A stretch of 64,000 nucleotides of DNA from Stappia sp. TSB10P1A (GTDB lineage: Bacteria > Pseudomonadota > Alphaproteobacteria > Rhizobiales > Stappiaceae): positions 62,001 to 126,000 of the forward strand of contig NZ_FYAU01000020.1 in NCBI RefSeq assembly GCF_900185725.1, read 5' to 3'. Below, piece after piece: positions 1-64,000 of this stretch (its first letter is position 1; each line of letters opens with the position of its first letter). The translations under genes were made by a program, and so were the position numbers. Below the pieces are notes generated by a model. It did no database searches, was not told the origin of the DNA, and saw only the letters and a program-made list of their open reading frames with translations.

Positions 1-802
1 GGATGCCGCGGACGATCTCCTCCACCGGCACGCCGAAGGTCTGGGGCATCTCGCCGCCATGGGCGTTGATGATGTCCTGGATCTCCTGCGGCACGGAGCT
101 GGAGCCGTGCATGACGAGATGCGTGTCCGGCAGCAGCGCGTGGATCTTCTCGATCACGTCCATGGCGAGGATGTCGCCGTCGGGCTTGCGCGTGAACTTG
201 TAGGCGCCATGCGAGGTGCCGCAGGCGATGGCGAGCGCGTCGACGCCGGTGCGGGCGACGAAATCGACCGCCTGGTCCGGGTCGGTCAGGAGCTGCGAAT
301 GGTCGAGCTTGCCCTCCGCGCCATGCCCGTCCTCGGCCTCGCTCTCGCCGGTCTCCAGACTGCCGAGCACGCCGAGTTCGCCCTCGACGCTGGCGCCGAC
401 CGCATGCGCCATCGCCGCCACCCTGGCGGTGATGGCGAGGTTGTAGTCGTAGGACGCCGGCGTTTTGGCATCGGCCATCAGGCTGCCATCCATCATCACC
501 GAGGTGAAGCCGTGGCGGATCGCCGAGAGGCAGGTCGCCTCGTCATTGCCGTGGTCCTGGTGCAGGCACAGGGGAATGTCCGGATAGAGCGCGGCGAGCG
601 CCTCGACCATGCGGGCCAGCATGATGTCGCGGGCATAGCCGCGGGCGCCCCGGCTGGCCTGCAGGATCACCGGCGCGTCGACGGCCTGCGCCGCCTCCAT
701 GATCGCCAGTCCCTGCTCCATGTTGTTGATGTTGAAGGCGGGCACGCCGTAGCCATGCTCTGCAGCATGGTCGAGGAGCTGCCTCAGGGTGATCAGTGCC
801 AT
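1..802 (-). CDS. cbbA: Fructose-bisphosphate aldolase class II, CbbA type (3' end cut by window)
   Basis: Cleaves or condenses fructose-1,6- and sedoheptulose-1,7-bisphosphate in the Calvin cycle. The first 267 residues are present; the C-terminal part lies beyond base 1. The start is fixed by the family-typical N-terminus [20 protein letters not shown]. The zinc/catalytic segment HQDHG is at residues 81-85, followed by a region with MDGS and later [11 protein letters not shown], both normal for class II aldolases. It is the last visible gene of the leftward operon fbp-cbbP-tkt-pgk-cbbA, with a 12-nt gap after pgk. Function is secure from the motifs and the operon; RuBisCO genes may follow outside the window. 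Confidence 0.95.
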
Positions 803-814
803 GTCGTCCTCCCG

Positions 815-2008
815 TCAAGCCGCCGCATCGGCGCGCAGCAAGGCCTGGACGCCCGGAAGCGGGCGCCCTTCCAGCCACTCCAGAAAGGCTCCGCCGGCGG
901 CGGAGACATAGGTGAAGCTCTCCGCGACCCCGGCCGCGTTGAGCGCGGCGACCGTGTCGCCGCCGCCCGCCACGGTCACCGCCTGCCCGGCCTCGGTGAG
1001 GCCGGCGGCGAGGCGGGCGAGCGCCAGGGTCGCCCGGTCGAAGGGCTCGATCTCGAAGGCGCCGAGCGGGCCGTTCCACAAGATGGTGCGCGCGGTATCG
1101 AGCACCCGGCTGAAGGCGGCGAAGGCCTTGGGGCCGGCATCGAGGATCATCGCATCGGCGGGACAGGCGTCCGCCGGCACGGTCTCCGTCGGCGCATGGG
1201 CCCGGAACTCGCGCGCCACCACCAGATCCAGCGGCAGGTGGACGCGGCAGCCATGCGCCTCGGCGAGGGCGAGGATCTCCTCCACCGTGCCGGTCTGGTC
1301 GGGCTCGTGCAGCGACCGGCCCATCGGCATGCCGCCGGCGAACAGGAAGGTGTTGGCCATGCCGCCGCCGACGATCACATGGTCGAGGCGGGTGACGAGG
1401 TGTTTCAGCACCGCGATCTTGCTCGACACCTTCGCCCCGCCGACGATGGCGACAGAGGGACGCGCCGGCGCCTCGAGCGCGGCGGCGAGCGCGGCGAGCT
1501 CCTCCATCATCAGCGGCCCGGCGAAGGCCGGCAGCAGGCCGGCGATCGCCGCCGTGCTGGCATGGGCGCGGTGGGCGCAGGAAAAGGCGTCGTTGACATA
1601 AAGATCCCCGAGCGCGGCAAGACGCGCCGCCAGCACCGGATCGTTGCGCGCCTCGCCCTCCTCGAAGCGGATGTTCTCCACCAGCAGCGCTTCGCCGGGC
1701 CGCAGCCGGGCCGCGGCCTTGCCCGCCTCGTCGAGCGTCGTGAAGTCGACGGCGCAGCCGAGTGCCGCCGCAAGATCGCCGGCAAGCGGAGCCAGCGACG
1801 CACTCTCGTCGCGGCCCGTGGGCCGGCCGAGATGCGACAGCACGACCAGCGCCGCGCCACGAGCCAAGAGGGGCCGCATTCCGTCGGCGAAGCGGGTGAG
1901 GCGTGTCGCATCGCTGACCCGTCCGCCGGCCATCGGCACGTTGAGATCGGCCCGCACCACGAGCCGCCGGCCGGCCACATCGGCCTCGGTGATCGCGGCG
2001 ATGGTCAC
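815..2008 (-). CDS. pgk: Phosphoglycerate kinase
   Basis: Phosphorylates 3-phosphoglycerate to 1,3-bisphosphoglycerate in the Calvin cycle or runs in reverse in glycolysis. Family motifs are visible: RADLNVPM near the N-terminus, SHLGRP, GGAKVSSKIAVL in the middle and GGGDTVAAL near the C-terminus. I chose the GTG start at 2008 because a strong GGGGAGG ribosome site lies just upstream and the protein then begins TIAAITEADV as usual, giving 397 residues. An in-frame ATG at 2047 would give 410 residues. The gene sits 87 nt after tkt with the GTG start. Confidence 0.95.
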   Translation of the reverse strand: MTIAAITEADVAGRRLVVRADLNVPMAGGRVSDATRLTRFADGMRPLLARGAALVVLSHLGRPTGRDESASLAPLAGDLAAALGCAVDFTTLDEAGKAAARLRPGEALLVENIRFEEGEARNDPVLAARLAALGDLYVNDAFSCAHRAHASTAAIAGLLPAFAGPLMMEELAALAAALEAPARPSVAIVGGAKVSSKIAVLKHLVTRLDHVIVGGGMANTFLFAGGMPMGRSLHEPDQTGTVEEILALAEAHGCRVHLPLDLVVAREFRAHAPTETVPADACPADAMILDAGPKAFAAFSRVLDTARTILWNGPLGAFEIEPFDRATLALARLAAGLTEAGQAVTVAGGGDTVAALNAAGVAESFTYVSAAGGAFLEWLEGRPLPGVQALLRADAAA

Positions 2009-2095
2009 GGCCGCCTCCCCGGCAGGTGCGGCTCGAAGGGCCGACATGCCGATCCGGCGCGGCCGAGCCCGGCGGTTGCAGTCCTTGCGCTCATC

Positions 2096-4075
2096 TCATC
2101 CCCTCCCAAGCTGCCGCGCGGCCGCGACGACGGACGGCACGGTGATGTTGAAATGCTCGTAGAGCCGGGCGGCCGGGGCCGAGGCGCCGAACCCGCTCAT
2201 GCCGATAAAGGCGTCGCCCGGCCGCAGCATCGTCCCGTCCCAGCCCTGGCGGATGGCGGCCTCGATGCCGACGCGCGGCGCCTCGCCGAGCACCTCGGCG
2301 CGATAGGCGGGGTCCTGCGCGGCGAAGAGCTCGAAACAGGGGGCTGACACGACGGCGGCGGCGATGCCCGCAGCGGCAAGCTGGTCCGCGGCGCCGATCG
2401 CGATCTCCACCTCCGAGCCGGTGGCGATCAGCGTCACGTCGCGCCGCACCGGCGCGCGCAGCAGATAGGCACCGCGCGCGCTGGCATTGACCGCCGCGCT
2501 GTCGCGCTGCAGCGGCAGCCCCTGGCGCGACAGCACCAGCAGGCTCGGCCGCCGCGTCTGGGCCAGCGCGATCTCCCAGGCCTCGGCGGTCTCCACCGCA
2601 TCGCAGGGCCGCAGGACCAGAAGGTCCGGAATGGCGCGAAGGCTGGCGACATGCTCGACCGGCTGATGGGTCGGCCCGTCTTCGCCAAGGCCGATGGAGT
2701 CGTGCGTCATGACATGGATGACCGGCACGCCCATCAGCGCGGCGAGACGGATCGACGGCCGGGCATAGTCGGCAAAGGCAAGGAAGGTGCCGCCATAGGG
2801 ACGCACCAGGCCGTGCAGCGCGAGACCGTTCATGGCGGCGGCCATGCCGTGCTCGCGGATGCCGTAATGGATGTAGCGGCCGGCATAGTCGCCGGGCCGG
2901 ATGGCGGCCATGCCTTTCGGTCGGGTCAGGTTGGAGCCGGTCAGATCGGCCGAGCCGCCGACCGCAAAGGGCAGCGCGTCGGCGACGACCTGAAGGGCCA
3001 TCTCGCTGGCCTTGCGCGTCGCCACCGCCGGCCGCTCGTCGAGCAGCCGCTGCTTGTGCTCCCGCATCGCCGCCGCAAGGGCGCCGGTGTCGCGCGCAAG
3101 GGCTGCGGCGAAGGCGTCGCGGTTCGGCGAACCGGCCAGCCGGCCGCGCCAGTCGGCATGGGCACCGGCGCCCCGCGCCGCGATCCCGCCCCAGGCCGAG
3201 TAGACATGGGCGGGGATCTCGAAGGGCGCGTGCGGCCAGTCGAGCGCCTGGCGCGCCGCGGCGATCTCGTCCGGCCCGAGCGGGGCGCCGTGCACGTCGT
3301 GGCTGCCCTGCTTGTTGGGCGCGCCGTAGCCGATGACGGTGCGGCAGCAGACGAGGCTGGGGCGCGGGTCGGCACGGGCCGCCTCGATGGCGCGCGCGAT
3401 ATCCTCCCGGTCGTGTCCGTCGCAGCGGACCACGTGCCAGCCGGCGGCGGCGAAGCGGGCGCCCTGGTCGGTGGAGGTGGAGAGGTCGGTGTCGCCGTCG
3501 ATGGTGATGCGGTTGTCGTCCCACAGCACCACGAGACGGCCGAGCCGCAGATGGCCGGCCATGTCGATCGCCTCGTGGCTGATCCCTTCCATCAGGCAGC
3601 CGTCGCCGGCGATCACATAGGTCCAGTGGTCGACGAGATCAGGAAAGCGGGCGGCGCCCATCCGCTCGCCCAGGGCCATCCCGACGGCGGTGGCAAGCCC
3701 CTGGCCGAGCGGGCCGGTGGTGACCTCGACGCCGAGGGCATGGCCGTATTCCGGATGGCCGGCGGTGCGGCTGCCGAGCTGCCGGAAGGCGCGGATCTGG
3801 TCCATCCCCATGTCCGGATAGCCGAGCAGATGGTTGATCGCGTAGAGCAGCATCGAGCCGTGCCCGGCCGACAGCACGAAGCGGTCGCGGTTCGGCCAGT
3901 CGGCGGCCGCCGGATCGAGGGTGATGAAGCGGTTGAAGAGCACCGTCGCGACATCCGCCATGCCCATCGGCATGCCGGGATGGCCGGAGCCGGCCGCCTG
4001 GACCGCGTCCATGGCAAGGGCGCGCAGGGCATTGGCCATGAGCCGTTCGTCGGCCCGCAGAAGCTGGGTCGTCAT
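2096..4075 (-). CDS. tkt: Transketolase
   Basis: Thiamine-diphosphate enzyme that moves two-carbon ketol units between sugar phosphates in the Calvin and pentose phosphate pathways. The 659-residue length is normal. The TPP motif begins [13 protein letters not shown] and ends in WDDN. The central pyrimidine-binding part contains [10 protein letters not shown] and [16 protein letters not shown]. It is co-directional with cbbP (43-nt gap) and pgk and is part of the CBB operon, so it is the cbbT of this organism. The sequence shows no sign of damage. Confidence 0.96.
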
Positions 4076-4118
4076 CGTCTGTCCTTTTCAAAAAAGGGCG
4101 CGGCAGCCGTCCGGCGGG

Positions 4119-4991
4119 TCAGGCCCGCTTGGCGTCGCGGATCAGCCGCTCGATCAGCGGCGTCAGGATCAACTGCATGGCGAGATCCATCTTGTTGCCT
4201 GGAATGACGATCGAGTTGGCCCGGCTCATCCAGGAGCCGTGGATCATCGTCGTCAGGTAGGGGAAATCGATGCCACGCGGATTCTTGAAGCGGATGACCA
4301 CGAGGCTTTCGTCCGGCGTCGGGATCCAGCGGGCGATGAAGGGGTTCGAGGTGTCGACCACCGGCACGCGCTGGAAGTTGATGTCGGTCTGGGTGAACTG
4401 CGGGCAGATGCAGTGCACATAGGCATGCATGCGGCGCAGGATCGTGTCGGTCACCGCCTCCGTCGAGTAGCCCCGATGGGCGCGGTCGCGGTGGATCTTC
4501 TGGATCCATTCGAGGTTGATCACCGGCACGACGCCGATCTTCAGGTCGGCATGGCGGGCGATGTCGATATCCTCGGCGACGACGGCTCCGTGCAGCCCCT
4601 CGTAGAACAGCAGGTCGCTCTGGTCCCGGAACGGCGCCCAGGCGGTGAAGTTGCCCGGCGCGACGCCGGTCTTCGCAGCCTCGATCTCGTCATGGACATA
4701 GGTGCGGGTGCGCCCGCGCCCGGTCGCGCCATACTCGCGGAAGACGCTCTCCAGCTCCTTGAGCTCGTTGGCCTCGAACGAGAAGTGGGAGAAGGTGAAG
4801 TCGCCCGACGCGACCCGGCGCTCCAGTTCCGCGCGCATGTCGGCGCGGTTGTAGCGGTGAAAGGCGTCGCCCTCGATCGACACCGCGGTGATGCCTTCCC
4901 GCCGGAAGATCTGGTCGAAGGTGGTCTTCACCGTCGAGGTGCCGGCGCCCGAGGAACCGGTGACCGAGATGATGGGATGCTTCTGGCTCAT
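4119..4991 (-). CDS. cbbP: Phosphoribulokinase
   Basis: Makes ribulose-1,5-bisphosphate from ribulose-5-phosphate and ATP, the committed step that supplies RuBisCO. At 290 residues it has the size of the bacterial class I enzyme. The P-loop GSSGAGTS is at residues 12-19. Further family segments include HRYNRADM, HFSFEANEL and FYEGLHGAVV. It starts 6 nt after the stop of fbp, so the two are translated as neighbours. Its presence is the strongest sign that the organism fixes CO2 by the Calvin cycle, although no RuBisCO gene is in the window. Confidence 0.97.
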   Translation of the reverse strand: MSQKHPIISVTGSSGAGTSTVKTTFDQIFRREGITAVSIEGDAFHRYNRADMRAELERRVASGDFTFSHFSFEANELKELESVFREYGATGRGRTRTYVHDEIEAAKTGVAPGNFTAWAPFRDQSDLLFYEGLHGAVVAEDIDIARHADLKIGVVPVINLEWIQKIHRDRAHRGYSTEAVTDTILRRMHAYVHCICPQFTQTDINFQRVPVVDTSNPFIARWIPTPDESLVVIRFKNPRGIDFPYLTTMIHGSWMSRANSIVIPGNKMDLAMQLILTPLIERLIRDAKRA

Positions 4992-4997
4992 GGATGG

Positions 4998-6008
4998 TCA
5001 GCTCCGGAACAGGCCGCGCTTGCCGAACAGGGCGGCATCGCCCGCCTCGGCAAGGTCGTGATAGGCGGTGACGCGGGCGATCTTCTCCGCGCTGCCGAAA
5101 ACGAAGGGGGTGCGGGCATGCAGGCCGGCGGCCGACTGCCGCATCAGGTCGTCGATGCCGTCGGTGGCGCTGCCGCCGGCCTGGGTGACCAGAAAGGCGA
5201 TCGGCGCGCATTCGTAGAGGAAGCGCAGCCGGCCCTTCTCGTAGCCCTTGCGCCGGTCGGCCGGGTAGAGAAACACCCCGCCGCGGGTGAGGATGCGATG
5301 CGCCTCGGCCACCAGCGAGGCGACCCAGCGCATGTTGAAGCCCTGGCCGTTGCGGCTGAGGGCGCCGGTCACCATGTCGTCGATGAAGGCCCGGATCGGC
5401 GCGTCCCAGTGATGGTAGTTCGAGGCGTTGATGGCGTATTCGCTGGTCCGGGGCGGGATCGTCATCTTCGCGGCGGCCGGACGGAAGCAGCCCCGCTCCC
5501 GGTCGAGCGTGAACTTCAGCACGCCCTCGCCATGGGTGACGACCAGCAGGGTCTGCGGGCCGTAGATGATGTAGCCGGCGGCGATCTGCTCGTTTGCCGG
5601 GCGCAGGAAGCTCGCCTCGGCGCTGCCCTCGGCGGGATAGATCGAGAAGATCGTCCCGATCGAGACGTTGACGTCGATGTTCGACGAACCGTCCAGGGGG
5701 TCGATGGCGAGCGCCAGGCTGCCGCCGTCCGACATCTCCAGGATGTCCTCCTGCTCTTCCGAGGCGAGGTAGCGGATGGCGGAGCCGCGCAGGGCGTCGA
5801 TGAAGGCCTCGTCGGCGATCACGTCGAGCAGCTTCTGCCGGTCGCCGCCGGCGTTCTCCTCGCCGGAATTCGAGCCGAGATCGCGGGCCGCGTCTCCGGC
5901 AGCGATGAGGCGAGACAGGGCCGCGCCGGTGCGGCAAAGACGCTCCAGCACGTCCTGCAAGGCCGCCGACACGGCGAGTGTCGGCAGGATCTGCTCCTCG
6001 GGCCGCAT
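4998..6008 (-). CDS. fbp: Fructose-1,6-bisphosphatase class 1
   Basis: Hydrolyses fructose-1,6-bisphosphate; in CBB operons it serves RuBP regeneration (also named cbbF). The metal-binding signature [10 protein letters not shown] is at residues 103-112, with the acidic EEQED segment at 84-88. The length of 336 residues is normal. It is the first gene of the leftward CBB operon and lies back-to-back with cbbR across a 98-bp intergenic region holding a candidate CbbR operator, so transcription probably starts just upstream of it. Confidence 0.96.
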
Positions 6009-6072
6009 CGTTTCCTCCCAGATATGCTGCCTTGGTCGTGCAGTCTTGCCTTGCCGGGTCTTTCGTGAAAAT

Positions 6073-6085
6073 TTAATAATTCTTA
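6073..6085. promoter_or_regulatory. Candidate CbbR operator between fbp and cbbR
   Basis: The divergent region 6009-6106 contains an AT-rich block in otherwise GC-rich DNA. Within it TTA-N7-TTA fits the TNA-N7-TNA pattern of LysR-type CbbR operators. It lies about 20 bp before the cbbR start and 65 bp from the fbp start. The match is short, so this is a candidate only. Confidence 0.4.
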
Positions 6086-6106
6086 TTTCGGAGAAGGATT
6101 TTTTGA

Positions 6107-7054
6107 ATGTACCATCTGGACGCGGTGACGCTGAAGCAGTTGCGGGCGCTGGCTGCCGTCGATCGCCACGGCAGCATGGCGGCGGCCGGCGCCGCGCTCG
6201 GCCTGACCCCGCCGGCGGTGCACAGCCAGCTCAAGGCGCTGGAACAGGCCTTTGGCCTTGCCTTGCTGCAGCGCAGTTCAGACGCCGCCGGATCGAGCCT
6301 GACGGAAGAGGGGCGGGTGTTGCTGGAAGCCCATGTGCGGATCGATACGGCGCTGACGCAGGCGGCGCAGGAGATTCGCGCCCTGTCGGAGGGGCTGGCC
6401 GGGCGGGTGACCCTCGGGGTCGTCTCGACGGGCAAGTATTTCGCGCCGCGGCTGGTCAAGACCCTGCACACGCTGATCCCCAACATCGAGCTGGTGCTGC
6501 GCGTCGGCAACCGAGACCAGGTCATCCGCGACCTGGAGAACCGGGCGGTCGATCTCGCCATCATGGGGCGCCCGCCGCGCCAGCCGCTGGTCGAGGCGTC
6601 GGCGCTCGGCGAGCATCCGCATGGGTTGATCGCGCCGCCGGACCATCCGCTTGCCGGACGCCCGGCCCTGTCCGCCGCAGATCTCCTCGGCGAGACGCTG
6701 ATCTCCCGCGAGCCGGGGTCGGGAACCCGCATCCTGATGACGCGCTATCTCGACCGGCTGGGCGACGGGCAGGTGTTCCGCCTGGTGGAGATGGGCTCCA
6801 ACGAGACCATCAAGCAATCGGTGATGGCGGGGCTGGGACTTGCGTTCCTGTCGCTGCACACCGTGACGGAGGAACTGCGCCACGGACAACTGGTCATGCT
6901 GGCCGCGCCGCAACTGCCGATCCTGCGCCACTGGTTCCTGGTGCACCGGGCGGAATATCCGCTCCGGCCGGCGGCAAAATCCGTCGCCGAGGCCGTGCTC
7001 GGGCTGAAGGGCACCTATCTGCCGGCCGTCCACGGGCTTTCGGATGACGGCTGA
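6107..7054 (+). CDS. cbbR: LysR-type regulator of the Calvin operon, CbbR
   Basis: Transcription activator expected to sense a Calvin-cycle metabolite and switch on the divergent fbp operon. The N-terminal winged helix-turn-helix spans about residues 1-65 and includes [33 protein letters not shown]; the co-inducer domain follows (about 90-300). The length of 315 residues is normal for CbbR. The start is preceded by GGAGAAGGA. Assignment as CbbR rests on the family plus the divergent position at the CBB operon. Confidence 0.9.
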
Positions 7055-7122
7055 CGGGAGCGGCGCACGGTGCCCATTTCCACGACCGCGCCGGAGGGGT
7101 AAGGTGCCGCCTGGAGGAAACG

Positions 7123-8457
7123 ATGGCCCAGCAGATAACACTTGATCCGGCGCAGCGCCCGAACGCGCTCAGCGACGAGGTCTGGATGGAGGTGCTGTCC
7201 GCCGTCGACCGGACCTATGCCGACCTTGTCGAGTATCAGGAACGGCTGGAGCGGCAGAACGCCGAGCTGGAGGCGATGCGCCGGTTCCTGGCCTCGATCC
7301 TCGCCTCCGTGTCCGACGTGCTGATCATCCTCGACCGCAACGGCGACATCGAGGAGACCTCGGCCTCCTTGCTGCGTCATCTCGGCGTCGAGCACGACCA
7401 GGTGACCGGGCGTCCGGTGGCCAGCCTCTTCGTGCGCGACGAGCAGGCGGCGCTGGCCGGCGCGATGACGCGGGTGATGCAGACCCGCCAGCCGGAGACC
7501 ATCGAGGCGCATCTGGTGGCTGAGGCCGGCGCGATGCCGCTGGAGCTGAACCTTGCCCCGCGCCTCGACGAGCGCGGCCGGCTCGCCGGTCTCGTCCTGT
7601 CCGGCCGCTCCGTCGGCGAGCTCCGGCAGGCCTATTCGGCGCTGGCCCGCAGCCATGACGAGCTGAAAGCCGCCCAGGCGCAACTGGTGCGCAACGAGAA
7701 GCTGGCCTCGCTCGGCCGCCTGCTCGCCGGCGTCGCCCACGAGCTCAACAATCCGATCAGCTTCGTCTATGCCAATGCCCATGCGCTGGAGCGCTACACC
7801 GGCAAGTTCGAGACCTATTTCCAGCGGGTCCAGGAGGGGGCGGGGCGCGAGGAACTCGTCGCCTTGCGCGAGCAATTGCGGCTCGACCGCGAGGTGCGCA
7901 ACCTGCGCGAGGCGGTGCAGGGCGCGCGCGAGGGGGCCGAGCGCGTGCGCGACATCGTCGAGGACCTGCGGCGTCTGTCCGCCGACGGCGCGGGCGAGAT
8001 GGTGCCGTTCGATCTGGTCGAGACGACGGCGGTTGCCGCCAACTGGGTGTTGCGCGGTGCCCGCCGGCCGGTCGCGGTGGCGGTCTCCGGCCGCGAGCGG
8101 CTGATGGCCGTCGGCCGGCCGGGGCACATCCAGCAGGTGATCATGAACCTCGTCCAGAACGCGGTCGACGCGCTGGAGGGGCAGGCGGACGCGCGGATCG
8201 AGATCCGCCACGAACTGGTCGACGGCTACGCCAGGGTCAGCGTCAGCGACAACGGCGCGGGCGTGCCGGCGAGCCTGCAGCACGAGATCTTCGACCCGTT
8301 CTTCACCACCAAGCCGGTCGGCAGCGGCACCGGGCTCGGCCTGTCGATCAGCCACAAGATCGCCGAAGAGCATGGCGGTCGCCTGCGCCTGTGTCCGGCG
8401 AGCCGCGGCGCCTGTTTTCAACTCGATCTGACCCCGGCGGAGGAAGGCGGGCGATGA
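7123..8457 (+). CDS. hupT: Hydrogen-responsive sensor histidine kinase HupT
   Basis: Cytoplasmic kinase that, in R. capsulatus, works with the H2 sensor HupUV and phosphorylates HupR. The 444 residues show a PAS-like domain (about 52-165), the phospho-acceptor box VAHELNNPI with His206, an N-box NLVQNAVDAL, and ATP-binding motifs DNGAGVP and GTGLGLSIS. There is no membrane segment. The start follows the ribosome site GGAGG. Its stop overlaps the hupU start (ATGA), which points to coupled translation with the sensor hydrogenase it partners. Confidence 0.93.
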   Translation: MAQQITLDPAQRPNALSDEVWMEVLSAVDRTYADLVEYQERLERQNAELEAMRRFLASILASVSDVLIILDRNGDIEETSASLLRHLGVEHDQVTGRPVASLFVRDEQAALAGAMTRVMQTRQPETIEAHLVAEAGAMPLELNLAPRLDERGRLAGLVLSGRSVGELRQAYSALARSHDELKAAQAQLVRNEKLASLGRLLAGVAHELNNPISFVYANAHALERYTGKFETYFQRVQEGAGREELVALREQLRLDREVRNLREAVQGAREGAERVRDIVEDLRRLSADGAGEMVPFDLVETTAVAANWVLRGARRPVAVAVSGRERLMAVGRPGHIQQVIMNLVQNAVDALEGQADARIEIRHELVDGYARVSVSDNGAGVPASLQHEIFDPFFTTKPVGSGTGLGLSISHKIAEEHGGRLRLCPASRGACFQLDLTPAEEGGR

Positions 8458-9446
8458 ACCTCCTTTGGCTGCAAAGTGCGGGATGCGGCGGCTGTACCAT
8501 GTCGCTGCTCTGCGCGGAAAATCCCAACGTTTTCGAGCTGCTGTCCGACGCGGGCCTGCGGGTGCTGTGGCATCCCGCGCTCAGCCTGGAGACGGGCGCC
8601 GAAGTGAGGTCGCTGCTCGGCGACATCGTCGAGGGGCGCCTGGCGCTCGACATCCTCTGCGTGGAAGGGGCCATCGCGCGCGGGCCGCGCGGCACCGGCC
8701 GCTACCAGATGCTCTCGGGCACGGGCGTCTCCATGCTCGACTGGGTGCGCCAGCTCGCCCCGCTTGCCGGTCATGTCGTCGCCGTCGGCTCCTGCGCGGC
8801 CTATGGCGGCATCACCTCTGCCGGCGGCAACCCCTCCGACGCGGCCGGGCTGCAATACGAGGGCGCCCATGCCGGCGGCATCCTGGCGCCGGATTTCCGG
8901 GGCCGGCTCGGCCTTCCGGTGATCAACGTCGCCGGCTGCCCGACCCATCCGGACTGGGTGAGCGAGACCCTGTTGCTGCTGAAGGCGGGCGTCTTCGGCG
9001 CCGGCGACATGGACGCGCTCGGCCGGCCGAGGTTCTATGCCGACCATCTGGTCCATCACGGCTGCCCGAAGAACGAGTTCTACGAGTACAAGGCGAGCGC
9101 GCGGGAGCTGTCCGAGATCGGCTGCATGATGGAGCATCTGGGCTGCGTCGGCACCCAGGCGGTCGGCGACTGCAACATCCGGCCGTGGAACGGGGAGGGC
9201 TCCTGCACGCGCGGCGGCTATCCCTGCATCGCCTGCACCGCGCCGGAATTCGAGGAGCCGCGCCACCCCTTCACCGAGACGCCGAAGATCGCCGGCATCC
9301 CTGTCGGCCTGCCCTCCGACATGCCCAAGGCCTGGTTCATGGCGCTGGCCTCGCTGTCCAAGGCGGCAACGCCCCAGCGCATCGCCCGCAATGCGGTCGC
9401 CGACCGCGTCATGGTTCCTCCGACGATCCGCAAGCCGCGCAGATGA
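8454..9446 (+). CDS. hupU: Regulatory (H2-sensing) [NiFe]-hydrogenase small subunit HupU
   Basis: Small subunit of the cytoplasmic H2 sensor. The start is the ATG overlapping the hupT stop, giving 330 residues; an upstream in-frame start would invade hupT. There is no Tat signal, as expected for regulatory hydrogenases. Proximal-cluster ligands include Cys11 and Cys14 (SAGCGGCTM) and Cys114 (GSCAAYGG). Glycines occupy the positions that are extra cysteines in HupS here, so it should carry an ordinary [4Fe-4S] proximal cluster. It overlaps hupV by 4 nt. Confidence 0.95.
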   Translation: MNLLWLQSAGCGGCTMSLLCAENPNVFELLSDAGLRVLWHPALSLETGAEVRSLLGDIVEGRLALDILCVEGAIARGPRGTGRYQMLSGTGVSMLDWVRQLAPLAGHVVAVGSCAAYGGITSAGGNPSDAAGLQYEGAHAGGILAPDFRGRLGLPVINVAGCPTHPDWVSETLLLLKAGVFGAGDMDALGRPRFYADHLVHHGCPKNEFYEYKASARELSEIGCMMEHLGCVGTQAVGDCNIRPWNGEGSCTRGGYPCIACTAPEFEEPRHPFTETPKIAGIPVGLPSDMPKAWFMALASLSKAATPQRIARNAVADRVMVPPTIRKPRR

Positions 9447-10870
9447 GCGAAGGACGCCTGATTGTCGGTCCCTTCAACCGGGTTGAGGGGGACCTTGAGG
9501 TGCATCTCGACCTGGCCGACGGGCGAGTGCGCAGCGCCCGCGTCAACGCCCCGCTCTATCGCGGCTTCGAGCGGATGCTCGAGGGCAAGGACCCGCGCGA
9601 TGCGCTCACCATCACGCCGCGCATCTGCGGCATCTGTTCGATCAGCCAGTCGGCCGCCGCCGCCCGGGCGCTGGCGGACGCGATGGGCCTTGCCCCCTCG
9701 CCGCAGGGCCTTTTGGTGGCGCAACTGATCCATGCGGTGGAGAATGTCAGCGACCACCTGACCCATTTCAACCTGTTCTTCATGCCGGACTTCACCCGCC
9801 CGGCCTATGCGGCGCGGCCCTGGCACGGGCAGGCGGTCTCCCGCTTCACGGCGATGGAGGGCAGCGCGCAGCGGGCGGCGGTCGAGGCGCGGGCGGGGCT
9901 GATGCACATCCTCGGCATGCTGGCGGGCAAGTGGCCGCACACGCTGGCGATCCAGCCGGGCGGGGTCACCCGCGCGCCCGGCCCGCGCGACAAGGTGCGG
10001 CTGGCAACCCATCTGCGCGCCTTCCGCCGCTATCTGGAGACGGTGGTGTTCGGGGCTGATGTCGAGGCTTTCGCGGACCTTGCCTCCGCCGACGAGCTGA
10101 TGCGCTGGACCGGCGGCGATGCCGGCCTGTTCCTGGAGATCGCCGCCGACACGCAGCTTGCCGGGCTGGGGCGCGGTGCCGGCCGCTATCTCAGCTTCGG
10201 CGCCTATCCGCTGGCGGGCGGCTACGGGTTCCGCCCCGGCGTCTGGGAGGGCGGCTTGAGGCCGCTCGATACGGGCGCGGTGATCGAGGATGTCAGCCAT
10301 GCCTGGATGCTGGGCGACGCCGCGCACCCCTTGGCCGGCGCGACCCTTCCCGACGAGGACATGCGCGAGGACGCCTATAGCTGGTGCAAGGCGCCGCGCC
10401 TGTCGGGGCAGCCGATGGAAACGGGAGCGCTGGCGCGGCAGGTGGTCGACGGCCATCCGCTGGCGCTCGATCTGGCGCACCAGGGGGGCGTGCTGGCGCG
10501 GGTGGCGGCGCGGCTACTGGAGATTGCCCGCACCCAGATCCTGATGGAGCACCTGGTCGCCGCCATCGAGCCGGGTGCGGGCTTCATGGTATCCGGCCGC
10601 CTGCCGCAGCGCGCTGTCGGCGTCGGCCTGGTCGAGGCGGCGCGCGGCGCGCTCGGACACTGGCTGCGGATCGAGGGCGGCCGCATCGTCGGCTACCAGA
10701 TCATCGCCCCGACCACCTGGAACTTCAGCCCGCGCGATGCCGCCGGCATTCCGGGGCCGCTGGAGGCGGCGCTGGTGGGCACGCCGGTGGAGGACGGCGA
10801 GAGCACGCCGGTCGCGGTCCAGCATGTGGTCCGCTCCTTCGATCCCTGCATGGTTTGCACCGTGCACTGA
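9443..10870 (+). CDS. hupV: Regulatory (H2-sensing) [NiFe]-hydrogenase large subunit HupV
   Basis: Carries the NiFe site of the H2 sensor. Nickel ligands sit in RICGIC (Cys62, Cys65) and in the C-terminal DPCMVCTVH (Cys469, Cys472). The protein ends exactly at His475 with no extra peptide, the family rule for sensor hydrogenases, which mature without HupD-type proteolysis. The start at the ATG overlapping the hupU stop gives 475 residues, the usual length. Confidence 0.95.
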   Translation: MSEGRLIVGPFNRVEGDLEVHLDLADGRVRSARVNAPLYRGFERMLEGKDPRDALTITPRICGICSISQSAAAARALADAMGLAPSPQGLLVAQLIHAVENVSDHLTHFNLFFMPDFTRPAYAARPWHGQAVSRFTAMEGSAQRAAVEARAGLMHILGMLAGKWPHTLAIQPGGVTRAPGPRDKVRLATHLRAFRRYLETVVFGADVEAFADLASADELMRWTGGDAGLFLEIAADTQLAGLGRGAGRYLSFGAYPLAGGYGFRPGVWEGGLRPLDTGAVIEDVSHAWMLGDAAHPLAGATLPDEDMREDAYSWCKAPRLSGQPMETGALARQVVDGHPLALDLAHQGGVLARVAARLLEIARTQILMEHLVAAIEPGAGFMVSGRLPQRAVGVGLVEAARGALGHWLRIEGGRIVGYQIIAPTTWNFSPRDAAGIPGPLEAALVGTPVEDGESTPVAVQHVVRSFDPCMVCTVH

Positions 10871-10888
10871 GGCTAGCGGGAGGCGGTC

Positions 10889-13159
10889 ATGGTCGAAGGC
10901 TGGATCATCCGGGTGCGTGGCCAGGTGCAGGGGGTCGGCTTCCGTCCCTTCGTCTGGACGCTGGCCCGCCGACACGGCCTGCGCGGCTTCGTGCTGAACG
11001 ATCCGGAAGGGGTGCTGATCCATGCCGCCGGACCGGGCATCGACAAGCCGGACAGCGAGGGGCCGGGTCTCGATGCCTTCGCTCTGGCGTTGCGGACGCA
11101 GGCGCCGCCGCTCGCCCGCGTCGACGCGGTCGAGTGCCGGCCGGCCCGCTTCGACGACCTGCCGCCGACCTTCGAGATCCGCGCCTCGGCCGGTTCGGGC
11201 GCCGAGACCCGGGTGACGCCGGATGCGGCAACCTGCGCCGCCTGCGCGGCGGAAATCGTCGAGCCGGGCCGCCGCCGGGGTTATGCCTTCACCAATTGCA
11301 CCCATTGCGGTCCGCGCTATTCGATCCTGTGCAGCCTGCCCTATGACCGCGCCCGCACCGCCATGTCGGTCTTTGCCATGTGCCCGGATTGCGTGGCGGA
11401 GTATTCCGACCCTGCCGACCGGCGCTTCCACGCCCAGCCGATCGCCTGCCCGGCCTGCGGGCCGAGGCTGTGCTACGAGGAGGGCGGGCGCGAGCGTCCC
11501 GGCGATCCCCTGACGCTGGCGGTGGAGCGGCTGCGGGCGGGCGGGATCGTCGCGGTCAAGGGGCTTGGCGGCTTTCACCTGGCCTGCGACGCCGGCAATG
11601 CCGACAGTCTCGCCCTGCTGCGCCGGCGCAAGCGCCGCCCGGCCAAGCCCTTCGCGCTGATGGCCGCAGAGGCGCATCTTGCGGCGGTGGCCGATCTGTC
11701 GCCGGCGGCGCTGGCGCTGCTGCGCGATCCGGCCGCGCCTGTGGTGCTGGTCCCCTCCCGCCGGGTGCTGCCCGAAGCGGTGGCGCCGGGCATGACCTCG
11801 CTCGGCGTCATGCTGCCCTACACGCCCCTGCACCACCTGCTGCTCGCCGCGTTCGGCGGCGTGCTGGTGATGACCTCCGGCAACCTCTCCGGCGAGCCGC
11901 AGGTGATCGGCAACGACGAGGCGCGCGAGAAGCTTGCCGCCTTTGCCGACGGGTTCCTGCTGCATGACCGCGACATCCTGCGCCGTCTCGACGATGGGGT
12001 GGAGCGGGCCGAGCCGCCGATGGTGCTGCGTCGCGCCCGCGGCCGGGTTCCCGGCACGCTGCCCCTGCCGCTCGGTTTCGGCGCCGGACCGCAGGTTCTG
12101 GCGCTGGGCGGCCAGATGAAGGGCGCCGTCTGCCTCGTCAAGAACGGCCAGGCGCTGCTGTCGCAGCATCTCGGCGACCTCGACGATGCCCTGACGCTGG
12201 ACGAGTTCCACAAGGCCATCGCCGATTGCACGGCGCTGTTCGACCATCGGCCCGAGCGGGTCGCCATCGACCTGCATCCGGACTACCGGGCAAGCCAGGC
12301 GGGCGAGGCGACGGGCCTGCCGGTGACCCGCGTCCAGCATCACCACGCCCATCTCGCCGCCTGCCTTGCCGACAATCTCTGGCCGTCGGATGCCGGGCCG
12401 GTGGCCGGGATCGTGCTCGACGGCACCGGCCTTGGGACCGACGGCACGCTGTGGGGCGGCGAGGTGCTGCTCGGCGACTATGGCGAGTTCGAACGGATCT
12501 GCCGGCTGCGCCCCGCACCGCTGGCCGGCGGCGACCGCGCCGCGCTGGAGCCCTGGCGCAACCTGCTGGCGCGCCTCGACCAGGCGGAACTCGCGGGAGG
12601 CGCGGACGATCTCGCGCAGCGGCTGATGGCCGGCCGGCCGGTGGAGCAACTGCGCGCCGCCCTGCGCGCGGGGATCAACGCGCCGCTGTCCTCCTCCGCC
12701 GGGCGTCTGTTCGATGCGGTTGCCGCCGCGCTCGGCCTTTGCCCCGACGCGCAGAGCTACGAGGGCGAGGCGGCGATGCGGCTGGAGGCGATGGCGGTGA
12801 GCGCGCCCGCCTATCCGTTCGCGGTGAGCGGGGGGGAGATCGACCCCGCGCCGATGATCCGCGCCCTGCTTGCGGATCTGGCGGGGGGCACCTCCCCGGC
12901 ACGGATCGCCGGCGCGTTCCATGCGGGGCTCGCCCGCGCCTTCTGCGTGCCGGCTCGCGATCTCGTCGAAACGGGGCGGGCGCGGGCGGTCGCGCTCACC
13001 GGCGGCTGTTTCCAGAATGCCCGGCTGCTCGAGGCCTGTCAGGCCGAACTGTCCGGCCTGCCGGTGCTGGTCCATCGCCAGGTGCCGGCCAATGACGGGG
13101 GCCTTGCCCTGGGCCAGGCCCTCGTCTGCCTTGCCCGCGCCGGGGCGGAAGCGGGCTGA
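10889..13159 (+). CDS. hypF: Carbamoyltransferase HypF (hydrogenase cyanide-ligand synthesis)
   Basis: Uses carbamoyl phosphate to make the carbamoyl-AMP that is passed to HypE for the CN ligands of the NiFe site. Domains in order: acylphosphatase (about 5-90, [13 protein letters not shown]), two zinc fingers (CAAC...CTHC and CPDC...CPAC, about 113-195), a YrdC-like domain (about 205-390) and the carbamoyltransferase domain with [12 protein letters not shown] and a late GGCFQN segment. The full length of 756 residues is kept. It sits between hupV and hupS, exactly as in R. capsulatus. Confidence 0.96.
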
Positions 13160-13362
13160 CCGCCTGGCTCTGTCCGGCGGTCAGGGGCTTGACATGCGTC
13201 GGACGCGAAAAATCCGAAAAATCGGATCAAGCTGTTGATATCAAAAAGGTAATTTTTATTTCTGCGTCAGGTGTTTTTCTGCAGGCGCGGGGAGGGCGCG
13301 GCACGACATCATCCTCTCGGTACGGTCGAAACACGACATTTCACGCACCGAGGGAGGACACC
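13160..13362 (+). promoter_or_regulatory. hupS promoter region with IHF-like site and inverted repeats
   Basis: This 203-bp gap before hupS is markedly AT-rich around 13205-13275. It holds a perfect inverted repeat ATCCGA-N4-TCGGAT at 13212-13227, overlapping an IHF-consensus core ATCAANNNNTTG at 13226-13237, followed by the palindrome TTGATATCAA at 13235-13244 (close to the TTG-N5-CAA reported for R. capsulatus HupR, but with N4). I see no GG-N10-GC sigma-54 promoter. The layout fits an IHF-assisted, sigma-70-type promoter under HupR, as known for R. capsulatus hupSL. Confidence 0.5.
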
Positions 13363-14448
13363 TTGTCGCAAGTCGAAACCTTTTACGACGTGATGCGGCG
13401 CCAGGGCATTACCCGGCGAAGCTTCATGAAATACTGCAGCCTGACGGCGGCCGCGCTCGGCCTGGGCCCGTCTTTCGTTCCCAAGATCGCCCATGCGATG
13501 GAGACCAAGCCGCGCACGCCGGTGATCTGGATCCACGGCCTGGAATGCACCTGCTGCTCGGAGAGCTTCATCCGCTCGGCCCATCCGCTGGCCAAGGATG
13601 TGGTGCTGTCGATGATCAGCCTCGACTATGACGACACGCTGATGGCGGCGGCCGGCCATGCGGCCGAGGCGGCGCTGCAGGACACGATCGACCGGTACAA
13701 GGGCAACTATATCCTCGCCGTCGAGGGCAATCCGCCGCTCAACGAGGACGGCATGTACTGCATCGTCGGCGGCAAGCCGTTCGTCGACCAGTTGCGCCAT
13801 GCGGCCGAGCATGCCAAGGCGATCATCTCGTGGGGCGCCTGCGCCTCCTATGGCTGCGTGCAGGCGGCGGCGCCCAACCCGACCCGCGCGACGCCGGTGC
13901 ACAAGGTCATCCTCGACAAGCCGATCATCAAGGTGCCGGGCTGCCCGCCGATCGCCGAGGTGATGACCGGCGTCATCACCTATATGCTGACCTTCGACCG
14001 GCTACCGACGCTCGACCGTCAGGGGCGCCCGGCGATGTTCTATTCCCAGCGCATCCACGACAAGTGCTATCGCCGGCCGCATTTCGACGCCGGCCAGTTC
14101 GTCGAGACCTGGGACGACGAAGGCGCCCGCAAGGGCTTCTGCCTCTACAAGATGGGCTGCAAGGGACCGACCACCTACAACGCCTGCTCCACCATCCGCT
14201 GGAACGAGGGTGTCTCCTTCCCGATCCAGTCGGGCCATGGCTGCATCGGCTGCTCGGAGGACGGGTTCTGGGATCAGGGCAGCTTCTATGACCGGCTGAC
14301 CAACATCAAGCAGTTCGGGGTCGAGGCGAATGCCGATCAGGTGGGCATGACGGCCGCCGGCGTCGTCGGCGGCGCCGTGGCGGTGCATGCGGCGGTCTCG
14401 GCGCTGAAGCGCGCGCAGAAGAAGACCCAGGACAAGGTGGAGGCTTGA
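13363..14448 (+). CDS. hupS: Uptake [NiFe]-hydrogenase small subunit HupS, six-Cys (O2-tolerant type)
   Basis: Fe-S subunit of the membrane-bound H2-oxidising enzyme, exported folded by Tat. The TTG start is chosen for the GGGAGG site 5 nt upstream and the family-typical N-terminus; the 361-residue precursor has the twin-arginine motif ITRRSFMKY (Arg18-Arg19) and probable cleavage after AHA (43-45). Proximal-cluster cysteines are Cys62, Cys64 and Cys65 (ECTCCSES) plus Cys160 and Cys165 (CASYGC). In mature numbering these are 17, 19, 20, 115 and 120, the pattern of O2-tolerant enzymes with a [4Fe-3S] cluster. A C-terminal hydrophobic helix anchors it to the membrane. Confidence 0.96.
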
Positions 14449-14452
14449 AACG

Positions 14453-16243
<1,791 letters not shown>

Positions 16244-16256
16244 GGGAGGGAACCCC

Positions 16257-16826
16257 ATGAATTACGCAGTCTTTCTGGGAGCCCTGCTCCTGTCGACCCC
16301 GGCCCTGGCCCATACCGGCCATGGCGAGACCTCCGGTCTCCTCGCCGGGCTCCTGCACCCGGTCCTCGGCCTCGACCATCTGCTGGCGATGGTGGCGGTC
16401 GGCATCTGGTCGGGCCTTGCCCTGCCCCGGCATCTCTGGGGCGGGGCGGCCGCCTTCCTCGGCGCCATGCTGGCGGGGGCGGGCCTCGCCTTCGCCGGGA
16501 TCGCCATGCCGGCGGTCGAGACGCTGATCCTCGCCTCGGTGGTGATCTTCGGCCTCCTGGTGCTGGTGGCGAAGCCGGACATGCCGGCCGCGCTCACGGT
16601 TGCGGCGCTCGTCGCGATCGGCTTCTTCGCGCTCGGCCACGGCCATGCCCATGCCAGCGAGGCGGAGGGCGGCGCCATCGCCTATGTCGCGGGCTTCGTG
16701 ATCGCCACCTCGCTCCTGCATGTGGCGGGCATCGGCGTCGCGCGCGGCATCGCCGGCAAGCTGGTGCTGCAGCGCGTCCTGGGCGGCGCCATCGCGGTCG
16801 CCGGCCTGCTGCTGGCCGCATCATGA
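16257..16826 (+). CDS. hupE: HupE/UreJ-family membrane protein
   Basis: Small multi-span protein of the HupE/UreJ family, whose members are linked to nickel supply for hydrogenase or urease. An N-terminal signal-like helix is followed by HTGHG and the family signature HPVLGLDHLLAMVAVG (about residues 36-51), then roughly six hydrophobic segments across 189 residues, with a His-rich turn GHGHAHASE near 125. It lies between hupL and hupC. Nickel transport is known for the rhizobial homologue but is inferred here. Confidence 0.9.
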   Translation: MNYAVFLGALLLSTPALAHTGHGETSGLLAGLLHPVLGLDHLLAMVAVGIWSGLALPRHLWGGAAAFLGAMLAGAGLAFAGIAMPAVETLILASVVIFGLLVLVAKPDMPAALTVAALVAIGFFALGHGHAHASEAEGGAIAYVAGFVIATSLLHVAGIGVARGIAGKLVLQRVLGGAIAVAGLLLAAS

Positions 16827-16836
16827 GGAGGCGGAG

Positions 16837-17565
16837 ATGAACAAGGACAGCCATGCCCTCGAACTGGAGGCGGAACTCGCTTCGGCCCAGCGGCAGTCAT
16901 CGGTCTATGTCTACGAGGCGCCGGTACGGATCTGGCACTGGGTGAACGCGGCGGCGATCCTGGTCCTGTGCGTGACCGGGTATTTCATCGGCAGCCCGCC
17001 GCCCTCGGTCGGCCAGCACGAGGCCTATGACCAGTTCCTCTTCGGCTATATCCGCTTCGCGCATTTCGCCGCGGGGATGATCCTGACCGTCGGGTTTCTC
17101 GGCCGCATCTACTGGGCGATCTTCGGCAATCACCATGCCCGGCAGCTCTTCTATCTGCCGGTGCTGAACGGGCACTGGTGGCGCGAGATCTGGTTTGAGA
17201 TCCGCTGGTATCTGTTCCTGGAGAGCGAGCCGAAGAAATATGTCGGCCACAATCCGCTGGCCCAGCTCGCCATGTTCTTCTTCATCACGATCGGCGTGAG
17301 CTTCATGATCGTGACCGGCATGGCGCTTTACGCAGAAGGGGCGGGCCAGGGGTCGCTGTACGACGATCTGTTCGGCTGGGTCATCGGCCTTGTCGGCAAC
17401 ACCCAGCGGCTCCACACGCTGCATCATCTCGGCATGTGGTGGATCGTGATCTTCATGATCGTGCATATCTATGTCGCGATCCGCGAGGACATCATGAGCC
17501 GGCAGTCGATCGTCTCGACGATGATCTCCGGCCACAGGACCTTCAAGGACGACCGCATGGACTGA
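16837..17565 (+). CDS. hupC: Ni/Fe-hydrogenase b-type cytochrome subunit HupC
   Basis: Membrane di-haem cytochrome b that anchors HupSL and passes electrons to the quinone pool. The ATG at 16837 follows GGAGGCGGAG and gives 242 residues. Four transmembrane helices are visible, with histidines positioned for haem binding: RIWHWVN near the start, RFAHFAAG in the second helix, and LHHLGMWW plus MIVHIYVA in the last. It immediately follows hupE and closes the first hup transcription block, before a 269-bp gap. Confidence 0.95.
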   Translation: MNKDSHALELEAELASAQRQSSVYVYEAPVRIWHWVNAAAILVLCVTGYFIGSPPPSVGQHEAYDQFLFGYIRFAHFAAGMILTVGFLGRIYWAIFGNHHARQLFYLPVLNGHWWREIWFEIRWYLFLESEPKKYVGHNPLAQLAMFFFITIGVSFMIVTGMALYAEGAGQGSLYDDLFGWVIGLVGNTQRLHTLHHLGMWWIVIFMIVHIYVAIREDIMSRQSIVSTMISGHRTFKDDRMD

Positions 17566-17834
17566 ACGTCCCGTTCGGGTGGCGGCGGAATGCCGTCACC
17601 CGACTCACGCCGAGAGGGTGGAAGATTTCTTTCCATAGATTGTCGTTTTTGGAAGGGTGATTTGCGGCTTACTGTTGTCGCGAGGGGCGAAAAATCCGCC
17701 TATCTCCTTGTAGCAATTGATAAATAATATTTATTAGCGGTTCGCGGAAAAACCTGCCGCCGAACCGGCGGTTGGCCTAGTCTTCCCTCAAAGGGCAAAA
17801 GCCCGCATGCGAGCACCGTTCCGGGGAGGGGGAC
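17566..17834 (+). promoter_or_regulatory. Intergenic region before hupD with AT-rich palindrome
   Basis: In relatives hupD usually follows hupC closely; here there is a 269-bp gap. It contains an AT-rich stretch with a near-perfect palindrome (7-bp arms ATAAATA/TATTTAT around one base, 17720-17734) and, after it, a GC stem CCGCCGaaCCGGCGG-like at about 17757-17771. I find no convincing -35/-10 pair. The region may hold a second promoter for hupDFGHJK and the hyp genes. Confidence 0.35.
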
Positions 17835-18452
17835 ATGCCAGCGACCGAACCATCTTCCATTCTTGTTCTGGGCATTGGCAACGTCCTGTGGGCCGACGAA
17901 GGCTTCGGCGTGCGCTGCGTCGAGGCGCTGGCCTCCGCCGTCGCCCTGCCGGAGCGCGTCCGCCTGCTCGATGGCGGCACGCAGGGGCTCTATCTCCTGC
18001 CGTTTCTGGAGGAGGCGGATGCCCTTCTCGTCTTCGATGCCATCGATTACGGCCTGGAGCCCGGCACGCTGAAGCTGGTGCGCGACGACGAGGTGCCCGC
18101 CTTCATGGGCGCCAGGAAGATGAGCCTTCACCAGACCGGTTTCCAGGACGTGATTGCCACCGCGCAACTGCTCGGGCGCTGTCCGCACAAGCTCACGCTG
18201 ATCGGCTGCCAGCCGGTGGAGCTGGAGGATTACGGCGGCGGTCTGCGGCCGCAGGTCGCCGAGGCCATTCCCGGCGCGCTGGACCTCGCCCGCGCCGAAC
18301 TGGCCGCCTGGGGTGTGGAGATTGCCGCCGGCCGCAGCGCGGCCGATCTTGCCGATCCCTCGATCCGCCGCACCGCCTATGAGCAGGGGCGTCCCTCGGC
18401 GGAGGAGGCCTGCCGCACCGGCGACGCCCGCTTCTTCCCCGGGAGCCTGTGA
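17835..18452 (+). CDS. hupD: Hydrogenase maturation endopeptidase HupD
   Basis: Cleaves the C-terminal tail of HupL once nickel is in place. The N-terminal ILVLGIGNVLWADEGFGVR contains the nickel-sensing Glu22; FDAIDYG supplies the second acidic ligand and SLHQTGFQD the histidine, as in HybD/HyaD proteases. At 205 residues it is normal in length. The ribosome site is GGGGAGGGGG. Its stop overlaps the hupF start (TGATG). Confidence 0.95.
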   Translation: MPATEPSSILVLGIGNVLWADEGFGVRCVEALASAVALPERVRLLDGGTQGLYLLPFLEEADALLVFDAIDYGLEPGTLKLVRDDEVPAFMGARKMSLHQTGFQDVIATAQLLGRCPHKLTLIGCQPVELEDYGGGLRPQVAEAIPGALDLARAELAAWGVEIAAGRSAADLADPSIRRTAYEQGRPSAEEACRTGDARFFPGSL

Positions 18453-18772
18453 TGTGCATCGGCGAGCCGGCGCGGCTCGTCTCTCGCGACGGGATCGCCG
18501 GCACGGCGACGATCGACGGCCGGGAGACCCTGATCGACCTCTCGCTGACGCCCGACGCGAAGGCGGGCGACTGGCTTCTCTGCTTTCTCGGCACGGCCCG
18601 CGAGATCATCGCAGCGCAGGAGGCGGCGGCGGTCGCCGCCGCGCTGGAGGGCCTGCGGCGGGTCATGGCCGGCCAGGATCCGGGCGCGGCCTTTGCCGAC
18701 CTGGACGCGCGGGAACCCGAACTGCCGCCCCATCTTCAGGCCGCTCTCGCGGCCGGTCACAGCCAGGGATGA
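18452..18772 (+). CDS. hupF: Hydrogenase chaperone HupF (HypC family)
   Basis: HypC-like chaperone specific to uptake hydrogenase assembly; the rhizobial homologue protects HupL under oxygen. The N-terminal MCIGEP includes the conserved Cys2 used to hold the Fe(CN)2CO unit. It is 106 residues long, longer than HypC (96 residues here) because of a charged C-terminal extension. I prefer the ATG overlapping the hupD stop to the GTG three bases earlier because Cys must be at position 2. Confidence 0.93.
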   Translation: MCIGEPARLVSRDGIAGTATIDGRETLIDLSLTPDAKAGDWLLCFLGTAREIIAAQEAAAVAAALEGLRRVMAGQDPGAAFADLDAREPELPPHLQAALAAGHSQG

Positions 18773-19209
18773 TCCTCATGCACGATCCGTCCGGCGCCGC
18801 CCTTGCCTCCGGCGCCTCTCTCTCGCACCCGCTTCTGCGCCGCCTCGTCGACGATCTCGGCTGGCCGCTGCTGGCAAGCCTGGACGAGGTCTCGGCCTTC
18901 ACGGCGCGGCCCGGAACCCACTGCCTTCTCGTTCCCGGCAATCCGGCCCGCAACCTGGAGACTGCCGATGCGGCGGTGGTCCTGCCGGAGCTGCGCATGG
19001 CGTTTCAGGGCGTGTTCGACTGCGCGCTCGTCGACGACGCGGTGGAGGCGCAGGTGCGCGAGACCTTCAACGCCCTGAAGACGCCGGGCTTCCTGTTCTT
19101 TGCGGAAGGGACCTATCTCGGATCGATCCAGAAGATCCGCGATTGGGACGACTACATGGTGCACCTGCCGCGCCTGCTTGGCCTCAGAACCCCGGAGCGG
19201 ATGCAATGA
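18769..19209 (+). CDS. hupG: Hydrogenase small-subunit maturation protein HupG
   Basis: Thioredoxin-fold family HupG/HyaE, thought to escort the Tat-exported small subunit during assembly. There are 146 residues, beginning at the ATG that overlaps the hupF stop; a second in-frame ATG at 18778 is possible. Visible features are a helical start, SHPLLRRLVDDLGWPLL and the late KTPGFLFFAEGTYLG. There is no CxxC, as usual for this family. It overlaps hupH by 4 nt. Confidence 0.9.
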   Translation: MILMHDPSGAALASGASLSHPLLRRLVDDLGWPLLASLDEVSAFTARPGTHCLLVPGNPARNLETADAAVVLPELRMAFQGVFDCALVDDAVEAQVRETFNALKTPGFLFFAEGTYLGSIQKIRDWDDYMVHLPRLLGLRTPERMQ

Positions 19210-20042
19210 GCAACGGATTCCTGTTTCCTCCGGTCGGATTCGGACCCGGTTCCCAGCCCGACGACGACGAGGAACTGTCCTATATGGCGCTGCCGTCGGG
19301 CATGCGCACCTATGTACCGCATCTGCCCGAGGTGGGAGATCCCTCGCAGGTCACGCCGGCGCTGAAGACGCTGGCCGATATCGCCGGAGCCTGCGAGATC
19401 GCCGCCGCCGCCGGCGGCGAGCGCGCCGAGTTCGACCTGTCGGGCATGGACCCGGCGAGCCGGGCGCTGATGGCCGAGACGCTCGGCCAGGGCGAAGTGT
19501 CGATGAAGCTGAGGGGCGTGCCGGCCCTGATGGTCCAGGAAAGCGTCTTCGCCGGGGTCTGGATGCTGGCGGGGGCCGGCATCGACCGCATCGAGGTCGG
19601 ACCGGTCCCGGCCGAGGCGATCCGGCGCGCCCATGGCGGCGGAGCCCCGGCGCCGATGCTCTCCGCGCCGCGCCCGGCCGGCGTCGTCAATGCGCCCGCC
19701 CTGCTGGCGGAACTGGCGGACCAGTCGGCGAGCTGGCAGCCGGGCCGGCTGCCGCATGTGGTCAATCTCTCGCTGCTGCCGCATACGGAGGAGGATCTCC
19801 TGTGGCTGGATGCGGCGCTCGGCAAGGGGGCGGTCACCATCCTGTCGCGCGGCTACGGCAACTGCCGGATCAGCGCCTGCGCCCTGCCGCAGGTCTGGCG
19901 GGTGCAGTTCTTCAATTCGATGGACGCGCTGATCCTCGACACGTTCGAGGTGACGACCATTCCCGAAGTGGCGCTCGCCGCCCCGGAGGACCTTGCCGAC
20001 AGCGGCGGGCGCATCCGTGAGGTTCTGGAGGCGATCCGATGA
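19206..20042 (+). CDS. hupH: Hydrogenase expression/formation protein HupH
   Basis: HupH/HyaF family protein needed for small-subunit maturation, including under oxygen in rhizobia. The 278-residue protein begins at the ATG overlapping the hupG stop. A conserved C-terminal half contains LSRGYGNCRISACALPQVWRVQ in two short blocks, with two cysteines. Its biochemical role is not known in detail. It overlaps the next gene by 4 nt. Confidence 0.92.
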   Translation: MSNGFLFPPVGFGPGSQPDDDEELSYMALPSGMRTYVPHLPEVGDPSQVTPALKTLADIAGACEIAAAAGGERAEFDLSGMDPASRALMAETLGQGEVSMKLRGVPALMVQESVFAGVWMLAGAGIDRIEVGPVPAEAIRRAHGGGAPAPMLSAPRPAGVVNAPALLAELADQSASWQPGRLPHVVNLSLLPHTEEDLLWLDAALGKGAVTILSRGYGNCRISACALPQVWRVQFFNSMDALILDTFEVTTIPEVALAAPEDLADSGGRIREVLEAIR

Positions 20043-20896
20043 CCCGGTTCGAGGGATCCTATCTCGGCGCCAACGACCGGATCAGTCCGCTGGCGATCAT
20101 GGAATGCAAGATCTGCTGGACGCCCTACGATCCGGCGGAAGGGGACGACACGCGGCAGGTGCTGCCGGGCACCCCGTTCCAGGCGCTGCCGGAGGACTGG
20201 AAGTGTCCCGGCTGCGATGCCCCCAAGCACCAGTTCATGGTGCGGGAGGACCCCGGCTCGCCGGCCCTGCTGGCCGAGCAGGACATTGCCGGACGCACGG
20301 CGATGCTGGTCGCCGACTTCAAGGACGTCTGGCTGTCGAAGATGCGCGACGTGCCGCTGATCAATCAGGCGCTGCATGTCGAGGCGATCGGCTTTCGCCT
20401 GCATGAGGGACGGCCGCTCGGCGTGCTGATCACGCCCTGGTTCATGAACCTGGTGCTGCTGCCGGGACCGGGCGAGGACTGGAGCGAGCTGGTCCAGGGC
20501 ACGAAGGAGGTGATCGCTTTCCCCTCCGGCGACTACGAATTCCTGCATAACCGGCGCGATCTCACCGGCGGCTACAAGGCCTGTTCGCTGTTCTCGCCGA
20601 TGGGCGACTTCAACAGCCAGATGCAGGCGCAGGACGTCGCGCGGGCGGTGATGATGGCGCTGTTCGATCCGGCCAACCGGGACGAGACCAACCGCGCGGC
20701 CGATATCCGGGCGGCGCGCGAGGCCGAACTGGCGCCGCCGCCCGAGACGTCCGAGGCGGGGAGCGAGGAGGATCCCGCTGGGACGCAGGGCGTGAGGGAG
20801 ACGGCGCCGAGCCGGCGTCGGCTGATCACTGCCGGCCTTGCCGGCGAGCCCGCACCTGTTGCCGCGATGCCCGAAACGGGGGAGCGCGACGGGTGA
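20039..20896 (+). CDS. hupJ: Rubredoxin-HupJ fusion protein (HupI-HupJ)
   Basis: Two rhizobial proteins are joined in this 285-residue chain. Residues about 20-70 form a rubredoxin with CKICWTPYD and CPGCDAP (iron ligands), equivalent to HupI. Residues about 85-220 match HupJ/HybE, a chaperone linked to small-subunit assembly. The last 65 residues are acidic, low-complexity and probably disordered. An R. capsulatus HupJ of fused type is known. It overlaps both neighbours by 1-4 nt, so it is within the hup operon. Confidence 0.9.
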   Translation: MTRFEGSYLGANDRISPLAIMECKICWTPYDPAEGDDTRQVLPGTPFQALPEDWKCPGCDAPKHQFMVREDPGSPALLAEQDIAGRTAMLVADFKDVWLSKMRDVPLINQALHVEAIGFRLHEGRPLGVLITPWFMNLVLLPGPGEDWSELVQGTKEVIAFPSGDYEFLHNRRDLTGGYKACSLFSPMGDFNSQMQAQDVARAVMMALFDPANRDETNRAADIRAAREAELAPPPETSEAGSEEDPAGTQGVRETAPSRRRLITAGLAGEPAPVAAMPETGERDG

Positions 20897-21789
20897 TGAG
20901 CGGGCAGGGGCTGACCATCGTGCTGGGACGGCGGGGGGACGGGTTTGACCCCCGTCTTGCCCGCGCGCCCGCCATGCCGGTGGAGGCCCTGCTGCTCGGC
21001 CGCCCGGTGGCCGAGGCGCGCCAGCTCCTTGGCCGCCTGTTCGGCCTGTGCCGCTGTGCCCATCTGGGCGCGCTGGACCTTGCTCTCGGGCTCGGCGCGC
21101 CCGATCCGGCCGATCTTGCGGCCGAAATCCGGACCGATCACCTCGCCCAGCTCTTCGTTCATCTGCCGCCGCTGCTGGGGCTTGCACCGCAGGCGCCGCC
21201 GCGCGGCGATCTCGAAGCCGCCCTGCTCGGCGGGGCGGGAGAGCGCTTTGCCGCAGGTGACCTGGCGGGATGGCTGGCGTCGGCCGAGGGCGTGTCGCCG
21301 CTGATGCGGCGCATCGCCGACGCCTTTCCGCCGGGGGAGGCCGATCCGGGCCTGCCGCCGCTCGGCCGCGGCGCGCCGCCGCGCCCCGGCGCGGCGCTGA
21401 ATGTGCCGGCGGCGCGGGTGGCAACGCATCCGATGCTGGCCGAAGCCGCCCGGTGCCACGGTCACGGGCCTCTGTGGCAGGCGCTCGGCCTGGTGGCCGA
21501 CCTGCTGGCGCTGGCGGTGCCCGGACACCTCGCCGCCGGACTGGCCGCCCCGTCCTGCGCGCTGGTGCCGGCCGCGCGCGGCACCTATGCCTTGACGGCG
21601 ACCGCGAGCGGCGGTCTGCTGACCGGGCTCGATCGGCTGACGCCGACGGACGATCTTACCGCGCCCAGTGGGGCGATCGAGCGCGCGCTGGCGCGGCTCG
21701 CGCCATCGCACCGGTGCCTCGCGCCGCTGGTGGTCAGGCTGCTCAACCCGTGCGAGCGGTTCCAGGTGGAGGAGGCGGCCCATGCATGA
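20896..21789 (+). CDS. hupK: Hydrogenase assembly protein HupK
   Basis: A degenerate homologue of the large subunit used as an assembly scaffold. The 297 residues keep remnants of both nickel motifs: LCRCAHLGA (Cys52, Cys54) at the place of RxCGxC, and LNPCERF (Cys286) at the place of DPCxxC, so a full NiFe site cannot form. The start is the ATG overlapping the hupJ stop; a GTG three bases upstream is an alternative. It overlaps hypA by 8 nt. Confidence 0.88.
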
Positions 21790-22123
21790 GATGTCGCTTT
21801 GCGAAGGCATCCGCCAGGTGATCGAAGGGCAGGCCGAGGCGCATGGCTTTTCGCGCGTTGCCGTGGTGCGGCTGGAGATCGGTCGCTTCGCCGGCGTCGA
21901 GCGGGCCGCGCTCGACTTTGCTTTCGATGTGGTGATGCGGGGCGGGGTCGCGGACGGTGCCCGGCTGGAGATCATCGACCTGCCCGGCCGGGCCACCTGC
22001 TTCGATTGCGCCGCCGAGGTCGATCTCGACGACCGGCTGGCGCCCTGTCCGCGCTGTGGCGGCGGGCGGCTGTTGCCTGTCGGCGGGGACGAAATGCGGA
22101 TCAAGGATCTGGAGGTGAACTGA
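21782..22123 (+). CDS. hypA: Nickel-delivery protein HypA
   Basis: Inserts nickel into the large subunit together with HypB. The N-terminal MHEMSL carries His2 for nickel; the structural zinc site is CFDC...CPRC (about residues 74-94). The 113-residue length is normal. It starts inside the end of hupK and its stop overlaps hypB (TGATG). Confidence 0.95.
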
Positions 22124-23061
22124 TGTGCACGGTATGCGGCTGCGGCGACAGCGTGACGAAGGACGGCGTGCCGATCGACGATCATCACCGCCATGACCAT
22201 TCCCACGATCACGACCACGACCACGACCACGACCACGATCATGGGCATGGTCATGGTCACCACCATCACGATCACCATCACCATCCTCATGACCACCACG
22301 ACCATGATCATCACCACCATGGCGCTCACGATCATGACCACCATCACTACGGCACCGGGCCGGCGGGCGTTTCCGTGCCCGGCCTGTCGCAGGAGCGGCT
22401 GATCGCGGTGGAAACCGCGATCCTGTCGAAGAACGACAGTCATGCCGCCGGCAACCGGCGGGTGCTGAAGGCGCTCGGCGTCTACGCGGTCAACCTCGTG
22501 TCGTCGCCCGGCTCCGGCAAGACGACGCTGCTGTGCCGCACCATCCGCGACCTCGGAACGGCGCCGCTCGCCGTGATCGAGGGCGATCAGCAGACCTCGA
22601 ACGACGCCGACCGCATCCGCGAGACCGGCGCGCGGGCGATCCAGATCAACACCGGCAAGGGCTGTCATCTCGATGCCCATATGGTCGGTCACGCGATGGA
22701 CGATCTGCCGCTCGCGCCCGATAGCCTGCTGTTCATCGAGAATGTCGGCAACCTGGTCTGCCCGGCGGCCTTCGATCTCGGCGAGGATGCCAAGGTGGCG
22801 ATCCTCTCGGTGACCGAGGGCGAGGACAAGCCGCTGAAATATCCCGACATGTTCACCGCCGCCCGTCTTGCGCTGGTCAACAAGACGGATCTCGCGCCGC
22901 ATTGCGACGTCTCGCTGGAGGCCTATGAGGCGAACCTGAAACGGGTGAACCCGCTGATCGAGGTGCTGTTCGTCTCCGCCCGCACCGGCGAGGGGATGGA
23001 CGCCTGGCTCGCCTGGCTCGCCGCCCGCCGCGCCGAAAAGCGCCTGGCCAGGGCCTCGTGA
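22123..23061 (+). CDS. hypB: Nickel-binding GTPase HypB with long His-rich region
   Basis: GTPase that stores and delivers nickel with HypA. Residues 1-7 give the MCTVCGC metal site; residues 21-75 form a His/Asp-rich stretch with 34 histidines; the GTPase domain follows with P-loop PGSGKTT (129-135), then [10 protein letters not shown] and the NKTDL guanine motif. The total is 312 residues. The histidine stretch suggests nickel storage. At DNA level it is built from GACCAC-like repeats. Confidence 0.96.
22183..22347 (+). repeat. Imperfect short-period repeat encoding the HypB His-rich region
   Basis: About 165 bp of alternating Asp/His codons (gac/gat and cac/cat), including four consecutive GACCAC units near 22211. 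It codes for residues 21-75 of HypB. Such a tract is prone to length change by slippage. Confidence 0.8.
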
Positions 23062-23074
23062 AGGACCGCGCGAG

Positions 23075-24562
23075 ATGAACGCTCCCGCATCCCGTCCAAC
23101 CCTGCTTCTCGTCGACGATGAGCCGCATTCGCTGACCGCGATGCGCATGGCGCTCGAGGACGAGTTCGACATCCTGACGGCGCCGGGCGCCGAGGAGGCG
23201 CTGCAGACGCTGGAAAAGGAGTGGGTGCACGCGATCTTCTGCGACCAGCGCATGCCCGGCCGCTCCGGCGTCGAGTTTCTGGCGGATGTGCGGGAGCGCT
23301 GGCCGGAGACGGTGCGCGTCATCATCACCGGCTATACCGATCCCGGCGCGATGATGGCGGCGATCAACGACGCCGGCATCCACCAGTTCCTGACCAAGCC
23401 CTGGCATCCCGACCACCTGATGGTCGCCGCGCGCAACGCGGTGCGCCTGTTCCAGCTTGCCCGCGAGAACGAGCGGCTGGTGCTGGAAATGCGCTACCTC
23501 ACCAACACCGCGAAGGAGCGGCTGGAGCGCCGCCGCAAGGCGCTGCGGGAGGGTGCGGGCTTCGAGACCATAAGCTGCGCCCCGGCCTCGCCGATGAACC
23601 AGGTGATCGATCACGCGCGGCGCTATGCCAGCTTCGACCTGCCGGTGCTGCTGACCGGCGAAGCCGGCACCGGCAAGAGCCGGATCGCCCGGGCGATGCA
23701 TCTGGGCTCGCTGCGCTCGGACAAGCCGTTCTACACGTTCGACCTGACCGGCGTGCCGTCGGACCTCGCGGCCCTGCACCTGTTCGGCGCCAAGCGCGGC
23801 GCGCTGCCGGGCGGCGCCTATCGCGTCGGGCTGATGCAGCGGGCCGATCGCGGCACGCTCTATCTGAGCGGGCTCGAGACGGCCTCGCCCGAGATCCAAC
23901 TGGCGCTGATGCGTGTCGTCGGCGAAGGCACGTTCACGCCGCTCGGCGGGCAGGAACTCATCGACACCAATGTCCGCCTGATTTCGGGGGCGACCAACGA
24001 ACTGGCGGCACGGGTGGCGGAAGGCCAGTTCCTGCCGGGCCTTTATCATGCGCTTGCCGTCGGACGCATCGTCGTTCCGCCGCTGCGCCAGCGCCGCTGC
24101 GACATCGCCATCCTGGCGCAGCAGATCGCCGCCGATCTCTCCATCGCCCATGGCAAGCCGGTGCGCGGCTTCACCGATGCGGCGCTGGAGTTCCTGGAGA
24201 CCTATGACTGGCCCGGCAATCTGCGCGAACTGACCGGCGAGGTCACCCGCATGCTGGTGTTTGCCCAGGACGACGTGCTGGGGGCGGAGCTGATTTCCCG
24301 GCACATCCTGCAGGCAATGCCCGGCGCGCTCCAGGCCGAGCGCGACGCGGCGCTCGACATGGTCCTGACCGGCGACACGACGCTGAAGGAACGGGTGGAG
24401 GAGGTGGAGACGCGCATCCTGCGCGAGACCCTCACCCGCCATCGCTGGAACAAGAGCCGGGCGGCGGCGGAACTCGGCCTCAGCCGGGTCGGCCTCAGGG
24501 CCAAGCTCGACCGCTACGGCATCGTCGACCCGAGCGGGCGCGGCGAAGAAGAGGAGGACTAG
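23075..24562 (+). CDS. hupR: NtrC-type response regulator HupR with degenerate sigma-54 motifs
   Basis: Regulator of hupSL and partner of HupT. Receiver domain: Asp14-Asp15, phospho-acceptor Asp57 and Lys108. AAA domain: intact Walker A GEAGTGKS (195-202), but the sigma-54 loop GAFTGA is replaced by GALPGG (242-247) and Walker B, normally GTLFLDEI, reads GTLYLSGL (260-267), losing both acidic residues. The C-terminal helix-turn-helix is present ([21 protein letters not shown]). As for R. capsulatus HupR, it should act without sigma-54, probably active when unphosphorylated. Confidence 0.94.
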
Positions 24563-24565
24563 ACC

Positions 24566-24856
24566 ATGTGTCTCGGCATTCCCGGACAGATCGTCGCGAT
24601 CACCGATCCCGCCAGGCTGATGGCGCTTGCCGAAGTGTCCGGTGTCCGGCGCGAGGTCAATGTCGCCTGCGTCATGGGCACCTCGCTCGACAGCCTGGTG
24701 GGCAAGTGGGTGCTCATCCATGTCGGCTTCGCCATGGCCTTGATCGACGAGGACGAGGCAGCCCGGACGCTTGCGGCCCTGCGCGACCTCGGCGAGGTGC
24801 AGGAAGCCCTCGATGCGATGGCGGAGGGCCAGCGCGCCCTGGAGGAACGGACATGA
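24566..24856 (+). CDS. hypC: Hydrogenase maturation chaperone HypC
   Basis: Carries the Fe(CN)2CO unit from HypD to the large subunit. The N-terminal MCLGIPGQ with Cys2 is diagnostic; it is 96 residues long. It starts 3 nt after hupR and overlaps hypD by 4 nt. Confidence 0.96.
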   Translation: MCLGIPGQIVAITDPARLMALAEVSGVRREVNVACVMGTSLDSLVGKWVLIHVGFAMALIDEDEAARTLAALRDLGEVQEALDAMAEGQRALEERT

Positions 24857-25989
24857 AGTTTGCCTCGGAGTTTCGCGATCCCCTGGCGGCGCGGGCCGTG
24901 CTCGCCGAGATCGCCCGGCTTGTCGAGCGGATCGGCGCCACGCGGGAGAACCCCCTGCACATCATGGAGATCTGCGGCGGCCACACCCATGCGATCTTCC
25001 GCTACGGCCTCGACAAGCTGGTGCATGAGGGGGTCGAGTTCATCCATGGTCCCGGCTGTCCGGTCTGCGTGCTGCCGATGACCCGTGTCGATGAATGTAT
25101 CGAGATCGCCGAGCGGCCGAATGTGATCTTCACCACCTTCGGCGATGCGATGCGGGTGCCGGGTTCCCGTGGCAGCCTGTTGCAGGCCAAGGCGCGCGGC
25201 GCCGATATCCGCATGGTCTATTCGCCGCTCGACGCCCTTGAGCTTGCCCGCCGCAATCCGGACCGGGAGGTCGTCTTCTTCGGCCTCGGCTTCGAGACGA
25301 CCACCCCCTCGACGGCGCTGGCGCTGCAGCAGGCGGCGCGGGAGCGGCTGGAGAACTTCTCGGTCTTCTGCAATCACATCACCGTGCCGGAGCCCATTCG
25401 CGCCCTGCTGCAGGATCCGGACATGCGGCTCGACGGCTTTGTCGGTCCCGGCCATGTCAGCATGGTGATCGGCCTGGAGCCCTATGCGTTCATCGCACAG
25501 GAGTTCGGCAAGCCGATCGTCGTCGCCGGCTTCGAGCCGCTCGACCTGCTGCAGTCCGTGCTGATGGTGCTGAGGCAGATCGCCGAGGGGCGGGCCGAGG
25601 TGGAGAACCAGTATGCCCGCGTCGTCCCGCGCGAGGGCAATCCCGCCAGCCTCGCCGCCATCGCCGATGTCTACGAGCGGCGACCGAGTTTCGAGTGGCG
25701 CGGCCTCGGTGAGATCGAGTCCTCGGGCCTGCGCATCCGCCCGGCCTATGCGGCCTATGATGCGGAGGCGAAGTTCGGCGTCGGATACGGCGCAGCGAGC
25801 CGCCGCATCGCCGAGCCGGAAGGCTGCGCCTGCGGTGCGGTCATGACCGGCCGGATCAAGCCGACGGCCTGCCCCAATTACGGCACCCAGTGCACGCCGG
25901 AGACGCCGCTCGGCGCCCTGATGGTCAGCTCGGAAGGCGCCTGTGCCGCCTATTGGCAGTATGGCGGGGCGCGGGCGCTGGCCTCCTGA
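24853..25989 (+). CDS. hypD: Hydrogenase maturation protein HypD
   Basis: Fe-S scaffold on which the Fe(CN)2CO group is assembled with HypC and HypE. It is 378 residues long. Conserved segments are MEICGGHTHAIFRYG, HGPGCPVCVLP, FFGLGFETTTPSTA, GPGHVSMVIG and the C-terminal cysteine-rich part (CACG, CPNYGTQC) that holds a [4Fe-4S] cluster. The start overlaps the hypC stop. Confidence 0.96.
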   Translation: MKFASEFRDPLAARAVLAEIARLVERIGATRENPLHIMEICGGHTHAIFRYGLDKLVHEGVEFIHGPGCPVCVLPMTRVDECIEIAERPNVIFTTFGDAMRVPGSRGSLLQAKARGADIRMVYSPLDALELARRNPDREVVFFGLGFETTTPSTALALQQAARERLENFSVFCNHITVPEPIRALLQDPDMRLDGFVGPGHVSMVIGLEPYAFIAQEFGKPIVVAGFEPLDLLQSVLMVLRQIAEGRAEVENQYARVVPREGNPASLAAIADVYERRPSFEWRGLGEIESSGLRIRPAYAAYDAEAKFGVGYGAASRRIAEPEGCACGAVMTGRIKPTACPNYGTQCTPETPLGALMVSSEGACAAYWQYGGARALAS

Positions 25990-26036
25990 GGCGGGCGGCG
26001 TACAGATGAGACAGTGACCGGAAGGCGGGAGCAGGA

Positions 26037-27059
26037 ATGGCGCTTCGCGATACGCATGTGACGCTGGCCCATGGCGGCGGTGGCCGGGCCATGCGCGACC
26101 TGATCGAGGACGTGTTCACCGGCGTGTTCGACCCGCCGGGGATGGAGGACCAGGCCCGCCTGACCCATGCGGCCCTGGCCGAGCCGGGCGCCCGCCTCGC
26201 CTTCACGACGGACAGTTTTGTCGTCACGCCGCTGGAATTTCCCGGCGGCAATATCGGTCATCTGGCGGTCTGCGGCACGGTCAACGATCTTGCCGTCGGC
26301 GGTGCGCGGCCGCTCTGGCTTTCGGCGGCCTTCGTCATCGAGGAGGGAACGGACGTGGCCTTGCTGCGCCGCATCGTCGCCGCGATGGCCGAGGAGGCGG
26401 ACAAGGCCGGCGTGCGCATCGTCACCGGCGACACCAAGGTCGTGGGGCGCGGCGCGGCCGACGGGGTCTTCGTCACCACGGCCGGGGTCGGGGTCATCCC
26501 GCCGGGGCGGGAGCTTGCCGCAAGTCTCCTGCAGCCCGGCGATGTCGCCATCGTCAACGGCGTCCTCGGCGACCATGGTGCGGCAATCCTGGCGGCGCGC
26601 GGCGACCTTGCCCTGTCGACCGACATCCTCTCCGACTGTGCCGGCCTCGGCCATCTCATGGAGGCGGTGATCGCCGCCGCGCCGGCAACGCGCGCGGCGC
26701 GGGACTGCACCCGTGGCGGCCTTGCCTCCGCGCTCAACGAGATGGCGGCGGCGGCCGGCGTCGGCATCGTCATCGAGGAGACGGCCCTGCCGCTGCGCGC
26801 GGAAGTGCGCGGCATGTGCGAGATCCTCGGGCTCGACCCGCTCTATCTCGCCAATGAGGGAACGCTTGTCCTGTTCGTTCCGCAGGAGGAGGCCGCCGCC
26901 GCCCTTGCGGCCATGCGCGCACGGCCGGAAGGTCGCGGCGCGGTCGCCATCGGCCGGGCGAGCGCCGCGCACCCGGGGCAGGTGCGCATGACCACGCCCT
27001 TTGGCGGGATGCGCATCGTCGACATGCTGGTCGGCGAGCAACTGCCGCGCATCTGCTAG
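26037..27059 (+). CDS. hypE: Carbamoyl dehydratase HypE
   Basis: Dehydrates the thiocarboxamide on its C-terminal cysteine to thiocyanate, the source of the CN ligands. The 340 residues end in PRIC, the invariant C-terminus. An AIRS/PurM-type fold is indicated by HGGGGRAMRDLI and GTVNDLAVGGA. It is the last gene of the hydrogenase island; its TAG stop lies inside a palindromic repeat element. Confidence 0.97.
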   Translation: MALRDTHVTLAHGGGGRAMRDLIEDVFTGVFDPPGMEDQARLTHAALAEPGARLAFTTDSFVVTPLEFPGGNIGHLAVCGTVNDLAVGGARPLWLSAAFVIEEGTDVALLRRIVAAMAEEADKAGVRIVTGDTKVVGRGAADGVFVTTAGVGVIPPGRELAASLLQPGDVAIVNGVLGDHGAAILAARGDLALSTDILSDCAGLGHLMEAVIAAAPATRAARDCTRGGLASALNEMAAAAGVGIVIEETALPLRAEVRGMCEILGLDPLYLANEGTLVLFVPQEEAAAALAAMRARPEGRGAVAIGRASAAHPGQVRMTTPFGGMRIVDMLVGEQLPRIC

Positions 27060-27111
27060 AGCGCTTTCCGATCAGGTGAAATCACCTGATCGACAAGAAT
27101 ATGCTCTAGCA
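27054..27111. repeat. Palindromic interspersed element, possible terminator after hypE
   Basis: A 58-bp nested palindrome. The outer arms TGCTAGAGC/GCTCTAGCA (9 bp, 27054-27062 and 27103-27111) enclose perfect inner arms GATCAGGTGA/TCACCTGATC (27070-27079 and 27082-27091) separated by AA. It contains the hypE stop codon. The form resembles dispersed palindromic repeats of alphaproteobacterial genomes, and it could end hyp transcription. A 16-nt partial match sits at another stop codon (34862-34879). Confidence 0.7.
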
Positions 27112-27167
27112 ACCGGATTGCTGAAAGCCCTGGCGCCGGGCAGAGCAGATCGCGCGCGGGCGCCGGC

Positions 27168-27791
27168 TCAGGCCTGAATGCTGTCGACGATCAGCCAGAG
27201 GCCCGACAGTCCATAGACGGCGGTGAGCAGATAGCGGAACCCGGCCGAGTTGGCGACCTCCTCCCGCTGCAGGATGCGCGAGGAGAACAGCAGCACATAG
27301 GCCGAGAAGATACAGATCCCCAGAACCAGGCAGCCGAGGACGATCACCAGCGGCGCATGCCAGGGCGAACCCTGCCGCACGCCGACGGCGATGATCAGGA
27401 TCCAGCCGACAATGGCCTTGGGGTTGAGGATCTGGATCAGAAAGCCGCGGCGGAAGTGTCCGGCAAGGCTCGTGCGCCCCATGTCCCGTCCGCGCGACGG
27501 CGTCCAGTTGCGAAGCGTCTTCCAGGCCAGCCAGACCAGATAGACCCCGCCGACGATCCCGACCGCCATCATCGCGGCCGGGAGGGTGACCAGCACCGAG
27601 GACAGGCCGATGGCGGCGAGCAGCGCCCAGGTCTGGCCTGCGGCCATGACGCCGGCCATCACCGCGAAGCCGGACGGGCGGCCTTGGCTGATCGCGGCCG
27701 AGGCGATGGTCATGTTGCCGAGGCCGGGGCTCGCGGCCCCGACGATATAGATCGCAAACGCCGAGATCATGTTGGCTTCATTGGGTGTCAT
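27168..27791 (-). CDS. LysE/RhtB-family amino-acid exporter
   Basis: Inner-membrane exporter of the LysE superfamily, 207 residues, with about six hydrophobic helices. Family features are the N-terminal YIVGAASPGLGNMTIASAAISQGRP and the central LIQILNPKAIVGWI. The usual PGP near the N-terminus is PGL here. The substrate cannot be told. It is transcribed away from the lipopeptide-type cluster and need not belong to it. Confidence 0.85.
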   Translation of the reverse strand: MTPNEANMISAFAIYIVGAASPGLGNMTIASAAISQGRPSGFAVMAGVMAAGQTWALLAAIGLSSVLVTLPAAMMAVGIVGGVYLVWLAWKTLRNWTPSRGRDMGRTSLAGHFRRGFLIQILNPKAIVGWILIIAVGVRQGSPWHAPLVIVLGCLVLGICIFSAYVLLFSSRILQREEVANSAGFRYLLTAVYGLSGLWLIVDSIQA

Positions 27792-28141
27792 GATCGATGG
27801 GGTCTCTGGATCCGGCCGGAAGACAGCGAAGGCGCGAGCGCCCCATTACAGTGTCGCGGTCGGATTTTGCAAGCGTGGATTGTGCAGGACGCCATCAGGC
27901 CCCGACAAAATTACGCAGTTGCCGCTCTGGATATATCCTGAAAACGCCCTTCATATTCAAAGTGACTCACAAGATACTTTTAAAGTATTTCGTCAAGAAT
28001 ATTGATAATGCTAATTTATAACAAGTGATAGATCGATGTTTCCGCCAAATTATTTGATATTGGCGACGACTATACTTGGATTTTACCGATCATCCGACGG
28101 TCCGTTCCGGCGAAGCGCGGCCTGCGATTGGAGGAAGAGCC
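27792..28141. promoter_or_regulatory. Divergent control region with two inverted repeats upstream of the desaturase
   Basis: This 350-bp gene-free region is AT-rich from about 27880 to 28080, in sharp contrast to its flanks. It holds two perfect inverted repeats: ATACTTT-T-AAAGTAT (27974-27988) and CGCCAA-N11-TTGGCG (28043-28065). A TATACT box at 28071-28076 lies just after the second, which would place that repeat over the -35 region. I read these as candidate operators for the biosynthetic operon starting at 28142; no known factor could be assigned. Confidence 0.5.
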
Positions 28142-29119
28142 ATGTTGAACAAAGGCGAACAGATCGCTCAGGAGATGTTCCTGGAGGCGCAACTGCCCGG
28201 GCAGCCGCGCCAGAAGGTCATCGACAGTCCGCATCTGCACAAGATGCAAAGGATGCACTTCTTCCTGTTTGACGTGTTGCCGATCTTCGGAACCGTCTGC
28301 GCGATCGTGCTGCTGTTCTTCCATCCGATCTCGGTGCTGGATCTGACGCTGTTCGCCGTTTTCTGGGCGCTGAGCGGGCTCGGCATCTCGATCGGCTATC
28401 ACCGTCTCTTCACCCATCGCAGCTTCAAGGCCTCGGCGCCGGTTCGCGCGGCTCTCGGCATCTTCGGGTCGATGGCCGGGCAGGGTGGGGTGATCTCCTG
28501 GACGGCGATGCACCGCAGGCACCATGAACTGGGCGACCAGGAAGGCGACCTGCACTCGCCGAACCTGCATGGCAGCGGTCTGAAGGGGAAGCTGAAGGGC
28601 TTCATCCATGCGCATTTCACCTGGATGGTGGCGCATCCCTATCCCAATGTCGTCCACTACGCGCCGGACCTGCTCAAGGACCGCGTGATCATCTGGGTGA
28701 ACCGGCACTACTACACCTGGATCGTGCTCGGCCTGCTGATCCCGACCGCCATCGGCGGGCTCGTCACCCAGAGCTGGATGGGCGCGCTGACGGGCTTCCT
28801 GTGGGGCGGCATGGTGCGCATGTTCGTGGTCGAGCAGGGCATCTTCGCGCTCAACTCGCTCTGCCACCTGATCGGCCGGCGCCGCTTCGCCACCGACGAC
28901 CAGAGCACCAATATCGGCTGGCTCGCCCCCTTCATCTTCGGCGAGTCCTGGCATCACAACCACCACGCCTTTCCCGCCTCGGCGTCCTTCGGGCTCGCCT
29001 GGTACCGCATCGATCCCGGCTACTGGGTCATCTGCTTGCTCGCTCTCCTCGGTCAGGCCTGGGACATCAAGGTCCCGTCGAAGGAGCAGATCAAGCGCCG
29101 GGAAATCCGCAGCGCCTGA
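28142..29119 (+). CDS. Membrane fatty-acid (acyl-ACP/acyl-CoA) desaturase
   Basis: Di-iron membrane desaturase of the delta-9/acyl-lipid type, 325 residues. The three histidine boxes are HRLFTH (87-92), HRRHH (124-128) and HHNHH (271-275), plus several membrane helices. The ATG at 28142 has GGAGGAAGAG upstream; longer in-frame starts lack a site. It is the first gene of the cluster and is followed 32 bp later by a stand-alone ACP. Together with the downstream FAAL this resembles the JamABC-type set, in which a desaturase acts on ACP-bound acyl chains. Its regioselectivity is unknown. Confidence 0.9.
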   Translation: MLNKGEQIAQEMFLEAQLPGQPRQKVIDSPHLHKMQRMHFFLFDVLPIFGTVCAIVLLFFHPISVLDLTLFAVFWALSGLGISIGYHRLFTHRSFKASAPVRAALGIFGSMAGQGGVISWTAMHRRHHELGDQEGDLHSPNLHGSGLKGKLKGFIHAHFTWMVAHPYPNVVHYAPDLLKDRVIIWVNRHYYTWIVLGLLIPTAIGGLVTQSWMGALTGFLWGGMVRMFVVEQGIFALNSLCHLIGRRRFATDDQSTNIGWLAPFIFGESWHHNHHAFPASASFGLAWYRIDPGYWVICLLALLGQAWDIKVPSKEQIKRREIRSA

Positions 29120-29151
29120 CCCCGCGCACCGAAGAAAGAGGAGGAGTTTCC

Positions 29152-29439
29152 ATGGATCACGTGCAGATTGCGGAAAAGGTCGATGAGGCCGCCGTCTTTG
29201 CCTGGCTCAAGACCTACATCTCCAACGTGCTCGGCATGGACCAGGCATCGATCAAGGGCAGCGACGGGCTCGACTCCCTCGGCCTCGACTCCGCCCTGAC
29301 CACGGCGCTGGCGATGGACCTGGAGACCTGGCTCGGCGTCGAGATCCCGCTCGCGATCCTGTTCGAGGCGGAAACGCTCGACAACATCGCCACCGGCGTC
29401 GCCCGCGAGGCCGAACGCCAGCACGTCACCGCAGGATGA
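29152..29439 (+). CDS. Stand-alone acyl carrier protein
   Basis: Carrier of 95 residues with the phosphopantetheine attachment motif GLDS (Ser47) in LDSLGLDSALTTALAMDLE. It has a longer N-terminal helix than fatty-acid-synthase AcpP. It is preceded by GAGGAGG and stands between the desaturase and the methyltransferase. I infer it carries the acyl chain loaded by the FAAL at 32557 while the tailoring enzymes act. Confidence 0.9.
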   Translation: MDHVQIAEKVDEAAVFAWLKTYISNVLGMDQASIKGSDGLDSLGLDSALTTALAMDLETWLGVEIPLAILFEAETLDNIATGVAREAERQHVTAG

Positions 29440-29449
29440 GGGCCAGGCG

Positions 29450-30337
29450 ATGAAGACCGAACAGCCCGACTACGGCGGCTCGATGTCCGCTGTCCAGTAC
29501 CACTACGATGTCAGCCGCGACTTCTACCGCCTGTGGCTTGATGAATCGCTCACCTATTCCAGCGCCCTGTGGGAGGGCGAGGACGACACGCTCGCCGCCG
29601 CCCAGCAGCGCAAGATCGACCATCACCTGCGCGAGGCACGGGTGGAGAGGGCGGAATCCCTGCTTGATGTCGGTTGCGGCTGGGGTGCGCTGGTGCGCAA
29701 GGCCAGCAGCTATTCCGGCCTCAAGCGGATCGTCGGCCTGACGCTCAGCGAGGACCAGGCGGACAACGTGCGCGGCTTCGGCATCCCGCAGATCGAGGTG
29801 CGGCTGGAGAGCTGGACCCAGCACAAGCCGGACCGGCCCTATGACAGCATCATCTCCGTCGGCGCCTTCGAGCATTTCGCCAAGCCCGAGGACAGCCGCG
29901 AGGTGAAGATCGCGACCTATCGCGACTTCTTCGCCACCTGCGCCGCGTGGCTGGCGCCGGGCGGGCGCATGTCGCTGCAGACCTTCGTCTACGGCACCAT
30001 GCGCAACGAGGAAGCCAGCCAGTTCATCAACGAGGAGATCTTCCCGGCCGCCGACCTGCCGCGGCTGGACGAGATCGCCGCGGCGGCGGACGGGGTGATG
30101 GAGGTGACCTATCTGGTCAACCATCGTCTGCATTATGCCCGCACCTACGATTCCTGGGCGCGCAACCTGCGCCGGCGGCGCGACGAGGCGGTGAAGCTGG
30201 TCGGCGAGACCGTCACCGAGCGCTACGAGCGCTATCTCAAGCAGACCTCCATCGGCTTCTACACCGGCAAGATCGGGCTGCTGCGCATCTCGCTGCGCCC
30301 GACCGACCGGCCCGTGTCCGAACTGTCGAGGATGTGA
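29450..30337 (+). CDS. Cyclopropane-fatty-acid-synthase-family SAM methyltransferase
   Basis: SAM-dependent enzyme of the CFA/mycolic-acid cyclopropane synthase family, 295 residues. The substrate-side motif VQYHYDVSRDFYRLWLDE (about 15-32) and the SAM loop LLDVGCGWGAL (71-81) are clear; SVGAFEHF is the post-I region. It lacks the extra N-terminal domain of E. coli Cfa, so it is closer in size to the mycolic-acid and small-molecule types. In this cluster it may add a methylene or methyl group to the desaturated chain, or methylate another position. Confidence 0.85.
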   Translation: MKTEQPDYGGSMSAVQYHYDVSRDFYRLWLDESLTYSSALWEGEDDTLAAAQQRKIDHHLREARVERAESLLDVGCGWGALVRKASSYSGLKRIVGLTLSEDQADNVRGFGIPQIEVRLESWTQHKPDRPYDSIISVGAFEHFAKPEDSREVKIATYRDFFATCAAWLAPGGRMSLQTFVYGTMRNEEASQFINEEIFPAADLPRLDEIAAAADGVMEVTYLVNHRLHYARTYDSWARNLRRRRDEAVKLVGETVTERYERYLKQTSIGFYTGKIGLLRISLRPTDRPVSELSRM

Positions 30338-30461
30338 GGGGAGCCGGGTCGGCGTCCTTCGCCGGCCCGCATCGGCATCACCACCGGCGGCGCCAGCCGT
30401 GCCGCCGGACGCCCCCGCCTTGTCTCCGTCTTGCCCGTGTCCAGGATCAGGGAACAGCGTC

Positions 30462-31754
30462 ATGACCGTCACCGCCCCAGCAGCAGATCCCCGTGCAGGC
30501 AGCGCCGCTGCCCGCGCGCCGGCCGGCCAGGACATCGTCTTCAACCCGCTCGATCCGGCGTTCCGCGCCGACCCGTATCCTGTCTATGCGCGGCTGCGCC
30601 GCGAGGCGCCGGTGCTGCGCACCAAGGGCACCTTGGTCCTGTCGCGCTATGAGGACGTGCTCGCCGTCATGCGCAGCCGCAAGTTCAGCGTCCGCCTGAT
30701 CCCCGACACGGTGGTCAAGCAGGCTGCCCGGCTGCGGTTCGAGGACTACGGGCAGATGCTGCGCTTCCTGCAGACCTCCATCGTCTTCACCGACAATCCG
30801 GAGCACATGCGACTGCGCCGGCTGGTCAACCAGGCCTATTCCAACGAGGCGATCGCCGCTCTCCTGCCGGTCCTGACAGAGCGGATCGAGCGGCTGCTCG
30901 CCGCCCATGCCGCGCGCGGCGGCTGCGATATCATGGCCGATATCGCCGCGCCGCTGCCGATCGACGTGCTGTGCGACTGGATGGCGGTCGAGGAGGCGGC
31001 CCGCCCCGGCATTGCCGAGAAGGTCCATGCCGTGCGCTACCTGCTCGACCCCGGCATGATGAACCGCGCCGCCTTCCAGAAAGCGGCCAGCAGCATGCGC
31101 GAGCTGACCGGCTATTTCGCCGAGCACGCGGCCCGCATCCGCAAGTCGGGCAAGGACACGATCATCGCCCGCCTGTGCGAGGCGCAGGTCGACGGCGCCG
31201 GCCTCACCGAGGAGGAGATCGCCTTCGCCTGCGTGATGTCCTTCGTCGCCGGCACCGAGACCACCCAGTGCCTCATCGGCAATCTCGTCGATGCCATCCT
31301 CGACCATCGCGAGCAGTTCGAAGCCCTGGGCGAGGACGAGGCCGCGATCCGGGCGGCGATCGAGGAGGTGACGCGCTACGAGACGCCGCTGCAGTTCACC
31401 AAGCGCCTTGCGGTGGAGGACTGCACCGTCGGCGGCATCGACATTGCCGCCGGCGAGCAGATCCTGCTCTGCCTCGGCTCGGCCAATCGCGACGGCGAGG
31501 TGTTCGAGGATGCGGACGCGTTGCGTCTCGACCGCAAGGGCACGGCCCATATCGGCTTCGGCTTCGGCATGCATTCCTGCCTCGGCGGTCTGCTCGCCCG
31601 CGTCCAGGGCGCCGCCTTCCTCAAGCTGCTGATGGCCGGCTATGGCGACCTTGAGCGGGTCGATCCCGAGCGCCGCTGGCAGGCCAACAGCCTGATCCTG
31701 CGTGGCCCTGAGCGCCTCGATATCCGCTTCTCCAGCCAACGGGGGACGGCGTGA
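30462..31754 (+). CDS. Cytochrome P450
   Basis: Soluble bacterial P450 of 430 residues. It shows the I-helix oxygen-activating motif AGTETT, the K-helix ExxR in EEVTRYE and the haem loop FGFGMHSCLGG with Cys373 as the thiolate ligand. The start at 30462 follows AGGGAA; the first 25 residues are low-complexity. No ferredoxin partner is encoded nearby. Its position inside the cluster suggests hydroxylation or further oxidation of the carrier-bound or finished lipid. Confidence 0.93.
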   Translation: MTVTAPAADPRAGSAAARAPAGQDIVFNPLDPAFRADPYPVYARLRREAPVLRTKGTLVLSRYEDVLAVMRSRKFSVRLIPDTVVKQAARLRFEDYGQMLRFLQTSIVFTDNPEHMRLRRLVNQAYSNEAIAALLPVLTERIERLLAAHAARGGCDIMADIAAPLPIDVLCDWMAVEEAARPGIAEKVHAVRYLLDPGMMNRAAFQKAASSMRELTGYFAEHAARIRKSGKDTIIARLCEAQVDGAGLTEEEIAFACVMSFVAGTETTQCLIGNLVDAILDHREQFEALGEDEAAIRAAIEEVTRYETPLQFTKRLAVEDCTVGGIDIAAGEQILLCLGSANRDGEVFEDADALRLDRKGTAHIGFGFGMHSCLGGLLARVQGAAFLKLLMAGYGDLERVDPERRWQANSLILRGPERLDIRFSSQRGTA

Positions 31755-32581
31755 GCGCGCAGGCGGAGATCTTTGCCAGCGACCGGGCACGTGCCGCTGT
31801 CGACCTTTACGTCTTCCACCATGCCGGTGGCAGCCGCCACTCCTTCGCCGCCTGGCAGTCGAAGTTTCCCGCCGAGGTCGCCCTGCACCGGGTGCAGCTT
31901 CCCGGCCGCACGGCGGAAACCTGCGACGTCCTGCCGAAATGGGCCGGCGCGCTCGTTCCCGGCCTCGTCCGCAATTTCCTGCGATCGCGCGCCGGATCGC
32001 GGCGGCCTTTCGTCTTCTACGGTCACAGCTTGGGTGCGCTGATCGCCTTCGAACTGACCCGCTTCCTGCGGCTGATCGGTGAGGAGATGCCGGCCGGTCT
32101 CGTCGTCGCCAGCCGCCGCGCGCCCCATTGCGAGCTGAGCCATGGCGAGCTCTTCAGCCTGCCCGACGACGACCTCGTCGCCGCTCTGCATCGCCTCGGC
32201 GGCGTGCCGGCACATATGCGCGGCAAGGAGGACTGGCTGCGCCAGGTGCTGCCGGTGATCCGCGCCGACCTGCGGCTCTCCGACATCTACCGCTATGCCG
32301 GCCAGCCGCCGCTCGATTGTCCGATGCTGGCGGTGAAGGGCGTCGACGACCCGATCATGTCGCTGCGCGAACTCATCGAGTGGTCGGCCCACACCACCGG
32401 CAATTTCACCTGCGGCGAGTTGCCCGGGGCGCATTTCTTCGATGCCGACGGGACGCGCCGCCTCGAGGCGCTCCTCGTCAGGACCCTGGCCCGCTGGGCC
32501 GAGTTCGACCCCACCGGCATGCCCGCCCGTCCCATCACCGTTCCGGAGGTAAGACCATGCTCGACAAGAGCCGGGATCTGA
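31751..32581 (+). CDS. Type II thioesterase (GrsT/TycF-like alpha/beta hydrolase)
   Basis: External thioesterase of the kind that clears misloaded carrier proteins or releases products in NRPS/PKS pathways. It is 276 residues long, with FHHAGGS near the start, the nucleophile elbow GHSLGA (Ser93) and a late GAHFF histidine. The GTG start overlaps the P450 stop, and its 3' end overlaps the FAAL start by 25 nt, so the three are tightly coupled. Confidence 0.9.
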   Translation: MSAQAEIFASDRARAAVDLYVFHHAGGSRHSFAAWQSKFPAEVALHRVQLPGRTAETCDVLPKWAGALVPGLVRNFLRSRAGSRRPFVFYGHSLGALIAFELTRFLRLIGEEMPAGLVVASRRAPHCELSHGELFSLPDDDLVAALHRLGGVPAHMRGKEDWLRQVLPVIRADLRLSDIYRYAGQPPLDCPMLAVKGVDDPIMSLRELIEWSAHTTGNFTCGELPGAHFFDADGTRRLEALLVRTLARWAEFDPTGMPARPITVPEVRPCSTRAGI

Positions 32582-34356
32582 GCAGCATCAGCGTTCCCAC
32601 CCTGTGGGGCCTTCTCGATGCCTATGCGGCCGCGCGGCCCGATGACCGGGCCTTCCTCTATCTCGGGCCGGAGAATGTCGAACAGGAGGCGCTCACCTAC
32701 GCCGAACTGCACCGGCTGGCGCGCATCTACGGCCAGCGGCTGCGGCAGCACACCCGCCCCGGCGACCGGGCGATCCTGATGTTCCCGACCGGCCTTGCCT
32801 TCGTCGTCGCCTTCTTCGCCTGCCATTTCGCCGGCGTGGTGCCGGTGCCGATGGTGCCGCTGAAGGGCGCGCGCCTGCGCAACACCGTGCATGCCATCGC
32901 CGAGAACGCGGCCGCCGCCGTGGTGTTCAGCAATCTCGACCAGGCCGCGCTGGTCCATGCCCAGCTCAGCCCGCTGCCGAGCTATCGCGGTGCCGCCTTC
33001 ATCGCCATCGATCTCGACGAGACAGGCGCAGCGCCGACGGCCGACCCGCATGAGGCGCTGCCGCACGAGCTCGCCTTCATCCAGTACACGTCCGGCTCCA
33101 CCTCGGTGCCGCGCGGCGTCATGGTCAGCCACGCCAATCTTGCCGCCAATCTGGAGATGATGGCCGAGGCCTTCGGCAATGACGACAGCCCGACCTATGT
33201 CGGCTGGGCGCCGCTCTATCACGACATGGGGCTGATCGCGAACGTGCTGGAGCCGTTCTATCTCGGCACGTTCTGCATCCTGATGTCGCCCAATCTCTTC
33301 GCCCACCGGCCCTGGCTGTGGCCGAAGGCGATCAGCGACTATCGCGCGGTGGTCAGCGGCGGACCGAACTACGCCTATGACCTGTGTATCGAGCGCCGCG
33401 ACCTGATCCTCGATGCCGGGCTCGACCTGTCGTCCTGGAAGCTCGCCTTCAACAGCGCCGAGCCGGTGCGCGCCGGTACGCTTCAGCGTTTCAGCGAGGC
33501 CTTTGCCGGCATCGGCTTCCGCCCGCAGACCTTCTATCCCTGCTTCGGCATGGCGGAGGCGACGCTGCTGATCACCGGCGGCAGCCGGTCCGAGGTGCCG
33601 ATCCTGCGCCCGGTCAGCCGCGCCGGCCTTGCGCGGGGCTCGGCCCTCGCGCCGATCGATGAGAAGGACGAGACGCAGGCGATCGGCTGCGGCCGGGCGC
33701 TGCGCGACGAGACGCTGCGCATCGTCGACCCGGAGACTTTCGCCGCCATGCCCGATGGCGAGATCGGCGAGATCTGGGTTGCCGGCCCGCATGTGCCGCT
33801 CGGCTATTTCGACAATGAGGAGGTCTCGCAGCGCACCTTCCATGCCCGTATCGCCGGCGAGGAAGACGGCGAGCGCTACCTGCGCACCGGCGATCTCGGC
33901 TTCGTGCTCGACGGCGAGCTCTATGTGACGGGCCGCCACAAGGACCTGATCATCGTCCGCGGCCACAACGTCTATCCGCAGGACATCGAATATGTGGCGG
34001 AGCGCGCCTGGCCGGGGCTCAAGACCAATTCCGGCGCCGCCTTCGCGATCGAGGACCCCGACAGCGGCATCCAGACGCTGGTGCTCGCCCAGGAAGTGCG
34101 GATGGGCAATCGCCAGTCGATCGACATCGACGCGGCGACGCGGGCGATCCGCCAGGAGATCCTGCGCGAGGCCGACGTGACCTTCCACAAGATCGTCCTG
34201 CTGGAGCCGGGCTCCATCCCCAAGACGTCGAGCGGCAAGATCCGCCGGGCCGAAACCCGCAAGCGCTATCTCGACGAGACGCTGGCGATCCTTATGAGGC
34301 GGGCGGCGCCGGCCTCCGACACCGAGCCCGCGAAGGCGGTGAGCGGCGACGACTGA
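32557..34356 (+). CDS. Fatty acyl-AMP ligase (FAAL)
   Basis: Adenylates a free fatty acid and transfers it to a carrier protein rather than CoA. At 599 residues it has the long FAAL layout. The AMP-binding loop is YTSGSTSVPRGV (177-188), followed by WAPLYHDMGLI, YPCFGMAEATL, TGDLGFV, GRHKDLIIVRGHNVYP and the C-terminal SGKIRR lysine motif. A strong site CCGGAGG precedes the ATG. The likely partner is the ACP at 29152; the NRPS T domain is a second possible acceptor. Confidence 0.93.
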   Translation: MLDKSRDLSSISVPTLWGLLDAYAAARPDDRAFLYLGPENVEQEALTYAELHRLARIYGQRLRQHTRPGDRAILMFPTGLAFVVAFFACHFAGVVPVPMVPLKGARLRNTVHAIAENAAAAVVFSNLDQAALVHAQLSPLPSYRGAAFIAIDLDETGAAPTADPHEALPHELAFIQYTSGSTSVPRGVMVSHANLAANLEMMAEAFGNDDSPTYVGWAPLYHDMGLIANVLEPFYLGTFCILMSPNLFAHRPWLWPKAISDYRAVVSGGPNYAYDLCIERRDLILDAGLDLSSWKLAFNSAEPVRAGTLQRFSEAFAGIGFRPQTFYPCFGMAEATLLITGGSRSEVPILRPVSRAGLARGSALAPIDEKDETQAIGCGRALRDETLRIVDPETFAAMPDGEIGEIWVAGPHVPLGYFDNEEVSQRTFHARIAGEEDGERYLRTGDLGFVLDGELYVTGRHKDLIIVRGHNVYPQDIEYVAERAWPGLKTNSGAAFAIEDPDSGIQTLVLAQEVRMGNRQSIDIDAATRAIRQEILREADVTFHKIVLLEPGSIPKTSSGKIRRAETRKRYLDETLAILMRRAAPASDTEPAKAVSGDD

Positions 34357-34438
34357 GGGAACTGACGATGAGGCGAAGGAGGGGGAGGGGCCGCCCGCGG
34401 CGCCCGACCTTCGCACCCAGGCGAGGTGAGACGGGACC

Positions 34439-34864
34439 ATGTCGGAGGACAAGCAGCCGGTGATGTCGCGCGAGGAGATCGCGGCGGTGATCGGCAAGAC
34501 GCCGTTTGCGATCTGGGTCGGGGCGAGCCTCGACACCTATCGCCACGGCGAGGTCGAGATCAGCATCCCGATGCGCCGCGAACTGACCCAGCATCACGGC
34601 TTCGGCCACGGCGCGATCATCGGGTTCCTGGCCGACAGCGCCTGCGCCTGGGCGGCCGCCTCCGTCGCCGGCGATGTCGTCACCTCCGAATACAAGCTGA
34701 ACATGTTCGCGCCCGCCGTCGGCCAGACCCTCGTCGGCCACGGCCAGGTGCTCCACTACGGCGGCCGCCATGCCGTCTGCCGCGCCGATGTCTACGCCCT
34801 TGCCGGCTCGCGCAAGAAGCTGGTGGCGACCGCGCTCGCCACGATCTTCCAGGTCAAGCCTTAG
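34439..34864 (+). CDS. PaaI-family hotdog thioesterase
   Basis: Hotdog-fold acyl thioesterase of the PaaI family, 141 residues. The active-site segment HHGFGHGAIIGFLADSA contains the expected small-residue turn and the acidic residue of the family. It is the second, structurally unrelated thioesterase in the cluster. It may hydrolyse a CoA or ACP thioester intermediate. Its TAG stop lies in a partial copy of the palindromic element seen after hypE. Confidence 0.82.
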   Translation: MSEDKQPVMSREEIAAVIGKTPFAIWVGASLDTYRHGEVEISIPMRRELTQHHGFGHGAIIGFLADSACAWAAASVAGDVVTSEYKLNMFAPAVGQTLVGHGQVLHYGGRHAVCRADVYALAGSRKKLVATALATIFQVKP

Positions 34865-34879
34865 AGCGAGTTTCCGATC
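34862..34879 (+). repeat. Partial copy of the hypE-end palindromic element
   Basis: TAGAGCG-AG-TTTCCGATC matches TAGAGCG-C-TTTCCGATC of the element at 27057-27073 with one small indel, then diverges. In both places the repeat supplies the TAG stop of the upstream gene. It is too short to exclude chance. Confidence 0.35.
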
Positions 34880-34902
34880 CACCCCAACCAGGAGTTCGCG
34901 CC

Positions 34903-35928
34903 ATGCAGCATGTTGAAAGCACTCTCGGTCCCGACATTCCGATCGTGGTCTGGTCGCCCGCGGACGGTGCCCCGGTCGGCCTTGCGGAGCTGACGGCCTA
35001 TCTGGCCGATGCCAAGGACCGGATCTCCGCGCAGCTCGACGAGAACGGCGGCGTCCTGCTGCGCGGGTTCGATTGCGTCCACACCTCCGGCGACTATCAG
35101 AAGGTGCTCGACGTGGTCGCGCCCGACCTGATGGACTATGTCGGCGGCACCTCGCCGCGCAAGGTCGTCAACGGCCGCATCATGACCGCGACCGAGATCC
35201 CCGGCTCCTACTCGATCCCGCTGCACCAGGAGATGTCCTACACCGACAATTCGCCGGACCGGATCTCGTTCTTCTGCGAGCGTCCGCCGCAAGAGGGTGG
35301 CCAGACCACCATCGGCGATATGCGCGCCATCACCCGGGCGATCGACCCGAAGGTCCGCGAGCGCTTCGAGGCCCATGGCGGTGTCCAGCTCTGCCGCAAC
35401 CTGCCGCTGCCCGAGAAGGTCGCCTCCCGGCCGGGCGTGCCCAAGACCTGGCACGAGGTCTTCGCCACCGACCGGCGCGAGGAGGCGGAGAAGGTCGCGG
35501 CGAAGTCCGGCTGGCGCTACGAGTGGCTCGACGACGGATCGATGCAGCTCTGGCAGGAGGTGCGCCCGACGACCCGGCAGCATCCGCGCTCCGGCGACGA
35601 TGTCTGGTTCAACCAGGTCCACATCTTCTCGCCCGTCTCGGCGCTGAAATGGGCCCGGCTCGACGGCCGCACCGAGGCCGCCGACCGGCTGGCGCGGGCG
35701 CTGGAGGAGGCGCCGCAGCTTCTCGACCACATGCGCTATGGCGATGGCAGCGAGATCTCGGCCGAGGACGTGCTGCACATCTATGACGTGCTGCTGGAAA
35801 ACGAGAAGCCGGTGCAGTGGCGGAAGGGCGACGTGCTCGTCCTCGACAACATCCTCGTCGCGCATGGCCGCAAGCGTTTTTCCGGCGACCGCAGCGTGCT
35901 CACCGCCTTGATCCAGCACGCCCACTGA
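34903..35928 (+). CDS. Fe(II)/2-oxoglutarate dioxygenase, TauD/SyrP-like
   Basis: Non-haem iron oxygenase of the TauD/TfdA superfamily, 341 residues, most like the SyrP-type members found in NRPS clusters. The iron triad is HQE (His108, Glu110) and the distal His321 in VAHGRKRFSG, with the arginine for 2-oxoglutarate just after. An acidic residue is kept in the triad, so it should hydroxylate rather than halogenate. A typical SyrP task is hydroxylation of a T-domain-bound amino acid; the real substrate is unknown. Confidence 0.87.
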   Translation: MQHVESTLGPDIPIVVWSPADGAPVGLAELTAYLADAKDRISAQLDENGGVLLRGFDCVHTSGDYQKVLDVVAPDLMDYVGGTSPRKVVNGRIMTATEIPGSYSIPLHQEMSYTDNSPDRISFFCERPPQEGGQTTIGDMRAITRAIDPKVRERFEAHGGVQLCRNLPLPEKVASRPGVPKTWHEVFATDRREEAEKVAAKSGWRYEWLDDGSMQLWQEVRPTTRQHPRSGDDVWFNQVHIFSPVSALKWARLDGRTEAADRLARALEEAPQLLDHMRYGDGSEISAEDVLHIYDVLLENEKPVQWRKGDVLVLDNILVAHGRKRFSGDRSVLTALIQHAH

Positions 35929-35992
35929 AACGAGAGCCTGCGGCCCGGTGGCCTGTCCGCCGGACCCGCCCCCATCCGAACGGGAGACAGCC

Positions 35993-36802
35993 ATGCTGAA
36001 GACGGTTTCCAGCACCAAGTCCGGCGAGGCACAGGACGAGATCGCCGCCGAGGAGCGGCGGCTGCGCGTGCAGCTTGCCGAGTTCTACCATCTCGTCGCC
36101 TATCTCGGCTGGACCGAGATGATCTTCAACCACATCTCGCTGCGCGTGCCCGGCCCCGACCGTCACTACCTCGTCAATCCCTTTGGCCTGCACTACGAGG
36201 AGATCACCCCGGACAACCTCGTCAAGGTCGATGTCGAGGGGAACCTGGTCGAGCCGTCGGACTATCCGGCCAACCGGACGGGCTTTGCCCTGCACGGGGC
36301 GATCCACGAGGCGCGCGACGACATCCACTGCATCGCCCACACGCACACGACGCCGATCTCGGCCATCGCGCTGAAGGAGGGCGGCTTCACCTATGACGAC
36401 TTCTACGGGGCGCAGCTCTTCGGCCGGGTCGGGTATCACGCCTTCGAGGGGGTGACGGTCTTTGCCGACGAGCGCCCGCGCATGGTCGCGAGCCTCGGCG
36501 ACAAGAGCGTCCTGGTGCTGCGCAACCACGGCATCGCGGTCGGCGAACGCGACGTGCCGCGCACCTTCTGGCTGCTCTACAACGCGCAGCGCGCGGCCGA
36601 GATCCAGTGCCAGGCCGGCATGCTGCCCGGCGCCAACACCCCGCTCACCGACGAGGTGCGCCACCGCAGCGCGGCAGCGGCGGAAGAGCTGATCGCAGGC
36701 GATGCCTTCGCCGCCAAGCTCTTCGACGCGATGATGCGCAAGGTGCGGCGCGACCGCGGTCCGCTCTGGGCCAGGGACACCGGCACCGACCGGCTGGAAT
36801 AG
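35993..36802 (+). CDS. Class II aldolase/adducin-family protein
   Basis: Zinc-dependent class II aldolase/adducin fold, 269 residues. The metal motif HTHT occurs in HCIAHTHTTPISA and the later histidine in LRNHGIAVGERD. FNHISLRVPG and PFGLHYEEITP are standard early segments. This family includes aldolases, epimerases and decarboxylating enzymes, and it appears in some natural-product clusters with undefined roles. Co-direction and spacing (64 bp after the dioxygenase) place it in the operon. Confidence 0.85.
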   Translation: MLKTVSSTKSGEAQDEIAAEERRLRVQLAEFYHLVAYLGWTEMIFNHISLRVPGPDRHYLVNPFGLHYEEITPDNLVKVDVEGNLVEPSDYPANRTGFALHGAIHEARDDIHCIAHTHTTPISAIALKEGGFTYDDFYGAQLFGRVGYHAFEGVTVFADERPRMVASLGDKSVLVLRNHGIAVGERDVPRTFWLLYNAQRAAEIQCQAGMLPGANTPLTDEVRHRSAAAAEELIAGDAFAAKLFDAMMRKVRRDRGPLWARDTGTDRLE

Positions 36803-36859
36803 GCGGCGCCCGTGGTCGGCGAGACAGTCCGATCTCGAAATCGCGGAGGATCAGGTCCC

Positions 36860-37804
36860 GTGTCACTGCAACAGAGAAACAATCCCCCAACCCGTCCAGG
36901 GGCCCTGTCCCAGCGGGAGCGGGCGGCAGGGTGGGCGAGTACCCATCGGGTCCATCTCGGCATGCCGCATCTGGCCTTCAGCGGCCTGTCCGAAGCCTGG
37001 TTGCTGAAGGAACTGGGCCATCGCCACTGGATCCAGCTTGCGCGCATGGCCGAGCACGACTTCCCCGACTTCTACGACGAGGCGGGACACACGGTCTATG
37101 CCGCCTTCCGCTCGGTGCGGATCGAGGGCGCGCGCTTCGACCTTGCCAAGGAGAACGACACGCTGGTGATCCGCTCCAGCCTGTTCCGCCTGTCGCGCAC
37201 CCAGGTGCAAAGCGAGCACCGGCTCAGCATTGGCGGGGCGCTGCTCGGCATCGTGCGCATGGTCTCCGTCTTCGTGCATCGCAACGGCCAGACCTCGAAC
37301 CGCTCGGTGGTTCGGGTCGAGATCCAGGGTCTGCCGCCGGTCTCGCAGGCCAGCAAACCGGATCTGTCGGGCGTCGACGGCAACCTGTGGATCTGGGACG
37401 ACGGGGCTGCGGCCACCGCCGATCACCGGCCACAGCTCTTCTTTCCCTGTCCCTCGCAGGATTTCAACGGCGCCGGCTTTCTCTATTTCGCCAATGTGCC
37501 GGCCTTCGTCGACCGGGCGGAATGGAACGTCGATCCGGACTTTGCCCGCAACGCCATCACCCGCTGGCGCAGCGTCGCCTATCACGCCAACATCGACCCC
37601 GGCGAGGCGATCTCCATCGAACTCGTCGACTTCGAGCGCGACGATCTGCTGTGGCGCCATCGCGGCCGTGTCACCCGCGCCACCGACGGCAAGCATATGG
37701 CCGACGTCCTGAGCGTGCGCAGCCGCGTCGAGGTCGCCGGCTCGAGGCGCGCGCCTGCGCATCGGGAGGTCGAGTGCCGCGACCGGTCGGATTGCCCGGG
37801 CTGA
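36860..37804 (+). CDS. LnmK-like double-hotdog biosynthetic protein (Pnap_2097-type, tentative)
   Basis: Unusual 314-residue protein. The segment HRVHLGMPHLAFSGLSEAWLLKELGHRHW (two short blocks) recalls the LnmK and Pnap_2097 family of biosynthetic proteins, which have a double hotdog fold; LnmK is an acyltransferase/decarboxylase. That match is from memory of the motif, so the family is tentative. The GTG at 36860 is chosen for the GGAGGA site upstream; a GTG at 36812 would add 16 residues. The last 25 residues are Arg/Cys-rich. It closes the first block of the cluster. Confidence 0.65.
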   Translation: MSLQQRNNPPTRPGALSQRERAAGWASTHRVHLGMPHLAFSGLSEAWLLKELGHRHWIQLARMAEHDFPDFYDEAGHTVYAAFRSVRIEGARFDLAKENDTLVIRSSLFRLSRTQVQSEHRLSIGGALLGIVRMVSVFVHRNGQTSNRSVVRVEIQGLPPVSQASKPDLSGVDGNLWIWDDGAAATADHRPQLFFPCPSQDFNGAGFLYFANVPAFVDRAEWNVDPDFARNAITRWRSVAYHANIDPGEAISIELVDFERDDLLWRHRGRVTRATDGKHMADVLSVRSRVEVAGSRRAPAHREVECRDRSDCPG

Positions 37805-38127
37805 GCCGACCGCCGGCGGGGCGACCGGACAGGGCATTGGGAGATTGCCGGCGCGGCCCGCGGCCATGCGTATTCGGGTACTCGGCCTCCCGCCATCTTG
37901 CGTCCGGTCAGTCGCGATTTCCCTGCGTGGTTGTCACATTGCAAATTTTACATCGCTACGTTGTCGTGCTACCCCTCTCCTGGTCCCACCGAACCGCGGA
38001 CACTCTGTAAGCTCATGCCGTTTCAAGGCAAATCCGTCCGGATGGCGGAAGCGGGCAGGCCGCTGCGGGCCATATTGCGTTCGTCCCGTTCTGGCTGTGG
38101 GTCGGCCTCGCCCTGTGGGAGATATTG
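37805..38127 (+). other. Gene-free stretch before the NRPS
   Basis: These 323 bp contain no credible gene. A short AT-rich patch around 37930-37955 includes TTGTCA as a possible -35, but I see no good -10 at the right distance. A separate promoter for the NRPS-exporter block is possible but not shown. Confidence 0.4.
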
Positions 38128-41100
38128 ATGACACAGTCCGTGCTGCGGCGGATCGAGGAACTGGCCTTCGATCAGGGCGACCGCGTCGCGATGGAGGAGG
38201 GGCCGCGCCGACTGACCTATGCCGGTCTGCACGAGGCGATCCGCAGGGCCGGCCGCCAGGGCCTTGCCCGCTCCGCTCCCGGGCTTGTCGGGATCAACGG
38301 CCGCCCGTCGATCGAGGCGGGCGTCGGCCTTCTCGCCGCAATGGCCTCGGGCGATGTCGCCGTGCCCGTCGACGAGCGCCTGCCGCTCGCCCGCCAGCAG
38401 GCGCTGCTCGACTGGTGCGACAGCTTGAGCGACCAGCGGGAGATCGCCGCCCTTGTCGCCGATCTCGACGGCAAGGTGCCGCTGCCGGATCCCTCGAGCG
38501 GTATCGCGCCGCGCGCTGCGCGTCAGGCGGCCTATATCGCCTTCACCTCCGGCACCACCGGCGAGCCAAAGGCCATCGAGGGCACGATGGAGGGCATCGA
38601 CCATTTCATGGCCTGGCAGTCGGGCCTCGTCGCCAGCTTCTGCACCGCGCCGCGCGTGTCCTGGCTGACGCCGCTCTCCTTCGACGTGATGTATCGCGAC
38701 CTCTTGCTGCCGCTGGTGACCGGCGGCACGCTGGTCATTCCGGATGTCGAGGCCGGGTTCAACATCGCTTCCGGCTGGCACTGGCTGGCGGCGCAGGGGA
38801 TCGACATCGCCCATGTGGTGCCCTCCATCGTTTCCGCCTGGCTGACCTCCGGCGATCTGCCGCAGCTCGACGTCCGCGCCCTGTTCTTTGCCGGCGAACC
38901 TTTGAAGGTGCCGCTCGTTGCCGCTCTGCGTCGCCGCTATGCCGGACGCATCTACAATCTCTACGGCCCCTCGGAAGGCACGATGGCGAAGTTCTGTCGC
39001 CTGATCGATGAAGGCTGCCCGACGCGCGGCGCGCTCTATCCGGTCGGCCGTCCCATCGGCGAGGACGTGTCCTTCGACCTTGCCGAAAGCGGCGAGATCG
39101 TGCTGGCGTCGCCCTACCTGACCAACGGTTACCGGCGCCGTGACGGGACGGCCGATCCGTTCCCGCAAGCCCGGCCGGGCTGGTACGCCTATCACACGGG
39201 AGACCGGGGCGAGGTTATCGGCGACGATCTCTTCCTGCTCGGCCGCCTCGACACCCAGATGAAGATCAACGGCATCCGCATCGAGGCCGGCGAGGTGGAA
39301 CGCCTTGCCGAGGCTTGCGCGGGCGTCACGCGCGCGGTTGCCGTCAAGCTGTCGCCGCCCGAGGTGCCGGGCGAGACGCTCGCCCTGTTCTGGCAAGGCG
39401 CGCCGGACCTGCAACCGGCCCTGCGGGAGCGGCTCTCCGATGCCCTGCATCCGGCGGTGATGCCCTCGCTTTACCGGCGGATCGAGAGTTTCCCCGTCAC
39501 CTTGAACGGCAAGGTCGACCGCGCAGCCCTCGCGGCGCAGGCGGCTGCGGCGCTTGCCGAGGAACAGACGGGCCTTGCCGAGACGGGTGAGGGCGACCCG
39601 GCGGAGCGTCACGTTCAGCAGGTGATCTCGCAGGTGCTGCGCCGGCCCTGCGGCCTCGATACGGATTTCATCGGCCTTGGCGGCAATTCGCTGATGTTCG
39701 GCCTGATCGCCCTGCAACTGGAAACCGCGTTCGGCATCGCCATTCCTCAGCCGCGCTTCTACGAGGCCGGCACGCCGCGGGCGATTGCGGCCTGGTTCCT
39801 CGAAAATGGCGGGCAGCTCCGCCAGACTGCGGACAACGGGAATGCGGGCGGCGCCCCCGCCTTGCCGGACGCGGCGGAAGAGGATTATCGGCCGCTCACC
39901 AGCCGCCAGCAGACGATCTTCGACATCTTCTGCAAGGACATTTTCGGCGCGGCCATCAACATGATCCTGCAGATGCCGTTCCGCGCCGCCGAGGCCGAGC
40001 GGTTGAAGCGCGTCCTGCTGCGCCTGACCGAGCTCAACGACTGCTTCCACCTGCGCTTCCGCCGCGACGGCGAGACGCTGCTGCAGACCATGGTTTCGAC
40101 CGGCTTCGGTCCTGGCGATTTCGAGGAGGTCGCGGCGGACGATGCCGAGTTCGACCGGCTTTCCACCGCCTTCGGCGAGCGGACCTTCGATCTGGGCGGC
40201 GAGCGGCCCTTTCGGATCCTGCTGCTGACCAGCCCGTCGGGTGCCGGCCGCCTCGTCCTGTCGATGCACCACCTCATCAGCGACGGCATGTCGCGCGAAT
40301 ATATTCGCCGCGACATCGAGGACGCGCTGGCCGGGGCGCCGGTGCCGGTGCGCGGGTCGTTCCGCTCGGTCCTTACCGCCGAGACCGGCGACAGCCGCGC
40401 CCGCGCCACCGCCTTCTGGCATGCGCAGATCGCGGCCGCGCCGCCGATGCCGCGCTTCGTCTCCGGCCTCGATCGGAAGAACCTGTCGGCACGCATGCTC
40501 ACCGTGCCGCTCGGCGTCGATCACGATGCCCTGCTGGCCCATGCCCGGGCGCTCAATGCCAGCGTCTTTCCCTATCTGATGGCGCATTTCTACCGGGCGA
40601 TGGCCGCCCATTGCGGTGTCTCGGACCTGATCATCCGGGTGACGACCCACGGGCGCTACCGCCCCGAACTGCTGGACACGCTGGGCCTGCTGTTCAGCGC
40701 CGTGCCGCTGCGGATCGACGGGGCGGATCAGAGCACGCCGGCCATCGTCGCCGGCCTGTCGCGTCTGCTGGAGGCCGCCCGCGAGCACCAGGATGTCTGC
40801 TTCCGCGATCTCGCCCGCCTGATCGGCGAGCCGGACGACGCGCATCTCCACCCGGTCACCGGTATCAGCTTCGCGCTCGACGGCTATGACGTCAGCGAGG
40901 CGATGCCGGCCGGCCTGTCCCTCGACGCGATCCCGCAGGTCGTCCGGGCCTCGCTGCCGCATGAGGCGCTGGTCTTCGCCCGCACCTATAGCGACGGCTG
41001 CGTGCTGCGGTTCCTCTACCGCTCCAAGGCCTTTTCCGACGCCGATATCCGGTCCATTGCCGGCCACATGCGCGAGACGATCGCGGAGGAACTGGCGGAG

Positions 41101-41148
41101 GCGGCACAAGCGCAGGAAGCGGTCCTCTGCGCCGTGCGGCGGGTTTGA
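38128..41148 (+). CDS. Single-module NRPS of order adenylation-thiolation-condensation
   Basis: Chain of 1006 residues. Adenylation domain about 1-480: FTSGTTGEPKAIEG, LSFDVMYRD (the Asp that usually binds an amino group is kept), NLYGPSEGT, YHTGDRG and NGKVD. Thiolation domain about 500-560 with LGGNSL, Ser521. Condensation domain about 580-990 with the intact catalytic MHHLISDG (His714-His715). No epimerase, reductase or thioesterase domain is present. The C domain at the end is uncommon. It may join the amino acid on its own T domain to an acyl chain from the ACP or to a free nucleophile. The start is the ATG after GGGAG; TTG 3 bases before is an alternative. Confidence 0.93.
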   Translation: MTQSVLRRIEELAFDQGDRVAMEEGPRRLTYAGLHEAIRRAGRQGLARSAPGLVGINGRPSIEAGVGLLAAMASGDVAVPVDERLPLARQQALLDWCDSLSDQREIAALVADLDGKVPLPDPSSGIAPRAARQAAYIAFTSGTTGEPKAIEGTMEGIDHFMAWQSGLVASFCTAPRVSWLTPLSFDVMYRDLLLPLVTGGTLVIPDVEAGFNIASGWHWLAAQGIDIAHVVPSIVSAWLTSGDLPQLDVRALFFAGEPLKVPLVAALRRRYAGRIYNLYGPSEGTMAKFCRLIDEGCPTRGALYPVGRPIGEDVSFDLAESGEIVLASPYLTNGYRRRDGTADPFPQARPGWYAYHTGDRGEVIGDDLFLLGRLDTQMKINGIRIEAGEVERLAEACAGVTRAVAVKLSPPEVPGETLALFWQGAPDLQPALRERLSDALHPAVMPSLYRRIESFPVTLNGKVDRAALAAQAAAALAEEQTGLAETGEGDPAERHVQQVISQVLRRPCGLDTDFIGLGGNSLMFGLIALQLETAFGIAIPQPRFYEAGTPRAIAAWFLENGGQLRQTADNGNAGGAPALPDAAEEDYRPLTSRQQTIFDIFCKDIFGAAINMILQMPFRAAEAERLKRVLLRLTELNDCFHLRFRRDGETLLQTMVSTGFGPGDFEEVAADDAEFDRLSTAFGERTFDLGGERPFRILLLTSPSGAGRLVLSMHHLISDGMSREYIRRDIEDALAGAPVPVRGSFRSVLTAETGDSRARATAFWHAQIAAAPPMPRFVSGLDRKNLSARMLTVPLGVDHDALLAHARALNASVFPYLMAHFYRAMAAHCGVSDLIIRVTTHGRYRPELLDTLGLLFSAVPLRIDGADQSTPAIVAGLSRLLEAAREHQDVCFRDLARLIGEPDDAHLHPVTGISFALDGYDVSEAMPAGLSLDAIPQVVRASLPHEALVFARTYSDGCVLRFLYRSKAFSDADIRSIAGHMRETIAEELAEAAQAQEAVLCAVRRV

Positions 41149-41280
41149 CGGTGGCCGGAGCGCCGCGCATCCCTGCCGAGCACCGCGTTAATCGCCCCAG
41201 GGCCAGCGAAAAATGCTAGTTTTCCGCAGGATGCCGTGGCAAGCGGATATCAGGTGATGCACAGCGGTCGGGACTGAGAC

Positions 41281-43011
41281 TTGCGCAAGGACACATCGAG
41301 GACGGATCCCCTTGCGGGCCCTACGGCGGTGGACGGGGTCTTCCGCGCGGTGCGCTCAGCGCTGTTCGGTGTCGCGCTGGTCAGCCTGCTGGTCAATCTG
41401 CTGATGCTGACCGGCCCGCTCTACATGCTGCAGGTCTATGACCGGGTCCTCGCCAGCGGGTCGGTTCCCACGCTCCTGGTGATCAGCGGCTTCGCCCTTG
41501 TGCTCTATGCCGTCTTCGGCCTGCTGGAGGGCCTGCGCTCGCGCATCCTCTCGCGCATCGGCCAGCGCATCGACGCGCGGCTGTCGGGCCTCGCGTTCAT
41601 CGTCTCCAGCCGGCTGCCGCTGCGCCTGGGCGCGGGCGCGGCAAAGCTGCGACCGGTGCAGGATCTCGACGCGGTCCGCACCTTCATGTCCGGCCCCGGC
41701 CCGTCGGCGATCTTCGACCTGCCGTGGATGCCGGTCTATTTCGCCCTGCTCTTTCTGTTCCATCCGCTGCTCGGCTGGCTCGCCATCGGCGGCGCGGTGC
41801 TGATCTGCATCCTGATCGGCCTCAACGAGGCGACCTCGCGCAAGCCGGTCTCTGAGGCGGCGCGGGCCTCCAGCCGCCGCGCCGCGGTGGAAGAAGCCGG
41901 CCGCCGCAACGCCGAGGCGCTCGGCGCCATGGCGATGGAAGGCGCCCTGATGCAGCGCTGGGAGCGCGAGAACGAGGCCTTCCTGGACGTACAGCGCCGG
42001 GCGCAGGACTGGTCCGGCTTCTTCGCCACTGCCATCAAGACCGTGCGCTTCCTGTTGCAGTCGGCGGTGCTCGGCCTCGGCGCCTGGCTCGCCATCCTGC
42101 ACGAGGTGTCGCCGGGCGTCGTCATCGCCGGTTCGATCCTCACCTCCCGTGCGCTCGCCCCGGTGGAACAGGCGGTCGCCCACTGGCGATCCTTCGCCGC
42201 CGCCCGTCTCGGCCGCCGGCGCCTGCGCGAGGTCTTCGCCAAGCTCGCCGACGCCGACATGGAGCGCCTGGAACTGCCCCTGCCGCAGCGCGGGCTCACT
42301 GTCGAGCACCTGGCCTGCGGCCCCGCCGGCATGAACCGGCCGGTGGTGCAGGGGGTCGCCTTCGAGCTTGCCGCCGGCGACGGCCTCGGCATCATCGGCC
42401 CCTCCGGTTCGGGCAAGTCGACGCTCGCCCGCGCCCTGGTCGGCCTGGCGCCGCCGCTGCACGGGGCGGTGCGCCTCGACGGCGCGGAACTGTCGCAATG
42501 GCCGCCGGCCCGCCGTGGCCGCATCGTCGGCTACCTGCCGCAGGACGTGCAGCTCTTCGACGGCACGGTGACGGAGAACATCGCCCGCTTCGAGCCCGAT
42601 GTGGAGGCCGAGGCGGTGATCGAGGCCGCGCGCATGGCCGACATCCACGACTTCGTCACCGGCCTGCCGGAGGGCTACAACACGCTGATCGGCTCGGAAG
42701 GCATGATGCTGTCGGGCGGGCAGCAGCAGCGCATCGCGCTGGCCCGAGCCCTGTTCCGCAAGCCCTTCCTGGTGGTTCTGGACGAGCCGAACTCCAATCT
42801 CGATTCCGACGGCGAAGCGGCGTTGACCAGAGCCATCCGCGAGATCCGCGCCGCCGGTTGCATTGTCGTCGTGATCGCCCACCGGCCGAGCGCCATTGCC
42901 GCAGTCGACAAGGTCCTGTGCCTGCGCGACGGGCGCATGGCCGCGTTCGGGCCGAAGGAGGAGGTGCTGAAGCGCGTCGTCGCCCCGGTGCCGCAGTCGG
43001 GGGTGGCGTGA
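41281..43011 (+). CDS. Type I secretion ABC transporter (PrtD family)
   Basis: Inner-membrane ATP-driven exporter of the PrtD/AprD type, 576 residues. An N-terminal membrane domain has about six helices (from LVSLLVNLLMLTGPLYMLQVYDRVLASGS on) without a C39 peptidase domain. The ATPase domain has Walker A GPSGSGKST, signature LSGGQQQR and Walker B LVVLDEPNSNLD. The start is TTG at 41281. Members usually export RTX proteins, none of which is nearby; it may instead serve the cluster's product. Confidence 0.92.
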   Translation: MRKDTSRTDPLAGPTAVDGVFRAVRSALFGVALVSLLVNLLMLTGPLYMLQVYDRVLASGSVPTLLVISGFALVLYAVFGLLEGLRSRILSRIGQRIDARLSGLAFIVSSRLPLRLGAGAAKLRPVQDLDAVRTFMSGPGPSAIFDLPWMPVYFALLFLFHPLLGWLAIGGAVLICILIGLNEATSRKPVSEAARASSRRAAVEEAGRRNAEALGAMAMEGALMQRWERENEAFLDVQRRAQDWSGFFATAIKTVRFLLQSAVLGLGAWLAILHEVSPGVVIAGSILTSRALAPVEQAVAHWRSFAAARLGRRRLREVFAKLADADMERLELPLPQRGLTVEHLACGPAGMNRPVVQGVAFELAAGDGLGIIGPSGSGKSTLARALVGLAPPLHGAVRLDGAELSQWPPARRGRIVGYLPQDVQLFDGTVTENIARFEPDVEAEAVIEAARMADIHDFVTGLPEGYNTLIGSEGMMLSGGQQQRIALARALFRKPFLVVLDEPNSNLDSDGEAALTRAIREIRAAGCIVVVIAHRPSAIAAVDKVLCLRDGRMAAFGPKEEVLKRVVAPVPQSGVA

Positions 43012-43012
43012 G

Positions 43013-44377
43013 ATGACCCACCCGATGGACAGGGCGGCAGACAGGACGACAAACGCAGCGTCAGGCACCGCCTCCGCGGTCGATCGCCAGTTGACCCGCA
43101 GCGTGCGCCGCCATCTGCTGGCCGCGCTGCTGGTCTCGGTGCTACTGGTCGGCGGCTTCGGCGGCTTTGCGGCGCTGGCGCGGATTTCCGGGGCGGTGGT
43201 CGCGCCCGCCACCGTCGTGGTGGAGAGCAATGTCCGCCGCATCCAGCATCAGGAAGGCGGGATCGTCCGCGAGATCGCCGTGGAGAACGGCGACCGCGTC
43301 GCCGCCGGCGACCTGCTCGTGCGCCTCGACGACACGGTGACCCGCGCCAATCTCGCCGTGGTCTCCCGCCAGCTCGTCGACCTCTATGCCCAGGAAGCCC
43401 GCCTTGTCGCCGAGCGCGACGGACTTGACGTCGCCACCTTCAACGAGCGCGCCCGCGGCCTTGCCGACGACGACCAGTTGGCTCTGGTCGAGGAGAGCCA
43501 GACGAGCCTGATGCAGGCGCGGCGCAACTCCATCGCCGGCCGCAAGGATCAGCTCGCCGAGCAGATCGTCCAGTATCGCAGCCAGATCGAGGGGCTGGAC
43601 TCGCAGCTTTCCGCCAAGGGTGAGGAGATTGCCCTGATCGAGGACGAACTGGTCGATCTCACCGCCTTGCTCGAAAAGCGTCTCGTCGCCCGCGCCCGCG
43701 TCACCGCCCTGCAGCGGGACCGCACCCGCCTCCAGGGCGAGCATGGCGGGCTCGTCGCCAAGATCGCCGAGGTCAACGAGGCGATCAGCGAGCGGCGCAT
43801 CCTGATGCTGCAGATCGACGAGCAGTCCCGCGCCGAAGTGCTGGAGCAGTTGCAGGACACCCGCGCCCGCATCGCCCGGCTGGAGGAGCAGAAGATCGCC
43901 GCCGAGGACCAGCTTCGCCGCGTCGAGATCCGCAGTCCGCATGCCGGGACGGTGCACCAGTTGGCCGTGCACACGGTCGGCGGCGTCGTCGCCTCCGGCG
44001 AGACCCTGATGTTGATCGTGCCGCAGGGCGATCTTCTGGTGATCGAGGCGCAGGTGCAGCCGCGCGACATCGCGCAGATCGTGCCGGGACAGCAGGCGCG
44101 CGTCCGCTTCCCCGGCTTCGACCAGCGCACGACGCCGGAACTCGCCGCCCATGTGCGCACCATTTCCGCCGACCTTGCCCGCGATGCCGTCACCGGCGCG
44201 CGCTATTACATCGTCCGTCTGGTCATTCCGGACGAGGAACTGTCGCGTCTCGACGGCGGGCTGCTGGTGCCCGGCATGCCGGCGGAAGCCTTCATCACCA
44301 CCGAGGAGCGCACGATCCTCTCCTATCTGGTGCGCCCGGTCACCGACCAGATCGCCCACGCCCTGCGCGAGCGGTAG
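43013..44377 (+). CDS. Type I secretion membrane-fusion protein (HlyD/PrtE family)
   Basis: Periplasmic adaptor that links the ABC exporter to an outer-membrane channel. It is 454 residues long with one N-terminal membrane helix (about 28-50), a lipoyl/barrel half around VVVESNVRRIQHQEGGIVREI, a long coiled coil (about 150-300) and a second barrel half with EIRSPHAGTVHQL. It starts 1 nt after the ABC stop. No TolC-type channel is in the window. Confidence 0.93.
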   Translation: MTHPMDRAADRTTNAASGTASAVDRQLTRSVRRHLLAALLVSVLLVGGFGGFAALARISGAVVAPATVVVESNVRRIQHQEGGIVREIAVENGDRVAAGDLLVRLDDTVTRANLAVVSRQLVDLYAQEARLVAERDGLDVATFNERARGLADDDQLALVEESQTSLMQARRNSIAGRKDQLAEQIVQYRSQIEGLDSQLSAKGEEIALIEDELVDLTALLEKRLVARARVTALQRDRTRLQGEHGGLVAKIAEVNEAISERRILMLQIDEQSRAEVLEQLQDTRARIARLEEQKIAAEDQLRRVEIRSPHAGTVHQLAVHTVGGVVASGETLMLIVPQGDLLVIEAQVQPRDIAQIVPGQQARVRFPGFDQRTTPELAAHVRTISADLARDAVTGARYYIVRLVIPDEELSRLDGGLLVPGMPAEAFITTEERTILSYLVRPVTDQIAHALRER

Positions 44378-44388
44378 GCGAGGTCCGG

Positions 44389-44817
44389 TCAGGCGAGATC
44401 GGTTCGGGCAAAGTCTTCACCCTTGTAGAGCAGGGCAGTGCCGTGGACCCTGGCGCAGGCATGCGAGAAGCAGTCGCCGAAGTTGAGGGCCGCCGGATGG
44501 CCGACCAACTTTCCATAGGCCGCAGCCGCCAGAAGGGCCGCTTCTCCGATCTCGCGGGTGATGGGAACCTCGGTTGCTCCGATTTCGGACAGGAAGTCGT
44601 CGACAAGGTCCCGCGCGGCGGCGATCATTTCGGCATCGGAGCGCTGCTGGACGCCTCTGTCGCGTGATGCGGCGCGCGCCAGCGCGAGAACCGCCTCGAA
44701 CCGCACGAGCGGGGAGGCCAGCAACAGGCTCGGACTGTCGGCCATGCGCTGGGCAATCCGCTCCCAGCCGGTCTCCTGGTTGAGGACGGCGACGATGGCC
44801 GATGCGTCGACGAACAT
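44389..44817 (-). CDS. vapC: VapC-type PIN-domain ribonuclease toxin
   Basis: PIN-domain toxin, 142 residues, expected to cut RNA. It begins MFVDASAIVAVLN with the first catalytic Asp4; further acidic residues are in FEAVLALAR and the C-terminal NFGDCFSHACA. The ATG at 44817 overlaps the antitoxin stop (TGATG), so it is preferred over the in-frame ATG at 44832. It is convergent with the exporter operon, separated by 11 bp. Confidence 0.9.
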   Translation of the reverse strand: MFVDASAIVAVLNQETGWERIAQRMADSPSLLLASPLVRFEAVLALARAASRDRGVQQRSDAEMIAAARDLVDDFLSEIGATEVPITREIGEAALLAAAAYGKLVGHPAALNFGDCFSHACARVHGTALLYKGEDFARTDLA

Positions 44818-45062
44818 CAGTCCTCGTCCCACATCTCGTCGCTGAAGCGTTTCATGTCGAAGTCGGGATTGGGCAATCCCAGCCGGCTCGCCCGGTCCTG
44901 CAGCTCCGCCAGTCTTTCGGCCAGCGGCACGGACTTGCGCCGCCTGGCGATTTCGTGGCGCAGGGCGGTTCGAACGGCTTCCGTCTTGCTCGGGGCGTTG
45001 GTCAGTTTCGCCAGTTCCTCGGCAAGGGCGGCAACACCGTCATCGCGAATGTAGAGCGGCAT
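44817..45062 (-). CDS. vapB: VapB-type antitoxin
   Basis: Antitoxin of 81 residues, of the type that begins MPLYIRDDGVAALAEELAKL with a short DNA-binding N-terminus and a charged C-terminal toxin-binding tail. It is translationally coupled to vapC. An autoregulated promoter should lie in the AT-containing stretch just upstream (about 45065-45130), where TTGTATATCC is visible on the + strand. Confidence 0.88.
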   Translation of the reverse strand: MPLYIRDDGVAALAEELAKLTNAPSKTEAVRTALRHEIARRRKSVPLAERLAELQDRASRLGLPNPDFDMKRFSDEMWDED

Positions 45063-45207
45063 CGAAGCCTCCGGCAGATGGTCTCGCCAGGAGACACTAT
45101 TGTATATCCACCTTGAATATACAACTGCCGTAGCGGTTTGCGATGCCATTTTCGCGTCGTTCGAGCCCGCTTGACGTCCCCGTCCTTCCCTCCTATCGTG
45201 CCGCAAA

Positions 45208-45296
45208 ATTCGTTGGGGTGCCCTGACCGGCTGAGAGACGCGCAACGCGTCAACCCACTGAACCTGATCCGGGTCATGCCGGCGTAGGGAACGAAT
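45208..45296 (+). ncRNA. TPP riboswitch (THI box)
   Basis: Conserved THI-box parts in order: GGGGTGCCC, GGCTGAGA, then ACCCACTGAACCTGATC and GGGTCATGCCGGCGTAGGGA. The closing P1 helix pairs ATTCGTT (45208-45214) with AACGAAT (45290-45296). It precedes the thi operon and should lower its expression when thiamine pyrophosphate is plentiful. It starts about 145 bp from the vapB start, on the other strand. Confidence 0.95.
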
Positions 45297-45312
45297 GCAA
45301 GCCCGAACGGCC

Positions 45313-45329
45313 GCAAGGCCGGGCCTTGC
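45313..45329 (+). promoter_or_regulatory. Hairpin downstream of the TPP riboswitch, possible expression platform
   Basis: GCAAGGC-CGG-GCCTTGC forms a perfect 7-bp stem 16 nt after the aptamer. No U-run follows, so a simple terminator is unlikely. The nearby GCAAGCCCG (45297-45305) could offer a competing pairing. The role is inferred. Confidence 0.35.
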
Positions 45330-45437
45330 CGCAAGATCGCGGCCATCCGTCTCCCGAAAACCGCTGTCCGGATCGTGTCTTTGACGCAGGCGTCGTTCCC
45401 CTTGTCCGGGCGCGCGCCCAGCACGAGCGGGAACGTC

Positions 45438-46310
45438 GTGGCCAGCAACACGAAACCGGACCATGCCGCAGGCGGCGCGGGCAGAGGGGCGGCCATTGCC
45501 CCCGCCATTGCGCTGACCATCGCCGGCTCCGACAGCAGCGGCGGCGCCGGCATCCAGGCGGACCTCAAGACCTTCTCCGCGCTCGGTGTCTATGGCGCCA
45601 GCGTCATCACCGCGATCACCGCGCAGAACACCCGCGCGGTGACGCATATCCACGACGTGCCGCTCGACGTGGTCGCCGGCCAGATCGCCGCCGTTCTCGA
45701 CGATCTCGACGTCGGCGCGGTGAAGATCGGCATGCTGTCCTCGCCGGAGATCGTCGCCTGTGTCGCCGCCGCGCTCGCCGATTATGCCGGGCCGGTGGTG
45801 CTCGATCCGGTCATCGTCGCCAAGTCCGGCGCCAAGCTGCTGCGCGGGGAGGCGATCGCCGCCTTGAAGGAGCAGTTGCTGCCCCGCGCCACCGTGATCA
45901 CGCCGAACCTGCCGGAAGCCGCGAGCCTGCTCGGCGAGGCGCCGGTGCGCGATCCGGCGGAGGCCGAAAGGCAGGGCCGTGCCCTGCTGGCGCTCGGGCC
46001 GGCCGCCGTCCTGATGAAGGGCGGGCACGGCGAAGGGGCGCAGTGCACCGACCTGCTGCTTGCTGCCGGCGAGCCGCCGCGCGCCTTCACGTCGCAGCGG
46101 ATCGAGACCCGCAACACCCACGGCACCGGCTGCACGCTGTCTTCGGCGATTGCCGCCGGGCTCGCGAGGGGCCTGCCGCTCGCGGCGGCCGTCGCCGAAG
46201 CGCATTCCTGGCTGCATGCGGCGATCGCGGCGGCCGACACGCTGCATGTCGGCTCGGGCCATGGTCCGGTGCACCATTTCCATGCCCTGTGGCGGGAGGA
46301 GGCGCGATGA
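45438..46310 (+). CDS. thiD: Hydroxymethylpyrimidine (phosphate) kinase ThiD
   Basis: Phosphorylates HMP and HMP-P to HMP-PP for thiamine synthesis. The core starts at IALTIAGSDSSGGAGIQADLKTF; later come TPNLPEA, MKGGHGEG and the NTHGTGCTLSSAIAAGLARG active-site loop. The start is uncertain: I use the GTG at 45438 (290 residues); a GTG at 45375 would give 311 and no ATG is available. It is the first gene after the TPP riboswitch and overlaps thiO by 4 nt. Confidence 0.93.
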   Translation: MASNTKPDHAAGGAGRGAAIAPAIALTIAGSDSSGGAGIQADLKTFSALGVYGASVITAITAQNTRAVTHIHDVPLDVVAGQIAAVLDDLDVGAVKIGMLSSPEIVACVAAALADYAGPVVLDPVIVAKSGAKLLRGEAIAALKEQLLPRATVITPNLPEAASLLGEAPVRDPAEAERQGRALLALGPAAVLMKGGHGEGAQCTDLLLAAGEPPRAFTSQRIETRNTHGTGCTLSSAIAAGLARGLPLAAAVAEAHSWLHAAIAAADTLHVGSGHGPVHHFHALWREEAR

Positions 46311-47317
46311 AGATCTCCGTCATCGGCGGCGGCGTCGTCGGCCTCTGCGTTGCCACCGTGCTCGCCGAGCGCGGGCAGGAGGTCATCCTGTTCGAGCGTG
46401 CCGAGGCACCGGGCCCTGCCTCCTGCTCCTGGTGGGCGGGCGGCATGCTCGCCCCCTGGTGTGAGGGCGAGAGCGCCGAGGAGCCGGTGGTCCGGCTCGG
46501 CCGCGACGCCATCGCCTGGTGGTCGCAGCGCGTCGGCGGCGTCGTCCTCAACGGCAGCCTCGTCGTCGCCCCGCCGCGCGACACGGCGGACCTGCGCCGC
46601 TTCGCCCGCCTGACCGAGGGGCACGAGAGCGTCGACGGCGCGCGCATCGCCGAACTGGAGCCGGACCTTGCGGGCCGCTTCCGTCAGGGTCTGTTCTTTG
46701 CCGGCGAAGGTCACCTCGATCCGCGCCGGGCGCTCGCTGATCTCGTCGCCCGGCTGCAAGGGCTCGGCGCCGACCTGCGCTTCAACACGGACATGCTGCC
46801 GCAGGATGCGCCGGGCGATCAAGTGATCGACTGCCGCGGCCTTGGCGCTGCGGCCGATGTGCCGGAACTGCGCGGCGTCAAGGGCGAGATGCTGGTGCTG
46901 CATGCGCCGGACGTTGCGCTGTCGCGGCCCGTGCGCCTGCTGCACCCGCGCATCCCGCTTTATGTGGTGCCGCGCGGCGAGGGGGTGTTCATGGTCGGCG
47001 CCACCATGATCGAGAGCAGCGAGCGCTGGCGCATCACCGCCCGCTCGATGATGGAACTGCTCGGCTCCGCCTATACGCTCACCCCCGCCTTTGCCGAGGC
47101 CGAGATCCTGGAGACCGGCGTCGATGCGCGGCCGGCCTTCCCCGACAACCTGCCGCGCCTGTTGCGCGACGGCCGCATCCTGCGCGCCAACGGCACCTAT
47201 CGCCACGGCTACCTGCTGTCGCCGGCACTGGCGCAGCAGGTCGCGGCCCTGCTTCTCGAACCTGAAACCGAACCGGAGTTCTTCCATGGCCATAACCGTC
47301 AACGGCGCTCCGCTTGA
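46307..47317 (+). CDS. thiO: Glycine oxidase ThiO
   Basis: FAD enzyme that oxidises glycine to the imine used for the thiazole ring. There are 336 residues; the FAD-binding motif is ISVIGGGVVGLCVATVLAERG at the N-terminus, with SWWAGGMLAPWCE and a late GTYRHGYLLSPALA. Its C-terminus runs 32 nt into thiS, an overlap long enough to suggest coupled translation. Confidence 0.93.
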   Translation: MKISVIGGGVVGLCVATVLAERGQEVILFERAEAPGPASCSWWAGGMLAPWCEGESAEEPVVRLGRDAIAWWSQRVGGVVLNGSLVVAPPRDTADLRRFARLTEGHESVDGARIAELEPDLAGRFRQGLFFAGEGHLDPRRALADLVARLQGLGADLRFNTDMLPQDAPGDQVIDCRGLGAAADVPELRGVKGEMLVLHAPDVALSRPVRLLHPRIPLYVVPRGEGVFMVGATMIESSERWRITARSMMELLGSAYTLTPAFAEAEILETGVDARPAFPDNLPRLLRDGRILRANGTYRHGYLLSPALAQQVAALLLEPETEPEFFHGHNRQRRSA

Positions 47318-47483
47318 GCTTGCGCCGGGGTCGCTGGCCGCGATCCTCGAGGCGCTCGACTATGGCGACGCCATCGTCGCCACCGCCCTCAACGGCGATT
47401 TCGTGCCGGCCGAGGAGCGCGCCGACACGCAGGTGCGCGACGGCGACCGGGTCGAGATCCTCGCCCCCATGCAGGGAGGCTGA
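47286..47483 (+). CDS. thiS: Sulfur carrier protein ThiS
   Basis: Ubiquitin-like sulfur carrier for thiazole synthesis, 65 residues, ending in the required Gly-Gly (APMQGG). It begins AITVNG as usual. It starts inside the end of thiO and is 3 nt from thiG. No thiF activator is seen in the window. Confidence 0.95.
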   Translation: MAITVNGAPLELAPGSLAAILEALDYGDAIVATALNGDFVPAEERADTQVRDGDRVEILAPMQGG

Positions 47484-47486
47484 CCC

Positions 47487-48260
47487 ATGCCCGTCTTCTA
47501 CGGCGAAACCGTCGAAAGCCCGCTGCTGCTCGGCACCGCGCTCTATCCCTCCCCGGCGATCATGGCCGAGGCGGTGCGCGCCAGCGGCTGCGACATCGTC
47601 ACCGTGTCGCTGCGGCGCGAGTCCGGCTCCGGCCGCGCGGGGCAGGACTTCTGGGGCTTCATCCGCGACCTCGGCGTCCGCGTCCTGCCCAATACCGCCG
47701 GTTGCCATTCGGTACGCGAGGCGGTGACCACGGCGAAGATGGCGCGAGAGGTCTTCGGCACGCCCTGGATCAAGCTCGAGGTCATCAACGATGCCGAGAC
47801 GCTGGCCCCCGATGTGTTCGGCCTGGTCGAGGCGGCGCGTATCCTCTCCGGCGAGGGGTTCCAGGTGTTCCCCTATTGCACCGAGGATCTCGGCGTCGCC
47901 GAGCGGCTCATCGAGGCCGGCTGCGAGGTCCTGATGCCCTGGGGGGCGCCCATCGGCTCGGCCCGCGGGCTCAACAATGTCTATGGCCTGCGCTCGCTGC
48001 GCGCGCATTTCCCGAACGTGCCGCTGGTGGTCGACGCCGGCCTCGGCGTGCCCTCCCATGCCGCCGCCGCCATGGAACTCGGCTATGACGCGGTGCTGCT
48101 CAACACGGCGGTCGCCAAGGCCGGCGATCCGGTCGCCATGGCGAGCGCCTTCGCCAAGGCCGTGGAGGCCGGCCGCCTTGCCTTTGCGGCCGGGGCGATG
48201 GAGCCGCGCGACATGGCCGCCCCCTCCACGCCGGTGCTCGGAAAGGCATTTCTCGAATGA
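47487..48260 (+). CDS. thiG: Thiazole synthase ThiG
   Basis: Builds the thiazole phosphate from DXP, the ThiO-derived imine and ThiS thiocarboxylate. The 257-residue barrel shows [10 protein letters not shown], the Schiff-base lysine in [20 protein letters not shown] and the phosphate-binding [18 protein letters not shown]. It overlaps thiE by 4 nt. Confidence 0.96.
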
Positions 48261-48859
48261 CCGCCCTCGACCGCTTCTATCCCATCGTCGACAGCGCCGC
48301 CTGGATCGACCGCCTCGTGCCGCTCGGCGTGCGTCTCGTGCAATTGCGGATCAAGGACCGCAGCACGGCGGAGCTGCGCGCTGAGATCCGCGCCGCCGAG
48401 GCGACCTGCCTTGCGCATGACTGCCTGCTGGTGGTCAACGACTATTGGCAACTCGCCATCGACGAGGGCTGCCGCTTCGTCCATCTCGGCCAGGAAGACC
48501 TTGCCGATGCCGATGTCGGCGCGATCCGCCGCGCCGGGCTCGGCCTGGGCCTGTCCAGTCACGACGGTGAAGAGCTGGAGACCGCGCTTGCCGCCTCGCC
48601 GGACTATATCGCGCTCGGGCCGGTCTATCCGACCATCCTGAAACAGATGAAATGGGCACCGCAGGGATTGGAAAAGCTTACCGACTGGAAGCGCCGGATC
48701 GGCGACATCCCGCTCGTCGCCATCGGCGGCATGAGTGTCGAGCGCGCGCCCGGCGCCTTCGCCGCCGGCGCCGACATCGTCTCTGCCGTCACCGACATCA
48801 CCCTCAACCAGGATCCCGAGGACCGCGTCCGGCAATGGCTCGCCGTAACGCGGGCCTGA
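48257..48859 (+). CDS. thiE: Thiamine phosphate synthase ThiE
   Basis: Couples HMP-PP and the thiazole phosphate to thiamine phosphate. It is 200 residues long, with [37 protein letters not shown] and the phosphate-binding AIGGM near the end. It overlaps thiG and is followed by a 40-bp gap before the transport genes. Confidence 0.93.
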
Positions 48860-48899
48860 TCCTGGACCTCCCTAACCCCCCAGCCGAGGTTCGTCACCA

Positions 48900-49835
48900 A
48901 TGCGTATCCTGACACTCGTTCTCGCCCTCCTTTTTGCCTTGCCGGCCGCTGCCGCCGACAAGATGACGCTGCTGCTCGACTGGTACGTAAACCCTGATCA
49001 TGGGCCGATCATCATCGCCAAGGAGAAGGGCTTCTTCGCCGACGAAGGCCTCGACGTCGAGATCGTCGCCCCGGCCGACCCGTCCGCCCCGCCGAAGCTG
49101 GTCGCCGCCGGCAAGGCGGAGCTTGCCGTCTCCTACCAGCCGCAGATCCATCTGCAGGTCGCCGAAGGCCTGCCCTTGAAGCGCGTCGGCACGCTGATCG
49201 CCTCGCCGCTCAACTGCCTGATGGTCAAGGACGACGGCCCGGTGAAGACCATCGCCGACCTCAAGGGCCGCAAGGTCGGCTACTCCGTCGCCGGCGTCGA
49301 GGAAGCGCAGATGCGTGCCGTTCTCTCCCGTCACGGGCTGACGATGGACGATGTCGAGATGGTCAACGTCAACTGGTCGCTCGCCCCCTCCGTCATGTCC
49401 GGACAGGTCGATGCGGTGATCGGCGCCTATCGCAATGTCGAGCTGCACCAGATGGAGATCGAGGGCGTCAAGGGTCGCTGCTTCTTCATCGAGGAGGAGG
49501 GCATGCCCTCCTATGACGAGCTGATCTATGTCGCCAATCCGGAGCTGATGGACAGGGCGAAGATCGTCCGCTTCCTGGCCGCGACCGAGCGCGCCACCCA
49601 GTACATCGTCAACCATCCGGACGAGAGCTTTGCGATCTATGCCGGCACCGCGCCGGAGCTCAACGACGAGCTCAACAAGCGCTCCTGGGCCGACACGATC
49701 CGCCGCTTCGCCCTGCGTCCGGCGGCGCTCGACCATGGCCGCTATGTCCGCTTCGAGGAGTTCCTGAAGGAGCACGGTCTGATCGAGACGATCCGCCCGG
49801 TGTCCGACATCGCCATCGATGTGAGCGTCCAATGA
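48900..49835 (+). CDS. thiY: ThiY-like periplasmic pyrimidine-binding protein (NMT1 family)
   Basis: Substrate-binding protein of the NMT1/THI5-like family, 311 residues, with an N-terminal signal peptide (about 1-20, ending AAA). Conserved parts are LLLDWYVNPDHGPIIIAKEKGFF and GYSVAGVEEAQM. In the ThiXYZ system it binds formyl-aminopyrimidine, a thiamine breakdown product. Position between thiE and tenA supports that role. Confidence 0.88.
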   Translation: MRILTLVLALLFALPAAAADKMTLLLDWYVNPDHGPIIIAKEKGFFADEGLDVEIVAPADPSAPPKLVAAGKAELAVSYQPQIHLQVAEGLPLKRVGTLIASPLNCLMVKDDGPVKTIADLKGRKVGYSVAGVEEAQMRAVLSRHGLTMDDVEMVNVNWSLAPSVMSGQVDAVIGAYRNVELHQMEIEGVKGRCFFIEEEGMPSYDELIYVANPELMDRAKIVRFLAATERATQYIVNHPDESFAIYAGTAPELNDELNKRSWADTIRRFALRPAALDHGRYVRFEEFLKEHGLIETIRPVSDIAIDVSVQ

Positions 49836-50560
49836 GCGGCGGCGGGATCATCGTGGCCGGCGATTACGGATCGCCGGTGTTCGGTGCCTGGCGCCGGGAA
49901 GCGGCGGGCGACTGGCACGCCTACACGCATCATGCCTTCGTGGAACAGCTCGGCGCCGGCACGCTGCCACGGGAGACCTTCCTGCACTATCTGACACAGG
50001 ACTATATCTTCCTGTTCCACTTCGCCCGCGCCTGGGCGCTGGCGGTGGTCAAGTCCGAGACGATCGCGGAGGCGCGCTTTGCCGCCTCCATCGTCAACGG
50101 GTTGATGGACGCCGAGATGAGCCTGCATGTCGACATCTGCGGCAAGGCCGGCATTCCGGAAGCGGCCCTGCTGGCGGCGGCCGAGGAGCGGGAGAACCTT
50201 GCCTATACGCGCTTCGTGCTGGATGCCGGCATGTCGGGCGACTTTCTCGATCTCGTCGCCGCGCTGGCGCCCTGCGTCATGGGCTATGGCGAGATCGGCG
50301 CAAGGCTTGCCCGCGAGGGCGCGGCCGACACGCCGTACCGGCAGTGGATCGACACCTATGCCGGCGACGGCTATCAGGGCCTGTGCGCCAGCGTCGGCGA
50401 GCTGATCGAGACGTCCATGCGCGGGCGCCTCGGCGAGGCGCCGACCGCCCTGCCGCGCTGGGCCAGCCTGTCGAAGCGCTTCCGCACCGCCACGCGGCTG
50501 GAAGTCGGCTTCTGGGAAATGGGGCTGCGCGGCCCGACGCTCGCCCCGGACCTGACGTGA
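49832..50560 (+). CDS. tenA: Aminopyrimidine aminohydrolase TenA
   Basis: Salvage hydrolase that turns aminopyrimidine from degraded thiamine into HMP. It is 242 residues long; the catalytic-type cysteine is Cys148 in ALAPCVMGYGEIG, marking the TenA_C class. FLHYLTQDYIFLFHFARAWALAV is the conserved helix near residues 50-73. It overlaps thiY by 4 nt and the ATPase by 4 nt. Confidence 0.93.
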   Translation: MSGGGIIVAGDYGSPVFGAWRREAAGDWHAYTHHAFVEQLGAGTLPRETFLHYLTQDYIFLFHFARAWALAVVKSETIAEARFAASIVNGLMDAEMSLHVDICGKAGIPEAALLAAAEERENLAYTRFVLDAGMSGDFLDLVAALAPCVMGYGEIGARLAREGAADTPYRQWIDTYAGDGYQGLCASVGELIETSMRGRLGEAPTALPRWASLSKRFRTATRLEVGFWEMGLRGPTLAPDLT

Positions 50561-51291
50561 GCAGGGTAGCGGCCCCCGCCCTACGGCTGACCGGCGACTT
50601 CCATCACGCCGGCCGGCCGCTGTTCTCCGGCCTCGATCTCCCGATCTCTGCCGGCGGCTGGACCTGCCTGCTCGGGCCCTCCGGCGTCGGCAAGTCGACG
50701 GTGCTGCGCCTGTTTGCCGGGCTCGACACCGGCGGAACGTTCGAGGGCGAAATCTCGGCGAGCGACGGCGCGCCGGTCGCCACCCGCATCGCCTTCATGG
50801 CCCAGTCGGACCTTCTGGCGCCCTGGCTCGACGTCGTCGGCAACGTGACGCTCGGCGCGCGCCTGCGCGGCGAGGCGCCGGATCTTGCCCGCGCCCGCGC
50901 CCTGATCGAGCGCGTCGGCCTTGCCGGCCATGTCGACAAGCGGCCGGCGAGCCTGTCCGGCGGCATGCGCCAGCGGGTGGCGCTCGCCCGCGTGCTGATG
51001 GAGGACCGCCCCATCGTGCTGCTCGACGAGCCCTTCGCCGCGCTCGATGCCCGCACGCGGGCGGAGATGCAGGAACTCGCCTTCGAGGTGCTGGAGGGGC
51101 GCACCGTGCTGCTCGTCACCCACGATCCGGCCGAGGCCGTCCGCCTCGGCCATCACCTCTTCATCCTGTCGGAGGAGGGGTTGGCCCGGGTCGCCGCGCC
51201 CGCCTCGCCGCCGATCCGCGCGGTCGATGCGCCCGAGACGATGGAGATGCAGGCGCGCCTGTTCCGCGCGCTGCGGGGGAGGGCGGCATGA
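50557..51291 (+). CDS. thiZ: ThiZ-like ABC transporter ATPase
   Basis: ATPase of the pyrimidine importer, 244 residues. Walker A GPSGVGKST, signature LSGGMRQR and Walker B IVLLDEPFAALD are intact, with the switch histidine in LLVTHDPAEA. The GTG start overlaps the tenA stop. It pairs with the permease at 51288. Confidence 0.92.
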   Translation: MSRVAAPALRLTGDFHHAGRPLFSGLDLPISAGGWTCLLGPSGVGKSTVLRLFAGLDTGGTFEGEISASDGAPVATRIAFMAQSDLLAPWLDVVGNVTLGARLRGEAPDLARARALIERVGLAGHVDKRPASLSGGMRQRVALARVLMEDRPIVLLDEPFAALDARTRAEMQELAFEVLEGRTVLLVTHDPAEAVRLGHHLFILSEEGLARVAAPASPPIRAVDAPETMEMQARLFRALRGRAA

Positions 51292-52073
51292 CGAGTTCAA
51301 CCGTCCGCCTGACACCGCTGCAGCGGCTGCGCGACGCGCTGGTTGCGGTCGCGGTCGCCCTGTCGCTGTGGCAGGCCATCGTCTGGCTCAGCGGCGTTCC
51401 GCCCTTCATCCTGCCCGGTCCCTGGCGGGTGGCGGTGACGCTTGCCGACAATATCGGCCTGATCGCCGACCATGCGCTCATCACCATTGCCGAGGTGCTG
51501 ATCGGTCTCGTCTTCGGCGCCCTGCTCGGTGCTGCCACCGCGCTGCACCTGATGATCTCGCCGGCCGCGCGCCGCATCGCCCTGCCGATCATGGTGTTCA
51601 GCCAGGCGGTGCCGGTCTTCGCGCTGGCGCCGCTGCTGACCCTGTGGCTCGGCTACGGCATGGCCTCGAAGATCGCCATGGCGCTGCTGATCATCTACTT
51701 TCCGGTGGTTTCCACCTTCTATGACGGGTTGCGCCGCACCGATCCCGGCCTGCTCGACCTTGCCCGCACCATGGGCGCGACGCCCACGCGCACGCTGCTG
51801 CATATCCGCCTGCCGGCGGGCCTGCCGGCCTTCGGCTCGGGTCTGAGGCTTGCCGCCGTCTATGCGCCCATCGGCGCGGTGATCGGCGAGTGGGTGGGGG
51901 CGTCCCAGGGTCTCGGCTATCTGATGCTGCTGGCCAACGGCCGGGCCAAGACCGACCTGATGTTCGCCAGCCTCTTCGTGCTGGCGGCCTTCGCGGTGGC
52001 GCTCTATGGCCTCGTCTCGGTGGCGACGCGGCGGATGGCTTCCTGGTCGCGCGAGAGCCTCGACACGTTTTAA
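51288..52073 (+). CDS. thiX: ThiX-like ABC transporter permease
   Basis: Inner-membrane permease of 261 residues with about six helices. The EAA-loop region that contacts the ATPase is GATPTRTLLHIRLPAGLPAFGSGLR. It overlaps the ATPase gene by 4 nt and ends the riboswitch-led operon. Its stop overlaps the convergent pyrophosphokinase stop. Confidence 0.92.
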   Translation: MTSSTVRLTPLQRLRDALVAVAVALSLWQAIVWLSGVPPFILPGPWRVAVTLADNIGLIADHALITIAEVLIGLVFGALLGAATALHLMISPAARRIALPIMVFSQAVPVFALAPLLTLWLGYGMASKIAMALLIIYFPVVSTFYDGLRRTDPGLLDLARTMGATPTRTLLHIRLPAGLPAFGSGLRLAAVYAPIGAVIGEWVGASQGLGYLMLLANGRAKTDLMFASLFVLAAFAVALYGLVSVATRRMASWSRESLDTF

Positions 52074-52726
52074 AGTGCGCCGAGATGCGGCCGGGCGAGC
52101 AGCACCGCGTTGCCGCGCCCGAGGCCGATGCGCAGACCCTCGCCGCCCGCCACCCGGTTGGACAGGGTGAGCGAGGAGCCCATCGGCACGTCGCGGTTCG
52201 TGAGCGGCCATTCGACGCCGCGCAGCGTCAGGCCGGCAAGGTCGGAGAGCGCCAGCACCGAGAACAGCGAGCCGGCGGGCAGGTCGATTTCCTGTTCGCC
52301 GGGCAGCAGCGGCCAGCCTTCCTCGTGGCCGCTGGTCATCAGCACCGGCAGCCCGCGCGCCCTCAGCGCCGCGCCCTGCAGCAGGTTGCCCATGGCGTGG
52401 TCGAAGCGCTCGCCGCCGAAGGCGCCGGCGATGACGAGGCCGCTGGCGCCGCGCGCGATCGCTTCCGCCGCCGCCAATTCCCCATCGGTCATGTCCTTCG
52501 CCTCCGGGTGGCGTTGGCGCGGCACCTCGCGCCAAGCGGCGGTGAGGTCGCCGCCGCTGGAGTCGAAGTCGCCGACCCACAGTTCCGGACGCAGGCCGAG
52601 CGGCGTCGCATGGCGGATGCCGCCATCGGCGGCGATGGCGCGCGCGCCGGCGATCTGTCGCAGAAGCCGCTGCGTCGGCGTGAGATCCCCGCCGAGCAGG
52701 ATCACGAACGGCGCTCTTCCGATCAT
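52070..52726 (-). CDS. thiN: Thiamine pyrophosphokinase
   Basis: Transfers pyrophosphate from ATP to thiamine to form TPP directly. It is 218 residues from the ATG at 52726, which has GGAGGA upstream; earlier ATGs (52741, 52795) would add residues. Family motifs are ADGGIRHA, VGDFDSS and KDMTDGELA in the N-terminal half and a C-terminal beta-rich domain with LTNRDVPMGSSLTLSN. It is convergent with the thi operon. Gram-negative ThiL is not seen, so this may serve thiamine salvage. Confidence 0.92.
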   Translation of the reverse strand: MIGRAPFVILLGGDLTPTQRLLRQIAGARAIAADGGIRHATPLGLRPELWVGDFDSSGGDLTAAWREVPRQRHPEAKDMTDGELAAAEAIARGASGLVIAGAFGGERFDHAMGNLLQGAALRARGLPVLMTSGHEEGWPLLPGEQEIDLPAGSLFSVLALSDLAGLTLRGVEWPLTNRDVPMGSSLTLSNRVAGGEGLRIGLGRGNAVLLARPHLGAL

Positions 52727-52818
52727 CGGTCCGTCCTCCATGCAATAGGAGATATTGCGAAATCTGCCTTGTAATATCGGCTTTTTCCCGGCCATGCTCC
52801 CGCAAAAGGGAGGACTGC

Positions 52819-54162
52819 ATGAATCTGTCCAACATGCTTGCCCATCGGGCCGAGGCGGGTCGCCCGGTGCGTGTGGCTTTGATCGGTGCCGGAAAGTTCG
52901 GCTCCATGTACCTGACCCAGGCCCGCCTCACCGTCGGCGTGCATGTGGCGGCGATCGTCGATCTCGATCCGGCCCGCGCGCGCCGCACGCTGGCGACCTG
53001 CGGCTGGCCCTCGGAACAGGCCGCCGCGGCCTCGCTGGACGAGGCCTGCGCCAGCGGCGCCACCTTCGTCACCAATGATCTTGCCGCCGTGCTGTCGGAT
53101 GGCCGCGTCGAGGTGGTGATCGAGGCGACCGGCGATCCGGCGGTCGGCATCCGCCATGCGCTTGCGGTGATCGAGGCCGGCAAGCATGTGGTGATGGTCA
53201 ATGTCGAGGCCGACGTTCTCGCCGGGCCGCTGCTCGCGCGGCGGGCCGAGCAGGCCGGCGTCGTCTACTCGCTGGCCTGGGGCGACCAGCCGGCGCTGAT
53301 CTGCGAGCATGTCGACTGGGCGCGCGCCTGCGGCTTCAAGGTCGTGTGCGCCGGCAAGGGCACCCGCTACCTTCCGACCTATCACCAACTGACGCCGGAG
53401 ACGGTCTGGGACGTGCTGACCCAGTATCTGCACATCACCGACCGCAGCCTGATCAACCCGAAGATGTTCAACTCGTTCCTCGACGGTACCAAGTCGGGCA
53501 TCGAGATGACGGCGGTGTGCAACGCCACCGGCCTGCTGCCCCAGCCGGACGGGTTGTCCTTCCCGCCGGCGAGCCGCTTCGAGCTCTCCACCGTGCTGCG
53601 GCCGAAGGAGGCCGGCGGCACCCTGCCGATCACCGGCACCACCGAGGTCGTCTCCTCGCTGACGCGCGACGGCGCCGACGTGCCGCATCACCTCGCCATG
53701 GGCACTTTCGTGGTGATCGAGGGCGAGACGGATTACGCCCGCCAGTGCTTCCGCGAATATCACATGCTGGAGGACGAGACCGGCCGCTATGCCGCGCTCT
53801 ATCGGCCGACCCACATGATCGGCATGGAACTCGGCCTGTCGGTCGCCTCCGCCGTCCTGCGCAAGGAGCCGACCGGCATGCCGCGCGGCTTCGTCGCCGA
53901 TGTGGTGGCGACCGCCAAGCGCAATCTCAAGGCCGGCGAGATGCTGGACGGCGAGGGCGGCGCGACCGTGTGGGGCAAGCAGCAGCCGGCGTCGGTGTCG
54001 CTGGAGCGCGGCCTGCTGCCGCTCGGCCTTGCCGCCCATGTCAAGCTGCTGCGCGATATCGCCGAAGGCGAGATGCTGCGCTGGGACGATGTCGCCATCG
54101 ACACGACCCAGACGGCGGTGCGCTTCCGCCGCGAGATGGAGGCCGAGTTCAGCGCCGGCTGA
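52819..54162 (+). CDS. SAF-domain NAD(P)-dependent oxidoreductase (homoserine-dehydrogenase-like)
   Basis: Two-part protein of 447 residues. The N-terminal Rossmann domain has ALIGAGKFGSMYLTQ and a homoserine-dehydrogenase-like segment VEVVIEATGDP; the C-terminal part (about 360-440) looks like a SAF domain (AGEMLDGEG...AEGEMLRWDDV). Such proteins are common in alphaproteobacteria and often misnamed flagellar or homoserine dehydrogenase proteins; sugar-acid metabolism is one known context. The substrate here is unknown. It is convergent with sdaA. Confidence 0.75.
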   Translation: MNLSNMLAHRAEAGRPVRVALIGAGKFGSMYLTQARLTVGVHVAAIVDLDPARARRTLATCGWPSEQAAAASLDEACASGATFVTNDLAAVLSDGRVEVVIEATGDPAVGIRHALAVIEAGKHVVMVNVEADVLAGPLLARRAEQAGVVYSLAWGDQPALICEHVDWARACGFKVVCAGKGTRYLPTYHQLTPETVWDVLTQYLHITDRSLINPKMFNSFLDGTKSGIEMTAVCNATGLLPQPDGLSFPPASRFELSTVLRPKEAGGTLPITGTTEVVSSLTRDGADVPHHLAMGTFVVIEGETDYARQCFREYHMLEDETGRYAALYRPTHMIGMELGLSVASAVLRKEPTGMPRGFVADVVATAKRNLKAGEMLDGEGGATVWGKQQPASVSLERGLLPLGLAAHVKLLRDIAEGEMLRWDDVAIDTTQTAVRFRREMEAEFSAG

Positions 54163-54173
54163 CGGTTCGGCCT

Positions 54174-55556
54174 TCAGCAAGCCACGACATTGACCGCAAG
54201 TCCGCCCTTCGAGGTTTCCTTGTACTTGTCGGTCATGTCGAGGCCGGTCTGGCGCATCGTCTCGATGCAACTGTCCAGCGGCACCAGATGGGTGCCGTCG
54301 CCCCGCAGCGACAGCGAGGCGGCGGTGACCGCCTTGACCGCGCCGAAGGCGTTGCGCTCGATGCAGGGCACCTGCACCAACCCGCCGATCGGATCGCAGG
54401 TCATGCCGAGATGGTGTTCGAGCGCGATCTCGGCCGCGTTTTCCACCTGCTCGTTGGTGCCGCCGAGCGCGGCGCACAGGCCGGCGGCCGCCATCGCCGA
54501 GGCCGAGCCGACCTCGCCCTGGCAGCCGACCTCCGCGCCCGAGATCGAGGCATTGGCCTTGATGATGCCGCCGATCGCCGCCGCGACCAGCAGGAACGAG
54601 CGGATGCCCGCCTGCGTGCAGTCGGGGCAGTGGTCGAGATAGTAGCGCAGCACCGCCGGCACCACGCCGGCCGCCCCGTTGGTCGGCGCGGTGACCAGCG
54701 TGCCGCCGGCCGCGTTTTCCTCGTTGACCGCCATCGCATAGACGCCGAGCCAGTCCATCACCGTGTGCTGGAAGGGGCGGTTCTGCCCGGTCTCTCCGAC
54801 CAGCTTGGCGTGGATCTGATGCGCCCGCCGCTTGACGTTGAGCCCGCCGGGCAGGGTGCCGTCGCGCGACAGTCCGCGCTCCAGGCAGGCGTTCATCACG
54901 CTCCAGATGCGGTCGAGCCCGGCCTCCAGGTCGCTGTCGGGATTGCGCGCGATCTCGTTGCGCCGCTTCATCTCGGCGATGGACAACCCGCTGTCGCGGC
55001 CCATCGCCAGCATTTCCGCCGCGGTCTTGAAGGGGAAGGGCACGCCCGCCTCCACCGTGCCGGCCATCGGCTCGCTCTGCGCGGCAAGCTCCGCCTCGCT
55101 GACGACGAAGCCGCCGCCGACCGAGTAGATCGTGTCCTGCGCCAGTTCCGCGCCGTCTGCGTCGAAGGCGCGGAAGATCATGCCGTTGGCATGGCCCGGC
55201 AGCGGCGGACCGTAATCGAAGACGAGATCGGCGGCCGGGTCGAACGCCATGTGGCCGACGCCCTCCACCGCCAGGCGCTTGTCGCGTGTCAGCTTCGCGA
55301 TCTCGTCCTCGATGCAGTCGGGATTGATCGTCGCTGGATCGTGGCCGAGCAGGCCGAGGCAGATCGCCCGGTCGCTGGCGTGGCCCTTGCCGGTGAAGGC
55401 GAGCGAGCCGTGCAGCGACACGGCAAGGCGTGCCGGCTTCAAGCTCCGTTCGCGCAACAGGTCCAGAAAGTGCGCGGCCGCCACCATCGGTCCCATCGTG
55501 TGCGAGGACGACGGGCCGATGCCGATCTTGAAGATGTCGAAAACGCTGATGAACAC
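54174..55556 (-). CDS. sdaA: L-serine dehydratase (single chain, Fe-S)
   Basis: Deaminates L-serine to pyruvate using a [4Fe-4S] cluster. It is 460 residues long and joins both subunit types seen in Gram-positives: the N-terminal [21 protein letters not shown] and the C-terminal catalytic part with [30 protein letters not shown] and the cysteine in MTCDPIGG. The start is GTG-free, at an ATG 180 bp from the GntR gene. Confidence 0.94.
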
Positions 55557-55735
55557 ATGACCCTCCCGAAGCCGCCGGCGTGTCGCCGGTGCGCGCGGAT
55601 CTCTCCCGCACCCGCCGCGCGGCGGCGATCATGCGTCGGGAATCGGCCCGTGTCACCCGTTGCCGGGAAGCGTGACGGATTGGGGAAAATCCCTGTCGCT
55701 TTCGCAGGTCGCGACAAAGGGCTCAGGCGTCCCCC

Positions 55736-56443
55736 TTAGGCATCTTCGGGCCACAGGAAGGCGTAGACGGCGAGCGAGAAGCCGATGTGCTCGGCGAGCA
55801 GCGCCACGGCGCCGGCGCTGTCGCGGGCGAGCGTCGCCTCCATCAGGGCGGTGTGATGGGTAAGGCCGAGCGTGCGCCCGACCAGGGCGCGGAGATCGGC
55901 CATGGCCGCCGGGGAGAGCCCGTGCCGGCCGGCTGGGTCGAACAGCATGTGCCGGTGATGGCGCTGCAACTGCTCGGTGATCTGCTGCTGGAAGCGGGCA
56001 AGGCTGTCGGAGCGTCCGGCCGACAGCAGCGCGGCGTGGAAGGCATCGTGCCGTTCCTCCCACAGCGACATGCCGGCATCGTCGGCGCCGGGCTCCGGGG
56101 GCGGGGTTAGCGACAGGCGGTGATGGGCGGCGACGATCCGTGCTTCCCAGTCGGCGTCTCCCGCCTCGATGGAGCGCACCAGCAGCGTCTCCTCCACGGT
56201 GCGGCGGGCAAGCTGCAGGTCGCGGATCGCGGCGGCGGAGACCGGCGCCACCCGGTAGCCGCGATTGCGCTCGGAAACCACCAGCCCTTCCGCCTCCAGC
56301 CGCGACAGCGCCTCGCGCAGCGGCGTCCAGCCGAGGCCGTAGCGCGCCTTCAGTCCGGCGACGACCAGCGACGCGCCCGGCGCGATGCGGCTGCGCAGCA
56401 GGTCGGCCTTCAGCCGTTCATAGGCTTCCTCGGTCTTGGCCAT
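55736..56443 (-). CDS. GntR-family regulator (FCD/VanR type)
   Basis: DNA-binding regulator of 235 residues. The winged HTH is at about 10-75 (ARYGLGWTPLREALSRLEAEGLVVSERNRGYRVAPV in two blocks), followed by an all-helical FCD-type ligand domain with histidines and aspartates suited to metal or acid binding. It is divergent from kynU, with an inverted repeat between them, so it probably controls the kynurenine genes and itself. Confidence 0.88.
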   Translation of the reverse strand: MAKTEEAYERLKADLLRSRIAPGASLVVAGLKARYGLGWTPLREALSRLEAEGLVVSERNRGYRVAPVSAAAIRDLQLARRTVEETLLVRSIEAGDADWEARIVAAHHRLSLTPPPEPGADDAGMSLWEERHDAFHAALLSAGRSDSLARFQQQITEQLQRHHRHMLFDPAGRHGLSPAAMADLRALVGRTLGLTHHTALMEATLARDSAGAVALLAEHIGFSLAVYAFLWPEDA

Positions 56444-56488
56444 GGGCTTCCGTGCGGCGCCGCCGAACCCTCCGGCGTGCTGGTTTCG

Positions 56489-56509
56489 ATATAATCAGGC
56501 GTATTATAT
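56489..56509. promoter_or_regulatory. Candidate operator/promoter between the GntR gene and kynU
   Basis: A perfect inverted repeat ATATAAT-N7-ATTATAT stands alone in GC-rich DNA, 46 bp from the gntR start and 63 bp from kynU. TATAAT-like -10 boxes occur on both strands within or next to it (for example 56509-56514 on +). Binding by the GntR protein would block both promoters. Confidence 0.5.
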
Positions 56510-56571
56510 ATAATCCTTGGCACCTGTCGTCCACCCTGTTAGGATCGCCCGCGTCAGGACAGGAGACGGAC

Positions 56572-57834
56572 ATGCTGACAGGCCAGGACGCGGCCGGCGG
56601 AGCCTCGAACGGGGCTCCCGACATTGCCGCACGCGACCGCGACGACCCGCTTGCCGGCAAGCGCGCGCTCTTCTCGATCCCTGACGGCGTGATCTATCTC
56701 GACGGCAATTCGCTCGGCGTGCTGCCGAGCGCCGTGCCCGCCCGCCTCGCCGAGGCGGTTGCGAAGGAGTGGGGCGAGAGCCTCATCCGCGCCTGGAACG
56801 AGCATGGCTGGATCGACCTGCCGCAGCGTGTCGGCGACCGTATCGCCCGCATCATCGGCGCTGCGCCCGGACAGGTGACCGCCTGCGACAGCACGTCGGT
56901 CAATGTCTTCAAGGTTCTGGCGGCCGCGCTGGCGCTGCGCCCCGAGCGCAAGGTGATCCTCTCCGACAGCGGCAACTTCCCGACCGACCTCTACATGGCG
57001 CAGGGCCTGCGCGACCTGCTCGGCCGGGGCCACGAGTTGAAGATTGTCGCGCCGGAGGAGGTCGAGGCGGCGATCAGCGAGGATGTCGCCGTCGTCATGC
57101 TGACCGAGGTCGACTACCGCACCGGCCGCCTGCACGACATGGCGGCGATCACCGCGATCGCCCATGCCGCCGGCGCGCTGACCATCTGGGACCTTGCCCA
57201 CTCGGCCGGCGCCCTGCCGGTGGAGCTGGATGCGGCCGGCGCGGATTTTGCCGTCGGCTGCGGCTACAAATACCTGAACGGCGGGCCCGGCGCTCCGGCC
57301 TTTCTCTATGTCGCGCAGCGCCATCTCGATCATGTCGCGCCGCCGCTGACCGGCTGGATGGGCCATGCCGCGCCCTTCGCCTTCGATCTCGACTACCGCG
57401 CCGATACCGGCATCGGCCGCATGCGCGTCGGCACGCCGCCGATCCTGTCGCTGACGGCGCTGGAGGCGGCGCTCACCGCTTTTGACGGCGTCGACATGGC
57501 GGCGCTGCGCGCCAAGTCCATCTCGCTGTCCGAGCTGTTCCGTTCCGAGGTCGAGCGCCGCTGTCCGGAGTTGGAGCTCGCCAGCCCCCGCGATCCGCGC
57601 GCGCGCGGCAGCCAGGTCTCGTTCCGCTTCGAGCAGGGCTATGCCTTGATGCAGGCGCTGATCGCCCGCGGCGTCATCGGCGACTTCCGCGCGCCGGACA
57701 TTGTCCGCTTCGGCTTCACCCCGCTCTACCTCTCCCATGCCGATGTGATGGCCGCTTGCGACATCCTCCAGGAGATCATGGAGACGCGCGCCTGGGACCG
57801 GCCGGAGTTCCACAAGCGGGCGAAGGTCACATGA
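56572..57834 (+). CDS. kynU: Kynureninase
   Basis: PLP enzyme that splits kynurenine into anthranilate and alanine. It is 420 residues from the ATG at 56572 (AGGAGA upstream). The PLP lysine is in [32 protein letters not shown] and [10 protein letters not shown] are family segments. Its stop overlaps the first possible start of the next gene. First gene of kynU-kynA-kynB. Confidence 0.95.
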
Positions 57835-57851
57835 GCGGCGAGGGAGGAGAG

Positions 57852-58709
57852 ATGGACACGCGCAGCCCCTATGCCAGCGGCCCCTTCGATCCGGCCGAGG
57901 ACGGCGCCGAGATGGAATTCGACGGTCGCATGTCCTATGGCGACTATCTGTGCCTTGGCCGCATCCTGACGGCGCAGAACCCGCTGTCCGAGGCCCATGA
58001 CGAGATGCTGTTCATCATCCAGCATCAGACGTCGGAACTGTGGATGAAGCTCGCCATCCACGAACTGGCCGCCGCCAAGGCGCGCATCGCCGCCGACGAC
58101 CTGCCGCCGGCCTTCAAGATGCTGACCCGCGTCTCGCGGATCTTCGAACAGCTCACCGGCGCCTGGCAGGTGCTGCGCACCATGACGCCCTCGGAATACA
58201 CCCTGTTTCGCGGCGATCTCGGCCAGTCCTCCGGCTTCCAGTCGCATCAGTACCGGGCGATCGAGTTTCTCGCCGGCAACAAGAACGCGGCGATGATGCG
58301 CCCGCATGCGCATGTGCCGCGCATTCATCACTGGCTCGACCACATCCGCCGCGACACCAGCATCTATGACGAGGCGATCCGCCTGCTCGCCCGCTCCGGC
58401 CTGCCGGTCGACGAGGCGCATCTGGCCCGCGACGTCTCGCAGCCCTATGAGCGCAACGACAGCGTCGCCCGCGCCTGGCTGGAGGTCTATCGCGACCCGC
58501 ACCGCTACTGGTCGCTCTATGACCTCGCCGAGAAGCTGGTCGATTTCGAGGACTATTTCCGCCGCTGGCGCTTCAACCACGTCACCACGGTGGAGCGCAT
58601 CATCGGCTTCAAGCGCGGCACCGGCGGCACCTCCGGCGTCATGTATCTGCGCCGGATGCTGGAAGTGGTGCTGTTTCCCGAATTGTGGGAGATCCGCGCC
58701 GACATGTGA
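57852..58709 (+). CDS. kynA: Tryptophan 2,3-dioxygenase
   Basis: Haem dioxygenase that opens tryptophan to N-formylkynurenine. I chose the ATG at 57852 for the site GGGAGGAG just upstream (285 residues); the ATG at 57831, overlapping kynU, would give 292. Conserved parts are [47 protein letters not shown] and [15 protein letters not shown]. Confidence 0.94.
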
Positions 58710-58749
58710 GCGCGGCGCGCACTATGCCTTCGGGAACGGGGCCGGCCTT

Positions 58750-58793
58750 GGGAGGGGCTTGATGGAAACGGGCGTCATGGGAGGGGCTTCATG
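58750..58793 (+). repeat. Duplicated ribosome-binding-site/start unit before kynB
   Basis: GGGAGGGGCTT-N-ATG occurs twice, 29 bp apart (58750-58764 and 58779-58793). The second ATG starts kynB. The first opens a 14-codon frame that overlaps the kynB start and ends at 58806, out of frame with kynB. Confidence 0.7.
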
Positions 58794-59420
58794 CCGACGG
58801 GACTGATCGACATCACGCCGCCGCTGCGTCCGGGCGCTGCGGTGTTTCCGGGCGATGCGCCCTACCGGGTGGAGAGAACCTTCGCCATCGGCCCCGGCTG
58901 CCCGGTCAACGTCACCGCCGTCTCGCTCTCCACCCATTGCGGCGCCCATGCCGACGCGCCGCTCCATTACGATGCGGCCGGCGCCGCGATCGATGCCCTG
59001 CCGCTGGCGGGCTTCATCGGCCCGGCCCGGCTGATCGATGCGCGCGGGGAGGGCCCGCTCTGCCTGCCTCACGAAATCGAGCGATATCTCGACGGCGCGC
59101 CGCCGCGCGTGTTGCTGCGCCTTGCCGAAACGCTCGATCCGCAGGTCTGGCCCGAAGGCTTTCGCGCGCTTGACCCCGAGACGGTGGACCTGCTCGCCGC
59201 GCATGGCGTGCGTCTCGTCGGTGTCGACGTCCCGTCCGTCGATCCCGAAACCTCGAAGGATCTGCCCGCCCATATGGCATTCCGGCGCCACGACATGCGG
59301 ATTCTGGAAAATCTCGCCCTCGCGCATGTCGAAACCGGGGATTATGAGTTGATCGCCCCGCCATTGAAGCTAGAAGGGCTCGACGCGGCGCCGGTGCGCG
59401 CCCTGTTGCGGCGCCTTTAG
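58791..59420 (+). CDS. kynB: Kynurenine formamidase KynB
   Basis: Metal-dependent cyclase-fold hydrolase that removes formate from N-formylkynurenine. It is 209 residues long, with the metal motif in STHCGAHADAPLHY (usual form HxGTHxDxPxH) and a C-terminal LKLEGLDAAPVRALL. It completes the path tryptophan to anthranilate with kynA and kynU. The ribosome site is duplicated (see the repeat just upstream). Confidence 0.93.
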   Translation: MPTGLIDITPPLRPGAAVFPGDAPYRVERTFAIGPGCPVNVTAVSLSTHCGAHADAPLHYDAAGAAIDALPLAGFIGPARLIDARGEGPLCLPHEIERYLDGAPPRVLLRLAETLDPQVWPEGFRALDPETVDLLAAHGVRLVGVDVPSVDPETSKDLPAHMAFRRHDMRILENLALAHVETGDYELIAPPLKLEGLDAAPVRALLRRL

Positions 59421-59499
59421 GGCGCGCGACAATGCCAGCGGCAGGAAGAGCGGCCGGAAAGGCCGCCGCATCGGACCGAACGGTCCCGGCGAGGGTAGG

Positions 59500-60288
59500 A
59501 TGAGCGGACAGGACACGATGCTGGAGGTCAAGGACCTCGTGATGAGCTATGGCGGCTTCCGCGCCGTCGACGGCTGCAGCTTCTCCGTGCGCGAGGGCAC
59601 GATCACCGGACTGATCGGACCCAACGGTGCCGGCAAGACGACGACGTTCAACATGGTGGCCGGCGCCATTCCGCCGACCTCCGGGCGCATCCGCTATCTC
59701 GGGCGCGACGTCACCGGCCTTTCCACGGACAAGCGCTTCCATCTCGGCCTGGTGCGCACCTTCCAGATCCCGCACGAATTCCACCGGCTGACGGCGCTGG
59801 AGAACCTGATGATGGTGCCGCCGCGCCAGTCGGGCGAGGGGCTGCTCGCCAACTGGCTGTCGCCGGGCCGGGTGCGCGCCGACGAGGAGCGGGTGCAGGC
59901 CCGCGCGCTCGAGACGTTGGCCTTCCTGGAACTGTCGCATGTGGCGGACGAGCGCGCCGGCAACCTGTCCGGCGGCCAGAAGAAGCTGCTGGAGCTCGGC
60001 CGTACCATGATGACGGACGCCAAGCTCGTGCTGCTCGACGAGCCGGCCGCCGGCGTCAACCGCACCCTGCTGCGCAAGCTGGAGGAGAAGATCGCCATTC
60101 TCAACCGCGAGCGCGGCTACACCTTCGTCCTCATCGAGCACGATATGGAGATGATCGAGAAGCTTTGCGATCCGGTGATCTGCATGGCCGAGGGGCGGGT
60201 GCTGATCGAGGGCGACTTCGCCACCGTGCGCTCCGACCCGCGGGTGCTGGAAGCCTATCTTGGCGAGAGCGTGGGAGATGCCGCATGA
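59500..60288 (+). CDS. livG: Liv-type ABC transporter ATPase (LivG-like)
   Basis: ATPase of 262 residues, with Walker A GPNGAGKTT, signature LSGGQKKLLELGR, Walker B LVLLDEPAAGVN and the C-terminal LivG-type tail. First of five transporter genes; a 79-bp gap separates it from kynB. It overlaps livF by 4 nt. The substrate may be a branched-chain or aromatic amino acid; closeness to the kyn genes makes tryptophan or kynurenine worth testing. Confidence 0.92.
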   Translation: MSGQDTMLEVKDLVMSYGGFRAVDGCSFSVREGTITGLIGPNGAGKTTTFNMVAGAIPPTSGRIRYLGRDVTGLSTDKRFHLGLVRTFQIPHEFHRLTALENLMMVPPRQSGEGLLANWLSPGRVRADEERVQARALETLAFLELSHVADERAGNLSGGQKKLLELGRTMMTDAKLVLLDEPAAGVNRTLLRKLEEKIAILNRERGYTFVLIEHDMEMIEKLCDPVICMAEGRVLIEGDFATVRSDPRVLEAYLGESVGDAA

Positions 60289-60992
60289 GCGACATTCTCG
60301 ACATGCGCGACGTCGTCGGCGGCTATGGCGAGGCCGACATCCTGCAGGGCGTGACCCTGCGCGCGGCCCCGTCCGAAATCGTCGTCATCGTCGGCCCGAA
60401 CGGCGCCGGCAAGTCGACGGCGATGAAGGCGATCTTCGGCCTGCTGCATGTGCGCGGCGGCACGATCCGGGTGGACGGGGCCGACGTCACCGGCCTTGAG
60501 CCCAACCGCATCGTCGAGGCCGGCGTGTGCTACGTGCCGCAGGTCAACAACGTCTTCCGCGAGATGACGGTGCACGAGAACCTGGAAATGGGCGCCTTCC
60601 TGCGCTCCGGCGACCTGTCGGCCGCCTATGACCGGGTCTATGCCCTGTTCCCCGACCTCAAGGAGCGGCGCAAGGCGCTCGCCGGCAACCTGTCCGGCGG
60701 CCAGCGCCAGATGGTCGCCATGGGCCGCGCCCTGATGCTGGAGCCCAAGCTGCTGCTGCTCGACGAGCCGACGGCCGGGCTTTCGCCGAAATACATGGAG
60801 CAGATCTTCCAGATCTGCCGCGACGTGCGCGACACCGGCGTGACCATCCTCCTGGTCGAGCAGCACGCCAAGCAGGCGCTCGCCTTCGCCGATCGCGGCT
60901 ATGTGCTCGCCTCCGGCGCCAACCGGCACGAGGGCACGGGTGCCGAGCTCCTCGCCGACGAGGATGTCGCAGCCATGTTCCTGGGAGGCTGA
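60285..60992 (+). CDS. livF: Liv-type ABC transporter ATPase (LivF-like)
   Basis: Second ATPase, 235 residues, starting at the ATG overlapping livG. It has Walker A GPNGAGKST, signature LSGGQRQMVAMGRALM and Walker B LLLLDEPTAGLSP, all intact. It pairs with LivG on the two permeases encoded next. Confidence 0.93.
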   Translation: MSDILDMRDVVGGYGEADILQGVTLRAAPSEIVVIVGPNGAGKSTAMKAIFGLLHVRGGTIRVDGADVTGLEPNRIVEAGVCYVPQVNNVFREMTVHENLEMGAFLRSGDLSAAYDRVYALFPDLKERRKALAGNLSGGQRQMVAMGRALMLEPKLLLLDEPTAGLSPKYMEQIFQICRDVRDTGVTILLVEQHAKQALAFADRGYVLASGANRHEGTGAELLADEDVAAMFLGG

Positions 60993-60997
60993 TCGCC

Positions 60998-61870
60998 ATG
61001 GGTGCGATGGAAATCGTCAACTTCTACCTGGTGCCGGGCATCGTCGTCGGGTCGATCTATGCGCTCGGCGCGGTCGGCATCACCCTGGTCTTCGCGATCC
61101 TGCGCTATGCCCATCTCGCCCATGGCGACCTTGCCACGCTCGGCGCCTTCCTGGCGCTGGCCGTGGTCACGCTGGGCGGCGTCTCTCCCTATGTCGCGCT
61201 GCCGGTGGCGATGGCGGTGACCGCGGCGGTCGCCGTCGGCATCGACAGGACCTTCTACGCCTATCTGCGCGAGCGGCCGAAGATCGTCACGGTGATGGCC
61301 TCGCTCGGCGTCGCCTTGATGGTGCGTGCCGTCGTGCAGATCGTATGGGGGGTCGATTCCCAGACCTATACCCGCGGCATCGTGCGGCCCGAGAACTGGT
61401 TCGGCATTCGCATCCGCGACCGCGAGCTGATCACCGTTCTGGCCATGGTCGGGCTTGTCGTCGCGCTGCAGCTCTTCCTGAAATACAGCAAGTGGGGCAA
61501 GGCGATGCGGGCGATGTCCGACAATCCGGACCTTGCGCTCCTGTCGGGCGTCGACAACCGCAAGGTCGTGCTGCTCACCTGGACGATCGTCGGCGCCCTG
61601 TGCGCGGCGGCCGGCGTCTTCCTCGGCCTCAACTACGAGCTCAAGGCGATGATGGGCTGGTCGATGCTGCTGCCGATGTTCGCCGCCGCCATTCTCGGCG
61701 GTGTCGGCCGCGTCGAGGGCGCGGTGCTCGGCGGGCTGATCGTCGGCATCGCCGAGGAGATGTCGGCGCTTGTCCTGCCGACCGAATACAAGGCGGCGAC
61801 TGCCTTCGCCATCCTGCTGTTGATGCTCCTTGTGCGGCCGACCGGCCTGCTCAAGGGCAAGGTCTTGTAA
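60998..61870 (+). CDS. livH: Liv-type ABC transporter permease (LivH-like)
   Basis: Integral membrane permease of 290 residues with about eight hydrophobic helices. LRYAHLAHGDLATLGAF and the C-terminal AAILGGVGRVEGAVLGGLIVG are family-typical. It lies 5 nt after livF and 14 nt before livM. Confidence 0.93.
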   Translation: MGAMEIVNFYLVPGIVVGSIYALGAVGITLVFAILRYAHLAHGDLATLGAFLALAVVTLGGVSPYVALPVAMAVTAAVAVGIDRTFYAYLRERPKIVTVMASLGVALMVRAVVQIVWGVDSQTYTRGIVRPENWFGIRIRDRELITVLAMVGLVVALQLFLKYSKWGKAMRAMSDNPDLALLSGVDNRKVVLLTWTIVGALCAAAGVFLGLNYELKAMMGWSMLLPMFAAAILGGVGRVEGAVLGGLIVGIAEEMSALVLPTEYKAATAFAILLLMLLVRPTGLLKGKVL

Positions 61871-61884
61871 GGAGGTCGCGCGCG

Positions 61885-62868
61885 ATGGAATGGCTCGGCT
61901 TCGTCAACTACGCCGTCTTCATGGCGATCTTCATCGGCATCTATGCGCTGCTGGCGCTGGGGCTGAACATCCAGTGGGGCTATACCGGCCTCTTTAACGC
62001 GGGCATCGCCGGCTTCTTCGCCGTCGGCGCCTACACGTCCGCGATCCTGACCACGCCCTTCGTGCCGGGGCGCGTCGGCGGCTTCGACCTGCCGGTGCCG
62101 GTCGGTTGGCTGGGCGCGATGGTGGCGGCCGGGCTGATCGCCTGGCCGATCGGCAAGATCTGTCTGCGCCTGCGCTCCGACTATCTCGCCATCGCCACCA
62201 TCGGCGTCGCCGAGATCATCCGCCTCGTCGTCAAGTCGGAAGGCTGGCTGACCAATGCGGCGCGCGGCATCACCAACATCCCGCGCCCCTTCGGCGACCT
62301 TGCCTATACAATGTCGCAGCTTGCCTATCTCGCCATCGTCGCCGGCGTGCTGCTCGCCGCCTATCTCCTGGTCGAGCGGCAGTTCGCCTCGCCCTGGGGA
62401 CGGATGATGCGGGCGATCCGCGACAACGAGGATGCGGCGCGGGCCATGGGCAAGGACGTGCCCTATCGGCGGCTCGAGGCCTTCATCTTCGGCTCGGCAC
62501 TGATGGGGCTCGGCGGCGCGCTCTTCGTCCATTTCAACCGCACGATCACGCCGGAGGCGATCGACCCGATGGTCGCGACCTTCCTGGTCTGGATCATGCT
62601 GATCCTCGGCGGCTCGGGCAACAATCGCGGCGCCATTCTCGGCGTTGCCGTGGTCTGGATCATCTGGTCCGTGTCGGAGATCGTCACCGACCGGCTGCCG
62701 CATGAATACGCGGTCAAGGCGAAGTACCTGCGCGTCTTCCTGATCGGCCTGATGCTGCAACTGGTGCTGCGTTTCCGCCCCGAGGGGCTGCTGCCCGAGC
62801 CGCGGGGCAAGGGGCGCCGGCCGGAGGCCGCGGCGCAAGGTGCACGCCCGCCGGCGGCATCCGATTGA
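61885..62868 (+). CDS. livM: Liv-type ABC transporter permease (LivM-like)
   Basis: Second permease, 327 residues. The ATG at 61885 follows GGAGG. Segments NIQWGYTGLFNAGIAGFFAVGAY and the loop AIRDNEDAARAMGKDV are LivM features. The C-terminus is Pro/Arg-rich and cytoplasmic. It probably pairs with LivH to form the pore. Confidence 0.93.
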   Translation: MEWLGFVNYAVFMAIFIGIYALLALGLNIQWGYTGLFNAGIAGFFAVGAYTSAILTTPFVPGRVGGFDLPVPVGWLGAMVAAGLIAWPIGKICLRLRSDYLAIATIGVAEIIRLVVKSEGWLTNAARGITNIPRPFGDLAYTMSQLAYLAIVAGVLLAAYLLVERQFASPWGRMMRAIRDNEDAARAMGKDVPYRRLEAFIFGSALMGLGGALFVHFNRTITPEAIDPMVATFLVWIMLILGGSGNNRGAILGVAVVWIIWSVSEIVTDRLPHEYAVKAKYLRVFLIGLMLQLVLRFRPEGLLPEPRGKGRRPEAAAQGARPPAASD

Positions 62869-62911
62869 GGCTTGTGAGGGCGGCGCGTTTCGGTTGAAAC
62901 TGCCGCCACCG

Positions 62912-62933
62912 GGCAGCCGGGCGACCGGCTGCC
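62912..62933 (+). terminator. Stem-loop between livM and the binding-protein gene
   Basis: GGCAGCCGG-GCGA-CCGGCTGCC forms a perfect 9-bp GC stem 44 nt after livM. No T-run follows. It could be an attenuator or an mRNA-stabilising hairpin that adjusts binding-protein levels. Confidence 0.45.
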
Positions 62934-63053
62934 GCAAGCGCGGAAAGCGGCATCCACGGCACGGCCTGCGGGCCCCGGGAGCCGCCTCCGCGAGACAGCG
63001 AACGGCCGGCGAGACTTCGCACCGGCCGGATAACCACAAGGTGGAGGTTCATC

Positions 63054-64000
63054 ATGAAGACGTTGCGTATCGCGGCCCTCGCCGCCCTTCTGGGAGCGAC
63101 GGCGCTTGCGGCGCCCGCCCATGCGGACGTGAAGATCGGCCTGCTCGGCGGCATTTCCGGTCCGATCGCCGCCATGGCCCCGGCGATGATCGACAGCGCC
63201 AATCTCGCCATCAGCCAGGTCAACGAGGCCGGCGGCATCCTCGACGGCCGCAAGCTGATCGGCGTCGTCGGCGACAGCGCCTGCAACCCGCAGAACGCCA
63301 CCGACGCGGCGACCAAGGCGGTCAACCTGGAAGGCGTCATCGCCATCGTCGGCCCGCATTGCTCCGGCGCCGTGCTCGCCGCCGCCAATTCGGTGACCAT
63401 CCCCGCCGGCGTCACCATCGTCACCCCGTCGGGCACCTCGCCGGAGATCACCACGCTGCAGGACAACGACACCGTCTTCCGCACCGTGCCCTCCGACGAC
63501 TATCAGGGCCGGGCGCTCGCCCGCACCCTGCTGGAGCGCGGCACCACGAAGGTGGCGGTCGCCTATCTCAACAATGACTACGGCAAGGGCCTTGCCGAGG
63601 CGTTCCGCGCCGAGTTCGAGGAAAAGGGCGGCGAGATCGCCGGCTTTGCCGCGCATGAGGGCGAGCGGGCGTCCTACCGCTCCAACCTGGCCGACCTCGC
63701 CGCCGGCGGCGCCGACACGCTCGTCATTCTCGACTATGGTGACGGCTCGGGCCTGACCATGCTGCGCCAGGCGCTGGAAAACGGCTTCTTTGAGAACTTC
63801 GTCGGCGGTGACGGCATGAAGTCCGACGCGCCGATCCGCGAGCTCGGGGCCGACAACCTGACGACCTTCATCGCCTCCGCGCCGGTCGGCCAGCAGTCGG
63901 ACGCGCTGGAAGTCTTCAACAAGGCCTTCTCCGACATCGGCGGCGATCCGAATGCGATCTTCGTCACCACGTCCTATGACGCGACCTTCATGCTGGCGCT
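63054..64000 (+). CDS. Liv-type periplasmic substrate-binding protein (3' end cut by window)
   Basis: Binding protein of the importer; 315 codons are present. A signal peptide (1-24, cleavage after AHA) precedes DVKIGLLGGISGPIAAMAPAMIDSANLAISQVNEAGGI, the usual start of Peripla_BP_6 proteins. GDSACNPQNATDAATK replaces the common branched-chain segment in detail, so the ligand is not settled. The ribosome site is GTGGAGG. The C-terminal part lies beyond 64000. Confidence 0.92.
   Translation, partial: MKTLRIAALAALLGATALAAPAHADVKIGLLGGISGPIAAMAPAMIDSANLAISQVNEAGGILDGRKLIGVVGDSACNPQNATDAATKAVNLEGVIAIVGPHCSGAVLAAANSVTIPAGVTIVTPSGTSPEITTLQDNDTVFRTVPSDDYQGRALARTLLERGTTKVAVAYLNNDYGKGLAEAFRAEFEEKGGEIAGFAAHEGERASYRSNLADLAAGGADTLVILDYGDGSGLTMLRQALENGFFENFVGGDGMKSDAPIRELGADNLTTFIASAPVGQQSDALEVFNKAFSDIGGDPNAIFVTTSYDATFMLA

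Follow-up and report, generated by a model that had tools for sequence, protein, structure and literature searches.

What does a run of lipid and NRPS genes in a marine Stappia make, and where does the gene cluster begin and end? The genes lie in a 64,000-nucleotide stretch of contig NZ_FYAU01000020.1 of Stappia sp. TSB10P1A (the window). A preliminary description placed thirteen co-directional genes at 28142..44377, among them a type I exporter pair, and proposed that their product is a modified fatty acid joined to one amino acid. Our reading of the sequence is that this uncharacterised cluster probably makes an N-acyl amino-acid-type lipid, by means of a fatty acyl-AMP ligase (FAAL) and acyl carrier protein (ACP) acting with an A-T-C NRPS. 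If right, the pathway is a rare one with a patchy distribution, its limits are clear, and the class of product it predicts can be tested.

Gene content and limits of the cluster

Open reading frame and profile searches confirm all thirteen genes on the + strand between 28142 and 44377, in the families originally named, including the overlaps of 4 bp between the P450 and type II thioesterase (TEII) genes and of 25 bp between the TEII and FAAL genes. Eleven of the 13 reading frames pass a codon-position GC filter; the ACP and dioxygenase are missing from the filter list because the mechanically called frames begin too far upstream. Gene starts were chosen by hand, and the search queries are a few codons off for the ACP, P450, FAAL, dioxygenase and LnmK-like protein.

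The eleven genes from the desaturase to the NRPS (28142..41148) have one order in all six cluster-bearing Stappia genomes, i.e. that of the window and five more out of 14 searched, eight of which are without the cluster. S. indica SBBC 49 is among the strains with the cluster in their genome. The order is also found on a megaplasmid of Thalassospira marina, where every core gene is 51–74% identical to that of Stappia. These seven loci span two orders of Alphaproteobacteria, Hyphomicrobiales and Rhodospirillales, and the common gene order is thus not a matter of chance.

The range first assigned to the unit holds for gene content but not for its limits. A divergent LysE-type exporter gene outside it (27168..27791, - strand; PF01810, E 1.2e-21) is proposed as a cluster member. 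At E 1e-30, lysE is present in six of the six cluster-bearing Stappia genomes and in none of the eight others, a tally confounded by kinship, as all but one of the six carriers are closely related. The gene adjoins the Thalassospira cluster as well, and that copy is 56–57% identical to those of Stappia. LysE would export the product.

The last two of the thirteen genes encode a PrtD-type type I secretion ABC transporter (41281..43011, + strand; TIGR01842 score 684.5, cut-off 510) and a HlyD-type adaptor (43013..44377, + strand; TIGR01843 score 381.4, cut-off 208.7), and their linkage is identical in the loci examined. That this pair is the dedicated exporter, as first suggested, would fit its place immediately downstream in the window and in three further Stappia genomes, which gives direct contiguity in four of the six Stappia loci. 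However, in one genome (G008) the pair remains beside thiD while ~8 kb of other DNA parts it from the NRPS gene, in another (G003) the best match to the ABC gene is 64% identical and on another contig, and a 65% match occurs in a Stappia genome that has no cluster (G007). The pair is missing next to the Thalassospira cluster, whereas LysE is linked in all seven loci. A dedicated role for PrtD/HlyD is rather unlikely, and the two genes are best regarded as neighbours of the core.

The lipid front end

The proposed pathway would start with the FAAL (32557..34356, + strand; AMP-binding PF00501, E 6.7e-61), which would convert a free fatty acid to the acyl-AMP and load it onto the dedicated ACP. 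An NRPS/PKS model ranks first for this protein and FAAL models follow at about ranks 2 to 7, each below its own cut-off. Among the best 25 models listed, FAAL models score 276–382 bits (PRK05850 382, PRK09192 368, FadD32 356) and CoA-ligase models 289 (PRK07768), 136 (PRK06187) and <130 bits for the others. The enzyme is therefore predicted to be of the FAAL type rather than the CoA-ligase type. The stand-alone ACP (29152..29439, + strand; PP-binding PF00550, E 2.4e-13) has the DS motif with the phosphopantetheine Ser conserved in 8 aligned rows, as expected of a dedicated carrier.

On the ACP, the chain may be modified in several ways. A membrane fatty-acid desaturase (28142..29119, + strand; FA_desaturase PF00487, E 1e-17), whose three His boxes are conserved in all seven aligned rows, would introduce a double bond. 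A one-carbon unit could then be placed on the double bond, as a cyclopropane or a methyl branch, by a CFA/CMAS-type methyltransferase with an altered active site (29450..30337, + strand; CMAS PF02353, E 2e-63). This protein belongs to the CMAS family and aligns with PDB 1l1e (mycolic acid synthase, E 1.5e-42), 1tpy and 1kp9. We take the bicarbonate-site residues of CmaA1 to be Cys35, Glu140, His167 and Tyr232. Equivalents of Glu140 and Tyr232 are kept in the alignments, with Ser in place of Cys35 and Gln in place of His167, and the full set is not retained. Perhaps a methyl product is formed in place of a ring. The His-to-Gln change is also found in a stand-alone CFA (alone_L091), and it is thus a mark of a subfamily and no proof of function in the module.

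The P450 (30462..31754, + strand; p450 PF00067, E 1.3e-21) may oxidize the ACP-bound chain. Its Cys is present in the alignment, and it matches 145 distinct PDB sequences at E <=1e-30; among the 60 listed is the biotin-biosynthesis P450 3ejb, which presumably binds ACP. The TEII (31751..32581, + strand; Thioesterase PF00975, E 4.6e-30) would remove stalled chains.

The NRPS and the proposed product

The NRPS is a single module (38128..41148, + strand) with AMP-binding (PF00501), PP-binding (PF00550) and Condensation (PF00668) domains in that order, A-T-C. The A domain would load one amino acid onto the T domain, and the C-terminal C domain would form the amide between this amino acid and acyl-ACP supplied in trans. 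Hand-read stretches of the A-domain pocket are identical in seven of seven orthologs, although the whole NRPS is only 51% identical between Stappia and Thalassospira. This argues for one substrate, and the amino acid is probably the same across all seven clusters. The hand-read code, DVRHFALMAK, is not canonical; the nearest code, which we take to be that for Ser, agrees at 5 of 10 positions. The carrier Ser is present, as is the HHxxxDG motif of the C domain, with Tyr in place of the first His in Thalassospira. No phosphopantetheinyl transferase gene was found in the cluster's own genome with a Thalassospira query, in a search that had no positive control.

The C domain lies downstream of T, and a reaction in which the T-bound residue is the donor and some other nucleophile the acceptor is just as conceivable. 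The NRPS might then be an amino-acid platform, with A-T holding the residue for oxidation by the dioxygenase and C transferring it to a separate alcohol or amine; the fatty chain and the amino acid would be linked as an ester or by way of a third part. Plasmid relatives of the dioxygenase, some of them within annotated NRPS/condensation-domain genes (H4 and H25 among the 25 rows listed), are consistent with such an arrangement, as is an additional conserved block upstream of the NRPS gene. This block, kept in six of six Stappia loci, is in a gap of 323 bp (37805..38127, + strand) that may hold an internal promoter. Against a platform, FAAL and ACP give acyl-ACP, the usual donor in N-acylation, and no other candidate gene for an acceptor is conserved across the seven loci. 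We hold the platform to be a minority possibility, albeit one to be taken seriously. A FAAL/ACP-plus-NRPS line that couples an altered fatty acid with a single amino acid, as originally proposed, is the explanation with which gene families, conserved order and pocket best agree.

Tailoring genes

Four further proteins may act after amidation, either by altering the amino-acid end or in product release. These are a PaaI-type hotdog thioesterase (34439..34864, + strand; TIGR00369, 45.9 bits, cut-off 36.6; PDB 3e1e, E 2.3e-18), a TauD/clavaminate-synthase-like Fe/2-oxoglutarate dioxygenase (34903..35928, + strand; TauD PF02668, E 5.4e-30), a class II aldolase/adducin-family protein (35993..36802, + strand) and a LnmK-like protein (36860..37804, + strand; alternative GTG start at 36812).

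As read from its sequence, the dioxygenase has HQE in place of the HxD metal motif. Its PDB matches include At3g21360 (1y0z, E 3.1e-35) and 9yut (E 8.7e-33). As a marker for further clusters it gave no match among 384 other genomes at class level at E 1e-60. The dioxygenase bears on whether the locus is an isonitrile lipopeptide cluster. Such clusters (ScoA-E, Rv0097-0101) encode a FAAL, ACP, thioesterase, 2-oxoglutarate dioxygenase and NRPS, and these enzyme classes, with both thioesterases, are all represented in Stappia. The dioxygenase also weakly matches PvcB in the PDB (E 0.011), an enzyme that acts in an isonitrile pathway but does not form the isonitrile. However, the Stappia dioxygenase has the HxE motif and is nearest to other proteins, At3g21360 and 9yut. 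None of its five PDB matches at E <=0.1 bears the name of a ScoE-type isonitrile-forming enzyme, a comparison made by match names; ScoE is presumably in the PDB. The Stappia cluster moreover has extra lipid-tailoring genes, and we know of no place in the isonitrile pathway for the desaturase, CFA, P450, LnmK-like and aldolase-family genes. An isonitrile product is highly improbable.

The aldolase-family protein (PRK07044 score 268.5, cut-off 207) matches PDB 3ocr (E 3.7e-51), TqaM (E 4.6e-20) and NovR (E 7.7e-11). The catalytic residue of FucA, which we take to be Glu73, seems, as judged by eye, to have no kept equivalent in the ortholog alignment.

The LnmK-like protein scores above the cut-offs of both TIGR04099 (272.9 versus 125) and TIGR04098 (226.3 versus 100), and has a profile match to the LnmK structure 4hzn (E 1.5e-12). 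It is a predicted relative of the LnmK acyltransferase/decarboxylase family. Its Tyr80 is invariant in 31 of 31 rows and is opposite a LnmK Tyr in a weakly aligned N-terminal stretch (10.3 bits, i-Evalue 2.8). This Tyr, numbered 62 by hand count, may be the active-site Tyr62. The family already has a name in NCBIfam, TIGR04099 'Pnap_2097 family'. The gene was considered as a marker for full clusters and rejected: 30 loci of the family were found in genome contigs, with flanks of up to 10 kb per side (L047 is shortened on one side), and 27 of them have only this gene at ortholog level. Other matches at these loci are generic ABC domains and one FAAL match of 57 bits. The family name is thus not a marker of the Stappia cluster.

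The front end in other bacteria

The new finding here is that the lipid front end recurs as a unit in unrelated bacteria beside different end enzymes. Pseudonocardia alni and Rhodococcus opacus both have the desaturase, ACP, CFA, P450, TEII and FAAL genes in unchanged order; in Pseudonocardia a PKS gene is near the module on the opposite strand. Tistrella has a reduced module (desaturase-ACP-CFA-FAAL) beside other enzymes, and Polaromonas has a reduced module with PKS genes. Two Sphingobium plasmids (pSRL2, pTomMM15a) have a LuxI gene (PF00765) followed by ACP-CFA-FAAL. The CFA of these operons is 44–47% and the FAAL (Sphingobium indicum B90A) 37% identical to that of the window, an ACP gene being present in one of the rows. 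The difference is that LuxI stands where Stappia has the NRPS. No desaturase gene was found near the Sphingobium operons.

AHL synthases use acyl-ACP, according to the available part of a review (PMC11631085). Thus the Sphingobium module plausibly feeds an N-acylating enzyme, like the C domain proposed in Stappia. A speculative extension is that the module, with or without P450 and TEII, is a portable block that provides methyl-modified acyl-ACP and is coupled, in different phyla, to different end enzymes. These would be the NRPS of Stappia and Thalassospira, the Sphingobium LuxI and the Polaromonas PKS, with the Pseudonocardia PKS as a less certain case. In that event, Stappia would use its NRPS to make a counterpart of a modified acyl-homoserine lactone, which might serve as a signal. 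We offer this only tentatively. If right, the LuxI version predicts methyl-branched or cyclopropane acyl-homoserine lactones, and with module order conserved from Alphaproteobacteria to Actinomycetota, the chemistry of one member would inform the others.

A search with the CFA protein alone gave no match at 1e-60 in 397 other genomes at phylum level. At class level, nine other genomes match the CFA profile (A2) at 1e-70. Eight of these loci were examined with their flanks (G262 was left out); two have Tistrella-type modules and six have none of the other module genes, two of the six lying on pieces only 6.5 and 13.3 kb long. Of the 12 inner branches of the CFA tree, 5 are open forks, and a single origin of the module therefore does not follow from this tree.

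Comparison with known systems

In line with the preliminary description, no characterised cluster with this gene set was matched in family-model, PDB or literature searches. In a BiG-SCAPE survey of 181 BGCs from 17 Stappia assemblies, only sesbanimide and ectoine families are linked to MIBiG in the available text, which does not establish whether the present cluster is among the 181 (PMC12997852).

In logic the cluster resembles FAAL/ACP-initiated lipopeptide lines such as those with the JamABC-type starters of jamaicamide. There, a free fatty acid is activated by a FAAL, held on a dedicated ACP and desaturated on it, as proposed for Stappia. The Stappia start unit differs in the addition of a CFA-type methyltransferase, a P450 and a hotdog enzyme, and the cluster has a single A-T-C NRPS without PKS, plus the LnmK-like and aldolase-family proteins.

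Labrenzia is presumably kin to the Stappiaceae. In Labrenzia sp. 011, CFA-type genes have been proposed for medium-chain cyclopropane fatty acids, but at the proposed locus a pair of CFAS genes is accompanied by genes for an aminotransferase and a chorismate mutase, and the word NRPS is absent from the main text as available (PMC6213206). With this different gene content, it was set aside as a counterpart. A cyanobacterial halogenated glycolipid cluster is, by the available text, unrelated (PMC10849952). Literature searches gave nothing on Pnap_2097, and nothing that pairs FAAL with LnmK or with a class II aldolase; papers on FAAL and cyclopropane are by title mostly mycobacterial.

Transcription

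Given the gap with its conserved block between the LnmK-like and NRPS genes, a single 13-gene transcript is not assured, and the transcript may be split there. A sigma-70 scan of the gap gave no site, and a promoter scan gave no standard site upstream of the desaturase or NRPS gene. Terminator-like sites are fewer than in shuffled sequences (three versus a mean of 6.2). Large antisense open reading frames are also present in the window.

Gene content and limits of the cluster

The genome, from the genus Stappia (order Hyphomicrobiales), is 5.13 Mb in 64 contigs. The thirteen + strand genes that the preliminary description placed within 28142–44377 are present as open reading frames, and family searches of all 13 proteins return the families it had named: desaturase, ACP, CFA-type enzyme, P450, type II thioesterase (TEII), FAAL, hotdog thioesterase, dioxygenase, aldolase-family protein, LnmK-like protein and NRPS, followed by a type I exporter pair (PrtD/HlyD). 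The claimed overlaps are found as well (P450/TEII, 4 bp; TEII/FAAL, 25 bp), and the general reading of a lipid plus an amino acid on a FAAL/ACP plus NRPS line is judged sound. Its limits need changing in part. The eleven genes from desaturase to NRPS (28142–41148) stand as a unit, the PrtD/HlyD pair falls outside it, and a LysE-type gene at 27168–27791 on the minus strand, beyond the range first proposed, is brought in.

This revision rests on the comparison of 14 Stappia genomes and the Thalassospira locus. The LysE-type gene was found at E 1e-30 in all six carriers of the cluster and in none of the eight non-carriers, a tally that is weakened by kinship among the Stappia carriers and strengthened by a LysE-type gene beside the Thalassospira cluster, 56–57% identical to those of Stappia. 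The control gene thiD occurs in 14/14 genomes, carriers and non-carriers alike. The PrtD/HlyD pair had been taken as the exporter of the cluster, but it is not constantly contiguous with it. It adjoins the cluster in the window and at three further loci (L017, L019 and L020); in the same-genus genome G008, other genes spanning about 8 kb separate the NRPS gene from the pair, which still adjoins thiD. In G003 the best match to the ABC gene (64%) is on a different contig, cluster-free genomes have matches of 65% (G007) and 50% (G001), and no pair was found near the Thalassospira locus. Because the presence of lysE tracks the cluster while PrtD/HlyD linkage varies, the unit is taken to be the eleven genes plus lysE, and the pair to be neighbours. 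The G008 stretch (L074:2883–10902), from the NRPS gene to the ABC gene, consists mainly of minus-strand frames.

The 323-bp gap 5′ of the NRPS gene contains a block conserved in 6/6 Stappia, and conserved patches lie upstream of the desaturase gene (alignment of 5/6 Stappia). These stretches may be candidate promoters; a scan for sigma-70 sites was negative in both.

Distribution of the full cluster

A search of 101 relatives with TIGR04099 (the LnmK-like Pnap_2097 family) gave 10 matches, nine over the cut-off, and one of 385 class genomes gave six, three over the cut-off, own genome counted in each. Eleven loci were taken with flanks from both searches. Five, all of the same genus, have the complete 11-gene row in the same order; in the remaining six, none of the other core genes was present at ortholog level. 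Carriers, the window included, number 6 of 14 Stappia genomes, and a dioxygenase search across the 14 returned the identical six. At E 1e-60 the dioxygenase was found in the own genome only among the 385 class genomes. A scan of the contig collection with two peptide patterns, not exhaustive, gave 30 named LnmK-family loci: three are Stappia carriers already counted, and the other 27 lack ortholog-level matches to the rest of the core genes.

The plasmid collection holds one full copy, on plasmid pCSC3H3 of Thalassospira marina CSC3H3, in the same order and with 51–74% identity per gene. In the dioxygenase search of that collection, the other 86 of 87 records are below 60% identity, with the 24 others among the matches listed at ≤37%, and the full gene set is therefore sharply bounded.

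Passages of a 2026 study of Stappia quadratibracata (PMC12997852) report that antiSMASH and BiG-SCAPE analysis of 17 Stappia assemblies gave 181 BGCs in 52 families with 22 singletons, and that just two families, those of sesbanimide and ectoine, had a MIBiG link. The tree legend there names S. indica SBBC 49, which is one of the present carriers (L028). No description of the cluster or its front-end module was found in the literature searched, as judged from listings and passages. The cluster is real, rare and uncharacterised, a variant within the known FAAL/ACP-plus-NRPS kind, and its chemistry is predicted at every step.

Front-end module in other bacteria

A Pseudonocardia alni plasmid bears the six-gene row desaturase-ACP-CFA-P450-TEII-FAAL with its order kept (35–57% identity); the genes after it, as far as a type I PKS, are on the opposite strand. 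The same order is found on a Rhodococcus opacus plasmid, followed, as in Stappia, by a hotdog gene; the TEII there was missed by tblastn and is an alignable open frame. Tistrella mobilis has desaturase-ACP-CFA-FAAL followed by acyl-CoA dehydrogenase-like and enoyl-CoA hydratase-like genes, and in Polaromonas JS666 the genes are FAAL, a transposase, desaturase, ACP, CFA, a further desaturase and PKS genes. On each of two Sphingobium plasmids the row is LuxI-ACP-CFA-FAAL (L060:10872–14752; L078:8866–12627), LuxI being assigned by PF00765 (89.0 and 85.8 bits against a cut-off of 24). These cases come out of the plasmid collection plus a single class sample and are no census. In the CFA tree, NRPS-linked rows group at a support of 100/99 and LuxI-linked rows at 100/100, with branching between the groups open.

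The varied neighbours (NRPS, LuxI, PKS), together with the use of acyl-ACP by acyl-homoserine lactone synthases stated in a passage of a review (PMC11631085), suggest that the module would supply end enzymes, themselves exchangeable, with a tailored acyl-ACP. A conserved front end found in more than one phylum, with exchangeable neighbours, raises the find above an ordinary orphan cluster. For the Sphingobium rows, the predicted products are acyl-homoserine lactones whose chain carries a methyl modification.

Predicted enzyme functions

The desaturase has all three His boxes. The CFA-type enzyme has its closest match among the mycolic acid cyclopropane synthases (1l1e, 1.5e-42), in which Cys35 and His167 are bicarbonate-site residues. 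Ser stands at the Cys35 position and Gln at His167, while the Glu and Tyr of the site are retained. Gln is present in 13/13 module CFAs and in one stand-alone CFA (alone_L091); the Cys35 position is Ser in the rows from Stappia, Thalassospira and Sphingobium, and Cys in those from Pseudonocardia, Polaromonas, Rhodococcus and Tistrella. With two bicarbonate-site residues replaced, ring formation by the predicted enzyme should not be taken for granted.

The NRPS has the domain order A-T-C. The pocket stretches of its A domain are the same in 7/7 orthologs, which argues for one amino acid common to all seven clusters. The nearest match to the hand-read code DVRHFALMAK is a Ser code, at 5/10 positions, too weak for prediction. 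The C-domain motif is MHHLISDG in the six Stappia copies and MYHLISDG in the one from Thalassospira.

The dioxygenase has an HQE motif, HxD being the common form, and is similar to At3g21360 and 9yut. The aldolase-family protein has matches to 3ocr, adducins, TqaM and NovR, the last titled a decarboxylase. The LnmK-like protein has a profile match to LnmK structures (4hzn, 1.5e-12), and its Tyr80 is invariant in 31/31 rows. The LnmK residue opposite is a Tyr, by hand count the active-site Tyr62, within a weakly aligned stretch that scores only 10.3 bits alone. LnmK-like matches H62, H85, H86, H88, H89 and H90 overlap an MSMEG_0569-family oxidoreductase annotation, and a nitrilase-like frame, judged by eye, lies near the Pnap_2097-family loci L022 and L023.

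Neighbouring genes

Hydrogenase genes flank the cluster on one side and thiamine genes on the other. The hydrogenase maturation gene hypE (26037–27059, + strand; 415 bits) is just upstream, and a TPP riboswitch (45204–45307, + strand; 76.5 bits) precedes thiD at 45375–46310. A PIN-domain gene (PF01850) at 44389–44832 on the minus strand is matched only in L017 among ten loci compared; a small minus-strand frame at about 44817–45062, upstream of and overlapping it, resembles its antitoxin by eye. In Thalassospira, a phosphopantetheinyl transferase gene and ilvD are upstream of the cluster (L057:1515–4298), and the transferase could prime the carrier proteins of that cluster.
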